A stretch of 64,000 nucleotides of DNA from Amyloporia xantha (lineage: Eukaryota; Basidiomycota; Agaricomycetes; Polyporales; Adustoporiaceae): the NCBI GenBank assembly GCA_036971615.1, contig JAYKKR010000026.1:372001-436000 (forward strand). Reading direction: 5' to 3'. The notes under the pieces are model-generated. The model was not told where the DNA came from. It worked only from the letters and a program-made list of their open reading frames with translations, and did no database searches. A program made the position numbers and the translations under genes. Position 1 is the stretch's first letter, and each line of letters begins with the position of its first letter. Of this stretch, positions 1-64,000 are shown one piece after another.

Positions 1-1298
1 ATGACACGATTATTTAGGATACGTTCGAAGGTTCGACGCTTCACTCATCGCAGTATAAGAATAGCAAGGGTTACGAGGGCAAAAGGGTGGTTGTCATCGG
101 AGCTGGGAACTCTGGTAGGAGACTGGTCCGCAACAGTGTTCTCCACCTCTGACAATTGCATCTGTAGGACATGACATCGCTGCCGATTTAGCCAGACACG
201 ACATAGGTCAGTAGACCGTCATACGAGCGAGCTGTGCACGTACTGAGAGCTGTCGGGCAGATGTCACCATGTTTCAGCGAAGCAGCACGTTCGTCATGAA
301 TCTAGATAAACAGTGGAAGTACTTGGGTGGACGTACGTTCATTTCTGTGAGATTGTCGAGACATGACTCACGGTTCCACACGATTAATAGCGTTGTATTC
401 CGAGGGTTCGCCGCCGGTCGATGTAGCTGACCGACTTTTTGCTTCCATACCTCATCTGCTCCAGGAAAATGGCCTGGCACAGCGTTCCACCAAGGCCATT
501 GCTGAGGGTGACAAGTATGTCTTTACAAATGGCCCTTGTTCGTGGTCTCATCGGTGCACAGAGATCTTCTTGATAAACTACATGCGGTCGGTTTCAAGAC
601 TGACCTTGGGCTCAAGGATGCGGGGATATTGTTACTTCTCAAGGTCAAAGGAGGAGGACACTATTTCGGTAAGACCTGGATCCGAGTGATCGTGCAGATC
701 AGCAACCGACTGACGGACCTTTGCGATGAGACAGATATAGGTGCAAGTCAATTGATTATTGATGGTAAAATCAAGATCAAGAACGGGTGCCAGATTGAGC
801 GATTCACCTCCAAGGGATTGCAGTTCGATAACCAGTCTCAGCTAGATGCAGACGTCGTCATCTTCGCCACTGGGTTCGTTTTTGAATACTCTGGATGTCT
901 ATTCTCACCACCTGGGGACGTCCCTCACATCTAGGTGTGGTGATGTCAAGAATTCAATCCGTAAGGTGTGCGGAGATAAAGTTACCGACGCGTGTAAGGC
1001 TATCTGGGGACTCGACAGAGAAGGCGAACTACGTGGAGCATGGCGCGATCTTGGTGTGCCTGGTTTATGGTATCTCTTCGGTATGTATGACTTATGCATC
1101 CTGCGCACGCTACATTGACCAGCAGGACCATTTCTCAGGGCCTCTTCAGATGAGTCGCTTCCACTCCAAGCATGTCGCATTGCGTAAGGCCTCTGATGTA
1201 AATAGACGGGAAATACCACTTACCGACAGCTATGCACAGAGATCAAAGCCATGAAGGAAGGAGTCTTCGGCACGCGGTACAGTATCCGTGATGAATGA
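1..1298 (+). CDS. Flavin-containing monooxygenase, 3' part (5' end outside the window)
   Basis: Spliced exons read as a class B, YUCCA-like flavin-dependent monooxygenase, which uses NADPH and FAD to oxygenate a small substrate. Near the left edge the exon reads KRVVVIGAGNSG and continues after a 53-base intron as HDIAADLARHDI, which together form the second Rossmann (NADPH) motif. Later exons give a VTMFQRSSTFVM segment, an ALYSEGSPPVD segment, GGHYF joined to DIGASQLIIDGKIK, and the FATG motif in DADVVIFATG. The C-terminus reads RFHSKHVAL joined to QIKAMKEGVFGTRY and ends at a TGA. Introns are short with GT...AG ends, and joined exons keep frame where I checked, so the gene looks intact rather than decayed. 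The FAD-binding N-terminus lies to the left. FMOs of this family occur in the ustiloxin cluster (UstF1/UstF2), which matters given the two neighbouring genes. Substrate cannot be told from sequence. Exon borders in the middle are approximate. Confidence 0.85.
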
Positions 1299-1549
1299 CT
1301 GGCGACCGATCCTCTCACCGGCCAAGACGCGCAGGATAGAAGTCATTCGGTGGTATCGCGTGGGCTGGTCTAAGCTGTGAAGTTTGTACAATATTCCGTA
1401 AGTAAATGCGACATGTACAAATCCGTATAGCATGGATATATAAGAATCTGAGACATGAGACAACAACATATGGCAATCCTCATGATTATTGTTCCTTTCG
1501 CCACGATTGCGCAGCCAGGGGAGTCTCGCTGATGTACTGGCTCTGGCAG

Positions 1550-2391
1550 TCAATGCTCGTGGATTGAGTCAACGTCTTCAGGCCGATGCATCTGGCTTCG
1601 AGGAATATGAACTGCGTGGGCGTAGCTCCAATCCACGATCTTCCCATAGTCCCTGCATTTATGCAGAGTGTCGAAGTCTGGGTACGGCGAATTGTGTCCA
1701 TCTGCCCAGTCATATGTGATCACAGCCACATCCGCATTGCACATGATGTTCTGTCGGAGCATTTCCAAGCAATGATCTAGACGTGATTTATTTGTGGAAG
1801 CATCATTAAACTCTGAAGAAGTACTTGCCTATATGGTGCCGGAGGAGTTCGGGTTCAACTTGAAACATCTCGTCCTTGCGCGGTTCGTAGTATTCGCGGT
1901 ACGAGAATTTGCGCAACATATTCTAGAACAGAGTCTAAGCGTCAAAATCTCACGAATGGTATACGCATAGCCAATACACGAAGACATACCACACAATGCA
2001 GCTGGTGGAATACCTCAAGGGAGCCCATGTATCCGCCATCTTCGTCTGGATACTCAACCAAGGAAGGTCTGTCCTTCGCACCAATCTTGATGAGCATGTC
2101 CCGAGTGAGACGAGTAGGCTTCACTATCAGAGCGAGAGTGTAAGGCAACTATAGTGGTTACATCGAGACGGACAAACCATCACTATAAAGTCTATCCCAT
2201 GCGTCGTCAACGGCCGGATTAGGATCTCCTCGATACGGAGATGAGTGGGTTAAGCTGCCGTTAAAATAGACCTCATGATACTCGACAGCCTCGAGAGCAG
2301 GGGCTACGACGGCTGATGTGAGTAGCACAATGCAAATGTACCAGTCGCTAGCACGTACAGTACGGCGACAGCTGGGCTCTGCAGCGTGCAT
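1550..2391 (-). CDS. UstYa-like DUF3328 oxidase
   Basis: The first exon has a short cytosolic start and one membrane segment (WYICIVLLTSAVVAPALEAV), then the typical EYHEVYFNGS and AVDDAWDRLYSD stretches. The second exon holds DMLIKIGAKDRPSLVEYPDE and the first HxxHC motif (HQLHC). A third exon reads NMLRKFSYREYYEPRKDE. A fourth begins in the second HxxHC motif, read as HHIDHC across an intron, then EMLRQNIMCNADVAVITYDW and a C-terminal DFDTLHKCRDYGKIVDW block. Two HxxHC motifs behind a single N-terminal membrane helix define the DUF3328 (UstYa) family, whose members cyclise or oxidise RiPP core peptides in ustiloxin-type pathways. One intron appears to use a GC donor (GCAAGT), because only that splice restores HIDHC. 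The first donor is uncertain. The gene converges on the FMO, with about 250 bases between stop codons. Confidence 0.85.
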
Positions 2392-4383
2392 CGCTCGGCC
2401 TCAGGAATAACACGAGGAGCATGGAGAATAATCCGAGAACGGCAGCGTGAGCGACATACGGGACAAGGCAATGCCACAACTTCCTGACCCTAGAGCGGGC
2501 AGAGGAACTGCCCAAGTAGAGCTCTTTCCGTGTCGTCCTCTTGACTCACGGGAGAGTATTCTGACTTAAACATTGAGGATGGAGGTCAGATTCAGAAAAC
2601 GTAGGCGTCTCGCAGTCAGCAATCACAAGATAGAGCGCAGGAACAACGGCCTCTTACATGCCGGCATGATTCCGGGGTTATAAGGACCGGAAAATTGATA
2701 GACAAATGTCATGGGCACCAGGAGCCGAGTGCATCTAGACTTGTCCTAGAAATCGCATTTGCATCGCCCTACAAGAGCTGCAGTCACGAAAATCGGACAT
2801 CACACCGCCTATTGATAATGTCCGACGGACAAAACCTGGGATCAAAAGGCGTTTTCAATTGCCTGTATGTGTCATCAGACATGTTGCGGTACCAAGGTCA
2901 ATCACATTGCTATTTGACGTTTGTTAAGCCGAATGTGAACGGGAACGTGGATCCAGATTCCAGTACATGTCTAGGTGTTCAAGGAACTGTTGCCAGGTCA
3001 TCAGTCGCGTTAACCGAAGGCTAGACAGCCTGGAACTGACAAGAACAGAGAGAGCAGGTTTCTGCCTGATGCTCCGGGACCGAGGCCGAGTGGGATTTGT
3101 GCTCCTCATCAGCTGTTTCGTTTATGCGGTGTGACCGCGAATACGAAGGCGGAGATAATTGGTACGATCTGCTCACAATCAACCGACAGCGACGCTGATA
3201 TTCAGGAACCAATTGAGCCATGCAGCGCCACGATGCAAGTAGGAGCCTGAGTGCGTGGAAGTGATCTAAAGCTTGAACGATAATATGCTTTCAGTTAACA
3301 GCATGTTGAGCCCGCTAGGCTCATATCGCGTTGAAAGAGACGAGAAACGTTTGCAGCCTGAGGACCTCACGCGCCTCACGCCTAGACTTCAGGGTAGTAG
3401 TTACTAGTCGGATGCTTCAACTTGAAGTAAGAAGGAAAGCAGCGCCGGCGCCTCTCGATGGGCGTCTCGCTCGACAACCTGTACCGTTGCCTGTACCGGT
3501 ACCACAGCTCCTAGTACTCTAGTAGTAGCCTCAATATGACTTATGATCTTCAAAAACAGTCGTCGAAGCTGCTTCAGATATACTGCAGTCCATCAAGTGC
3601 TCTTTGTGAGTATTTTACCCAACTATAGCGTGCTCCTTACCGTGACGCAGAAATTCATTTTGATCGTATAGTATCGATGCGGCCACTGACATATTATTGC
3701 TGATCATATGTAATGGCAGCCACACATTACTTGCACCTAGAATGGCTTCACCGGTGCATCCGGTCAGGACTATTCAAGAGTTATCCGTGCCGCTGGGAAT
3801 TTTCGCTCAGCGCATGCGATAGCAGCATCGGCGAGTCGTTTGATATATTTTGCCCTGGCATTCCAGCAGTCCGTGATGGCCGATGGCCCAAAACGTATTG
3901 TGATTTTCTTTCAGTGATCTATCAACGAAATAAGAATCCGTTGAACTATATTCAAGAGCGTCTGGGTTATTTTCAAAAGGGCGAATATCACTTTAGGCCA
4001 CTGAGAATGGTGCGTATCGAACTTTGCAGCACATCACCGGAAAACACAGGCACATAACAGTGCATAGAGTACTCGATCCCAAGTCTACACCTCGACAATG
4101 TGTGCTGGGTGAATTTTTGACCAGGCTTCCAAATTGCCATTGTTACATGTTACTGATCCCCAACTTACCCATCAACCGAGCTAAGGCGGCCTCCTCGCTC
4201 ATCGTTACCTATGGCACTTGCGTTTACGTCAACGAGAAACAGGAACATCACAAGGCGAGTAGCTAATGTGGATGTTTCAACGAGGCCGGCAGCAATTCAC
4301 GGCTTCCGTCTTCCCGTGCCGCTGTCAAAGCGCTCGATTTGGGCACGCACATAGTATCTCCATTTCTGGCTTTGTCGAAAAGG
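2392..4383. other. Intergenic, no recognised gene
   Basis: About 2 kb between the DUF3328 gene and the repeat-precursor gene. It must contain both promoters. The longest plausible open stretch is 3713-4057 on the plus strand (114 codons, MAATHYLHLEW...), followed by another open stretch to 4266. I recognise neither, and no clean intron joins them in frame. They could be a decayed or unknown gene. Nothing else is visible. Confidence 0.4.
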
Positions 4384-4390
4384 TATATAA
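4384..4390 (+). promoter_or_regulatory. TATA box of the repeat-precursor gene
   Basis: TATATAA lies 80 bases upstream of the start codon at 4470, in a context (aggtatataagcctgg) typical of strongly expressed fungal genes. A pyrimidine-rich leader with repeated tctcat follows before the ATG. Confidence 0.65.
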
Positions 4391-4469
4391 GCCTGGACGA
4401 AAGCAACTGGTAGAGCCAGTGGTCCACTTTTACAGTACCTCGTCTCATCTCATCCAGCACAGAATCGCC

Positions 4470-5429
4470 ATGCAGCTCTCCTTCACGTTCTCTCTGCTCG
4501 TTGCCTTTGTTACCGTTGCGGTAAAGGCACTTCCTGCTGCCCGTAAGTGTATCTTCTTGGATGGCCGTTGTACATGTACTGATACCACATGTGCAGAGCT
4601 CGATCGCAGGATCGTGACCGCGTACAGGGCGGACTTGGAAGACGTAACTGGTGAGTAGGTTTTGGGATCAAAAAATGCATTCGTTCACCATATCATTCTT
4701 TCACTAGTCGTAGATGTGCTCAACCAGCGTCGCGGTAAGGTCGAGTCTAATCCCACCGACATTCTCGTCAAGAACAATCGCCGAGATGAGGAGCTCGAGG
4801 TTTCGCCCGACGACCTTTTCATCAAGTACGATCGTCGAGATGAGCTCGAGGTTTCTCCCGACGACCTTTTCATCAAGTACGATCGCCGAGATGAGGAGCT
4901 CGAGGTTTCGCCTGACGACCTTTTCGTCAAATACGACAAGCGCGAGTCTGGAGATGAGTTGGCGACGGATGATCTTTTCATCAAATACGATCGCCGCCAG
5001 ACCGGAGGTGGCTTTTCTTTTGGAGAATTGTCTACCGACGACCTGTTTATCAAGTACGATCGCCGCCAGCTGTCTCCCGAAGAGTTGTCTCCCGACGACC
5101 TCTTTATCAAGTATCGCCGCCAGACCGGAGGTGGCTTTTCTTTTGGAGAATTGTCTACCAACGACATTTTAGTCAAGTACGATCGCCGCCAGCTGTCTCC
5201 CGAAGAGTTGTCTCCCGACGACCTCTTTATCAAATATCGCCGCCAGTTCGGAGGTGGCTTGTCTCCTGAAGACTTGTCTACCGACGACCTGTTTATCAAG
5301 TACGATCGCCGCCAGTTGTCTCACGAAGAGTTGTCCCCCGACGACCTCTTCATCAAGTATGATCGTCGCGACTCGGCGGAAGAGCTGTCTTCCGACGATC
5401 TCTTCATCAAGTACGACGTTGTCGCCTAA
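4470..5429 (+). CDS. Secreted Kex2-processed repeat protein, putative dikaritin-type RiPP precursor
   Basis: Three exons (4470-4542, 4597-4650, 4708-5429) join in frame to 282 codons. Residues 1-24 form a signal peptide (MQLSFTFSLLVAF, then a hydrophobic run to ALPAA). A leader of about 30 residues follows, and then 12 tandem repeats occupy the rest. Each repeat has a variable acidic spacer, a conserved DDLFIKYD core and a dibasic RR or KR site for Kex2-type protease in the secretory pathway. This is the architecture of fungal KEP proteins and of the ustiloxin, phomopsin and asperipin precursors, where the peptide between dibasic sites is cyclised by DUF3328 oxidases and often tailored by an FMO. 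Both enzyme types are encoded next door. The conserved Tyr is the expected ether-linking residue. I infer the RiPP role; a structural or surface-active secreted repeat protein of the Ustilago Rep1 type is the alternative. Confidence 0.85.
4744..5429 (+). repeat. 12 tandem precursor repeats with dibasic spacers
   Basis: Cores in order: DILVKN, DDLFIKY twice, DDLFVKY, DDLFIKY three times, DILVKY, then DDLFIKY four times. All but the last repeat end in RR or KR; the last ends in VVA before the stop. Two long repeats share QTGGGFSFGELST and two share QLSPEELSPDDLFIKY, the trace of duplication of a two-repeat block. The opposite strand is open over much of this stretch, which is a by-product of the repeat composition. 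Confidence 0.9.
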
Positions 5430-6614
5430 GAGTGTCCTTCGTGAGTTTTTCATTTGACTCCTCAGCCATACTGAGTATGTTGTGCTCACTCGTAGCTCGT
5501 AACTACAGCTATCAGGGATTTATTGTTATATTTTCATCAGTCTTCACGCTTCGCAGTTTTTATCATCCGTGTTGACATGCAGTTGGGTTCCTTGCTGGTA
5601 TCGCCTTTCATACTTCTCTGCCGGCTAAAGTAGATCGAAGTCTTGGATTTAATGGGAAGACCATACTGTATGATTTCTGAATTGACTTCTTTCATTTGCA
5701 AGGATTGATGCCATGTCGTGATTCTACAAGGGCTTGAGCGTGGTGGTGACAGATTTACATGTACCCATAACCCTAGGACAGGGTTCGATGGTGATGCGCC
5801 GTTGCTCCTAGTAGCTGAGGACGCGTCGAACCAACTCTTCAATTTCAGGCTGAGCCAAGAGAGCTGTGTATGCAACGGTGTATTCACGTGAATCTAGTCA
5901 CCCTTCGAGGTTGGATGTACTCGATGAATGCTGCCATCAAGTGTTGCTATAGCATGATATCCTGCGATGTGAACACCGAATTTCCCCAATGTCGAACTCA
6001 ATCATTGGCGGAGCCAGCCTCAACACTTATTCGCTTTTTCTAGATGTCAAATTGCCTGTTGAAAGACTACTGGTATATGTAGAGGACCAGACTAGATCTT
6101 ACTACTAAAAATAAAGAAATCTGACGAATCGACATGCGTAGGATGGCCCGGGAATCTTCAGCTCCCCATCACCGCGGGCTAGATGAGATGTTCGACGGGC
6201 GAACATCTCTCAGACATTTTCCGATAGGGAAGTCATTTTCTGACTACAGACTTTTGGTGTTTTCGGAATTTGAACATCCTGAAGAACGGCCTCTGATTGG
6301 CCAGCCAGCCTATGTTCGGACCCAGAATCAATAGATTGTCCTCCTTTGGTTAATGTTATCAGCGACGGAAAATGTCCGGAAGGAGTTCAGCTTTCGAACA
6401 ACAGATCCCGACCGCGGTGCATTTGAAATACAATCATTCCCTTCAAAATCATAACGGCACCGCGCCGTGACAATTTAGAAGGCGGAGGCAATATGAGCTG
6501 CTCCATCAGCTGCTCAACAATATCCAAGTCTAGAGTAGTGTATTGACTAGTAATTACAATGACTGAAAATGTGAGGTGACAGTCACGGTCCACCACATAC
6601 CAGAATAACCGATG
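5430..6614. other. Intergenic, no recognised gene
   Basis: This is the 3' flank of the precursor gene and the 3' flank of the membrane-protein gene. Short open stretches occur (for example 5537-5887 minus and 6134-6334 plus), but none has recognisable motifs or exon structure. The open stretch at 6387-6596 minus might be a last exon of the next gene. Confidence 0.4.
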
Positions 6615-7690
6615 TCAGTCGGTACGTACACTGTCTAACTCGATTTCGACTGCGGATAAGCCGTTGGAAAGATAAACTTGCCCGTTGTTGTCTCTGAGAA
6701 CGTGACGGGCATTTAGGCTGAAGATAGACAATCAACTTTAGAAAATGAATCAAGAGCAGATGACTCGTACACCGCGAGAAAGGAGTTCACATATACTGTT
6801 ATCGCTCTATGGATTAGTCTGCACGCAATATGTACGATTATGGTTGACTGGCCTTTGCTTCCCGGCAAGTGTAATATGACCCAATGCAACGAAGTTGGTG
6901 GAAATGATAGATACTAGGAACGAGATCAGTTTGTCTTTGATCACATTGGTTTCGTGCTCGCAGTTCCATTGTACTAACTATGATCACTACGAGAGTTTGC
7001 ACAATGCTATAGATGGTACTACAGCGATTAAATCAACTGCAGATGTGGTAGATATACTGACATATGCTTACGTGGTAAATAAACCCTGGTTGATAGCATA
7101 CACGGTCAATTTCCGTGTGAGTGTGTCAATCCTTGAACCGATTATAAGCTTCTCCGGAAATATCAGCACGACAGATGGCGCACTCAGCGAAGCCCGTTTT
7201 CTTTCCCCTCAGCACCCAAATCATTGCCATTGTTGTGAGAATGTCCACAATGGAGGCGAACAGTGTTTGCACAATTGCAGGGACCTGAACATAAAAATCT
7301 ACTCGCATGATGTTCATGTACACATACCCTTGGCGCAGAAAAAGGGTCCGGAAAACTCCGATGATGAAGACTTTAGGTGTGAATTATCATAAGTAGTCAG
7401 CATAGAATGTTACGATCGATAAAGCGCATTCCTATGCACCTGCTGTAAAGATTCACTACCAAATTGGAGCGTCAATGATTCGTTCGCAAGTGAGCTGTAA
7501 GAAAGACACCCAAGGCGAGAATAGTGTGTTAGAAAAGACAACGGTAAGCATAGAAGAAATATTCTCGTACCGCATGTTATAATCATGCTGTGACCTCATA
7601 TGATTCAAAAGACGTATCCGTACTAGTTGACAGTGAACGACTTGTATGTGTATGTATTTATCGGTTGGTTGTCTTGGGGTCCGTAGCATT
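6615..7690 (-). CDS. DUF6534-like multi-pass membrane protein, probably N-terminally short
   Basis: Exons on the minus strand read as the second half of a seven-helix membrane protein of the kind common in Agaricomycetes. One exon gives VPAIVQTLFASIVDILTTMA, then MIWVLRGKKTGFAE. After a 51-base intron comes IDTLTRKLTVYAINQGLFTT, then AVDLIAVVPSIALCKL. The next exons read ITVYVNSFLA joined to LNARHVLRDNNG, the C-terminal signature of the family. The stop after ELDSVRTD at 6615 is a guess, and a further exon to 6387 is possible. The upstream exons I can place (up to about 7690) supply only one or two further helices, so the first helices seem missing, displaced or overlooked. The gene is 1.2 kb from the precursor gene and could belong to the cluster or simply adjoin it. 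Function of the family is unknown. Confidence 0.6.
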
Positions 7691-7864
7691 ACCAGCAGTG
7701 GCCAGGCTTTCCCGGAGGGCCCTTGCTATCGTCAAAAAATAAAGGCCATTGGCCAACTCGCGGCGGACGTCACGTGGTACGCGTAGGAGTGACTTGTCGG
7801 ACGCGTTGTGCGCGTCCGCTAGCGTCTTGCTCCTGTTCCAGTTCGGTCGACATCATCCAAAGCT

Positions 7865-10838
7865 ATGTCTCAAAGCTCTCAGGAAGAAGGACCTCTGCCT
7901 CCTCCACCCACCATCCGGAATGCTTGCAAGTTTTGCCCGTCTTCATCTTGACCCGAGACTTTGTGTTGACCGAGTTCAAATGCAGTCGCGGATGATACAA
8001 TCCGAATAATGCTTGCAACAGACAACCATATAGGATATATGGAACGAGATCCGATTAGAGGGCAGGACTCCATCAATACATTTCGAGAGATTCTCCAGTT
8101 GGCGGTTAAGCATGATGTGAGTCTCTTTGTTCTACATCTGTCGTGGTAAATGTCCGCCATCACAACTGCTCAATCTACTGCGTCTTCTTGTTTCTGCTCG
8201 GTCAGCCTTACGAGAGCAATTCATTCAACTGCTTTTTTGCTCCCATCAGGTCGATTTCATTCTGCTGGCGGGCGATCTCTTTCATGAGAACAGGCCTTCG
8301 AGAGATTGTCTATACCAAACGATGGCACTCCTTCGCGAGTACACGTTGGGTGATCGGCCAATTCAGATCGAGCTTCTGAGCGATCCGAACGATGGCAAAC
8401 CACCTAGCTATTCGTATGCCGTATAAGTCTCCAGGGTCTGGTTTCGGTTTTTTGACAGTAGTATCTCTGGCAGGTTCCCCGCTATCAACTATGAGGATCC
8501 GAACTTCAATATTTCCATACCTGTCTTTTCGATACATGGCAATCACGATGATCCCCAAGGTGCAGGACCGGTGAGCTCTACGTTGCCTCTCACTGTCTAG
8601 CACTTCTCAGTGATCGCAGGAAGGCGCCCTGTGTGCGCTGGACATGCTTTCTGTCAGCGGGCTCATAAACTATATGGGCAAGATTGACCTCCCGTTAGAT
8701 GACGCAGATGCGCAAAACAGTGGCATTGCCGTCCGGCCAGTTCTGCTGCGCAAGGGCAATACTCGCCTCGGGATGTATGGGATCGGCAATGTCAAGGACC
8801 AACGTATGCACTTTGAGCTGCGAAGCAACCGAGTGCGCATGTTCATGCCCCGGGATAAGACCGACTGGTTCAATATTTTACTCCTTCATCAGAATCGGTG
8901 AATGCTCAGTGGTCGCATCTGAACCCATGGATTATTGACATATCTCCAGAGTTCCGCATGGCCCACAACAATCTGTACCCGAGGGCATGTTTGATGACAG
9001 TGTTGACCTTGTCGTGTGGGGACACGAACACGATTGCCGCATCGTCCCAGAACCAGTCGCTGGAAAGAGTTACTATATCACTCAGCCCGGGTCCTCAGTG
9101 GCTACCTCTCTTGCAGACGGAGAATCCATCGAGAAGTACGTTTATGGTCACTGTCTTGCTTACAGTGCCCTCTGACTAGTGTGGCATTCTTAGACATGTT
9201 GCGTTGCTCAAGATACAAGGGAAGGAATTTGAGCTGACTCCCATTCCCTTGCGGACCGTAAGGCCTTTTGTCCTTGACGAAGTCATCCTCACCGAAGCGG
9301 CAGAAGACGAAAATCTGGATCTCAGTGACAGAATGGCCATTGCGAAGTTCCTGAGAACGAGGGTAATATCCCTTACTTGATCATGTTCCCAGTGCTGACT
9401 TCGATGAAACTAGGTCAGCGAGCTGATTGAAAAAGCGAATGCGCTTTGGGATGAACGAAATGCGAGAGCCATTGAGGATGGAGAGGAAGAACTACCACGT
9501 ATGCTACCGATTGTCCGGTTGAAGGTCAGTATTTCACAGCGATGATGGTTTGAGGTCGCATGCTCAAATCAATTCGTATTTAGGTAGATACGACAGGTGT
9601 GAGCGAGATGTCCAATCCGGTCCGCTTCGGACAGGAATTCCAGGGGCGCATCGCAAACCCGCGGGACGTCCTTGTCTTCCACCGAGCGAAGGCCACCGCG
9701 AAACGGGGAGCGAAGGTAACAGCGGACCAGCCAGAGCTGAGTATTGACGATCCGGAGCTGTCTATTTCGGAGAAGCTCTCCAAGGTGCGAGTGCAGACGC
9801 TGGTGAAGGAGTATCTTGCCGCGCAGGAGCTTCAGCTCCTCGGAGAAACGGGCATGTCGGATGCAATCGAGACGTTCGTAGACAAAGACGATATACATGC
9901 TATTCAAACGTGGGTGTGCTCATTTTCCATCTCCATATTGAAACTAGCCCTGATTCTGTCCATGCTTTCGTATAGTCATGTGAGCAGCGCCCTGAAGAAT
10001 TTAATGAAAGGTGTGCAGGCGAACGGCGAGGTAATCGAAGATGATAACCTGGATGACATCGTATGTGCATTTATGTATTTATCCCGCATCGATGATATTG
10101 ATTAACTCTATGGCAAGGTTGAGAAAGTGAGAGAGAAACACGAACAGGAATATGTTGAGAAGAGGCGAGACGGAACGACTGTCAAGTCAAAAGTATGCTG
10201 CCTCGTGATCGTGACAGAGTGATTGTTGACCCCTGCCTAGGGAAAGGGCAAAGCAACAAGTAATGATGATGACGAGGACGCCTCTGAGGATTCCATGATG
10301 ATGGACGTCGATGCGGCAGGTTCTGATTTCGACGTGGAATCGGACCCGCAACCCAAAAAGAAGAGTAGAGCTCCCGCGAAGAAGACTGCTGCTCCGGCAA
10401 AGAAAGCACCAGCCAAAGGCAGAGGGAAGAAGAAAGCAGTTAGTTGATTCTACTTGGTAACGCAATAACGGTCTGAATGTTTCTTTGTAGGTACAGTCAG
10501 ATGAGGAGGATGAGGACGAAGACGAGGAGGTGGAAGAAGCGCCAAAGCCCAAGAGAACAAACCGTGCAGCTGTTCTGAGGTATGTTGTAGTCATTCTCTT
10601 GATGGTTTCCCCTTCCTGAAGACATGGTAGCCAAACGACCACTAAGAAAGCGCCAGCGAAGAAGGCGACCACTGCAAAACAAGCGACATTGAGTTTTGCA
10701 CCTTCTGGTCGAACATCGACAAGAGCAGCGGCTTCAAGGGCCACACGAAAAGTCACTGAGGTGGTGAGTGCTAAATGCGAGTGCGAGGCCGTTACAACTA
10801 ACGTATGCAATGTATAGATGGAGTTGGACAGTGATTGA
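7865..10838 (+). CDS. MRE11: Double-strand break repair nuclease Mre11
   Basis: Fifteen exons assemble into a complete Mre11, the Mn-dependent 3'-5' exonuclease and endonuclease of the MRN complex, which processes DNA ends and activates checkpoint signalling in the nucleus. The phosphodiesterase motifs appear in order: [26 protein letters not shown] and VVWGHEHDC. The capping domain follows ([30 protein letters not shown]). The tail is acidic and basic with repeated KKAPAKK-like and GRGKKK segments (DNA-binding type), then LSFAPSGR and a final MELDSD. Intron 1 (7926-7985) apparently uses a GC donor (GCAAGT): a GT donor four codons later would create an immediate stop, whereas the GC donor gives [13 protein letters not shown]. 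The intron before VDFILLAGD is 133 bases, longer than its neighbours. All motifs are intact. Confidence 0.95.
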
Positions 10839-11261
10839 GACTTCTGCAATTTCAATGTTGTAAAAATGTCCCGCTAGTCTGTGTTTGGCTGTTTTCACAG
10901 TCGTTTCGGTCGCATTCGGTTTCTTATGGAAGCCAAGAAATGCAAAAATGAATGCTTGTTGGTCTTAGTCAGACTCCTTAAATCAATGATTCCGCACAAT
11001 CCGGTCAGGTATCTAGTACTCGAATCCCTTTATTTCTTGCCTTGCGGTCGGGGAGAGTAGAGAATCTGGAGACAATGGGGTTATACCTTTCAAGTTGTGC
11101 TCTAGGGCTTAGGCTGGGGTCCGGCCCGACAGTGGCGGACTCGTCTTGGTATATACCTTTCCGCCTCTTTCTACCTGTGATGAACTTGGGATGAACTTGA
11201 TATAGAATTCGACTACTGACTGGAATGACTGATTAACGACAGCTATTATTGTCTGCATCCT
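10839..11261. other. Intergenic between MRE11 and the F-box-like gene
   Basis: About 420 bases hold the MRE11 3' flank and the promoter of the next gene. A TATA-like tatatacc occurs twice (near 11083 and 11151). The second is about 110 bases upstream of the F-box-like start. No RNA gene or repeat is seen. Confidence 0.5.
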
Positions 11262-12370
11262 ATGTTTACTACTCTGCCTGTCGAGCTCCTGCTTGAGATC
11301 CTGTCGCTAGCACTGCACGAACATCGACACCCCTCCGATATTCTTTGCGTTGACAGGCTGTTCTCAGACCTAGGACAATATCTACTGCACTCTCGCCTTC
11401 GCTTTCGCACTGTAAGGCAAATCACCCTCTTTGCTGAGCAGCCAGAGAGTGCCCGCCTCGCATGTGCACCAAAGTCGCTCACTATAACGTTATCGGGGGG
11501 CACCGCTAGCTTTGACGTCTTCATTCACCTCGCTGCTGCTTTGCGGCGCTGCCGAAGATTAGCAGAGGACAGTAGCGGTGACGGTCCGCCTTTTCAAGTC
11601 TCGCTGGACCTCCTGTCCCTGTGTCTGCACTCGCACAGGAGCAACCCGAATCTACATTATATCTATGATGCCTTGTCTATCGCAAAGTGAGCAGGTCCTC
11701 TTACGCTCTTTCTTGAGGCACGCGTGTGACCCCATGCTCGCAGCCCAAAGACGTTCGTCTGGACAGGTCCTGACCCGGACCACCACTTCTCCACCGCAGT
11801 GAGTTCTATGAAGGGGGTTACAACCTACACTGACACGGGCGGGCGCCCAAGATCGTTCCTGAAGCAACGTTCCATCTCTTCAGAGCAATACGGACGTGGT
11901 CGAGCATCGCGCACATCACGCTCAGCAACCTCTCCTTCCCACCCGACGAGCTTGACGTCCATATGCAGCTGGGACACACCGCCCCCCTCCTGCCTGTCAT
12001 CCCGAGCCTGCGCACGCTGTCGCTTGGCCAGGCGACGTTCCTCCGCCCAAGTGCGATCGCGGCGATGGTATGTGCGCCCGGACAGGATAAGCTCGAGCTC
12101 GTGCGTCTTGTGGATGCATACGGCGAGAGTATATGGGGACCACGCATACGCAGAGGAGACGTGGAGAAGGCCGCTCTGGCATTGGCTGACGAGGAGGGAG
12201 AAGTTGTCGATAAGGTCAGGCGAATGGTGAGATGCGAGGCGAAGACGGAGAGAATTATGGGAGGAGATCGCATTGACTGGGGCAATTTTGATATAGAATT
12301 GGTTAGTAACGGTCGCGGATATACTCATTCCTTAGCACAGATCAGTAGCAACCCTGAAACAGTAGATTAA
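11262..12370 (+). CDS. F-box-like protein
   Basis: The start MFTTLPVELLLEILSLAL matches the opening of an F-box (LPxELLxEI), the motif that binds Skp1 in SCF ubiquitin ligases. The following residues (DILCVDRLFSDLGQYLLHSRL) match the usual CxxFxxLxxPxLYRxL pattern of basidiomycete F-box-like proteins. Exon 1 ends after YDALSIAK, a short exon reads PKTFVWTGPDPDHHFSTA, and exon 3 starts IVPEATFHLFRAI and continues ITLSNLSFPP and LPVIPSLRTLSLGQ, leucine-rich-repeat-like strands, to the stop at 12370. Introns are short GT...AG. The substrate is unknown. The gene is tail-to-tail with ArfGAP, about 40 bases apart. Confidence 0.75.
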
Positions 12371-12413
12371 AAGAACTATGCTACATGTTGCGGTGTCCAG
12401 TTCACGATGTACG

Positions 12414-14453
12414 TCACATTCCACTCCACTGCTGTCCAGCGTAACCACTCTGCTGCCCCTGCCAGCCCGCAAAAGGATTCTGCTGCTGTGGCGGCTGAGG
12501 CTGACCGAATGGCGACGGCGCGCCCATCCCGTATTGCGGCTGCGTCGCGAAGGGCGTGTGCACCTGCTGAGTCTGCATGAACGGATTCGTAGGTCCCGGC
12601 ATCTGCATCTGCATCTGCATCTGTATCGACGGCTGCGCGAGGGGCATCGTCTGGAACATCGGGGACGGCGACGGCTGCGGCTGTGGCTGCGACTGCGATT
12701 GCAACTGCTGGCCGAACGACGACTGTGGCTGGAAGGTCGGCGTCCCGAAAGGCGCCATCGACGACGGCTGTGTCTGCTGTCCGAACATCGTGCCCATCCC
12801 CCCTACGCTGTTCCCTGTTGGCAAGGCCTGCGGGGCAAATGCATTTGGGCTGGGTGCCGGGAATGACCCGGAGAAACCGAGCCCTGCTTGGGACTGAGAA
12901 GAAAAGGGCTGGGGCGCGGCTGCACCCGGGCTCATACCTGGTCCCATGCCCCCGTTGAACGTGAGCCCCGTGTTCAGGCTCATGCTGCGTCCGAAGCTCC
13001 CCGCCATCTGGCCCGAGGGTATCGAGGCCGGGAACGGCGCACTCGGGCTCGCCGAGAGGGCGCTGTAGGTATTCGCTGTCTGCGGAAACGGGTTGCTGGT
13101 CATTTGCGCAGAAGGCTGTGGTACCGATGTTGAAGGCTGAGCATTGGAAGTGTACTGCAGGGGAAGGGTGGAGGTGGTGGAGGACTGCAGGGACATAAGC
13201 GTGTTCCAGTTGGAATTGCTCATCCCCGACGCCTGCGATTGAGACTGCGGAGTGTACTGCGATGGCTGGGATTGCTGGGTATATGTTGTGGGAGAAACGG
13301 AAACGGGCTGCGATACCGACCTGAATTGCGAAGTCGATGTCACAGGAGACGTCGAGACAGCAATAGGCGCTTTGGGTGGTACGGGAGGTGGGGCACTTGA
13401 TGTCGACGCTACTGTCTCTGTCGGAGCCGAGGCAGGTTTCTGGAGAGGCGCGGTCTGCGCGCGAAGAGGCGGTGCAGCGGGGACTTTGCTTGACGCAGAT
13501 CTTGATGGCCCGAGCACGGCGGCGACTTGGGCTGAGCGACTGACGAACGATCTGAACTCGTACTTGGCTGAAAAAAGCGCAGTGTGAGCTGACAGAGCTG
13601 GCTGGCAATTGCAGGCAGTGATGGCATTGACGGGGTCTGACCCTTTGACCTTTGACCCAGGGTCAGAGTCAATGCGTGACTTATTAGAGCATGTGCGCTT
13701 TGGGTCTATGGCAGAAGCGCCGGACTCGGCCGCGCGAGGCTGTTGATCTACCGGCGTCAAGGTCACGCATTGACGATTGACCCGGGTCTGACCTTTTGAC
13801 GGGGTCAAAGGGTCAGGGGGTCAGGCATTGACCCGCACACCACTGACATCGATTTGCAGGGCATACTCACAGCGTATGTACTTTTCAAGATCGCTGTCCC
13901 TCTCCGAGTCGATCATGTTGGTCGGAGGGGGATGACGAGTCTCGTCAGGGTTGTGATGAGCATTGGACTTGATGTTGCCGGTATTTCTCATGACCTGGGA
14001 CATATCTAGCGTGTTAGCGTACGCATACATGGTTATGAGGCCGCACCGACCTCCACTTGGTCCTTCGTCCAGGTATCCATAGTCAGGCTCTTCCTATGAA
14101 GTTGCAATTACATACTATAAACGCGCTGACACTGATGGAAACATACACTTTGGAGATGTGCGTTCCCATCTTGCGATGGATACTTGCACAGTTCATGCTG
14201 TACGAGCGACATCATCAAGCACAGCCCAGCAGCGCTCAAACCGATTGAAGACGCACCAGATGAAAATACCCAGATTATGCGACGCCCATCGCGGATTACG
14301 CGCCTTGCAGTCTGCACAGACATCTGCAAATCCGTATTCGAGCCATGAGCGACAGGTGAACGGACATATTCACCCGGAGTGCTCGCCATTTCCAGGTTGG
14401 CTTGCGAGCTCGAGGAGGGCCCGTTGGTTCCTCTCTGCTGTGATCTTGTTCAT
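12414..14453 (-). CDS. ArfGAP-domain protein (Age2/SMAP or Gts1 type), complete copy A
   Basis: Exons in order: MNKITAERNQRALLELASQ, then CADCKARNPRWASHNLGIFI and CVQC forming the Cys4 zinc finger, IHRKMGTHISK with the catalytic arginine, VKSLTMDTWTKDQVE, VMRNTGNIKSNAHHNPDE to DLEKYIR, and SKYEFRSF leading into a long Gln/Pro/Ser-rich tail. ArfGAPs stimulate GTP hydrolysis on Arf GTPases in vesicle coating. The tail carries two NPF motifs (EH-domain binding) near the C-terminus. Intron 1 seems to use a GC donor, since only that gives GNDVCADC. The intron before SKYEF is 303 bases (13568-13870) and full of repeats. This copy alone has the natural 3' end, next to the F-box-like gene. Its 5' flank is E1a from base 14541, so its original promoter has been replaced. 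A run of five Gs at about 13925 keeps its ArfGAP exon in frame. Confidence 0.9.
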
Positions 14454-14540
14454 TCCGAGAGACATGGTGTATGAATACAGAGGAGGATCGACCCACGCTT
14501 GACGACACCGAGGGAGACCGGAGTCTTGATCAGGACCCCG
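12595..14540. repeat. Duplicated ArfGAP segment, copy A (the homology arm)
   Basis: This 1.95-kb segment, from inside the last ArfGAP exon to 87 bases upstream of the ATG, recurs at 23556-25507 and 34516-36513. Copies A and B agree on the right of about 13331 (apart from a G-run length). B and C agree on the left of about 13233 apart from two positions. A on the left and C on the right carry their own alleles. Confidence 0.9.
13568..13870. repeat. GGTCA/TGACC-rich repeat inside an ArfGAP intron
   Basis: The intron holds many direct and inverted copies of GGGTCA-type words. An outer pair (GTCAATGCGTGAC near 13668 and GTCACGCATTGAC near 13762) forms an inverted repeat around about 80 bases. 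Copies at 24540-24830 and 35500-35800 vary in length and wording. It resembles a small MITE-like insertion plus minisatellite. I recognise no known family. Confidence 0.6.
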
Positions 14541-17370
14541 TCACCGCTCCCACCTTCGATCGCCTCTCGCTCTCTCCTCTCTGTCAGTGCTCGATCGCGT
14601 CCGAGCCGTCGTGCAAGTCGCACCCTCGCGTGAATGCACGCCAGCTTCTGTGTCACCCCAGTCTGTGTCCTCTCGAGCCCTGCAAAGCCGGTATGCCCAT
14701 TCCTGTGTTTGTTGCGCTCTTCGCTCACAGACCCGGCCTCTGTCCGTAGACAGTCGTTCCCCTGCTGCTAAACTCCTCCTGCCCTCATTCTTCAGCATTC
14801 GAACTACGCGCATACGTCAATCCCGCGCAGCCAACGTCGCGCAGCAAACCCCACGCACACAACCCCGTACACGCACGCAGTACACAGCGCGAATGCGCCC
14901 CTGAACGGGCATAACAGTCGCGCTCAATAGTGCGACCGTCCGGACACCAGCACCCCGGTGAGCACAGATGCCCGCTGTGCGCGCGGAACACATCGTGCGC
15001 GTGTCCGTACACAGCCGACGGCAAGAGCGACGCAGAGAGAGAGCTGCGCTGGCTAGGCGTAGTCCTCAAGGCATCAGGCGCACGCGCTGCGAGGAATCCG
15101 CCGTCGGTACGTCATGAAAACAAATATATTTCGTTTCTATTTACACGTTTATCTAACTAAGCATCGACAGTGGACAACCGCGTCCGAGCCAGATCGCCGT
15201 CCCTTCCCTCGCACGCGTCTACTCCCGACGCTTACATGTCCCCACTCGGACCTGTGCTGGACACACCCGCAGCCGACCACACCCACGCGCTGTGCGCTGG
15301 CACTAGCGCTGCTAGACAGCCATCCCCGTCCCCATCGACGCGCTTTGCTCATCGAACAGCAAGCACGGGGTGCACAGCTGCGAGCTGGAAGACGGACGGG
15401 CGCATCCATGGTACAAACGCGTACCGCGCGTCGTTACATAGTATGGCAAGACAGGAGTGGGGGCGCGTGAACGAACAGCCAGACGGATGCGCGCCGCTGC
15501 CCTCGCTCCGCCCTCGCGGCTCGTTCGCCGCGTGCGTTCCCGGTTCCTTAGGTCTCAGAACCATCACGGCAGCCCACCACACACCGTTCGCTGTCCGCTG
15601 TCCGCTGTCCGGGCGTTGATGGTACGTTTCCGGACAGACTCGGTCCCTGACGACGTGCGCCTCGTCGGTCTATGTCCTGCTGATGAGGACAGCGTGCTTG
15701 CTGTTCAGAGCGCACTCGCGCGGGAGAACGCTCGCGCCCGGCAGGGGGGGTAGGGGTGGTCTTTCTCGCGAAACGAGAGCGCCGCCCCCTCTGCTTCTTG
15801 GCATCTACGCTTGCCCACAGAGTGTGCCTGTCGTCTCTGGTATACTGCTCGGGGCCTCTGCATATCGGCCGATGTACGCTCTCCACGCAGCATGGTACAT
15901 TCCCGCTCCCGCTCCTGTCCATTCGAGCGCCCTGTACCACCCTCTCACTCCTCACTGTCGACGCATGCTCGGTGTCCGTGCGGAAGTACGGCTACGCGAA
16001 CTGATATGAGACTGCTCGAACCCCACGCGCTGCACAGCGCTGCACCATGTAGGCGCGCTCTCGCCGTCCGATCGCTCGAAATAGCAGCATCGCCATGCCT
16101 GGCGCGACGCCCTTGTCGCGATTGTTTCCTCCACCCTCCGCTCGTTCTCAACCTCGACAACCACGATCGACTCGTGCGCCCGGTCATGAATTGCTTAACA
16201 CCCCGCCCGCTCAGCCCCGGTGCGTCCGGATCACAAACTAACTGCTGCTTACATACTATCTACAGTGCGGTGCTTGCGCACAGAGTCCCAGTCATCTACG
16301 ATTGGCTGTCTATTCACGAGCGAAGACGCGTCGCCCCCGCTAACCTCGAACGCTGGATGGTCCAAGTTGCGCCGAGACCATTTCTGCAGCGGCAGACATG
16401 GTTTCCGGAGAGAACAGACGGGCAGCGCTTCGCTCTGAAGGACGGTCATGGATCGTCCTGCGCGAGCTGAGAGCGAGCGTGAGGGAGAGGGCGAGGGCGA
16501 GGACCGTGCAGGCGTGCGGGCTCGTTATTAGTCGGCACGCCGAGAGGCGGGATTAGAGTAGCAGGTAACATCTAAAATTCCATGTAAATACCTGCCGTCA
16601 GTTCTGTTCAATACACGAGTCTGGTTATGAACGAAAACTTACAATCAGATCGGATGAATGCGAACGTCGGCGCATCATGAGAGCGGACGGGGAAATTCAA
16701 CTTGAAGTTGCGCTCGCTCGCAGGCACGTCTGCAGAGACCGTGGTACACGATATTAGCATCGCGAAAGCCGTGATCGCGCGCGCATGCTTACACGCACCG
16801 AACAATCACCGGCGAATCAATTCGCAGCTACTACATGCCTAGAAGGTCCGAGTTCTGTGAGCCAGCATTACATTTTCGACCGGAATGATTACTTACCAAA
16901 CGAGAAAGCCCACACAGATCGTATGAGCGACGCTGTCGGCAGCCAACAGGGCGCAAAGATGGTCCGCGAACGCGCAACACACAATCCCGCACTCGCATTG
17001 ACTGTTCAGACCTGCCGCGTTCATGGACTGCGTTAGGCTGTCCGGCATGTATCTGAGATGGTCCTGGGGACGACGCGCACTGTGTTGCACTTTCGAAGAT
17101 GCTGGCAGTCAGCTTTTCGACATGAATCATTGGGAAGAATCGAATGTGATCAGCATACCGGCGCGCTACTTGAAAGGCCTCGTCAACGAGGAATCAGAAC
17201 GCGGCGGCGTACTGACGGGGTGGTGAGCAATATGGAGGGGACGATGAGCTGAGCAGACTCACCCCTGAGCACGGCGAGGAGAGGGTGCAACGGCGGAGAC
17301 AGTGGATCGAGGAGAAGACGGCGCCGTCGATGGGGGGAGCCGCGGGGAGGTACGAGAGGGGAACGAGAAG

Positions 17371-17440
17371 TGGAGAGAGGAGAGGGGAGGGGAGGGGAGG
17401 AGAGGGGAGGGGAGGAGAGGAGAGGAGAGGAGAGGAGAGA
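17371..17440. repeat. GGGGA/GAGAG polypurine tract
   Basis: A run of gagaggggaggg units lies just downstream (leftward) of the minus-strand TATA box, so it would be a pyrimidine tract in the leader of that transcript. It differs in length in E1b (about 28340-28405). E2 has a weaker equivalent at 53805-53845. Confidence 0.8.
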
Positions 17441-17478
17441 ACAGAAGTGCTGACCTCAATCAACCGTCGCACCCCAGC

Positions 17479-17484
17479 TTATAT
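17479..17484 (-). promoter_or_regulatory. Conserved TATA box of the leftward E1a transcript
   Basis: On the minus strand the sequence reads ggatataagctgggg, followed by a pyrimidine-rich tract. The same layout is at about 28443 in E1b and at 53875 in E2 (ggttataagctggggg), and sequence similarity continues upstream of it on both sides. A promoter kept between diverged elements suggests leftward transcription. Confidence 0.55.
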
Positions 17485-19485
17485 CCTCCCCCAGCCTCGC
17501 CTTCTCACGCCGAATCGCACCATCGCCCATCGCCCATCGTCGTCTGCCCCTCGGCATCGGCATCCTCCCATGCTGGCAGTATCCATGAGATCGTACGTAC
17601 AGCACAACCGCTTCGACGCTGACGGTACGCCAAGCATTCGCATTCAAAGCGAAACGGCGGGATTCGCCGTGAAACCTCCAGGTGCGCGTATTCCGACACG
17701 ATTGATCACTCTTTGAAGCGCAGACGCGCGACTACGTGCGAGCGGCGGCAGGTCGGACGGAAGGTAGACAAGAGGAAGGGGTAGTATGGCCGCTTGGCGA
17801 ATACCCCGCTCCGTCGGCTACGTCTTGCGGATTCCGGCAAGGATCTTCCGTCCGTCCATAGGCGTAGCAGCCTTGACGTTGGGTCAGTATCCTCGTGAGG
17901 AAAGGCGTTAGGAGGGACATACCATCGTGACAGTCCTGCGATCCTTCGCAACGGTCCATACTCTCGTCGGAGCACCTCATCAGAGGCCGACCCCCGCTCG
18001 CTAGTGCTCTCGTCACTGTTCGGCATGTGCCCACAAGCCGATATCCAATCCGCTATCCCTGGAATCACCAGGCCCGGAACAGATGGTCAGTAGAGAAACA
18101 TTCCTATTGACGTTCCGTAACCGTTGACTTGCGCGAGACGCCGCGGCGGCGTTATGCGCCTCGGAAGAACTTGATTAGTGGCAAAGCGTCGCATCATCCG
18201 TGGAAGATGCGCGATGTTCGTGCCAGGCCCGTCCTCCAGAGCAATGTCTAACCTACTAGGGTAAGCTTCAACTCGGACATTAGGCTGCCCTGTTGAACGG
18301 CCTGTGCTGTCACCGCTCAGGCTACACAGTCCTCCGTGATTGCATCGCAGCTAAAGGCCGGCAGTGTTGAATTAGACTAGCAATACTGGAAGGATGCAAC
18401 GAGATACGTACCTGTCAGAGAAGTATGCCGCGTTCAGGGAAGTACACTATTACATGTACTGCTAGTGTGTCGGCACCAAATCAGCGAGAAGCAGCGCTGC
18501 TTTCGTGCGGGTAGACCGAGTCCATCAGAAGGACGCGAAATACAATCGAATATTGTGAAACGCTGTGAAGCCATGGCCGCGATCATAGCGATCGGGCGCT
18601 GAACGACAGCCGGATGTCAGTCTGACGCTCTCTGACGTCTCACGTACGTCGTGCTGTATCCGCTTGTGGTCAGGACATCTCAACGTCACGAACACGAAGT
18701 CCAGCATGTCTGTCTTCGTTCTTTCATACGGTAGAGTACATATGGAGTATATAAGTATCTACACAGCTAAATAGTCACGTCAGTAAACGGATACAAGAGT
18801 ATGTCAATTGAGGAATACGCACCAGCACACTACAGTGCTTTCACTGGCACGCCCGTTACAGCTCGATTGCTGCTACCAAACGACATCCCGCATCTTGGCG
18901 ATTGCACCCTGCGTCTGCATAAAGGCCTGGTACTGGGATCCGGTACGCTCCCACATGTGCTACGTCAAAGAATTCCGGTGTACGAGAGTGTGTCCTAGTC
19001 GCATCCAGAGATACTCCGAAAATAAACACCAAAAATGAGTAAAATAGATGTGACGGTAGGATACGTACACATGCGTGACATCTAAGCGGAATGCGGAGAT
19101 GTACTGATCGCAGATTGATCCGTTTTGAGTCAAGGAAGGAGCCCCGATTCTGTACTTGCTGAGGTGCGGAATAGATGTAAAGTCAACCGGCATGAGCTTC
19201 CACATCGGCTGAAATCGTGGTGAATATGCCTGTCATTGTTGTCCAGGTAGACACGTAGGTCATACATGTAGAGTAAAAAAGGTGGAGTATGTTTGGACCC
19301 AGCAAAGCACGCAAACATGCAGAGCAAGTCGGCCTAGCTTGTTACAGCGATTGTAAGAACATCGGATCGCCGGTCGCGATCACCTGCCAGTGTAAAAGGA
19401 GAGCAATTCAGAGTATAATCAAGGTCATCAGAGGAGCATATAATCAATACGAAAAGCAGGTAGCATACAGTAAAGTCTCGTACCC

Positions 19486-19735
19486 AGAGAGTGATGTTCC
19501 AAGTCCGAGACGTCTGCCACAGCTTGAAGTTCATGTGGCTGAAGCCCAATCGGGCCAGGCGTCTGATCAAGATCTGGCCGATCGTGCTTGCTCAGACTTC
19601 GTTTTCAGTTGTCTCTTACCTTGAACGTTCTTCTGCGTTACCTGAACCATGCATTCCTCCAGATATCCTGCTCCCACATCCAACCTGACCATTGACACCG
19701 CTTCTGCTGCCGAGCGGTTTTCAGACTCGGATGGC
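19486..19735 (-). other. Segment with a conserved minus-strand reading frame
   Basis: Read on the minus strand, this block gives VSMVRLDVGAGYLEECM and later ILIRRLARLGFSH. The matching part of E2 (about 56050-56310) gives VSTMRLEMGARYSQEC and ISIRRLSRFGFSH. Most differences are conservative at the amino-acid level, which suggests a once-coding exon. Between these stretches there are indels and stops, so an intact protein is not shown. Family unknown. Confidence 0.4.
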
Positions 19736-20694
19736 CCAGTTAGCTTGCTACCGTCACGATATCTTGGTTTCTCCTCAGCACTCTCCGAGTCCGAATTGGT
19801 TGCTAGCCAATCTCAAGACTTGCACACACCCTCCGAGTCGCATCTGCTGCCCGAGCATTGCATTCCTTCATGTTTTCAACTTCTATGACTGTCTCTGACT
19901 TGACACATCGACACTGCTTCCCGGGCCATCAATCAGTGATATTCAGCCGACTTTTACTACGGCTACTTCTCTGGCTCGGTTGCAACTCGGAGTGCCAGAT
20001 TTCAAGGCTTCCAGTTGTGCATGCTCTGCGACGAGTCAAGAACAGCATTGTTAAACCAATAACTGAGTTAATCTACTATACAATAGTTAGTCCATAGTAC
20101 ATTCGTTGTATGATCTTTGCGGCATCATTGACTTCGATGTGATCAATGCTTTATTTCAATTGCCTTCATTGGCTCGGTGCCTGTGAGCTGTGGAAGGCTG
20201 GATCTACCAGAGGTTAGTTTTCACAGTTCTATATGACATCGGGTGATCTGTCTGATCATTGCTTTCTGACTACTGTCGGCCATACACCATACATAGGATT
20301 CCAGATACATAAGATTGTGCTTTAGAGCGCAATCTTATCAGTAAACTCTCCGAGTCTCTGTTGTGTAAATTATCGACAAGTGTGACACAAACCCTATTCT
20401 CAGTTTACTTATCAGTTGATCAAATGAGGTGAAACATCAATTTCGGAACATGATGCCAAGCTGAGTAAGACGTAAATGATTTTGGAGAATTGTTTGAGGG
20501 CTTGTCAGTGGTTGCAAAATTCACACGTTAAATTTAAAAATTCTATTTCATCAGTGGCAACCATCAACTCACCAGCGCTCGGGACATTTTGCTCCGCATG
20601 TAGACTACCGAACATCAGACAGGCTGTCTACATGCTGAGCAAATGATCCAAGCGCTCGAGGTTCAGTGGGACTTCACTCCACCGATTTGATGTG

Positions 20695-20751
20695 TATAAG
20701 ACCACTCACTGTTGTGGCATCTGACCCGCATTTCCCTGCCCCGCCATTATG
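20695..20751 (+). promoter_or_regulatory. Conserved TATA box and start region of the rightward E1a transcript
   Basis: tataag at 20695 is followed 48 bases later by gccattATG. E2 has atatacataag at 56943 and gccattATG at 57001. Both then encode a short hydrophobic start (MPVHSIITFLVSS and MLVQASIIFIVSF) and reach a GTAAGT donor. In E1 a TGA sits just before the donor. This looks like the first exon of a small secreted or membrane protein, intact in E2 and possibly broken in E1. Confidence 0.45.
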
Positions 20752-23524
20752 CCTGTGCACTCTATCATTACTTTTCTTGTCTCTTCCCATCCACTGGTTG
20801 CCAACAAAACACGGGAGTGATATTGTAAGTGGCTACTACTACTCTGAGGATTCATCGACTCGAGCTGACGGTCGGAATTGAGATGTGAGCTGTGATATCG
20901 ATTCACGAAGTTCATCGGCGTCGGCCCTCTGCCTTCGAGGTAAGTAGAAGCCTGATTAATGATTACACGTGATCGTGTCCTGATTGGATTGTGCTACAGA
21001 GGACGCGTTGTGTGTCTCACGTCTCGATTCTACCTGCGCCGCTTGCCTACTACTTTTGGGCCAGTATGTGTCGGAAGCTAGACACGACCATCGTCAAGGG
21101 CAGCAGTGAATGGGCTCTGACACCTTTTTCGCTGGTGTGCGCCGGACCCTGATCGAGGAGAACGGTCACAGTGCTGGTTTGCGATCGTAGTGTGATCCCT
21201 TGCTGGCACGCCGGACGACCCGTCGACGATCAGACATTTAACACGCCTGCCTGTAACGGACGACATTGTTGCTGGGCCCCGCGGACCGTCGGTCACGTAC
21301 TACGATACCCGGGCCATTTTATCTCGTACTGCAGTGAGGCCCGCCGTCAGTTGCAAACGACAGAGATCTGAGGTGTCGGGTAGCATGGTGAGTATTAATA
21401 TTGTGTTCTATTTGGATTTTGTTGAGGATGGCCGGACTGACATCTTATCTAGATTTGTGCGTGTGGATTGACATCGAATGGACGCGCACAGATGTCAATG
21501 GACGACAGCAAGGAAGGTCATGGCATGTATGTTTCCTCCGATATCCACTCAGTCGGCGGCAGCTAATATTGGATCTTGTGGTACCTGTAGTGTGCATATG
21601 AGACCGTACGCGTCGTCAGAGCGTGCGTGATTCTCAGGCCTCAGCCGGTCCATCGTTGAGCGACCGGACGGCCCCAGTGAAAGTGGACGGCATCCGTCGA
21701 CTAGTGGTCTGTCTCCTTCGGTTGGGGAAACGACGGGCACGTTCACCGAGTATGAATGAACTGGACGACTGGACGGCTATCTCAGGACGTGACCGGACGA
21801 CAGATGCATCTCTAACACTACCATCCCGGACTAGTCACGGACCGTCAAAATACGCAGGGTCCTCAGGCCTCGTCCCGTCCATCGTTCAGCGAGTGGACCG
21901 TCTCTGTCAAAGTGGATGGCATCCGACAGCCGACAGTCTGTTCCTTGGTCACCTAAGCGAACGATGAGCGCGTTCGCTGGGTGGGGGCGAACCGGACGAC
22001 AGGACACCTGGCTGGCTATCTCAGTACACGACCGATGTATGTCTGTCAGTACGATGCCGGACCGGTCACTGCGAGCAGCCTGAGGGGAGCAGACCGCGTC
22101 CGCTGGTAGGATGATTGCTGTCAGCAAAGCAACGCGGTACGAACCGGCGCTCGGATCCGTATCCGGATCTGGATGGGAGCTCGACGTTTACTGAACGCGA
22201 GATGCGAAGAAGTAGGTGCGTTAGTTCACGTCCTCTCGTGCTGGAGCTGACTGTCTCCTGTCTCGATTTGACAGCGCACGTGTGCCGTCTACGACTCGTG
22301 TACCTTGCAGTGCACGCGTTCATTGGAGGCCGAGGCGAGGATCAGCAGCGGCATCTCCTGCCGTGCGAGCAGCTCTCAATGGACGCTGTTCGCGCGTCCG
22401 CTTTCCTCACGTGCATGGTGGACCGGACAGAACGACCAGACGACGTGGATGGTGGATGGCGTGGGAGAGCGACATGAACATCGAGTGAGCATCGAGAAGG
22501 GCGACAGGCATCACATTCGATTTTCACGGGCAGTCGTGCTATATACGGGTCTGCGCCCGGCGGGTTGGGACTCGCGCCATATCGGCCGTTCTACAGTACG
22601 TTCTTTCCATGTCTTGTCCTGTGAGTGCGGAGCTGACTGCTATGATTGTGTCAGAGTCCTCTCGCCGCTTGCACTATAGGATCCGCGCGATGTTGTACGG
22701 TACGTTCTTTCCGTCTGATACCCTGCTTGCGCCGGGAGCTGACTGCTGGAATTGCGCGTTCCAGAGGTCGCTGAACGGACGAGGTGGCTGCCGGACGGCG
22801 CGGGATAGCTACGCGAACGTCAAAAGAGCATCGAGAATGGGAAAGGGAGCACATTCGATTATTAGGAACACTTGTGACGTAGGATGCGCGCGATGTTCTA
22901 GATCTACGGTACGTTCTCTCCATCTGCCTGCTTGATTCCGCGTTCCAGAGGTCTCTCCCCATCGCCAGTCATAGACCCGCGACGTCCACATCAGCCCCGG
23001 GCCAGAGAAGACGGATGTCGCGTTCCTAAGGTCTTTATCCGCCGCGGCGCCGCCTGGTCCCTGTCGCGACGTCCACGGCTGCTCAGTCCAACTACATTTC
23101 GCACATCGGGAACGAGTTGCGTTCGAATAGACGCGCCAACCGGATCCGCGGACATTGGACGGCGGTGATCTGTCGCGAGCGCCACAATGGAAGGCTGCTT
23201 GCATCGCGCGCGGCATCGCCATATGCCCCGATATGGGTATATTGCGACGTTTGGCGGAGGCGGAGTCTCCGCGCGTGAGGGGCAGCGGCTTATTTTCGAG
23301 TTGCTGGACTCAGCTAGGGGGAGATGGTATAGGGCTGACAATGTACGGGGGTTGATGAGCAACAAACCGACAAGGAAGGGGAGGGGGTTGGTGAGCAACG
23401 AACCGACAGGAAGGGGAAAGCATACTTTCGATTTTTCGCTGGACATGCACGCGTGCTGACTTCAACAAATATATTTCGTCGTATGTACACGGATGGTAGC
23501 TACGCCGACACACGATGCCCTCCG

Positions 23525-25420
23525 CTACGGCACCAGTAGGCTCAAGTGCTTCTGCCCCGGCATCTGCATCTGCATCGACGGCTGCGCGAGGGGCATCGTC
23601 TGGAACATCGGGGACGGCGACGGCTGCGGCTGTGGCTGCGACTGCGATTGCAACTGCTGGCCGAACGACGACTGTGGTTGGAAGGTCGGCGTCCCGAAAG
23701 GCGCCATCGACGACGGCTGTGTCTGCTGTCCGAACATCGCGCCCATCCCGCCTACGCTGTTCCCCGTTGGCAAGGGCTGCGCGGCGAACGCATTTGGGCT
23801 GGGTGCCGGGAATGGACCGGAGAAACCGAGCCCTACTTGGGACTGAGAAGAGAAGGGCTGGGGCGCGGCTGCACCCGTACCCATGCCCCCGTTGAACGTG
23901 AGCCCCGTGTTCAGGCTCATGCTGCGTCCGAAGCTACCCGCCATCTGGCCCGAGGCCATCGAGGACGAGAAGGGCGCACTCGGGCTCGCCGAGAGGGCGC
24001 TGTAGGTATTTGCTGTCTGCGGATACGGATTACTGGTCATTTGGGCAGAAGGCTGTGCTACCGATGTCGGAGGCTGGGCGTTGGAAGTGTACTGGAGGGG
24101 GAGGGTGGAGGTGGTGGAGGACTGCAGGGACATAAGCGTGTTCCAATTGGAACTGCTCATTCCCGACGCTTGCGATTGAGACTGCGGAGTGTACTGCGAT
24201 GGCTGGGATTGCTGGGTATATGTTGTGGGAGAAACGGAAACGGGCTGCGATACCGACCTGAATTGCGAAGTCGATGTCACAGGAGACGTCGAGACAGCAA
24301 TAGGCGCTTTGGGTGGTACGGGAGGTGGGGCACTTGATGTCGACGCTACTGTCTCTGTCGGAGCCGAGGCAGGTTTCTGGAGAGGCGCGGTCTGCGCGCG
24401 AAGAGGCGGTGCAGCGGGGACTTTGCTTGACGCAGATCTTGATGGCCCGAGCACGGCGGCGACTTGGGCTGAGCGACTGACGAACGATCTGAACTCGTAC
24501 TTGGCTGAAAAAAGCGCAGTGTGAGCTGACAGAGCTGGCTGGCAATTGCAGGCAGTGATGGCATTGACGGGGTCTGACCCCGGGTCAGACCTCGTCAATG
24601 GGGTCAGACCCTTTGACCTTTGACCCAGGGTCAGAGTCAATGCGTGACTTATTAGAGCATGTGCGCTTTGGGTCTATGGCAGAAGCGCCGGACTCGGCCG
24701 CGCGAGGCTGTTGATCTACCGGCGTCAAGGTCACGCATTGACGATTGACCCGGGTCTGACCTTTTGACGGGGTCAAAGGGTCAGGGGGTCAGGCATTGAC
24801 CCGCACACCACTGACATCGATTTGCAGGGCATACTCACAGCGTATGTACTTTTCAAGATCGCTGTCCCTCTCCGAGTCGATCATGTTGGTCGGAGGGGAT
24901 GACGAGTCTCGTCAGGGTTGTGATGAGCATTGGACTTGATGTTGCCGGTATTTCTCATGACCTGGGACATATCTAGCGTGTTAGCGTACGCATACATGGT
25001 TATGAGGCCGCACCGACCTCCACTTGGTCCTTCGTCCAGGTATCCATAGTCAGGCTCTTCCTATGAAGTTGCAATTACATACTATAAACGCGCTGACACT
25101 GATGGAAACATACACTTTGGAGATGTGCGTTCCCATCTTGCGATGGATACTTGCACAGTTCATGCTGTACGAGCGACATCATCAAGCACAGCCCAGCAGC
25201 GCTCAAACCGATTGAAGACGCACCAGATGAAAATACCCAGATTATGCGACGCCCATCGCGGATTACGCGCCTTGCAGTCTGCACAGACATCTGCAAATCC
25301 GTATTCGAGCCATGAGCGACAGGTGAACGGACATATTCACCCGGAGTGCTCGCCATTTCCAGGTTGGCTTGCGAGCTCGAGGAGGGCCCGTTGGTTCCTC
25401 TCTGCTGTGATCTTGTTCAT
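23525..25420 (-). pseudogene. ArfGAP copy B, 3'-truncated
   Basis: Same exon order as copy A, starting at MNKITAERN, but the last exon breaks at 23556, removing both NPF motifs and about 60 or more residues. Element DNA then supplies a new tail (GQKHLSLLVP) and stop. A G-run near 24896 is one base shorter than in copies A and C, which shifts the frame inside the ArfGAP domain if real; homopolymer error is an alternative. Its upstream flank is E1b. The left part of this copy matches copy C and the right part matches copy A. Confidence 0.85.
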
Positions 25421-25507
25421 TCCGAGAGACATGGTGTATGAATACAGAGGAGGATCGACCCACGCTTGACGACACCGAGGGAGACCGGAGTCTTGATCAG
25501 GACCCCG

Positions 25508-28500
25508 TCACCGCTCCCACCTTCGATCGCCTCTCGCTCTCTCCTCTCTGTCAGTGCTCGATCGCGTCCGAGCCGTCGTGCAAGTCGCACCCTCGCGTGA
25601 ATGCACGCCAGCTTCTGTGTCACCCCAGTCTGTGTCCTCTCGAGCCCTGCAAAGCCGGTATGCCCATTCCTGTGTTTGTTGCGCTCTTCGCTCACAGACC
25701 CGGCCTCTGTCCGTAGACAGTCGTTCCCCTGCTGCTAAACTCCTCCTGCCCTCATTCTTCAGCATTCGAACTACGCGCATACGTCAATCCCGCGCAGCCA
25801 ACGTCGCGCAGCAAACCCCACGCACACAACCCCGTACACGCACGCAGTACACAGCGCGAATGCGCCCCTGAACGGGCATAACAGTCGCGCTCAATAGTGC
25901 GACCGTCCGGACACCAGCACCCCGGTGAGCACAGATGCCCGCTGTGCGCGCGGAACACATCGTGCGCGTGTCCGTACACAGCCGACGGCAAGAGCGACGC
26001 AGAGAGAGCTGCGCTGGCTAGGCGTAGTCCTCAAGGCATCAGGCGCACGCGCTGCGAGGAATCCGCCGTCGGTACGTCATGAAAACAAATATATTTCGTT
26101 TCTATTTACACGTTTATCTAACTAAGCATCGACAGTGGACAACCGCGTCCGAGCCAGATCGCCGTCCCTTCCCTCGCACGCGTCTACTCCCGACGCTTAC
26201 ATGTCCCCACTCGGACCTGTGCTGGACACACCCGCAGCCGACCACACCCACGCGCTGTGCGCTGGCACTAGCGCTGCTAGACAGCCATCCCCGTCCCCAT
26301 CGACGCGCTTTGCTCATCGAACAGCAAGCACGGGGTGCACAGCTGCGAGCTGGAAGACGGACGGGCGCATCCATGGTACAAACGCGTACCGCGCGTCGTT
26401 ACATAGTATGGCAAGACAGGAGTGGGGGCGCGTGAACGAACAGCCAGACGGATGCGCGCCGCTGCCCTCGCTCCGCCCTCGCGGCTCGTTCGCCGCGTGC
26501 GTTCCCGGTTCCTTAGGTCTCAGAACCATCACGGCAGCCCACCACACACCGTTCGCTGTCCGCTGTCCGCTGTCCGGGCGTTGATGGTACGTTTCCGGAC
26601 AGACTCGGTCCCTGACGACGTGCGCCTCGTCGGTCTATGTCCTGCTGATGAGGACAGCGTGCTTGCTGTTCAGAGCGCACTCGCGCGGGAGAACGCTCGC
26701 GCCCGGCAGGGGGGGTAGGGGTGGTCTTTCTCGCGAAACGAGAGCGCCGCCCCCTCTGCTTCTTGGCATCTACGCTTGCCCACAGAGTGTGCCTGTCGTC
26801 TCTGGTATACTGCTCGGGGCCTCTGCATATCGGCCGATGTACGCTCTCCACGCAGCATGGTACATTCCCGCTCCCGCTCCTGTCCATTCGAGCGCCCTGT
26901 ACCACCCTCTCACTCCTCACTGTCGACGCATGCTCGGTGTCCGTGCGGAAGTACGGCTACGCGAACTGATATGAGACTGCTCGAACCCCACGCGCTGCAC
27001 AGCGCTGCACCATGTAGGCGCGCTCTCGCCGTCCGATCGCTCGAAATAGCAGCATCGCCATGCCTGGCGCGACGCCCTTGTCGCGATTGTTTCCCCTCCA
27101 CCCTCCGCTCGTTCTCAACCTCGACAACCACGATCGACTCGTGCGCCCGGTCATGAATTGCTTAACACCCCGCCCGCTCAGCCCCGGTGCGTCCGGATCA
27201 CAAACTAACTGCTGCTTACATACTATCTACAGTGCGGTGCTTGCGCACAGAGTCCCAGTCATCTACGATTGGCTGTCTATTCACGAGCGAAGACGCGTCG
27301 CCCCCGCTAACCTCGAACGCTGGATGGTCCAAGTTGCGCCGAGACCATTTCTGCAGCGGCAGACATGGTTTCCGGAGAGAACAGACGGGCAGCGCTTCGC
27401 TCTGAAGGACGGTCATGGATCGTCCTGCGCGAGCTGAGAGCGAGCGTGAGGGAGAGGGCGAGGGCGAGGACCGTGCAGGCGTGCGGGCTCGTTATTAGTC
27501 GGCACGCCGAGAGGCGGGATTAGAGTAGCAGGTAACATCTAAAATTCCATGTAAATACCTGCCGTCAGTTCTGTTCAATACACGAGTCTGGTTATGAACG
27601 AAAACTTACAATCAGATCGGATGAATGCGAACGTCGGCGCATCATGAGAGCGGACGGGGAAATTCAACTTGAAGTTGCGCTCGCTCGCAGGCACGTCTGC
27701 AGAGACCGTGGTACACGATATTAGCATCGCGAAAGCCGTGATCGCGCGCGCATGCTTACACGCACCGAACAATCACCGGCGAATCAATTCGCAGCTACTA
27801 CATGCCTAGAAGGTCCGAGTTCTGTGAGCCAGCATTACATTTTCGACCGGAATGATTACTTACCAAACGAGAAAGCCCACACAGATCGTATGAGCGACGC
27901 TGTCGGCAGCCAACAGGGCGCAAAGATGGTCCGCGAACGCGCAACACACAATCCCGCACTCGCATTGACTGTTCAGACCTGCCGCGTTCATGGACTGCGT
28001 TAGGCTGTCCGGCATGTATCTGAGATGGTCCTGGGGACGACGCGCACTGTGTTGCACTTTCGAAGATGCTGGCAGTCAGCTTTTCGACATGAATCATTGG
28101 GAAGAATCGAATGTGATCAGCATACCGGCGCGCTACTTGAAAGGCCTCGTCAACGAGGAATCAGAACGCGGCGGCGTACTGACGGGGTGGTGAGCAATAT
28201 GGAGGGGACGATGAGCTGAGCAGACTCACCCCTGAGCACGGCGAGGAGAGGGTGCAACGGCGGAGACAGTGGATCGAGGAGAAGACGGCGCCGTCGATGG
28301 GGGAGCCGCGGGGAGGTACGAGAGGGGAACGAGAAGTGGAGAGAGGAGAGGGAGGGGAGGGGAGGAGAGGGAGGGGAGGAGAGGAGAGGAGAGGAGAGGA
28401 GAGAACAGAAGTGCTGACCTCAATCAACCGTCGCACCCCAGCTTATATCCTCCCCCAGCCTCGCCTTCTCACGCCGAATCGCACCATCGCCCATCGCCCA

Positions 28501-31500
28501 TCGTCGTCTGCCCCTCGGCATCGGCATCCTCCCATGCTGGCAGTATCCATGAGATCGTACGTACAGCACAACCGCTTCGACGCTGACGGTACGCCAAGCA
28601 TTCGCATTCAAAGCGAAACGGCGGGATTCGCCGTGAAACCTCCAGGTGCGCGTATTCCGACACGATTGATCACTCTTTGAAGCGCAGACGCGCGACTACG
28701 TGCGAGCGGCGGCAGGTCGGACGGAAGGTAGACAAGAGGAAGGGGTAGTATGGCCGCTTGGCGAATACCCCGCTCCGTCGGCTACGTCTTGCGGATTCCG
28801 GCAAGGATCTTCCGTCCGTCCATAGGCGTAGCAGCCTTGACGTTGGGTCAGTATCCTCGTGAGGAAAGGCGTTAGGAGGGACATACCATCGTGACAGTCC
28901 TGCGATCCTTCGCAACGGTCCATACTCTCGTCGGAGCACCTCATCAGAGGCCGACCCCCGCTCGCTAGTGCTCTCGTCACTGTTCGGCATGTGCCCACAA
29001 GCCGATATCCAATCCGCTATCCCTGGAATCACCAGGCCCGGAACAGATGGTCAGTAGAGAAACATTCCTATTGACGTTCCGTAACCGTTGACTTGCGCGA
29101 GACGCCGCGGCGGCGTTATGCGCCTCGGAAGAACTTGATTAGTGGCAAAGCGTCGCATCATCCGTGGAAGATGCGCGATGTTCGTGCCAGGCCCGTCCTC
29201 CAGAGCAATGTCTAACCTACTAGGGTAAGCTTCAACTCGGACATTAGGCTGCCCTGTTGAACGGCCTGTGCTGTCACCGCTCAGGCTACACAGTCCTCCG
29301 TGATTGCATCGCAGCTAAAGGCCGGCAGTGTTGAATTAGACTAGCAATACTGGAAGGATGCAACGAGATACGTACCTGTCAGAGAAGTATGCCGCGTTCA
29401 GGGAAGTACACTATTACATGTACTGCTAGTGTGTCGGCACCAAATCAGCGAGAAGCAGCGCTGCTTTCGTGCGGGTAGACCGAGTCCATCAGAAGGACGC
29501 GAAATACAATCGAATATTGTGAAACGCTGTGAAGCCATGGCCGCGATCATAGCGATCGGGCGCTGAACGACAGCCGGATGTCAGTCTGACGCTCTCTGAC
29601 GTCTCACGTACGTCGTGCTGTATCCGCTTGTGGTCAGGACATCTCAACGTCACGAACACGAAGTCCAGCATGTCTGTCTTCGTTCTTTCATACGGTAGAG
29701 TACATATGGAGTATATAAGTATCTACACAGCTAAATAGTCACGTCAGTAAACGGATACAAGAGTATGTCAATTGAGGAATACGCACCAGCACACTACAGT
29801 GCTTTCACTGGCACGCCCGTTACAGCTCGATTGCTGCTACCAAACGACATCCCGCATCTTGGCGATTGCACCCTGCGTCTGCATAAAGGCCTGGTACTGG
29901 GATCCGGTACGCTCCCACATGTGCTACGTCAAAGAATTCCGGTGTACGAGAGTGTGTCCTAGTCGCATCCAGAGATACTCCGAAAATAAACACCAAAAAT
30001 GAGTAAAATAGATGTGACGGTAGGATACGTACACATGCGTGACATCTAAGCGGAATGCGGAGATGTACTGATCGCAGATTGATCCGTTTTGAGTCAAGGA
30101 AGGAGCCCCGATTCTGTACTTGCTGAGGTGCGGAATAGATGTAAAGTCAACCGGCATGAGCTTCCACATCGGCTGAAATCGTGGTGAATATGCCTGTCAT
30201 TGTTGTCCAGGTAGACACGTAGGTCATACATGTAGAGTAAAAAAGGTGGAGTATGTTTGGACCCAGCAAAGCACGCAAACATGCAGAGCAAGTCGGCCTA
30301 GCTTGTTACAGCGATTGTAAGAACATCGGATCGCCGGTCGCGATCACCTGCCAGTGTAAAAGGAGAGCAATTCAGAGTATAATCAAGGTCATCAGAGGAG
30401 CATATAATCAATACGAAAAGCAGGTAGCATACAGTAAAGTCTCGTACCCAGAGAGTGATGTTCCAAGTCCGAGACGTCTGCCACAGCTTGAAGTTCATGT
30501 GGCTGAAGCCCAATCGGGCCAGGCGTCTGATCAAGATCTGGCCGATCGTGCTTGCTCAGACTTCGTTTTCAGTTGTCTCTTACCTTGAACGTTCTTCTGC
30601 GTTACCTGAACCATGCATTCCTCCAGATATCCTGCTCCCACATCCAACCTGACCATTGACACCGCTTCTGCTGCCGAGCGGTTTTCAGACTCGGATGGCC
30701 CAGTTAGCTTGCTACCGTCACGATATCTTGGTTTCTCCTCAGCACTCTCCGAGTCCGAATTGGTTGCTAGCCAATCTCAAGACTTGCACACACCCTCCGA
30801 GTCGCATCTGCTGCCCGAGCATTGCATTCCTTCATGTTTTCAACTTCTATGACTGTCTCTGACTTGACACATCGACACTGCTTCCCGGGCCATCAATCAG
30901 TGATATTCAGCCGACTTTTACTACGGCTACTTCTCTGGCTCGGTTGCAACTCGGAGTGCCAGATTTCAAGGCTTCCAGTTGTGCATGCTCTGCGACGAGT
31001 CAAGAACAGCATTGTTAAACCAATAACTGAGTTAATCTACTATACAATAGTTAGTCCATAGTACATTCGTTGTATGATCTTTGCGGCATCATTGACTTCG
31101 ATGTGATCAATGCTTTATTTCAATTGCCTTCATTGGCTCGGTGCCTGTGAGCTGTGGAAGGCTGGATCTACCAGAGGTTAGTTTTCACAGTTCTATATGA
31201 CATCGGGTGATCTGTCTGATCATTGCTTTCTGACTACTGTCGGCCATACACCATACATAGGATTCCAGATACATAAGATTGTGCTTTAGAGCGCAATCTT
31301 ATCAGTAAACTCTCCGAGTCTCTGTTGTGTAAATTATCGACAAGTGTGACACAAACCCTATTCTCAGTTTACTTATCAGTTGATCAAATGAGGTGAAACA
31401 TCAATTTCGGAACATGATGCCAAGCTGAGTAAGACGTAAATGATTTTGGAGAATTGTTTGAGGGCTTGTCAGTGGTTGCAAAATTCACACGTTAAATTTA

Positions 31501-34500
31501 AAAATTCTATTTCATCAGTGGCAACCATCAACTCACCAGCGCTCGGGACATTTTGCTCCGCATGTAGACTACCGAACATCAGACAGGCTGTCTACATGCT
31601 GAGCAAATGATCCAAGCGCTCGAGGTTCAGTGGGACTTCACTCCACCGATTTGATGTGTATAAGACCACTCACTGTTGTGGCATCTGACCCGCATTTCCC
31701 TGCCCCGCCATTATGCCTGTGCACTCTATCATTACTTTTCTTGTCTCTTCCCATCCACTGGTTGCCAACAAAACACGGGAGTGATATTGTAAGTGGCTAC
31801 TACTACTCTGAGGATTCATCGACTCGAGCTGACGGTCGGAATTGAGATGTGAGCTGTGATATCGATTCACGAAGTTCATCGGCGTCGGCCCTCTGCCTTC
31901 GAGGTAAGTAGAAGCCTGATTAATGATTACACGTGATCGTGTCCTGATTGGATTGTGCTACAGAGGACGCGTTGTGTGTCTCACGTCTCGATTCTACCTG
32001 CGCCGCTTGCCTACTACTTTTGGGCCAGTATGTGTCGGAAGCTAGACACGACCATCGTCAAGGGCAGCAGTGAATGGGCTCTGACACCTTTTTCGCTGGT
32101 GTGCGCCGGACCCTGATCGAGGAGAACGGTCACAGTGCTGGTTTGCGATCGTAGTGTGATCCCTTGCTGGCACGCCGGACGACCCGTCGACGATCAGACA
32201 TTTAACACGCCTGCCTGTAACGGACGACATTGTTGCTGGGCCCCGCGGACCGTCGGTCACGTACTACGATACCCGGGCCATTTTATCTCGTACTGCAGTG
32301 AGGCCCGCCGTCAGTTGCAAACGACAGAGATCTGAGGTGTCGGGTAGCATGGTGAGTATTAATATTGTGTTCTATTTGGATTTTGTTGAGGATGGCCGGA
32401 CTGACATCTTATCTAGATTTGTGCGTGTGGATTGACATCGAATGGACGCGCACAGATGTCAATGGACGACAGCAAGGAAGGTCATGGCATGTATGTTTCC
32501 TCCGATATCCACTCAGTCGGCGGCAGCTAATATTGGATCTTGTGGTACCTGTAGTGTGCATATGAGACCGTACGCGTCGTCAGAGCGTGCGTGATTCTCA
32601 GGCCTCAGCCGGTCCATCGTTGAGCGACCGGACGGCCCCAGTGAAAGTGGACGGCATCCGTCGACTAGTGGTCTGTCTCCTTCGGTTGGGGAAACGACGG
32701 GCACGTTCACCGAGTATGAATGAACTGGACGACTGGACGGCTATCTCAGGACGTGACCGGACGACAGATGCATCTCTAACACTACCATCCCGGACTAGTC
32801 ACGGACCGTCAAAATACGCAGGGTCCTCAGGCCTCGTCCCGTCCATCGTTCAGCGAGTGGACCGTCTCTGTCAAAGTGGATGGCATCCGACAGCCGACAG
32901 TCTGTTCCTTGGTCACCTAAGCGAACGATGAGCGCGTTCGCTGGGTGGGGGCGAACCGGACGACAGGACACCTGGCTGGCTATCTCAGTACACGACCGAT
33001 GTATGTCTGTCAGTACGATGCCGGACCGGTCACTGCGAGCAGCCTGAGGGGAGCAGACCGCGTCCGCTGGTAGGATGATTGCTGTCAGCAAAGCAACGCG
33101 GTACGAACCGGCGCTCGGATCCGTATCCGGATCTGGATGGGAGCTCGACGTTTACTGAACGCGAGATGCGAAGAAGTAGGTGCGTTAGTTCACGTCCTCT
33201 CGTGCTGGAGCTGACTGTCTCCTGTCTCGATTTGACAGCGCACGTGTGCCGTCTACGACTCGTGTACCTTGCAGTGCACGCGTTCATTGGAGGCCGAGGC
33301 GAGGATCAGCAGCGGCATCTCCTGCCGTGCGAGCAGCTCTCAATGGACGCTGTTCGCGCGTCCGCTTTCCTCACGTGCATGGTGGACCGGACAGAACGAC
33401 CAGACGACGTGGATGGTGGATGGCGTGGGAGAGCGACATGAACATCGAGTGAGCATCGAGAAGGGCGACAGGCATCACATTCGATTTTCACGGGCAGTCG
33501 TGCTATATACGGGTCTGCGCCCGGCGGGTTGGGACTCGCGCCATATCGGCCGTTCTACAGTACGTTCTTTCCATGTCTTGTCCTGTGAGTGCGGAGCTGA
33601 CTGCTATGATTGTGTCAGAGTCCTCTCGCCGCTTGCACTATAGGATCCGCGCGATGTTGTACGGTACGTTCTTTCCGTCTGATACCCTGCTTGCGCCGGG
33701 AGCTGACTGCTGGAATTGCGCGTTCCAGAGGTCGCTGAACGGACGAGGTGGCTGCCGGACGGCGCGGGATAGCTACGCGAACGTCAAAAGAGCATCGAGA
33801 ATGGGAAAGGGAGCACATTCGATTATTAGGAACACTTGTGACGTAGGATGCGCGCGATGTTCTAGATCTACGGTACGTTCTCTCCATCTGCCTGCTTGAT
33901 TCCGCGTTCCAGAGGTCTCTCCCCATCGCCAGTCATAGACCCGCGACGTCCACATCAGCCCCGGGCCAGAGAAGACGGATGTCGCGTTCCTAAGGTCTTT
34001 ATCCGCCGCGGCGCCGCCTGGTCCCTGTCGCGACGTCCACGGCTGCTCAGTCCAACTACATTTCGCACATCGGGAACGAGTTGCGTTCGAATAGACGCGC
34101 CAACCGGATCCGCGGACATTGGACGGCGGTGATCTGTCGCGAGCGCCACAATGGAAGGCTGCTTGCATCGCGCGCGGCATCGCCATATGCCCCGATATGG
34201 GTATATTGCGACGTTTGGCGGAGGCGGAGTCTCCGCGCGTGAGGGGCAGCGGCTTATTTTCGAGTTGCTGGACTCAGCTAGGGAGATGGTATAGGGCTGA
34301 CAATGTACGGGGTTGATGAGCAACAAACCGACAAGGAAGGGGAGGGGTTGGTGAGCAACGAACCGACAGGAAGGGGAAAGCATACTTTCGATTTTTCGCT
34401 GGACATGCACGCGTGCTGACTTCAACAAATATATTTCGTCGTATGTACACGGATGGTAGCTACGCCGACACACGATGCCCTCCGCTACGGCACCAGTAGG

Positions 34501-34515
34501 CTCAAGTGCTTCTGC
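25508..34515. mobile_element. E-family element, copy E1b (9.0 kb)
   Basis: A second copy of E1a in the same orientation. The differences I see are mostly lengths of G or GA runs (for example about 25998, 27091, 28330-28400 and 34280-34350), with almost no substitutions. The duplication is therefore very recent, or the copies are kept alike, or residual sequencing errors explain the runs. Joining points with ArfGAP copies B and C are the same bases as for E1a. Confidence 0.7.
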
Positions 34516-36412
34516 CCCGGCATCTGCATCTGCATCGACGGCTGCGCGAGGGCATCGTCTGGAACATCGGGGACGGCGACGGCTGCGGCTGTGGCTGCGA
34601 CTGCGATTGCAACTGCTGGCCGAACGACGACTGTGGTTGGAAGGTCGGCGTCCCGAAAGGCGCCATCGACGACGGCTGTGTCTGCTGTCCGAACATCGCG
34701 CCCATCCCGCCTACGCTGTTCCCCGTTGGCAAGGGCTGCGCGGCGAACGCATTTGGGCTGGGTGCCGGGAATGGACCGGAGAAACCGAGCCCTACTTGGG
34801 ACTGAGAAGAGAAGGGCTGGGGCGCGGCTGCACCCGTACCCATGCCCCCGTTGAACGTGAGCCCCGTGTTCAGGCTCATGCTGCGTCCGAAGCTACCCGC
34901 CATCTGGCCCGAGGCCATCGAGGACGAGAACGGCGCACTCGGGCTCGCCGAGAGGGCGCTGTAGGTATTCGCTGTCTGCGGATACGGATTACTGGTCATT
35001 TGGGCAGAAGGCTGTGCTACCGATGTCGGAGGCTGGGCGTTGGAAGTGTACTGGAGGGGGAGGGTGGAGGTGGTGGAGGACTGCAGGGACATAAGCGTGT
35101 TCCAATTGGAACTGCTCATTCCCGACGCTTGCGATTGAGACTGCGGAGTGTACTGCGATGGCTGGGATTGCTGGGTATATGTTGTGGGAGAAACGGAAAC
35201 GGGCTGCGATACCGACCTGAATTGCGACTGGGGCAGAGAGCTCGATGTCACAGGAGACGTCGAGACAGCAATAGGCGCTTTGGGTGGTACGGGAGGTGGG
35301 GCACTTGATGTCGACGCTACTGTCTCTGTCGGAGCCGAGGCAGGGTTCTGGAGAGGCGCGGTCTGCGCGCGAAGAGGCGGTGCGGCGGGGACTTTGCTTG
35401 TCGCAGATCTTGATGGCCCGAGCACGGCGGCGACTTGGGCTGAGCGACTGACGAACGATCTGAACTCGTACTTGGCTGAAAAAATCACAGTGTGAGCTGA
35501 CAGAGCTGGCCGGCAATTACAGGCAGTGATGGCATTGACAGGGTTTGATCCCGGGTCAGACCTCGTCAATGGGGTCAGACCCTTTGACCTTTGACCCAGG
35601 GTCAGAGTCAATGCGTGACTTATTAGAGCACGTGCGCTTTGGGTCTATGGCAGGAGCGCCGAACTCGGGAGTCGGATGGCAGGCCGCGCGAGGCCGCGCG
35701 CTAGCTGTTGACCTACCGGCGTCGAGGTCACACATTGATGATTGACCCCGGGGGTCAATGGGGTCAAAGGGTCAGGGGGTCAGGCATTGACCCGCACACC
35801 ACTGACATTGATTTGCAGGGCATGCTCACAGCGTATGTACTTTTCAAGATCGCTGTCCCTCTCTGAGTCGATCATGTTGGTCGGAGGGGGATGACGGGTC
35901 TCGTCTGGGTTGTGATGAGCATTAGATTTGATGTTGCCGATATTTCTCATGACCTGGGACATATCTAGCGTGTTAGCGTACGCATCCATGGCTATCGGGC
36001 CGCACCGACCTCCACTTGGTCCTTCGTCCACGTATCCATAGTCAGGCTCTTCCTATGAAGTTGCAATTACATACTATAAACGCGCTGACACTGATGGAAA
36101 CATACACTTTGGAGATGTGCGTTCCCATCTTGCGATGGATACTGGCACAGTTCATGCTGTACGAACGACATCATCAAGCACAGCCCAGCAGCGCTCAAAC
36201 CACTTGAACACGCACCAGATGAAAATACCCAGATTATGCGACGCCCATCGCGGATTACGCGCCTTGCAGTCTGCACAGACATCTGCAAATCCGTATTCGA
36301 GCCATGAGCGAAAGGTGAACGGATATATTCACCCGGAGTGCTCGCCATTTCCAGGTTGGCTTGCGAGCTCGAGGAGGGCCCGTTGGTTCCGTTCTGCTGT
36401 GATCTTGTTCAT
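34502..36412 (-). pseudogene. ArfGAP copy C, 3'-truncated, on the native upstream flank
   Basis: The ArfGAP domain exons are intact (MNKITAERN start, CADC and CVQC, NHNPDE-type block to DLEKYIR). The last exon is cut at the same base as in copy B, and a one-base shorter G run near 34551 gives a different out-of-frame tail (PSRSRRCRC...). The right half carries alleles not in A or B, including an SSLPQSQF insertion and a different intron repeat. Its 5' flank continues into the helicase gene, so this copy probably owns the original ArfGAP promoter. It could still make an ArfGAP domain protein without the NPF tail. Confidence 0.8.
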
Positions 36413-36657
36413 CCCGAGAGACATGGTGTTTGAACACAGAGGGCAGTTGTGTGGATAGATTCGAGGATCGACCCACGACACCGAGGGAGACTGGAGACTT
36501 GATCAGGACCCCGGCTAGTCCTGTTCGATCTTGGATCGAGAAGTTACCTGATAAGATAAGTGGTCATTCTGTGCAAGACGAGATGCACACTGAGACGTAG
36601 TCCTCACAGCATCTAGTTCTTTCCCTCCATTGATATCTTGCCTTAGTCGATTCAGCC
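36413..36657. promoter_or_regulatory. Divergent promoter between ArfGAP copy C and the helicase gene
   Basis: 245 bases separate the two start codons. Similarity to the flanks of copies A and B runs to 36513 and then stops. The rest is single-copy and probably the original intergenic sequence. No clear TATA box is seen. Confidence 0.5.
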
Positions 36658-39600
36658 ATGAGCTCTGAACAGCAACTTCGCGCCTTCATAGCCCGGCATC
36701 GACTTCTCTTGGGCAAGGAGCGCGTAGCAGAAGTCGAAAGATCTTCCCTCCTACTCTCGAATTGCGGACCGAAATTACTAGAGCAGAAAGGACTGGCCTT
36801 ACTTGGACTGGGTATTGCTAGCGTGAACATTGGATTAGGTGGAAAAACGTGCGATTCCTACTTATGAAACGTGCACTCAAACTGATAATATAGAAGGGCT
36901 GCCCATGCAGACTGGTAGAGCTCGAGAGACCTGCCGCCTATCACTCGACGCCAGTATTTCCGCCGCATACATTAAGGTAGCAGCAATGTCTTCTACCGAA
37001 TACATCCTCTTGATTATGATACATTTGACAGACCGGGCGATCTTGCACGTATTGAGGAGAACGCCACAGAGGGTTCCGGCCGCAAGAAGATCAGTAAAGG
37101 CAAAAAGTCTGAGGTGGCTGATGCGTCGCAGCGCAGAGCGGCGGAGGGGGTCGTCTATAAGGTATCCTGGCTCAAACAGTGAACTATGCGGGCCTAACAT
37201 CTCGTGAGGTGTCAGACGTTCGTATCGTCGTAGCAGTCGATGCTTCGGAGTCCAGCACAGATGACGTCGATCTGCCAGAGCGCTGTAGGGTAGTCAAACT
37301 GGCGAACAGTGTGACCTACGACAGGTCGGTATTACCGCTCGTTCTACCATCATCCCAATCTCACAGGTATCTAGGATGGACAAAGCATTAGATCAACTGG
37401 AAAAAATAGTACTTCCAGACTCCAACAACTCAGTATGTCACCTTATAGGCGTACTCGTTGCAGGATCTGATCGTATTATCAGACAAACGACAAGTTTCTG
37501 CCACAGCTCACCCCATTAGTTCGGGTGCTAATGGGCATGAGCGAACCTTCCGAACGCATCGCTATCGGAGGTATCACGTTCTTTGATGGTAGTTTGAACC
37601 CTAGTCAACAAGAAGCCGTGCGATTCGCTATGGAATCCCCAGAAGTAGCATGTATCCATGGACCTCCGGGTAAGCATCACAGAGTGGCCAGCCCGAGAGG
37701 TTTGAGTCGCAAACGAACTGAACCGTGCAATCCCATTCAGGCACAGGAAAGACGCATACCCTGATAGAGATCATCCGCCAGCTGACCACAGTAACACCTT
37801 ACAACGCCAAGCCACTCCGCCTGCTTATTTGCGGCGCATCTAACCTCTCAGTAGACAACATACTGGAGAGGCTTCTCGCTCTGCCAGCGCCGCAGAGTGG
37901 AGATGGGTTGAAGGTAACACGTCTGGGCCACCCTGCGCGCGTGATGGCACACGAGGGCGTGTTAGACGCAACTCTCGACGCCAAAGCCAATCGTAGTGAT
38001 CAGGTGAGATCTAGTCTCTTATGGATCGTTGTGTGTGCCAATGCTTCCTTGTGTACGCTTCACGACAGGCCGCATTGGCAAAGGATGTCAAAAACGAGCT
38101 TGAAGCTGCGCTGGCTTTGCTGACAGGAAAGGGAAAGGGAGGGAAGAGTAAAGCACCCCGAGGAGCTGAACGCAAGAAGATGTGGGAGGAGGTCAGAGCG
38201 CTCCGGAAAGAGTCTGTCTTTCTACTGCGATTTCTCAGCTTGGAAGCTCATGTCGTGTGCCTCGTAAGGTATCGGCAGCGCGAAGGTGGTGTGGTCGAAA
38301 CAGTTCTCAGTGAATCACAGGTCAGTCTCTGAGAGGCCATAGTATCATAAGCAAAGGATTTAACCCTGCGCTATAGGTTGTGCTCGCGACTTGCCACTCC
38401 GCCGGCGGTAGACAACTACGTAGCCATCAATTCGATGTAGTTATTATTGACGAAGCGACTCAAGCGCTCGAAGCGGTTTGTCATTTCACTGATGGTTCGT
38501 GAATATCACCAGTGCTCACTCGTGTCGTTTGCAGGTCTGCTGGATCCCTATATTTAAGGCAAAGAAGTTGATTCTCGCAGGAGACCCGATGCAGTTACCG
38601 CCGACCATCCTTGCCGTAGAAAAGAAGACAAAAGACAAGCTCACCGCTCGTAGCAATAAATCGTCAACACTACGAATAACGGTCAATACAATCACTCAGG
38701 ATTCTCAGTTGCAAAGGGGCAGCGAGCTTCCTCCGGGAGAGCAGCCTGTTGATGGGGTAACGACGGAGCCAGATCCTGAATCCAAACCAGAGGAATCAGA
38801 CAGTAGTTCAGACGAAGCTCAGTCTGTAGCAGGTGACTCAGAGAGCCCTTCGGAACGCAGTCTGTCTGCCAAAGCACAGCCACCAGTGTCAGGTAAGAAA
38901 CAGGGGAAGCGCAAACCACAAGGTCTCCGTCCGCCTCGCTCTCTGGAGACGACGCTATTCGACAGGCTCGAGAAGATGTACGGATCAGACATCAAACGCA
39001 TGCTGAATGTGCAATATCGGTACGTTCTCCGCATCAGTAAAACTCTGGTTGTGCGCATAGCAACGTAAATGAATTTCCTTTGATTGCTCCCTTTACCAGC
39101 ATGCACGCACAGATCGCTGCATTCCCCTCAAAAGTCATGTACCAATCCAGGCTCACATCCCACTCATCAGTCGCCGCACACTTATTGAGCGATCTTCCGA
39201 ATGCGAAAGCCGAAAACCAAGACGACGAGAAGGAGCTATTGAGTACCCCGGTTGCATTCTTCGACACAGCGGGGTGCGAGTATTACGAGAGAATTGAGGG
39301 AGATGCAGAAGAGGGCAGTCGGTGCAACGAGAATGAGGCTAGCGTAGTCAAGAACTACATCGATCAATTGGTACGCTTTTATCATCGCTGGTTGTCCCTG
39401 ACTGGCATATGCTTATATTCTCTTATGCATGTAGGTAGGAGTGGGCATATTACCTTCGCAGATGGCGATCATTACTCCGTAACTAATACCTTTCGTCGTT
39501 CATCTCTGATAGCCTGACGATGCTCCATAGCTACCAGGCGCAGGTATCCCTTCTGACGTCTCTCCTTCGACCGGTATATGGACCGGATCTAGAAATCGGA

Positions 39601-40015
39601 ACCGTTGACGGGATGCAAGGACGTGAAAAAGAGGTGGTCATCATTAGCCTGGTGCGAAGCAACGAGAAGGTCAGTTCCGTTATCTTAGCGCTCCTATCCT
39701 CATCCGTACCTCTCAATTGACCTGCCAGAGGGAGGTCGGATTCTTGAAAGACAAACGGAGACTGAACGGTGTGTCCTGCCACTTTCTACTTCCCGACGCC
39801 CGCATCTGACTGGTGTTGCATTCAGTTGCCATGACGCGAGCCAGACGCCACCTGGTATGTCCAAAATACGTTCGTGTCCGTCACAAAAACTGACAACAAC
39901 ATTAGTGTATCGTCGGCGACTCGTCGACTCTTCAGCATGGGGGCCGATTCCTCAAAAGATGGATGGTCTGGTTAGAAGCTCACGCTGACGTGCGGTATGC
40001 TGGATTAGAGTGATG
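36658..40015 (+). CDS. HCS1: SF1B DNA/RNA helicase, IGHMBP2/Hcs1-like
   Basis: The protein opens [18 protein letters not shown] and has an N-terminal beta-barrel region, then [12 protein letters not shown] (Q motif) and GPPG joined across an intron to [10 protein letters not shown] (Walker A). Further motifs are [17 protein letters not shown] (Ia), [14 protein letters not shown] (II), [14 protein letters not shown] (III), LNVQYR (IV), [24 protein letters not shown] (V) and [15 protein letters not shown] (VI). All motifs are present, so it should be an active 5'-3' helicase like yeast Hcs1 (DNA polymerase alpha-associated) or human IGHMBP2. Between motifs III and IV lies an extra low-complexity stretch of about 100 residues rich in Ser, Glu and Lys. 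At least a dozen short introns interrupt it. I see no R3H or zinc-finger domain at the C-terminus, as expected for the fungal form. Confidence 0.9.
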
Positions 40016-40710
40016 TTTGCGATCCGAGCACCCGGAAGCAAGGGGATCAGCCGAGGGTCCTACATTTCTATGGGGGTCGCCGCAGAACATGCGTAGATCT
40101 TTGCAACTTTGCAGCTTTTTTTTTCAATATTGACGCGATATGCTGTCGGATCACAGACTTTTCTGTTGTGTTGAACTGGAAGCTTGAAGGTGTGTCCATC
40201 CTACAGAAGGCATGTTCAACGTCTTGCGTGCATACCAAACGTCGTTAAAAGACCTTCTGACGACATGATCAAAAATCATCTCAGTGTCGCTTCCATGGGC
40301 ACGCAGAAGGGGAAATTCATCACTGGGTTGTATTGCAGACTTAAGAGACGACTAGGATAGCTGATGGAACGGTTTGTACAATGCGCAGCGAATATTTAGC
40401 GATAAACAAGAATGTGATTCGCAAAACCTAGGAACAAAGAAAGACGACTGAGTGAGGGATGTGACGGGAACGAGAAGAAAAGTAATATCACTACAGAAAT
40501 GGAACTAAGGCCGACCGACCGAAAAAGTGAGAAGGGAGCTGTACGATAGTTTTCCGGTAATGTAAATGCAAGCGCCGTATCACATCCGTGATCGGCGGCC
40601 TGCTAAAGTCCTGGCGGCCAGCCAGCCGAGATGACAATGGCAGAGTCGCAACATGTATCGAGCGAGCAGTGCCACTGGCGAGCGGAACAAAGAGCGGCTT
40701 TCGGTGTGGC
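40016..40710. other. Intergenic between the helicase and Hsp20 genes
   Basis: A convergent 3' flank of about 700 bases. It includes a T-run near 40119 and A-rich stretches near 40410 that could serve 3' end formation. No gene, RNA gene or repeat is recognised. Confidence 0.5.
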
Positions 40711-41451
40711 TTATTCAGTGTGCGCAGTCAATACATCGCGAGAGTCCGAGGACCGGTCGGCAGCTGGGGCGAACGGCTCGGCGTTAGGGTGTCGGGGCCA
40801 CGAAACAGTCAGCATGCCTTCGCTGAGCGCGGCCTGCACTTGCTCGGCCTGCGGGGGCAACGCCATAGTCAACATCTGCAGCGATGGGGGAAGGGGGCAG
40901 CAAAAAGCACGTACATGTGTGCCCGGCGGGAGTGGGAGAGCGCGGCGGAACATGCCATACTTGATCTCCTGTGCAGTGTATCCTCGCGGCAGACCTGACG
41001 CCTCGGGGCGGGCCACCGTGGCCGCTCCTTCGTCGGCTGGGGCAGACGGCGAGCGAGAAGGCGCGAGGCTCCGGAAACGCCGCTCTCCCTGGATGAGAAG
41101 CTGGTCGTCCTCGATGCGCACGGAGAGGTCCTCCTGCTTCAGGCCTGGTAGCTCCAGTAGGGCCACTATCCGCCCGGTCGACAGGTCGTCGCACATGTCC
41201 ATTCTGCGCGCACGGTCAGCCCCGTGGACGTATAGCACGACTGTAGAAAAAGCTCACCTCGGCTGGTATGTGCGAGGGCCAGCGATGGGCGTATTGGCCG
41301 GCTGCCGAGCGCGGCGCCTGAGGAGAAGTTCCCTGACGAAGGTCCGAGCCAAGATGCGGTCCATGGCGCGAAAAGCGTGCTCGTCGTTGCCCGGCAGCTG
41401 GTGAAGCCTTGCCATCTTGTGCTTGCTGCAACTCGTAGCGACAATAGTCAT
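40711..41451 (-). CDS. Small heat-shock protein, Hsp20/alpha-crystallin
   Basis: Two exons (41451-41258 and 41203-40711) join in phase 2 to read QPRMDMCDD. The alpha-crystallin domain reads IVALLELPGLKQEDLSVRIE and DDQLLIQGERR, then a Ser/Pro loop, YTAQEIKYGMFRRALPLPPG, and ends AALSEGMLTVSWPR, the canonical GxLTV/I-x-P-type strand. Small Hsps form oligomers that hold unfolding proteins. A basic N-terminal arm (MTIVATSCSKHK...) precedes the domain. The start is the first ATG below the TATA box. An inserted stretch rich in Ala/Pro/Ser between strands is longer than usual, as is common in basidiomycetes. GC content is higher than in neighbours. Confidence 0.9.
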
Positions 41452-41545
41452 AGAGGAGGAGGAATAAGACGAGTGTGTGTGTAGAGTAAGAGGCGGGCGA
41501 AAAAATCGAGTGTCGGACGCGCCACTTGTTCCGAATTTGAAGGGC

Positions 41546-41552
41546 TTATATA
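41546..41552 (-). promoter_or_regulatory. TATA box of the Hsp20 gene
   Basis: On the minus strand, cgtatataagccctt lies about 95 bases upstream of the ATG. Runs of C and G just beyond it (about 41595-41625) could hold stress elements, but I see no clean heat-shock element array. Confidence 0.6.
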
Positions 41553-41699
41553 CGCCCGAAGTGACTCGATCAGCGGCGTTGTGGAGTGCTAAGCCCCGGG
41601 AGATGCCCCCCACCCCAGGCAGTCAGAAAAAAAAACATAATGCAGATGACTCGGAATCAGCCCTCGGGCGAGTGGTAGCAGCGTGGCAGGCGGTGCTGA

Positions 41700-43772
41700 G
41701 GCGGCATGTCGCGGGCTCCTCGACATCCCTCTCCTGCACCGCAGTCCACTGTGTCACTGCCAGTGCCAACCCAGCCAACCCGCAGTCGAAGCGGGGAAAC
41801 TTTATCTCACGTGCCTCACTCGCCAATAGCCTGCAACCGAACCTGACCCGCCAAATGGCTGTGCGATGCGACGTCGGCTCGCAATTAATGCACGATGCTG
41901 CATAAGCATTCCGCTCTATGGGCGATGCAGCGCCGGTTTATTATGTGACGCTGATTCGTAAACTTCACCCCAAGCAGTGAATATGAACGCACGGAGCCTG
42001 ACGTCTGTCTGACATACCGCGGTACTACACAGGCCTATCAGAAATTTCATTCATCGTTACCTCACTACACATCATATTTGAACATCTATTGCTACCTCCG
42101 AGGCCAGCGGGTACGGCGAAGCGTGACTTCACAATCAATGTCGCAACTGTGCACCAAACAATGCCCATGAGTCATGTTCCCGGATCCAAAATAAGGGAAT
42201 TAGACAGCCACAGATGTCAAGAAGAGTCAATAGAATCACAGGGATATTGCAGTCATCATCCATTGACTGATCGAGATCAGGCATTGGATATCCTGGGTAG
42301 TCAGTTAGACGAGAGTAGTCCGTGGGTAAATATACATATCGGCTTTGGGGCTTCTCAGCTATTCGTGTTCTGTTCTATTGTGCCACATATCTCTTGCCTC
42401 CTTAGTCCCCTGTGAGTCACTTCGCCGAATAGCATCACGCTACATGGCAGAAACCTCGAGACAGCCCAAGACACATACCGCGTCGCACGAGACCAAGTCA
42501 TATGCACCGCGAACATCATTGCGAAGTCAGGGGCCGGGTCAGTCAAGACTCGACACCAGGACCTCTCAGAGGCCCACAATAGATCAGTCGCCACGTCATG
42601 GGATAGCGTTGATAAACATACATATCGGGTCAGGGCTTCCCAGCTATTCGTGCCCCTTTGCATTGTGTTCAAATCTCGACCAAATACCCTTGCCTCATTG
42701 ATCTCTGCGAGTCACTCACCGACTAGCACACGCTATCCAACAGTCCAAGACACCAAAACGGCTCACCACGGTACAAAGGGGAAAACATGCTGTTGTGTCA
42801 CATACACGGACCACGTCGCACGAGACCCAGTCATCCCTGCCAATATCATTCTGGAACTCAGGAGCCAGGAGGAACAGACTCGACAGCAAGACTGCCCAAG
42901 GACCTACAATAGAGTCAAATGACTGGTCACCACATCATGAGATGGCAGCAACACCCCAGCAGTTCCCCCACACAGCATCATGATTGAAGAACGAGCCCTG
43001 AGCCCTGAGCAGCGAGGTACCCCTATTTGCCAGGTGTGTCGGAGCCGAAGGTCGACTCAGCGAACAAGGGTCGACGCAGCGAGCAATGCGACGGTCAAGT
43101 CGAGCACATGCGCGTTGCCGGCCGAAAACGCGTCTGAGTCCGCACAGCGTGAGACGCCGACGTCCAGAGATCAGTGGATAAATTTGAGAGCCCCAGTCGG
43201 ACGAGGGACAGGGATGCCTTCCATCCCTGCGGCTCGGCTCCGCGCCGTGGAACTGGCTGCGCAGGTCGCGTGAGATTGATTTTCGGCGAGAATAATAACG
43301 GCTAAGAAGCGCGAGTTTGGGCAAAATCTGGACATGTACAGTGGACAGCAAAATGACACTTGAAGCGTCCGGCACAGTGCTGTACCTGCTGGAAGTTTGA
43401 AGGAAGGGTTGACGATTGTGCTAGAACTGTCCAGACTCTAGGGGGTACAGTGTTAGTGGTCGACGGTGGAAATGACTAACCCCGCATCCCCTGCTCGCCT
43501 AAAAATCACCATCATCTACAACATGAAACAGGAATATCGCAACCAGTGCACGGTCGGTCGGTCGGTGAGTCGGTAACCCACCTTTAGTCCGTAAAAGGCG
43601 CACGAAGTCCCCCAAACCCGCCGTTGACTGCTACCCACTGTCAGCCACAGGCGCCACACGCAACGCCCAAGAGTGGTGGCCGAGCCCGACATCTATTGCA
43701 TCGCACATTCCATTAGTCATTGACAGTCCGGAGTTGAAAGAGAAATGTCAACTTACCTAAGTGGAAACAGGA
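41700..43772. other. Repeat-bearing intergenic region
   Basis: About 2 kb between the Hsp20 promoter and the LTR element without a recognisable gene. It contains the degenerate direct repeats listed separately. A GC-rich stretch at 43000-43270 is open in two frames but has no motif I know. Confidence 0.5.
42200..42960. repeat. Degenerate direct repeats of about 300 bases
   Basis: Words recur in order at about 300-base spacing: acatatcgg...cttctcagctattcgtg near 42335 and acatatcggg...cttcccagctattcgtg near 42620; gactcgacaccaggacctc near 42548 and gactcgacagcaagactgc near 42878; caatagatcagtcgccac near 42580 and caatagagtcaaatgactgg near 42908. Identity is moderate. No terminal repeats or coding frame are seen. 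Confidence 0.55.
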
Positions 43773-43777
43773 GTCAA

Positions 43778-43940
43778 TGTTGGAATTTCCAGTATCTATG
43801 CTCGGTACATATGGATCACGTGACCTAGGATAGTATTTACCTCGATTATTCGTACTCGATTCCTTACGTGTTTGCTGGCGTAGTCCAGTTCAAGCACGGA
43901 TATATTTCTTCATTCTGTGGCTCCCGGCTCAAATCTAACA
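43778..43940 (+). repeat. 5' LTR of the miniature element
   Basis: 163 bases, identical to the 3' LTR. It contains a possible TATA-like tagtattta near 43831. Confidence 0.9.
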
Positions 43941-44878
43941 CAAACACGTCCCGGATAGCGACCGGCACCAACGCTAGAGTACTATCGGGACCACAGCAAG
44001 TCGTAACTCGACTGATCTCGTTGATCAAAGCCCCGCCAGTACTCGCGGGCACCGAACGAAGACCTCACCATCTGGTGGCACCACCCACACTACCGAAAAC
44101 CCCATCGCGACCACCACCAGCTGCGACAGAGGCACTCGAGCCAATAGAGCCGAGAGGCGTCCCAAAGAGACCGCCGACGCATAGCGCGGAACGAGACTCA
44201 CGGAGACAGCCGGGACTCGTCGTGCGCCGGAGAGACAAGCCAAATTGGCGTCCTCACGGAGAGAATGCTAGGGAGGATATGGTCAGCACAGGAGGAGACT
44301 GGAGGAGAGGATCGGGCACAGATAGGTTGGAGGAGGAGAGGAGAGCACGACGAGCAGAGCACATCCCGAAACGAGGAAACCGCCGCCGTACGTTGTCACG
44401 AGCAGAGCTATTCCCGAGATTCCGAGCGCGGCACCTCTGACCACTTGCCGATGGCGAGGGCAAGTGCCAACACTTAAAACAATCCGAGGAGAACGCCTCC
44501 GTAGACATTCCGCCAACATCCCTTACTCCGAGAGGCACCAAGACCTCATCGTAGGCACTTGCGCGGATCATGGGGACATCGCGCAGCCCCACCAAGACCT
44601 CATTGAAGGCATTTGCGCAGATATCGGACGTCGCGCACCCACTTATTCACCTTTCATTATTCCGACAACTCAACCACTCCGATGCGATCATAACGATCAG
44701 CGCATCAACCCGCTCGCCAACTTCCGCTCTGGAGGACCACATGTGTCTGCCAAAGGGTAACACTCGGAGATTTCACGTATGGTTTGAGGGGGTGATTTCA
44801 CTCTTTTTATATGTTCATTTTCTGGAATATTTCCTGCTCACCAGTTTATATTTCCCTTCGCATATCAACTGAGGGGTG

Positions 44879-45041
44879 TGTTGGAATTTCCAGTATCTAT
44901 GCTCGGTACATATGGATCACGTGACCTAGGATAGTATTTACCTCGATTATTCGTACTCGATTCCTTACGTGTTTGCTGGCGTAGTCCAGTTCAAGCACGG
45001 ATATATTTCTTCATTCTGTGGCTCCCGGCTCAAATCTAACA
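44879..45041 (+). repeat. 3' LTR of the miniature element
   Basis: 163 bases, identical to the 5' LTR and followed directly by the second copy of the GTCAA target duplication. Confidence 0.9.
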
Positions 45042-45452
45042 GTCAAACGAGTGGCCTCGAATGGCGTTTAATGGACAGTTCTTCCCTCAGGCAGTACTAT
45101 CATGGTCACCGTGAAGATGGACTCTGTCTAGACGCAAGCGGCTATGTTCCAAGTAGTAATGTATAGTACTTTACAGTACAGGCTGAAGTGACAGACGCCT
45201 GTGCCACTCGGCGAGTCCGAACGGCCGGTGAGGGCGCCGGCTTCGGGGAGCAGCCACAGGCCGTCCGGCGTCTGGTGGACCGACAACCTCGGCTACGCTC
45301 TAGGCTTGCACTAGCCACAGCACATGTGAACAGCAAATTCTCGCAGAGGCACTACACTTAGAGAAACTCGGACTATACCTATCTGCAAGTCGTGCAGCAA
45401 GCCTATAAACCAGTTTCGTATTTGATCCTGAAAACACTAGCGGGCAGGAGGC

Positions 45453-47490
45453 ATGAGTAAAGTCGTCTTCGGTATGTCGTACAGTTGTCGCTGTTTGGAC
45501 AGACCCAATGACAATGCGCAAGTCGGGAATGTCCCATACAATATGGGGGAGGTAATTACAGAAGTCTGTATTCCATTGTCTTATAGATCCAATCATCACC
45601 TGTTCTAGGAGCAACTCATCGACGTCTTCAAGTCGGTCGGGCAAGTTGTGGGCTTTAGGTATCGTTTCAGCATGCCTGTGTATAAACGAGTGGCATCCAG
45701 GGCTCACGAACGATCGTGTATCGTGTAGGCTCGTCTTTGACAGGGATACGGGAAAGCCGAAGGGCTACGGCTTCTGTGAATTTTCGGGTACAGCCGTCTT
45801 TCGCTTTTTGAGATGCACGAGTGCGTTTATGTCTGACTCACAATATGACAATGGTACCTTTCTCCCCGCAACTTCAACAATGTCCCACCATTTGTGATTC
45901 ATCAATCCACTGCCCGCAAAAATTGGGCTGTCGACTTGCAAATGTCCGATCAAATTTCCCGTCACCGGTTTTTTGCTGCAATGACCCACTGCCAACAATG
46001 CCTATGTTCACTGTATGCGTTCAACCTGACCACCTGTACAAAAACGATATGCTCTCGTCAATCCAATGCCCGCAAAATCCGGCTTGCGCATGTCCGATCA
46101 AACGTCCTGCCACCGGTTCTCCTGCAATGGCTCAATTCCGACAATGGATTTTGTTTCACGTATGCGTCCAACCTGTCCATCTGTGCAACAACGGCACGCC
46201 TTCAACAATGCACTCACTCGCCCATTGTGCACAAATTTGACGGCAACTTGGCACATTCAACGCGCGCCGACTATAAAATCACATGATGTTTGCACTATGT
46301 CTGGCGTGAAGATCATGAAACTGCAATGTCCGCCGTCCGGAACTTGAACGGCCAGGAGCTCGGCGGGCGGCCCCTCCGAATCGATCTCGCCGACTCCGAC
46401 CCGTTCCTTGAAGGCAAGACGACCGTGCGCGGCGAGCTCGTCGACGGCGGTGAGACGCGCGCGCAGTGGCGAGAAAGGGAACGCGATCGATTCCCGGACG
46501 ACTACAGAGGGACACCCTCGAAAAGCGCCGACCCAAACGCGTTTTTGCAGAGCCTGCCGCCTGGCATACCTGTCCCTCTTGGCTCGACGTCGTTGGATAC
46601 CATTAGCCAGATGCTTGCGACCACGAATCCTAGCCAAATTTTGGAGGTCCTGGCGCAGATGAAGGTTTGTCTGAGGCTATTATTGCCTGACGTGTGCATC
46701 ATACGAGTGAAAACGTTTTCCGTCATGCAGGCTTTCGTGATCACACACCCCGACCAAGCACGAGCATTGCTCGTCGCGCATCCGCAACTCGGCTACGCGC
46801 TCTTCCAGGCCCTCCTACTCAATAATATCGTCGACCCGGCGATCCTCAAGGTAAGGATCCGCCACTGATCGACCATCTCACAAGGATCATCTCACGAACC
46901 CTCCACTCCAGCGGATGCTCCAAGCAACAAGCGCGTCTGTGCCCACACAACCGCAATCGCAGCCACAGCCTCCGGCGCCGGCGCCCTACGCGCAAGCGCC
47001 CCCGCCCATGCAACACCCACAGCCAGCCTTCAACCCCGCAATGGCGGTGCCACACGCCCCCGTTCATCACGCAACACCGCCCATTCCGCCGCCAGGTGCA
47101 ATGTACCAGCACCCCCCGCCGGCGTCGCACATGCCGCCACCAGCGCAACCCGCGCCTTATTATCGGCCTCCGCCCCCTCCCCAACCGCAGCCCGTCCCAC
47201 AGCAGGCTCCGCAGCCTGCGATGCCTGCATTTGATCCTGCTCAGAGGGTACGTTCTGTGGCTCGCTGCAGTACCACCTGGGGTTAAGCGCTAATCCCAAA
47301 CCTTACTCCCATAGGACATGTTGATGCAAGTCCTCAGTTTGACGGAAGCGCAAATTAACTCTCTACCTCCAACGGAGCGCGAGCAGATTCAACAGCTCGT
47401 GCGTTGTTTTCCTCGTCTAATACCGTCCAATATGCTTATTGTTTTGCGTCAATGCAGCGCAAGCAATTTTTGGGAAGCATTTCGGTCTAG
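45453..47490 (+). CDS. CSTF2: Cleavage stimulation factor subunit 2 (CSTF64/Rna15)
   Basis: Exon 1 reads MSKVVF and splices to VGNVPYNMGE, giving RNP2 of an RRM. The next exons read EQLIDVFKSVGQVVGF and LVFDRDTGKPKGYGFCEFS (RNP1), then DHETAMSAVRNLNGQELGG. The hinge domain follows (SLDTISQMLATTNPSQILEV, AHPQLGYALFQALLLNN), then a long Pro/Gln-rich segment and a C-terminal domain (QVLSLTEAQINSLPPTERE) ending QLRKQFLGSISV. This is the 3' end processing factor that binds the GU-rich element downstream of poly(A) sites. The intron after CEFS is 524 bases, ten times the local norm, and contains a tandem repeat. All domains are intact. The LTR element inserted upstream may have changed its promoter. 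Confidence 0.93.
45901..46210. repeat. Two 155-base tandem repeats inside a CSTF2 intron
   Basis: Units begin tcaatccactgcccgcaaaa (about 45901) and tcaatccaatgcccgcaaaa (about 46056). They share atgtccgatcaaa, ccaccggtt/tcaccggtt, ctgcaatg, and gtatgcgt-caacctg, at roughly 75-80 percent identity by eye. The intron is 45788-46311. Origin unknown. Confidence 0.65.
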
Positions 47491-47641
47491 GTATCTACAA
47501 AAGGTTTACTCAGTACGAGGACATTCGACACATGCATTGTATCATAGCTTTCTTTATTGTACACGCTTGGCAAGTAAAAGCATCCGAAGCGAGGCGTAAA
47601 CAAGCCGATGGAAGTCAGTAACCCCTACATGCCTGCATGAA

Positions 47642-50600
47642 TTACTCTAGTTCATTCTTCAAGCTCCTGCTATGCTTCAACGTCACGAGCTTCCGCAGGA
47701 TCTCATCAAGAGGCACCATCTTTCCCTTTGCTTTTGTACCAACGTCATCGCGGTTGCGTACATTGACGGAGCGGTTGTCGAGCTCTTCTTGCCCGACGAC
47801 TAGTAGATAGCGACATCGAACATTGACAGTCAGTAGACGTCATTATAGCATTGTGGCAAGAGAGAACCATACCGAGAATAAAGTTGTACTGTGCGATCTC
47901 GCCATTGCGAATCTTTTTCGGCAGTGTGTTCTCGCCGTTGTCGACATCAGCGAAGATCCCTAGATCGGATAGTTTTTGTGCGACTTCAGACGCATACTCT
48001 TTCTGCAATGGATATTATCAGTACAGGCGAGTATCCACTGTTCTGAGACGGGAGAACTAACGTATGGAACAGCGACGGGAACAACTAGAACCTGACGAGG
48101 AGAAAGCCAGAATGGCCTGACAGCAGAAGATATCAGTCTCGTCAGCAGCGCGACTTTCACCATATATCTCACCATTTCCCGGCGAAGTGCTCAGTGATGA
48201 TGGCAATGAATCGTTCCAGACTACCCAGGATCGCACGATGGATGATGACGGGCCGGGACGGCGCCTTATCCGCGCTGGCAGTGTCGTCGGCACTGCGGTA
48301 CTTCAGGTTGAATCGTTCAGGGAGCTGGAAGTCAAGCTGGATGGTCGCGCATTGGAACGAACGGCGCAGCGCATCACGGATGGTGATGTCGATCTTCGGG
48401 CCGTAAAACGCGCCATCCCCAGGGTTGATCTCCCATTTACCCGGATATTGCTTTTCCAGAGCCATCTTCAATTGCTGGATGCGAGGGAGAGCGAAGTCAG
48501 GGCTGGAAAAGCGGAAGGAGCGGCTCAGGCTTGGTCACTCACGTTCTCGGCTTCGTTCCACGTCTCGATCGTGCCCAGGTAGTTGTCAGGCCGAGTGGAA
48601 AGCTCCAGATGGAAATCGAACCCAAACAGACCGTAGATATGCTGCATGAAATCGAAGAGATACCCGAGCTCCTCCTCGATCTGTCATTGAAGCCCATCAG
48701 TCAGCATCAGAGGCGGCTGGCTGCGAGCGTGCTCACCTGCGATGGCATGCAAAATACGTGCGTGTCGTCCTGGACGAACCTCCGCACTCGCGTCAGCCCC
48801 GTCAGCGCGCCCGAGGCCTCGTTTCGGTGAATGATACCAAACTCGGCCATCCGGATGGGCAGCTCCTTGTAGCTCCGGTCGCGCGAGTCGAAGATCAGAC
48901 AGTGGCCGGGGCAGTTCATCGGCTTCAGCGCCCACCCCTCCTTCTCAATGTTGAGCGTGAACATGTCGTCCCTGTAGTTCTGCCAGTGCCCGGACGTTTC
49001 CCAGAGCTTGCTGTGGTACATGTTCGGCGAGATGACTGCAAACAGGGTCACGAAAATAAGCGAAGGAAGAAGCGAGGCAGTCACCTTCTTGATAGCCTCG
49101 CTTGAAGTACTCAGACTGTAAAAGCGAAGTGAGCGATCCGAGAGGACGATTAGATAACGCAGAGTGCGCACCCGCATGAGCTCGACGAGAGTGTTGTAGA
49201 TCCTGGTGCCGTGTGGCAACCAGAAACAGCTACCAGGACTAAGGTCGTTGAAGAAGAACAGCTCTTGTTCCTGGAATTTCTATTAGCCTACGCGTCAACC
49301 AGCGGCCCTAAAGACAGACCTTTCCGATCTTCCTATGGTCACGTCGTGCTGCCTCCGCGAGGAACTCTTTATATTCGGCAAGCTGCTTCTTGTCCGGGAA
49401 CGAGATGCCGTAGATTCGCTGCAGAGAATCATTGCTCGGATCTCCGAGGAAATACGAGGCGGAGTTCTGCAAGAGCATAGACAGTGAGAGGGAAGTGGGC
49501 AAGTGACGCGCATTGATCTACCTTCGTAACCATGAACGCCTTGATCTTGCCCGTGTGAGGGATGTGGGGGCCGACACACAGGTCCACCATCGGCCCACAG
49601 CGGTACACGGTGGTCGACGTGCCATCGGGAATCTTCGACTCAATGAGATGTTTCTTGTACTTGTTGTACTACGTGCAATACAGTCAGTCCACACAACCTG
49701 CGCGGCAGCTTGAGCATGCAGACTCACGGCGAACATCTCGAGCAGCTTCTCCTTCGAAACGACGAGTCGCTCAAACTTCTGCTTCTCTTTAATCGCCACG
49801 TCGGAGAGCTTCTCCAGAGCGGGATAGTCTGCATTTGTGACGACCCTTCACGAAACATTCTCAGTCGAAGGGTTCAATGCGACACCGATAGATCTCACCG
49901 TTCGTCGATTGCCATTTCGTAGAAGAACCCTTCCTCCGTGGGCGGGCCAATACACAAGTGACATCCGTAGTGACGCTCCGCGGCCTCTCCCAAGACGTGA
50001 GCCGACGAGTGCCAGAAAACGCGCTTGCCTGAAGACTCGGATGAGTGAGAGGCCAGAATATCTCCACAGAAGAACAGCTTGAGCCTGAGAGACGCTCACC
50101 TTCCGGATGCTCAAAGTCGAGCAGCTCTAGGGAGCACGAGGCTTCGAGAGGTCGCTCCAGATCCCAGACGTCGCCATTCACCTAGCAGGAGTCAGCGAAG
50201 CGCACCACAGTCCCACAAATTCCCCACCTTTGCAATGACAATGCGATCGGCAAGACCCTTCGAGATCTCTTTTGCAACGTCCATCGGACTTGTCTCCCAG
50301 CTCGTTCCTTTGCGTTTTGATCCATCTGGCAAGGTGATTTCGATCTCCTGACGAGGCTGCGCTGTGTCCGAAGAAGTCAAGCATGCTCAACACCGCGTAA
50401 TTTCAATGTACACACATTTTACCCACTCGTCGTACTCGGCTTTCAGTTGGTCGAACATTTTGATACGGTGATCGAAGAACTCCGGAGGAGGTTGCAGCTA
50501 ACCAGTACGAGTTCAGCGTATGCACACAGTCCATAGTGCATGTACATGCCTCCAATGGTTGGCCAGTGGCCGCGGCACTCTTGTCCTTCTTGTCCTTCGG

Positions 50601-50783
50601 TTTCTTGCCTTCATTTGCATGGGGACCCTGTAACGCTGGAAGCTGCGCAGGCTGTGAAGTAGACGCGACTGGCGTAGTCATATTAGAGACTAGACGAGCT
50701 GTCGAATAGTGATGTCTGCAGGATTGGAGAACGCGGTGGTGGGCTAATGTACAAAGACGAGCTCGATTCAGCACTCGAAGCAT
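47642..50783 (-). CDS. THS1: Threonyl-tRNA synthetase, complete, probably dual-targeted
   Basis: The N-terminus ([20 protein letters not shown], then [11 protein letters not shown]) is a basic, Ser/Arg-rich mitochondrial presequence. A second in-frame Met (MTTPVAST) 34 residues later could start the cytosolic form. Domains follow in order: TGS ([19 protein letters not shown]), editing domain with [10 protein letters not shown], catalytic core with [10 protein letters not shown] and the motif 2 segment [20 protein letters not shown] then [12 protein letters not shown], motif 3 region ([20 protein letters not shown]), and the anticodon-binding domain ending KNELE. About 14 short introns interrupt it. 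This copy has the natural 3' end and lies next to CSTF2 in a tail-to-tail arrangement. Its 5' flank beyond about 85 bases is element E2a, so the original promoter has probably been displaced. Confidence 0.95.
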
Positions 50784-50866
50784 GAATTCAAGGCCGAGTC
50801 ACCAGCCTAGCGCTCAAATGAATCACTCGTCTCTCATGCCGATGAGATAAGATAAAAAGACGAAAG
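48773..50866. repeat. Duplicated ThrRS segment, copy A (the homology arm)
   Basis: The segment from motif 2 of ThrRS to about 80 bases upstream of the ATG recurs at 59562-61655. The two copies are identical from 48773 to about 49780, carry about a dozen substitutions from 49786 to 50405, and are identical again beyond. The right limit is estimated by comparing the element start with that of E1. Confidence 0.85.
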
Positions 50867-53800
50867 ATCAGCCACGCTCGCAGCCTCGATCGGTCGCTCG
50901 CTCACGACGCAGCCCGTCTTTCGCCTTCGATCGCGTCCCTTGGAGCTCCCTGCCATTCCGACCGGCCGTTCGCCTCAACAGCCATCTGCTTGCTGCATCT
51001 CTCCCTCTATGCGCATGCCTCCTGCCCGTCTCGCATTCACGGCTGCAGCTCATCTCCCTCCGCTTGCCGTCCGCGTACAGGTTAGAGCAGATACTCGACA
51101 ACGGTCAGTCTTCAAAGCTTCACCGTCCATCTCACGCAGACGCGATAGCACCGTGGTCCTATCATGCACCACCGCGTCCGCTCTACACGCTTGAATCACA
51201 ACGGGTAGCATGCACGTTCAGCTCCTCATCGCCCGGCTGTAGTGAGCTGACGATATATCTGATCTGTTCCCAGTCGAATACCAGCCACGGACAGTCCTTC
51301 CAACACAGCTCCCCTCTGCGTGCGCCGTCCGTTGATCGCGCCATTCGCTACACGTACATACACGAATCAGCCATGCCGTCAGGCACTCACACGATCCCCA
51401 GACCACCCTGCCGACAACAACAGCACGCTGTCAAGTCGGGAGCCGTGCAGCGCCCATGTCGAGCCCCGCCGGTCTCTGCTCCCAATCTCCGTCAACATCA
51501 TCCGTCAAGACTGACTCGTCGTTGCCCCTCCCGTTGCCCCTACGCGCCCCCGCCGTCCGGCTATCCAAACATGAACAATCGAGCTGCATTCTCCGTCCAG
51601 CCCGTTGCCCAGTTAAGCAGCGCGCTCGCCTCTTACATGCCTACTCACACTTACAGCACCTCGCGCATGCTGGCCACGAGCTAGCGCATGTCGTTCCGTC
51701 TGACAGCGGGGCGGACAGCGCTCGTCCGTTCGACGATCTCGCGCTGTCCGTCGGACTATGGGCGCGGTCCGTGCGCTGACGTTGACGGCGTTCACACCGT
51801 CCGGCAGCAGTCTAGCGCCAGCGCATGCTCTGTCTCAATACTGCGAGACTACCAGGGCGGGCTTTCTTCTTACGTAGGTAGACGGTGTTCCTCCCCGCCG
51901 TCCTCGAACAGCGCATCTCGTGCTGTCCGGCAGGGAGGTCGGGGGCGGCGTTCATTCAATGATCACACGCCGTCCGCCATGGACTGGGGGCCAGGCATCA
52001 TCTGTCGGGGGTGGTGCCCGTGGTCTCTGGTCTCGATGGCACACTGCTCCGTTCCAGAGGCGGAGCGGGGTCTACTACCGCGGCGTGTCGGTTGTGCGTG
52101 TGGGAGCCGTGCATCGCCGTCCGGCGGACAAAGCATGGGTGCGGATCCGGCTCAAGGAGCGCGCACAGGGCACTGACGACGCTCCAGTCGTCGTCGGAAT
52201 CGTCGTCTTCTGGACGATGCAGACTGCGAGAGCGCAGGGGCTGTCGTCTATCGCACATCGCCCGGTGCAGCTCGTATGCGGGAACGAGACGGCTCGCGTG
52301 CATCCGTCCAAAACGAGTCGAGGCCGTTGGCCAATCAGGCGTCTTGTGGGAGGTACCGACGCTGCACCTGCGGAGCGCATCAACGCGCATGCCCTCGTCG
52401 GACGAGGCATGGTGCGAGTGCTTCCCTGGGCGCAAGCGCGCCGACGTCCAAGTCGTCTACTGGACGATCCAGACAGCGCGCGGCCGTCCACCTGAGTCCG
52501 CTTACAGAACGGTACGTATCTTAACATCTACTTACTCTTTCGACTGAGCACTCGTGGTGGTTCGGGCGGGTGGCGCACTGCTCGGCAACAGACGGACGAT
52601 GCGTGTGGGCGCATCCGTCCGCGCCGTCGCTCTGTTACAGGACGCAAAGGTTGACGTCGGACGGCATAGCCGCGGCGCTGCTGTGGGGACAGACGTCCAC
52701 CCTGCGCTGGATGCGCTTGCCGATCACTCGATGAAAGCGGGGGACCGCGCTGGACGTCTCGCCCAGAGACACTGCAGGCGCGGACGTCTGCGACGCCGTT
52801 ATGTACCTGTCATGTAGTCTACACGAATAAAGTAGCAAACATATATCTGTTCAACGCGGTTAGCCACGAGTCTTCGGACATGTAAACAAAATGCGAGCTT
52901 ACCAAGCGCCGTGCGCGCTCGGGCGTGCTACCGCGATGCTGACTCCCTGCACCTGCAGTCGCCGTCCGTCGCTCTCGCTCGATCTCGATCTCGATCTCGT
53001 CCGAACCAGCGCGCCCGACTTGTCATGCGAAGCGTTCCATCCACGGGCGCAGACAACGTAGCACCTCAGGCTACATTCCGCGCGGGTGGACTTCGGAGGG
53101 TCTGGCTTCCGTTCTAGAGCAACAAACAGTCAGCAGTGAGTCCGACATACAAGATTTCGAATACACACGTACCGTACGCGCCGAAGAGTGCCGACGCCAT
53201 ACAAGATGCGGATGTCGACGTGTTCGATTTACATGCAGGTAAACTCGAGCACCGGGATAAGAACAGATATTCGAGATCATAGCACAGGCTCACAAGTTAT
53301 ATATATTATCACCTGGCAGACCCCGGCGTTCCGCGCGGAGATGTGCGAGTCTGAACGGATCGGGTAGAATCGCTAGCAGGGAGCATCAGACGAGTTCTCC
53401 CCGATTACGACAAGGGGCTACGTACGAACCAGGACGGCTATCCTTGATCGGCGCCTCACGTAGTAGGTAGCCGATGCTCGTTATTGGGTACGCGTGCTGT
53501 GAGGTCGTCCGGACTCGTTGCGGCGTTCGAGGTGTCAGCGAACGTCGAGGAAAATCGAATGTGATGCCTGACCGACGCGGCGTTAGCGTCCATCGCACGT
53601 TCAGCGTCCGTCGTGTAGGCATGAATGGCGGGCTAAAATCCTGAGTCACTCATCAGCTCGTCAGCACAACGAGAACGAAACGGGTCCGCACCGTGACGTC
53701 GATGAACGCGTCCCCGAGAGACGGAAGTGCGATGGAACCAGCGGCGAGCAAGGGATGCGGATAGCAAAGAGACGGAGAGCGGCGATGCTTCCTCGAGAGG

Positions 53801-53874
53801 CAGGAAGGGGAGAGGTGCTGAGAGAGAAAGGAGGAAGGAGAGGATACTGACCGTCACTCAACAACTCCCCCAGC

Positions 53875-53880
53875 TTATAA
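53875..53880 (-). promoter_or_regulatory. Conserved TATA box of the leftward E2a transcript
   Basis: The minus strand reads ggttataagctggggg followed by a C/T-rich leader, matching the E1 site at 17479. Confidence 0.5.
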
Positions 53881-56800
53881 CCTCCTCCAATCTCTCCTTC
53901 TCACGCTATACCCGCCCCATTCCCCACTTCCGCTTCCCCGTCCGCCCCAGAATCCTTGCGTCCAATCCCTTCCGTCGTACGTACGCAGCAACCGCTTCAC
54001 CCTTGGATTCAACGCCAAGTGTTCGGCCGTCACCTCTGCGTCAGAGGAAGGCAAAGTCTGCCGTGAAACGCCCGCGCGCGTATTCGCACGCGTGATCGAT
54101 CATATTGCGAAGTTGTTCGTTGCATGGTAGAGCGGCATTGTCAACACGTCTTCCCGGAAGGAAGACGGTCAGGAGGGCAGGATAACGGAATACGCTGCAC
54201 ACAGAGCGCATAGAAACGCAGTAATGCAGGTCCTACGTATGATGGGGGAGAAGCGTCGGTCAGCGTCCAGCGTCCGCAAGACGGAATGACAGGTGTAGAG
54301 CCTACCATTTCGGATACGATGAACGCATCTCTCGTTCATGCAGGAAATGCCCCCGAGTTCCTCTACTTTCGACCCCAGTGGCAGGGCCACGCGCATGTCG
54401 TCGTCCAGTCTGTATGTCCAGAAAGCTGTATAATTACATCAGTGGACGGCATACCGCTCTGCTAAGGCACGCGGAATTCGATGCACCGAGTTACTGTGAA
54501 CAGGCGAACATTCTGACGATCGAGGCGAGCGTCGTAATGACACCCAAGCGAGACGCCGCGTTACATCACGTCGCTTCAGTACTCAAGAACTCTTACGCAT
54601 ATGTGGTCTGCCGGATACCTGCTTTCACGCCGGCCGTCCGACGGCTTGTAAGCTACGGAGACGATCAACGTTGACAATTGTTCTCGTCGTGGTCTGTGCA
54701 GCAAAACAATATGTGATACAGACAGCAGCCCACTCCGTGAGTGAGCTGCTGGACAGAAATGAGAAACAACTTCATTCAAACGTGTGAACGAACGTACCTG
54801 CTTACTACCTGCGACGGACAATGCTTCTTCTGCCGTCACCACTGAGAATCGGAGCACGGACTATCAAGCCCGTGAAACCACTCAAACGGAGGGCCAATCC
54901 ATTCCCATTGGAACAGTAACGGGATCGAGCCGTACATCCGAACGGACAGAGAGCGGCTATTGGAAGGAGAATCGGGGGAGTACGTACGGATATCCTGAAA
55001 CGCGGACAAACCACCGACGCGATATGATGATCGAGCGCTGACCGCGAGGCAAACAAGTTAACCGATATCCTTCTCTTGTGTTCTTCGCTCGGGCTCGCCG
55101 CGAGCTGCATTGCTCGCAAGCCTGATGACACTGCGAACCGTTTGTACAATGTTCTATCAATTCTGCTCATGCTTAACTGTTGCTTCGTATTGTACAGTAT
55201 ATCTACTATGTTCTTAAAACCTGCAAGAGATGAGAACGGTATCAACGACATAGCAAATGGTGGAGTTGACGGAAGAGCACGCGCACTTAGCAGATAGGGT
55301 TGATGTACGTTTGACCTGCTACTGCTCCAGAGGTCCCTCACATGGATTTTTTGGCCCCTTAAATGTTGGCCAAGGATGCCGAACACGGTGCAACTCATAT
55401 CTGGACGGCAATATTGCGCGCTTCCCTAAAATATCGTAGTAGCAAAAACAAACGTGTAAGAATGATACGCACGTAATTGTGACGTTCAAGATCATCTAAG
55501 CCTGTGACGTTCAAAAGACCATGTAAGCGGCGTGCAGAGGCGGAGAAGGAGCGATCGACTCGGAGTTTATTGATCCGAGCTCTGGGACTCGGAGATGCAT
55601 GTGAATGCCACTGAATGGCCGAACTGGCACGAGAAGCCATAGATATCCGTAGTAGTTGGAGACTTGGAGCGCATTCAAGCCTGTCTTGCCCGCCGAACGA
55701 TGCTGTCAGGCTGTGAGCACTTCTAGAATCCAGCGGACTGTGGTGAAAACATATCATAGAGGGATTGCAAGAATGGATGAAGCTCTGAGTCAATGAACTT
55801 TGAATCTCTAGGTCGGACAAGCTTGCATCTCGAAAAAACCATCCATCTTATGTCAGAGAAAAAGAAGGACTTTGTATGTATGAAGCGTGGAAGTAAAACA
55901 CAGACATGGATGTCGAATATTGGATGCTGCTACCAGCGTCCGAACGAATTGGACGACCAAGCACGGCCTCAGTGAAGGCGAGATGCATTGGCTTAAGTAT
56001 TTCGCCCCAACGAGGACATTTGCGTCGAGATCTGAACGACCATCAATGCAGGAAGACAAGAAAACATCGTTTTCAGAGGAGAAAGCAGTCAAACTCGGAA
56101 GACGTCTGAGGACGTCTGTGGCTGAAGCCAAATCGGGATAGGCGTCTAATCGAGATCTCGCCGATCGCTCTCGCTCGAACTTCGTTTACTTCTCCTTCAT
56201 CGATGTCCTTCAACACTCTCAGTGCATCTACTGCACGGGCAACAAGCAACACATTCCTGCGAATATCGTGCTCCCATCTCTAACCTCATTGTGGACACCA
56301 CTTCCATTGCTATGTTACGATTCTACCACTACGAGATCTGAGCTCGGTACGCTACTACTAGGCCGCTTCCGCGAGTCAAGTTGCACGGTCCACAGCAGAA
56401 CTGAAGGCTTGCACATACCTTTAAGAAAGTTGATAAATGGATCATAATATGAATTTGTGTGTAACAGAACAATACTGTTGCACACATGGTCCATAGGTTT
56501 GTTATATCAGATGTGATATTGTCTTTGAAGCAATTTCGGCCTGAGTGTGTGCTACATTCGACATTCGACTTCCGGGATATGATCTTATCAAAAGCATTTC
56601 TCCTTTTGGACAGTGAAATCTTTGGCAGCAAGCGTGATGGAAACCCTAGTCCTGGGTCACTTATGAATTTGTCATTATGAGGTGAAACACCAATTTTTGG
56701 TAATTTTCGGAACAATGCAATGCCAAGCTGAGATAAACGTAAGCACAGTCTGAGAATTGTTTGAGGGTTTGTTGGCGGTTGCGGTATTCACACGGTAAAT

Positions 56801-56942
56801 TCAAAGAATTTAATTCCATCAAGTGGTAACCATCAGCATACCGAGCGCTCGGTGTATTTCACCTGGCCCATAGACCACCGACTTGGAACATCAGACCGGC
56901 TGCCTATGTGCCAAGTGAAAGGTCCGAGTGCTCCGCCGATTG

Positions 56943-57072
56943 ATATACATAAGGCCACTCACGGTGCGACAGCCAGCCCATTCTCCCCTATACTGCCATT
57001 ATGCTCGTACAGGCGAGTATCATATTTATTGTCTCTTTCTTAGTATCTACACCAGGTACTCCGAGAACTGTA
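56943..57072 (+). promoter_or_regulatory. Conserved TATA box and first exon of the rightward E2a transcript
   Basis: atatacataag at 56943 is followed by ATG at 57001, a hydrophobic N-terminus (MLVQASIIFIVSFLVS) and a GTAAGT donor at about 57070. Here the frame is open into the donor, unlike E1. Confidence 0.45.
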
Positions 57073-59189
57073 AGTGATATGAGTCATGTTAGCCTTGGGA
57101 CTCGAGCTGACCATAGCTTCCTACTGTAGCTCAAGACGATAAGTTGGCGAGAATCAAACTGCGCAGAGATGCGCTGCGATATGATCAGTCCTGAAGTCGG
57201 TCAGTCTCATCAGTGATTCATTAAGGTAAGCCGATTTACACGTGATCGTGTCCTGATTGGATGGCGGACGCGTCGTGCGCGTCGCGGCTCTGTTCTATCT
57301 AGTAGTAGACAGCACCTCCAGTACATGCTAGAAGCCGGACGCGATCGGCTTCCTTCGCTGGCACGCCCTGACCTAATGGACGATCGAGCAGTACGGTCTG
57401 TTTCTGATTCGCACCGGACGACTTGTGGGCGGCGCTCGGACAGGGCGTCCAACTTTGAACTCACAGGCAGTCCTGTAGCGGATGCCACCGTAGCTTGACC
57501 GGTCTCGATGGCCTGCCGGTTCAATGCGGGTACTCAGACTGTTTGGTGTCCTACGAGGGCTACGGTCAGTTGTGAATGACGAGGATCTAAGGTCCTAGGC
57601 GGCATGGTGAGTTTAAGTACTGTGTTCTGTTTCGAGTCTCCTTTAGGGTTGCGAGGCTGACGTCTGATCTAGATTGATGTGGCTCGACGTCAAACGGACG
57701 TGCGCAGACGCTGATCGACGAAGCGAAGGCAGGGAAGGTACTACTGTATTATCACATATCCCTTCGCTCTGGAGCTGATCTCACCTGCGCAGTATCTACA
57801 GTACCTACGGCATGCATATGAGGCTGCGCGCGTCGTCAGTGTGGGGCGCTCACAGGCTTGCTGCCCTCATTCGGCAAGCGGATGGTGTCAATGGAAGTGG
57901 ACGGTATCGGACGGCTGCCTAGCGGTCCTGTCGCTCAGGCAAAGCACGGACACGTTCCCCGTATGTTGATGAACCGGACGGCAGGGTGCGGCTAGTACTA
58001 CCATCCCGGACACGCCATGGTGGTCAGGGTGGACTGGATCCGACGGGTCCCTCGATCGGCCAAGCAGAGCAGTGACCGGCGTTCGGATGCGCATCCGGAC
58101 AGGATGCTTGACGTTAGATGAGCACGAGACATTGGACGACAAGGCAGGTACCTTGATTCGCGGCCTCTCGTTGGGGAACTGACTGTTCTTGTTTTGACAG
58201 CGCATGAGTTGTGGCTACAGGCCGTGGGTCACAAGGCGTGGGAGGTCAACGTTTCAACTTGCAAGCTGAGGCGAGGATCAGTGGTGTGAGCTGCTCGCAA
58301 CGGACGACATTACCTTGCGTCGGGTCTGCGCCGGACCGGACGGATCGAATGGACGATGTGTACAGTGGACGGCGCGGGACAGCTACATGAAGATGATCGA
58401 GCATGATGAGAGGCATCACATTCGATTCTTACGGGCACTGAGCACGTGTGCCGTAGGATCTGCGCGCTGGGTTGGGGCTTGCGCGACGTCAGTCGGGAAG
58501 ATGTTCTAAAGTACGTTGCTTCTTCTGATATGCTGTGTTCGCTGAGTGATGGCATTCGTAAGCTAGAGGTGTCTTCGTCGCCAGTCCTCCGCTATATGCT
58601 CGCGCGGTCCACATCTGCCCGAGTAGGCAGCTTTTGCACATCAGGTTCGCGATTACAGCAGGGAACGAACGGCGGATCGATGGACGCCGGGCGGGAGAAC
58701 GACTTGATTTGCCTAAGCGGCCACAATGGAAGGCGGCGTTGCTTCGCGTGCAGCATCGCGGCATATCCCAAAACGGGTAGATTGCAACGTCTGACTGCGG
58801 GCGAGGGGCCGGTAGTATGTGGGCTCCGCAGCTGAGAGGAGAGCGGAGAGTAGGGCGAAAACGAAGCGGCTGCTCTCGTCGTCCGTACGCGGGAGACCGA
58901 GCATTCGGATGACAGGTTGTGTGCGTTTTGCGTGAGCAGTGCGGAGAGCAAAGGGAGGGCACTATAGCGGCAGAAGACAGTAAGCAAACGGGCGCTGTAC
59001 TCAGTGCTTCAACGTACTAATTAGCACTGTCACAGGGGATTGAAGAGCCAAATCGAAGCTGTCCGAAAACGGACAGATTGCGCACTTCGAGATGGCTGGG
59101 CCATTGACGTTCGCACGCCTTGTGAGTGCGGGATGGTGAGAACAGACAACGATGAACGAGAGCGCGGTTTCCTCGAAGGGAAAGAAGGC

Positions 59190-59370
59190 GGAGGGGGTTT
59201 CTCAGGGAGGGAAACGAAGGGGGAGAGGGGGCATTGCGAGGAAGGGAAGTGAAGGGGAGGGAGGGTTACACAGTGGGGAAGGGGAAACAAGGGGAAGAGG
59301 GGGGCAGTTGCGAGGAAGGGGAAACAAGGGGAAGAGGGGGCGGTGGCGAGGAAGGGGAGAAAAGGGGAAC
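59190..59370. repeat. G-rich tandem repeat at the right end of E2a
   Basis: Repeated gaaggggaaacaaggggaag-like units. E1 has a shorter relative at 23340-23420 built on gagcaacgaaccgacaagga. Both lie 130-200 bases before the right end of the element. Confidence 0.75.
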
Positions 59371-59444
59371 GGCAACTTTTGATTTCTTGACGGACAGAGT
59401 GTGGGGAGGACTCTGCAATTTCTTGGCGGACAGAGGACTTCATT

Positions 59445-61572
59445 TTAGCACGAAAATATATTTCTCGCTATGTACAACGGGTCGTGTCTACAGCACAGCG
59501 ACCGAGAAGTCGACTTACCTCGCATCACTCCAGAGACCTCGCAAACGGCTGCAGCTCCCGCGACGAACCTCCGCACTCGCGTCAGCCCCGTCAGCGCGCC
59601 CGAGGCCTCGTTTCGGTGAATGATACCAAACTCGGCCATCCGGATGGGCAGCTCCTTGTAGCTCCGGTCGCGCGAGTCGAAGATCAGACAGTGGCCGGGG
59701 CAGTTCATCGGCTTCAGCGCCCACCCCTCCTTCTCAATGTTGAGCGTGAACATGTCGTCCCTGTAGTTCTGCCAGTGCCCGGACGTTTCCCAGAGCTTGC
59801 TGTGGTACATGTTCGGCGAGATGACTGCAAACAGGGTCACGAAAATAAGCGAAGGAAGAAGCGAGGCAGTCACCTTCTTGATAGCCTCGCTTGAAGTACT
59901 CAGACTGTAAAAGCGAAGTGAGCGATCCGAGAGGACGATTAGATAACGCAGAGTGCGCACCCGCATGAGCTCGACGAGAGTGTTGTAGATCCTGGTGCCG
60001 TGTGGCAACCAGAAACAGCTACCAGGACTAAGGTCGTTGAAGAAGAACAGCTCTTGTTCCTGGAATTTCTATTAGCCTACGCGTCAACCAGCGGCCCTAA
60101 AGACAGACCTTTCCGATCTTCCTATGGTCACGTCGTGCTGCCTCCGCGAGGAACTCTTTATATTCGGCAAGCTGCTTCTTGTCCGGGAACGAGATGCCGT
60201 AGATTCGCTGCAGAGAATCATTGCTCGGATCTCCGAGGAAATACGAGGCGGAGTTCTGCAAGAGCATAGACAGTGAGAGGGAAGTGGGCAAGTGACGCGC
60301 ATTGATCTACCTTCGTAACCATGAACGCCTTGATCTTGCCCGTGTGAGGGATGTGGGGGCCGACACACAGGTCCACCATCGGCCCACAGCGGTACACGGT
60401 GGTCGACGTGCCATCGGGAATCTTCGACTCAATGAGATGTTTCTTGTACTTGTTGTACTACGTGCAATACAGTCAGTCCACACAACCTGCGCGGCAGCTT
60501 GAGCATGCAGACTCACGGCGAACATCTCGAGCAGCTTCTCCTTCGAAACGACGAGTCGCTCAAACTTCTGCTTCTCTCTAATCGCCACGTCGGAGAGCTT
60601 CTCCAGAGCGGGATAGTCTGCATTCGTGACGACCCTTCACGAGATATTCTCAGTCGAAGGGTTCAATGCGACACCGATAGATCTCACCGTTCGTCGATCG
60701 CCATTTCGTAGAAGAATCCTTCCTCCGTGGGCGGGCCAATACACAAGTGACATCCGTAGTGACGCTCCGCGGCCTCTCCCAAGACGTGAGCCGACGAGTG
60801 CCAGAAAACGCGCTTGCCTGAAGACTCGGATGAGTGAGAGGCCAGAATATCTCCACAGAAGAACAGCTTGAGCCTGAGAGACGCTCACCTTCCGGATGCT
60901 CAAAGTCGAGCAGCTCTAGGGAGCACGAGGCTTCGAGAGGTCGCTCCAGATCCCATACGTCGCCATCCACCTAGCAGGAGTTAGCAAAGCGGGCCACAGT
61001 CCCGCAAATTCCCCACCTTTGCAATGACAATGCGATCGGCAAGACCCTTCGAGATCTCTTTTGCAACGTCCATCGGACTTGTCTCCCAGCTCGTTCCTTT
61101 GCGTTTTGATCCATCTGGCAAGGTGATTTCGATCTCCTGACGAGGCTGCGCTGTGTCCGAAGAAGTCAAGCATGCTCAACACCGCGTAATTTCAGTGTAC
61201 ACACATTTTACCCACTCGTCGTACTCGGCTTTCAGTTGGTCGAACATTTTGATACGGTGATCGAAGAACTCCGGAGGAGGTTGCAGCTAACCAGTACGAG
61301 TTCAGCGTATGCACACAGTCCATAGTGCATGTACATGCCTCCAATGGTTGGCCAGTGGCCGCGGCACTCTTGTCCTTCTTGTCCTTCGGTTTCTTGCCTT
61401 CATTTGCATGGGGACCCTGTAACGCTGGAAGCTGCGCAGGCTGTGAAGTAGACGCGACTGGCGTAGTCATATTAGAGACTAGACGAGCTGTCGAATAGTG
61501 ATGTCTGCAGGATTGGAGAACGCGGTGGTGGGCTAATGTACAAAGACGAGCTCGATTCAGCACTCGAAGCAT
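59445..61572 (-). pseudogene. ThrRS copy B, 3'-truncated
   Basis: The copy starts at the same presequence Met and retains the TGS and editing domains and the first part of the catalytic core through TRVRRFV. It then enters element DNA, which supplies an unrelated tail to a stop at 59445. Motif 3 and the anticodon-binding domain are missing, so it cannot be an active synthetase. It carries the alternative alleles described for the duplicated segment. Upstream (to the right) it is followed by E2b rather than by a native flank within the window. Confidence 0.9.
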
Positions 61573-61655
61573 GAATTCAAGGCCGAGTCACCAGCCTAGC
61601 GCTCAAATGAATCACTCGTCTCTCATGCCGATGAGATAAGATAAAAAGACGAAAG

Positions 61656-64000
61656 ATCAGCCACGCTCGCAGCCTCGATCGGTCGCTCGCTCACGACGCA
61701 GCCCGTCTTTCGCCTTCGATCGCGTCCCTTGGAGCTCCCTGCCATTCCGACCGGCCGTTCGCCTCAACAGCCATCTGCTTGCTGCATCTCTCTCCTCTAT
61801 GCGCATGCCTCCTGCCCGTCTCGCATTCACGGCTGCAGCTCATCTCCCTCCGCTTGCCGTCCGCGTACAGGTTAGAGCAGATACTCGACAACGGTCAGTC
61901 TTCAAAGCTTCACCGTCCATCTCACGCAGACGCGATAGCACCGTGGTCCTATCATGCACCACCGCGTCCGCTCTACACGCTTGAATCACAACGGGTAGCA
62001 TGCACGTTCAGCTCCTCATCGCCCGGCTGTAGTGAGCTGACGATATATCTGATCTGTTCCCAGTCGAATACCAGCCACGGACAGTCCTTCCAACACAGCT
62101 CCCCTCTGCGTGCGCCGTCCGTTGATCGCGCCATTCGCTACACGTACATACACGAATCAGCCATGCCGTCAGGCACTCACACGATCCCCAGACCACCCTG
62201 CCGACAACAACAGCACGCTGTCAAGTCGGGAGCCGTGCAGCGCCCATGTCGAGCCCCGCCGGTCTCTGCTCCCAATCTCCGTCAACATCATCCGTCAAGA
62301 CTGACTCGTCGTTGCCCCTCCCGTTGCCCCTACGCGCCCCCGCCGTCCGGCTATCCAAACATGAACAATCGAGCTGCATTCTCCGTCCAGCCCGTTGCCC
62401 AGTTAAGCAGCGCGCTCGCCTCTTACATGCCTACTCACACTTACAGCACCTCGCGCATGCTGTCCACGAGCTAGCGCATGTCGTTCCGTCTGACAGCGGG
62501 GCGGACAGCGCTCGTCCGTTCGACGACCTCGCGCTGTCCGTCGGACTATGGGCGCGGTCCGTGCGCTGACGTTGACGGCGTTCACACCGTCCGGCAGCAG
62601 TCTAGCGCCAGCGCATGCTCTGTCTCAATACTGCGAGACTACCAGGGCGGGCTTTCTTCTTACGTAGGTAGACGGTGTTCCTCCCCGCCGTCCTCGAGCA
62701 GCGCATCTCGTGCTGTCCGGCAGGGAGGTCGGGGGCGGCGTTCATTCAATGATCACACGCCGTCCGCCATGGACTGGGGGCCAGGCATCATCTGTCGGGG
62801 GTGGTGCCCGTGGTCTCTGGTCTCGATGGCACACTGCTCCGTTCCAGAGGCGGAGCGGGGTCTACTACCGCGGCGTGTCGGTTGTGCGTGTGGGAGCCGT
62901 GCATCGCCGTCCGGCGGACAAAGCATGGGTGCGGATCCGGCTCAAGGAGCGCGCACAGGGCACTGACGACGCTCCAGTCGTCGTCGGAATCGTCGTCTTC
63001 TGGACGATGCAGACTGCGAGAGCGCAGGGGCTGTCGTCTATCGCACATCGCCCGGTGCAGCTCGTATGCGGGAACGAGACGGCTCGCGTGCATCCGTCCA
63101 AAACGAGTCGAGGCCGTTGGCCAATCAGGCGTCTTGTGGGAGGTACCGACGCTGCACCTGCGGAGCGCATCAACGCGCATGCCCTCGTCGGACGAGGCAT
63201 GGTGCGAGTGCTTCCCTGGGCGCAAGCGCGCCGACGTCCAAGTCGTCTACTGGACGATCCAGACAGCGCGCGGCCGTCCACCTGAGTCCGCCTACAGAAC
63301 GGTACGTATCTTAACATCTACTTACTCTTTCGACTGAGCACTCGTGGTGGTTCGGGCGGGTGGCGCACTGCTCGGCAACAGACGGACGATGCGTGTGGGC
63401 GCATCCGTCCGCGCCGTCGCTCTGTTACAGGACGCAACGGTTGACGTCGGACGGCATAGCCGCGGCGCTGCTGTGGGGACAGACGTCCACCCTGCGCTGG
63501 ATGCGCTTGCCGATCACTCGATGAAAGCGGGGGACCGCGCTGGACGTCTCGCCCAGAGACACTGCAGGCGCGGACGTCTGCGACGCCGTTATGTACCTGT
63601 CATGTAGTCTACACGAATAAAGTAGCAAACATATATCTGTTCAACGCGGTTAGCCACGAGTCTTCGGACATGTAAACAAAATGCGAGCTTACCAAGCGCC
63701 GTGCGCGCTCGGGCGTGCTACCGCGATGCTGACTCCCTGCACCTGCAGTCGCCGTCCGTCGCTCTCGCTCGATCTCGATCTCGATCTCGTCCGAACCAGC
63801 GCGCCCGACTTGTCATGCGAAGCGTTCCATCCACGGGCGCAGACAACGTAGCACCTCAGGCTACATTCCGCGCGGGTGGACTTCGGAGGGTCTGGCTTCC
63901 GTTCTAGAGCAACAAACAGTCAGCAGTGAGTCCGACATACAAGATTTCGAATACACACGTACCGTACGCGCCGAAGAGTGCCGACGCCATACAAGATGCG
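61656..64000. mobile_element. E-family element, copy E2b, left 2.3 kb (runs off the window)
   Basis: Nearly identical to the start of E2a, with scattered substitutions (for example near 62462, 62527, 62698, 63292 and 63437). The array therefore has at least two elements here too, and further ThrRS fragments are expected beyond the window. Confidence 0.7.

Follow-up and report, generated by a model that had tools for sequence, protein, structure and literature searches.

To our knowledge, known transposons duplicate between a few and some tens of bases of their target. Helitrons are marked by a Rep-helicase and TC...CTRR ends, of which the 3' end (CTRR) is constant and carries a hairpin, and they leave no target duplication. 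Large non-coding derivatives of LTR retrotransposons (LARDs) lack the gag-pol coding region, and in fungal transformation circular plasmids integrate by single crossover, often as multimers. According to the part of the maize Ac report considered here (PMC3744419), reversed-ends transposition uses a pair of Ac termini and yields a tandem duplication with the transposon at the junction; nine new duplications range from 8,157 bp to ~5.3 Mb and have junctions with 8-bp target duplications, and three cases from the maize genome hold exactly two repeat copies.

Here we describe E, an element of ~8–9 kb found in a window of 64,000 nucleotides (the whole stretch analysed) and elsewhere in the same genome. 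The evidence supports an element family, dispersed and in tandem, whose right end and internal features are conserved and which fits no transposon class that we can name. Among the matches listed for literature on basidiomycete or Polyporales repeats and long target duplications, titles and abstract beginnings held nothing like E, which does not imply its absence from print; nothing related was among the matches listed for circle reintegration either.

Arrays of E and their host genes

The first array adjoins an ArfGAP gene, two exon pieces of which match PF01412 (E 3.5e-06 and 0.002, each under the curated whole-protein cut-off). Its left-most host segment G'0 (12599..14540, minus strand) is the 5' part of this gene, identified by the ArfGap exon matches, and continues into the full gene on its left. 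It is followed by the first copy, E1a (14541..23547, plus strand, 9.0 kb, delimited by self-comparison and reading of the junctions), and, according to self-comparison, by a truncated ArfGAP 5' segment, G'1 (23548..25507, minus), and the second copy, E1b (25508..34507, plus). The right-most truncated segment, G'2 (34508..36513, minus), is 95.8% identical to G'0 over 1,913 aligned bases and is followed by E-free sequence, taken as native upstream DNA. Comparison of the window with itself gives a unit match of 11,861 bp at 99.09%.

The second array adjoins a threonyl-tRNA synthetase (ThrRS) gene, recognized exon by exon through TIGR00418. Here G'0 (48773..50864, minus), the 5' part of the gene with the full gene on its left, is 98.9% identical over 2,091 bases to C19:464155-466245. 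Sequence comparison places the first E2 copy at 50865..59561 (plus, 8.7 kb), a truncated ThrRS segment G'1 at 59562..61653 (minus), and a second copy at 61654..64000 (plus), which is cut by the window end; the part of the unit inside the window matches itself over 4,439 bp at 99.55%. The initial annotation had counted two copies at each gene. This is correct for E1, but the ThrRS array runs past the window to C19:466245 and comprises four E and five ThrRS pieces in all.

As had been claimed, the far end of E is joined to the interior of the same gene, at the right junctions of both arrays. Reading from the sequence, the distance from the left end to the likely start codon downstream of it is ~75 bp at ArfGAP and 81 bp at ThrRS, close to the 80–90 bp proposed earlier. 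Fixed spacing as a rule is ruled out by the distances at other loci (~167 bp at C31, ~270 bp at C40 and roughly 400–490 bp at C16). Likewise, E has the same orientation relative to ArfGAP and ThrRS, but not in general: at C23 its left end lies inside a gene running in the sense of E, opposite to the gene orientation at these two arrays.

E1a and E2 share four short collinear blocks of 77–85% identity in the self-comparison of the window, in agreement with the diverged homologous blocks described at the outset. A genome-wide search found long matches to E on 12 contigs of the 46.8-Mb genome of this Polyporales-like fungus, at several host genes. E thus does sit beside two unrelated genes, but as a member of a dispersed family and not of a pair of loci. 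Between loci with different genes the aligned parts of E differ by ~19–33%, and identity among C31, E1 and C59a forms a mosaic, which suggests recombining lineages.

The seven loci with both flanks read all have the form (G'-E)n-G', where G' are direct copies of host DNA on either side of E and n elements are accompanied by n+1 host segments. The numbers of E and G' are 2 and 3 at ArfGAP, 4 and 5 at ThrRS and at C31 (where the fourth E is split by ~44 kb), 3 and 4 at C59b, and 1 and 2 at C59a, at C40 (its E read in pieces) and at the relic C1; C59a and C40 are single insertions. This count leaves out C16 and C23, which were partly read and gave no measured duplication edges, and C11, C18, C3 and C4, whose flanks were unread or nearly so. 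At C12 the 10 kb read contain just 0.76 kb of E and no duplication flanking it, and at C34/C13 E adjoins one ThrRS copy only, a second ThrRS of this genome. Among loci on contigs of known extent, C1 is the only one at a contig end.

G' is 1.5–2.1 kb long in six loci and ~0.6 kb in C1, and in the compared regions no G' of one locus matched that of another over at least 100 bases. In the six younger loci the outermost G' copies are 95.8–99.1% alike. Set against the divergence of E between loci, this difference of 1–4% suggests that the E lineages split before the present insertions, although gene conversion between G' copies makes it unsafe as an age. Units inside one array are 96.5–99.9% identical and, where tandem units adjoin, 9.5–11.3 kb in size.

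Conserved features and coding potential of E

The conserved content of E is non-coding: a promoter-like module with a TATA box, a hairpin, a splice-donor-like site and the right-end AAATATATTTC. The hairpin, with loop GAACATCAGAC, lies at 20574..20656 (plus) in E1a, is repeated in E1b with arms from 31552, and recurs in E2 at 56844..56932 (plus). About 40 bp after it in E1a stands an internal TATA-like box (TATAAG, 20694..20706, plus; also at 31658 in E1b and 56947 in E2). Together with the right-end AAATATATTTC (23467..23477, plus; also at 34427 in E1b and 59454 in E2) these sites bear out the conserved TATA boxes of the initial annotation. Its conserved first exon (20744..20832, plus, in E1a) holds for CCATTATGC and the splice-donor-like TGTAAGTG at 20824, but not for the stretch between them. 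Of the ends, described as similar, the right one is conserved, with AAATATATTTC present in nine of the 11 loci read; the left end has no base-exact boundary. In the six younger loci the host edge lies 40–98 bp beyond AAATATATTTC; C16, C18 and C23 have the motif as well. It is absent from the C34 piece read and from the C1 relic, and viral contigs gave 0 exact matches.

A pattern for the hairpin loop matched 24 times, always at E copies, while the reversed control pattern matched nowhere; C34/C13 gave no match. In a structure scan of 222 windows the peak was at 20557 (z -8.3 and -4.4 on the two strands), with one further window under -3 (z -3.2 at 22271). Eight sequences of the nine loci fetched were aligned, C23 being left out for lack of a loop-pattern match and because of an apparently broken 3' arm; six of the eight share an identical loop, and C40 and C11 differ. 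In this alignment 90.5% of cells are paired, compared with 28.6–44.2% when the arms are slid and 88.8% in shuffles, 16 of 500 of which come up to 90.5%. Both sides are changed in 7 cells (reached by 9 of 500 shuffles), five pairs show a change on both sides (61 of 500), and there are 15 further pair types (432 of 500). Covariation support is therefore only moderate, and the hairpin could be a DNA palindrome in a promoter rather than an RNA. Rfam returned nothing at the gathering score over the window; under a relaxed threshold five matches fell on the hairpin region of E1 and one on that of E2; the models, of microRNA precursors and one snoRNA, all scored far under their cut-offs. A telomerase RNA template, considered for AAACCCTA upstream of the hairpin, was rejected since AAACCCTA is missing in C59b.

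E looks non-protein-coding. The longest open frames in five measured copies are 165–238 aa. Among 13 ORFs in E1 and E2 (one starting 14 bp before E2) and one across the right junction of E1a, Pfam found no domain above cut-off, the only match being Rap1_C (E=0.043, below its cut-off). When proteins were searched with the ORF spanning the best-conserved left block, none of 615 candidates reached E 0.01. Codon-phase tests between E copies gave no reproducible frame, with a median chi-square of 1.1–1.5 and maxima of 8.1–13.6 (eight pairs, 127–142 overlapping windows each). The first coding control, ThrRS of C19 versus C34, gave no signal (0.3–4.9 in seven windows); only after this failure was HSP70 chosen, since the ThrRS copy on C34 may be decaying, and it gave 64.4, 23.3 and 2.2, that is, a signal in two of three windows. 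An E1 stretch at about 21380-21740 of the window has a weak bias (up to 19.1 in one test and 13.6 in another), where all comparisons share the E1 sequence and are thus not independent. No transposon protein, enzyme or autonomous partner of E was found.

Possible origins of the arrays

Starting from the observed structure, copy counts, lack of coding signal and conserved features, we tentatively favour, at a little short of an even chance, that E is mobile but non-autonomous DNA and that its insertion duplicates the target on a kilobase scale, with later expansion by unequal exchange. After a founding insertion, directly repeated target DNA would flank E on both sides; the repeats, mostly 1.5–2 kb long, would usually extend from the promoter region into the body of the gene, so that cutting a gene at either edge would still leave it whole in one copy. 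The two G' copies would then offer homology for unequal exchange, which could expand the locus to (G'-E)n-G' and keep the units alike. This presumes that a single event makes the kilobase duplication, that E is transcribed, and that it is moved in trans. Such a duplication would explain how E entered the promoter of ThrRS, an essential gene, and left the gene intact.

Somewhat more doubtful is the wider proposal of a class of mobile DNA that moves without an encoded protein, by means of the promoter/hairpin module and the conserved right end, and inserts with target duplications of 1.5–2 kb. If true, these duplications would let E enter promoters and essential genes harmlessly and would supply homology arms for tandem amplification. 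That a dispersed family without coding signal combines a conserved right end with kilobase target duplications would point to an undescribed insertion chemistry or recombination route, and the arrays may offer a natural system for following tandem amplification of gene fragments.

G' could equally be the homology arm of a circle. A putative circular DNA made of E and the locus's own G', integrating by single crossover at G and often as multimers, would yield exactly (G'-E)n-G'; the n+1 homology copies that it predicts are found at all seven loci with both flanks read, and the steady unit size fits as well. E would, however, have to acquire a different G' for each locus ahead of integration, a step that the model leaves unexplained, and in the compared regions the G' of different loci do not match. 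We consider this route unlikely.

Less probable still is a family of chromosomal long non-coding RNA genes spread by segmental duplication, in which alleles carrying and lacking E would have given rise to G' by unequal or illegitimate exchange, with breakage at the right end of E. The promoter-like module, TATA-like box and splice-like sites are conserved while the stretches between are not, and E accompanies a second ThrRS at C34/C13, as expected of a segmental copy. On this model, however, one would not predict that six different host stretches at six loci are joined to the same right end. The closest described process is the reversed-ends tandem duplication of maize Ac, as far as the part of that report considered here describes it (PMC3744419).

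A decayed protein-coding transposon or virus, all copies of which are dead, was already disfavoured and appears very unlikely: open frames of the observed length without a domain above cut-off would fit, yet even diverged lineages show no codon-phase signal while non-coding motifs are kept. An assembly artefact is hardly credible, for although assemblies are well known to go wrong at long tandem repeats, most units of the ArfGAP, ThrRS and C31 arrays are ~1% apart (C59b 0.15–0.2%), which over the 10–23 kb measured is no exact assembly duplication, and seven loci with different genes have the same structure, which at C59a and C40 is a single insertion.

Comparison with known systems

E fits none of the transposon classes considered, in keeping with the initial statement that it matches none. 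Like E, LARDs have kilobase direct repeats around a non-coding interior; their repeats are the element's LTRs, whereas those of E are host-gene sequence differing by locus. E has no element-derived LTRs and, judged by the 13 ORFs and the codon-phase tests, no gag-pol region. A terminal-inverted-repeat transposon is contradicted by E1 and E2, whose inverted repeats include no terminal pair of at least 18 bases, and by flanks of variable length (~0.6–2.1 kb) in place of a short fixed target-site duplication. Helitrons with gene capture also combine host gene pieces with tandem arrays. E differs in that no Rep-helicase was found, constant TC...CTRR ends are lacking, the distance from AAATATATTTC to the host edge varies, the duplication is kilobase-scale and the gene piece has not left its own locus. 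Retroposition is disfavoured by the absence of an A tract at the inspected junctions, and the 13 ORFs contain no reverse transcriptase domain. Telomeric retrotransposons of the HeT-A type resemble E in that their 3' end carries a promoter-like motif directed into the following tandem unit, but no A-rich junction was seen in E and, on contigs of known extent, it lies at a contig end only at C1. A simple satellite does not describe units composed of E plus a locus-specific G'.

Two systems come closest in anatomy. Single-crossover integration of circles in fungi produces the same arrangement, (G'-vector)n-G'; E differs as a natural, diverged family without coding signal, present at many genes, for which the circle is putative. 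Maize Ac, as described in the part of the report considered here (PMC3744419), likewise leaves directly duplicated flanking DNA with a transposon at the junction. Reversed-ends transposition does not fit E1 and E2, which have no terminal inverted repeats, or the junctions, where no shared short duplication is visible by eye; and compared with the Ac cases the repeats of E are 0.6–2.1 kb long, with n reaching 4.

Host-gene segments repeated on both sides of E

At seven out of seven loci with both flanks read, the 8–9 kb element E lies between direct copies of a single host-gene stretch, here called G', and the number of G' equals the number of E plus one. C16 and C23, which were read in part, and C11, C18, C3 and C4 were left out of this count. 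At the ArfGAP gene (E1; window 14541–23547 and 25508–34507) two E alternate with three G' of 1.94 kb, the outermost of which are 95.8% identical. The initial annotation had also reported two tandem copies at the ThrRS gene, the host of the second array on C19 (E2, from window position 50865). Self-comparison of the window, which spans C19:372001–436000, recovered both tandem arrays, but the ThrRS array is cut by the window edge and in full comprises four E and five ThrRS pieces (G' of 2.09 kb, outermost 98.9% identical). Four E and five G' of 1.6–1.7 kb are found on C31 (outermost 99.0%), the fourth E, split by about 44 kb (C31:163112–206888, a stretch beginning with an 86-bp tandem repeat array), being counted as one. 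Of the two loci on C59, C59b has three E and four G' of 1.65 kb (outermost 99.1%), C59a one E and two G' of 1.80 kb (96.5%). C40 likewise holds one E, read in pieces, and two G' of 1.5 kb (98.0%), and the beginning of C1 carries a relic with one E and two G' of about 0.6 kb (85.2%). Of the G' copies at a locus, the left-most continues into what lies left of the inner junction and the right-most into E-free sequence; each locus therefore resembles either an insertion that left a long target duplication or the integration of a circle by single crossover.

For C16, G' is nearer 2.7 kb (edges by eye, not aligned). On C12, 0.76 kb of E has no flanking repeat within the 10 kb examined. On C34 and C13, E adjoins one ThrRS copy, and the C34 piece examined showed no E right end; C34:2043–2055 kb and C13:123–139 kb match closely and carry a second ThrRS accompanied by a group-B E (see below).

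A dispersed family

The 46.8-Mb genome (60 contigs) was searched at the DNA level with pieces of E1 and E2; the best candidates were taken, so that copy numbers are lower bounds. E is a real family. Its presence at two unrelated genes was confirmed, but it is not restricted to them: matches no shorter than about 280 bases lie on at least 12 contigs (C1, C11, C12, C13, C16, C18, C19, C23, C31, C34, C40 and C59), with shorter ones on C3 and C4. Adjoining units are regularly spaced, at 10.97 kb (ArfGAP), 10.8–11.0 kb (ThrRS), 10.37 kb (C31) and 9.5 kb (C59b), further spacings being about 11.2 kb (C16, C18), about 9.9 kb (C23) and 11.3 kb (C4); C16 copies are also 24 and 30 kb apart. Within arrays, units are 98.7–99.4% (both C19 arrays), 96.5–98.9% (C31) and 99.8% or more (C59b) identical. 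By eye, the copies form a group A (E1, C31, C59a, C16, C18, C12, C1) and a group B (E2, C59b, C23, C34/C13, C40). Identity profiles are mosaic: at window 14600–15400 C31 is nearer E1 (0.80–0.93) than C59a (0.68–0.86), and in the middle of E it is nearer C59a (0.69–0.96).

Of the two termini, the right one is the better conserved. Group A has ...GGACATGCACGCGTGCTGACTTCAA...AAATATATTTCGTCGTA there, and ThrRS and C59b have ...ACTTTTGATTT...GGACAG...AAATATATTTC. A genome search with the group A pattern gave 15 matches, 15 out of 15 forward (control pattern, 0). AAATATATTTC occurs at the right end in nine of 11 loci examined, missing from the C34 piece and the C1 relic, and lies 40, 42, 81, 92, 97 and 98 bp from the host edge in the six younger loci; in C59b about 30 bp of this interval recur in the host DNA next to it. 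Rich in pyrimidines, the left end starts near TTCGATCGC in several loci, with no single fixed base. Junction microhomology is little or none (ArfGAP, 3 bases at most, by eye). As initially noted, neither E1 nor E2 showed terminal inverted repeats.

Two stretches to the left of the E arrays (window 6420–7583 and 8305–8860) have inverted partners to their right (C19:467077–467626 and 470965–472122; 77% and 90%), thus inverted repeats bracket both arrays. A 163-bp repeat, 100% identical, lies at window 43778–43940 and 44879–45041, 1.1 kb apart, and tandem repeats with periods of 54–57 and 123 bp at window 4757–5416.

Host genes and the content of E

The initially proposed spacing of 80–90 bases upstream of the start codon and the constant orientation are not rules, since the distance from the E left end to the likely start codon (by eye) is about 75 bp for ArfGAP, 81 bp for ThrRS, 167 bp for C31, 270 bp for C40 and roughly 400–490 bp for C16 (edge not aligned), and since the C23 gene has the same sense as E, its exons extending up to the E left end (by eye). 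The ArfGAP gene gave two exon matches, each below the whole-protein Pfam cut-off, the C16 gene a RasGEF_N match above the Pfam cut-off. The C31 host encodes an ankyrin-repeat protein, that of C59a a protein with SH3 and Ras-association domains whose closest relatives are from Polyporales, led by Rhodonia placenta at 74%; these relatives are brown-rot fungi. The C40, C59b and C23 host pieces tried had no Pfam match. By eye, a truncated ArfGAP copy (window 12599–12640 / 23490–23560) would read on into E, terminating about 10 E-encoded residues later, and on C40 the E left end apparently cuts the initial coding stretch of a divergent neighbouring gene (L042:297–400), a stretch that the right copy keeps. 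The window also holds an AAA_11/AAA_12 helicase-like gene divergent from ArfGAP (37471–39514) and a CSTF2-like gene (46287–46865).

E appears to encode no protein. No codon-phase signal was observed across eight lineage pairs: medians were 1.1–1.5 (about 1.4 expected by chance) and maxima 8.1–13.6, in 127–142 overlapping windows per pair. HSP70 paralogues at 69% identity gave 64.4, 23.3 and 2.2 in three windows; an earlier control, two ThrRS copies (C19 and C34) at about 90%, gave no signal. Of the indels no longer than 30 bases, 30/125 (C31–C59a), 48/179 (E1–C31), 50/188 (E1–C59a) and 75/193 (E2–C59b) had a length divisible by three.

Scanned for shared RNA structure in 222 windows (both strands counted), three sequences gave one clear peak, at window position 20557, with z = -8.3 on the + strand and -4.4 on the other; one further window of the 222 went beyond -3. 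The hairpin there has about 29 pairs, its loop GAACATCAGAC is identical in six of eight aligned families, and paired changes back it moderately. Searching the genome with the loop pattern yielded 24 matches (21 forward, 3 reverse), all at E copies (control, 0). About 40 bp after the hairpin E1 has a TATA-like box, then CCATTATGC (CTATTATGC in C31 and C59a), then a donor-like TGTAAGTG common to five out of five aligned sequences; the sequence from CCATTATGC/CTATTATGC to TGTAAGTG is unconserved. Judged by sequence, hairpin, box and donor-like site resemble a putative promoter followed by the beginning of a spliced non-coding RNA.

Age, mechanism and relation to known elements

E lineages differ by about 19–33% in their aligned parts, versus 1–4% between the outermost G' copies of the six younger loci. 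This may indicate that several lineages kept moving after splitting and that what stayed under constraint is non-coding; the age argument is only suggestive, because gene conversion can lower G' divergence. Each locus would have arisen by an insertion leaving a kilobase-long target duplication. The loci also look like single-crossover integration of a circle, the anatomy of which, one G' more than E, is seen at all seven. In the literature on basidiomycete and Polyporales repeats, long target duplications and circle reintegration, judging by listings, no description of E was found, nor in a portion of PMC3744419. Every named transposon class fails at least one tested defining feature; therefore, if the kilobase duplication does arise at insertion, as we infer, E is rated categorically new.
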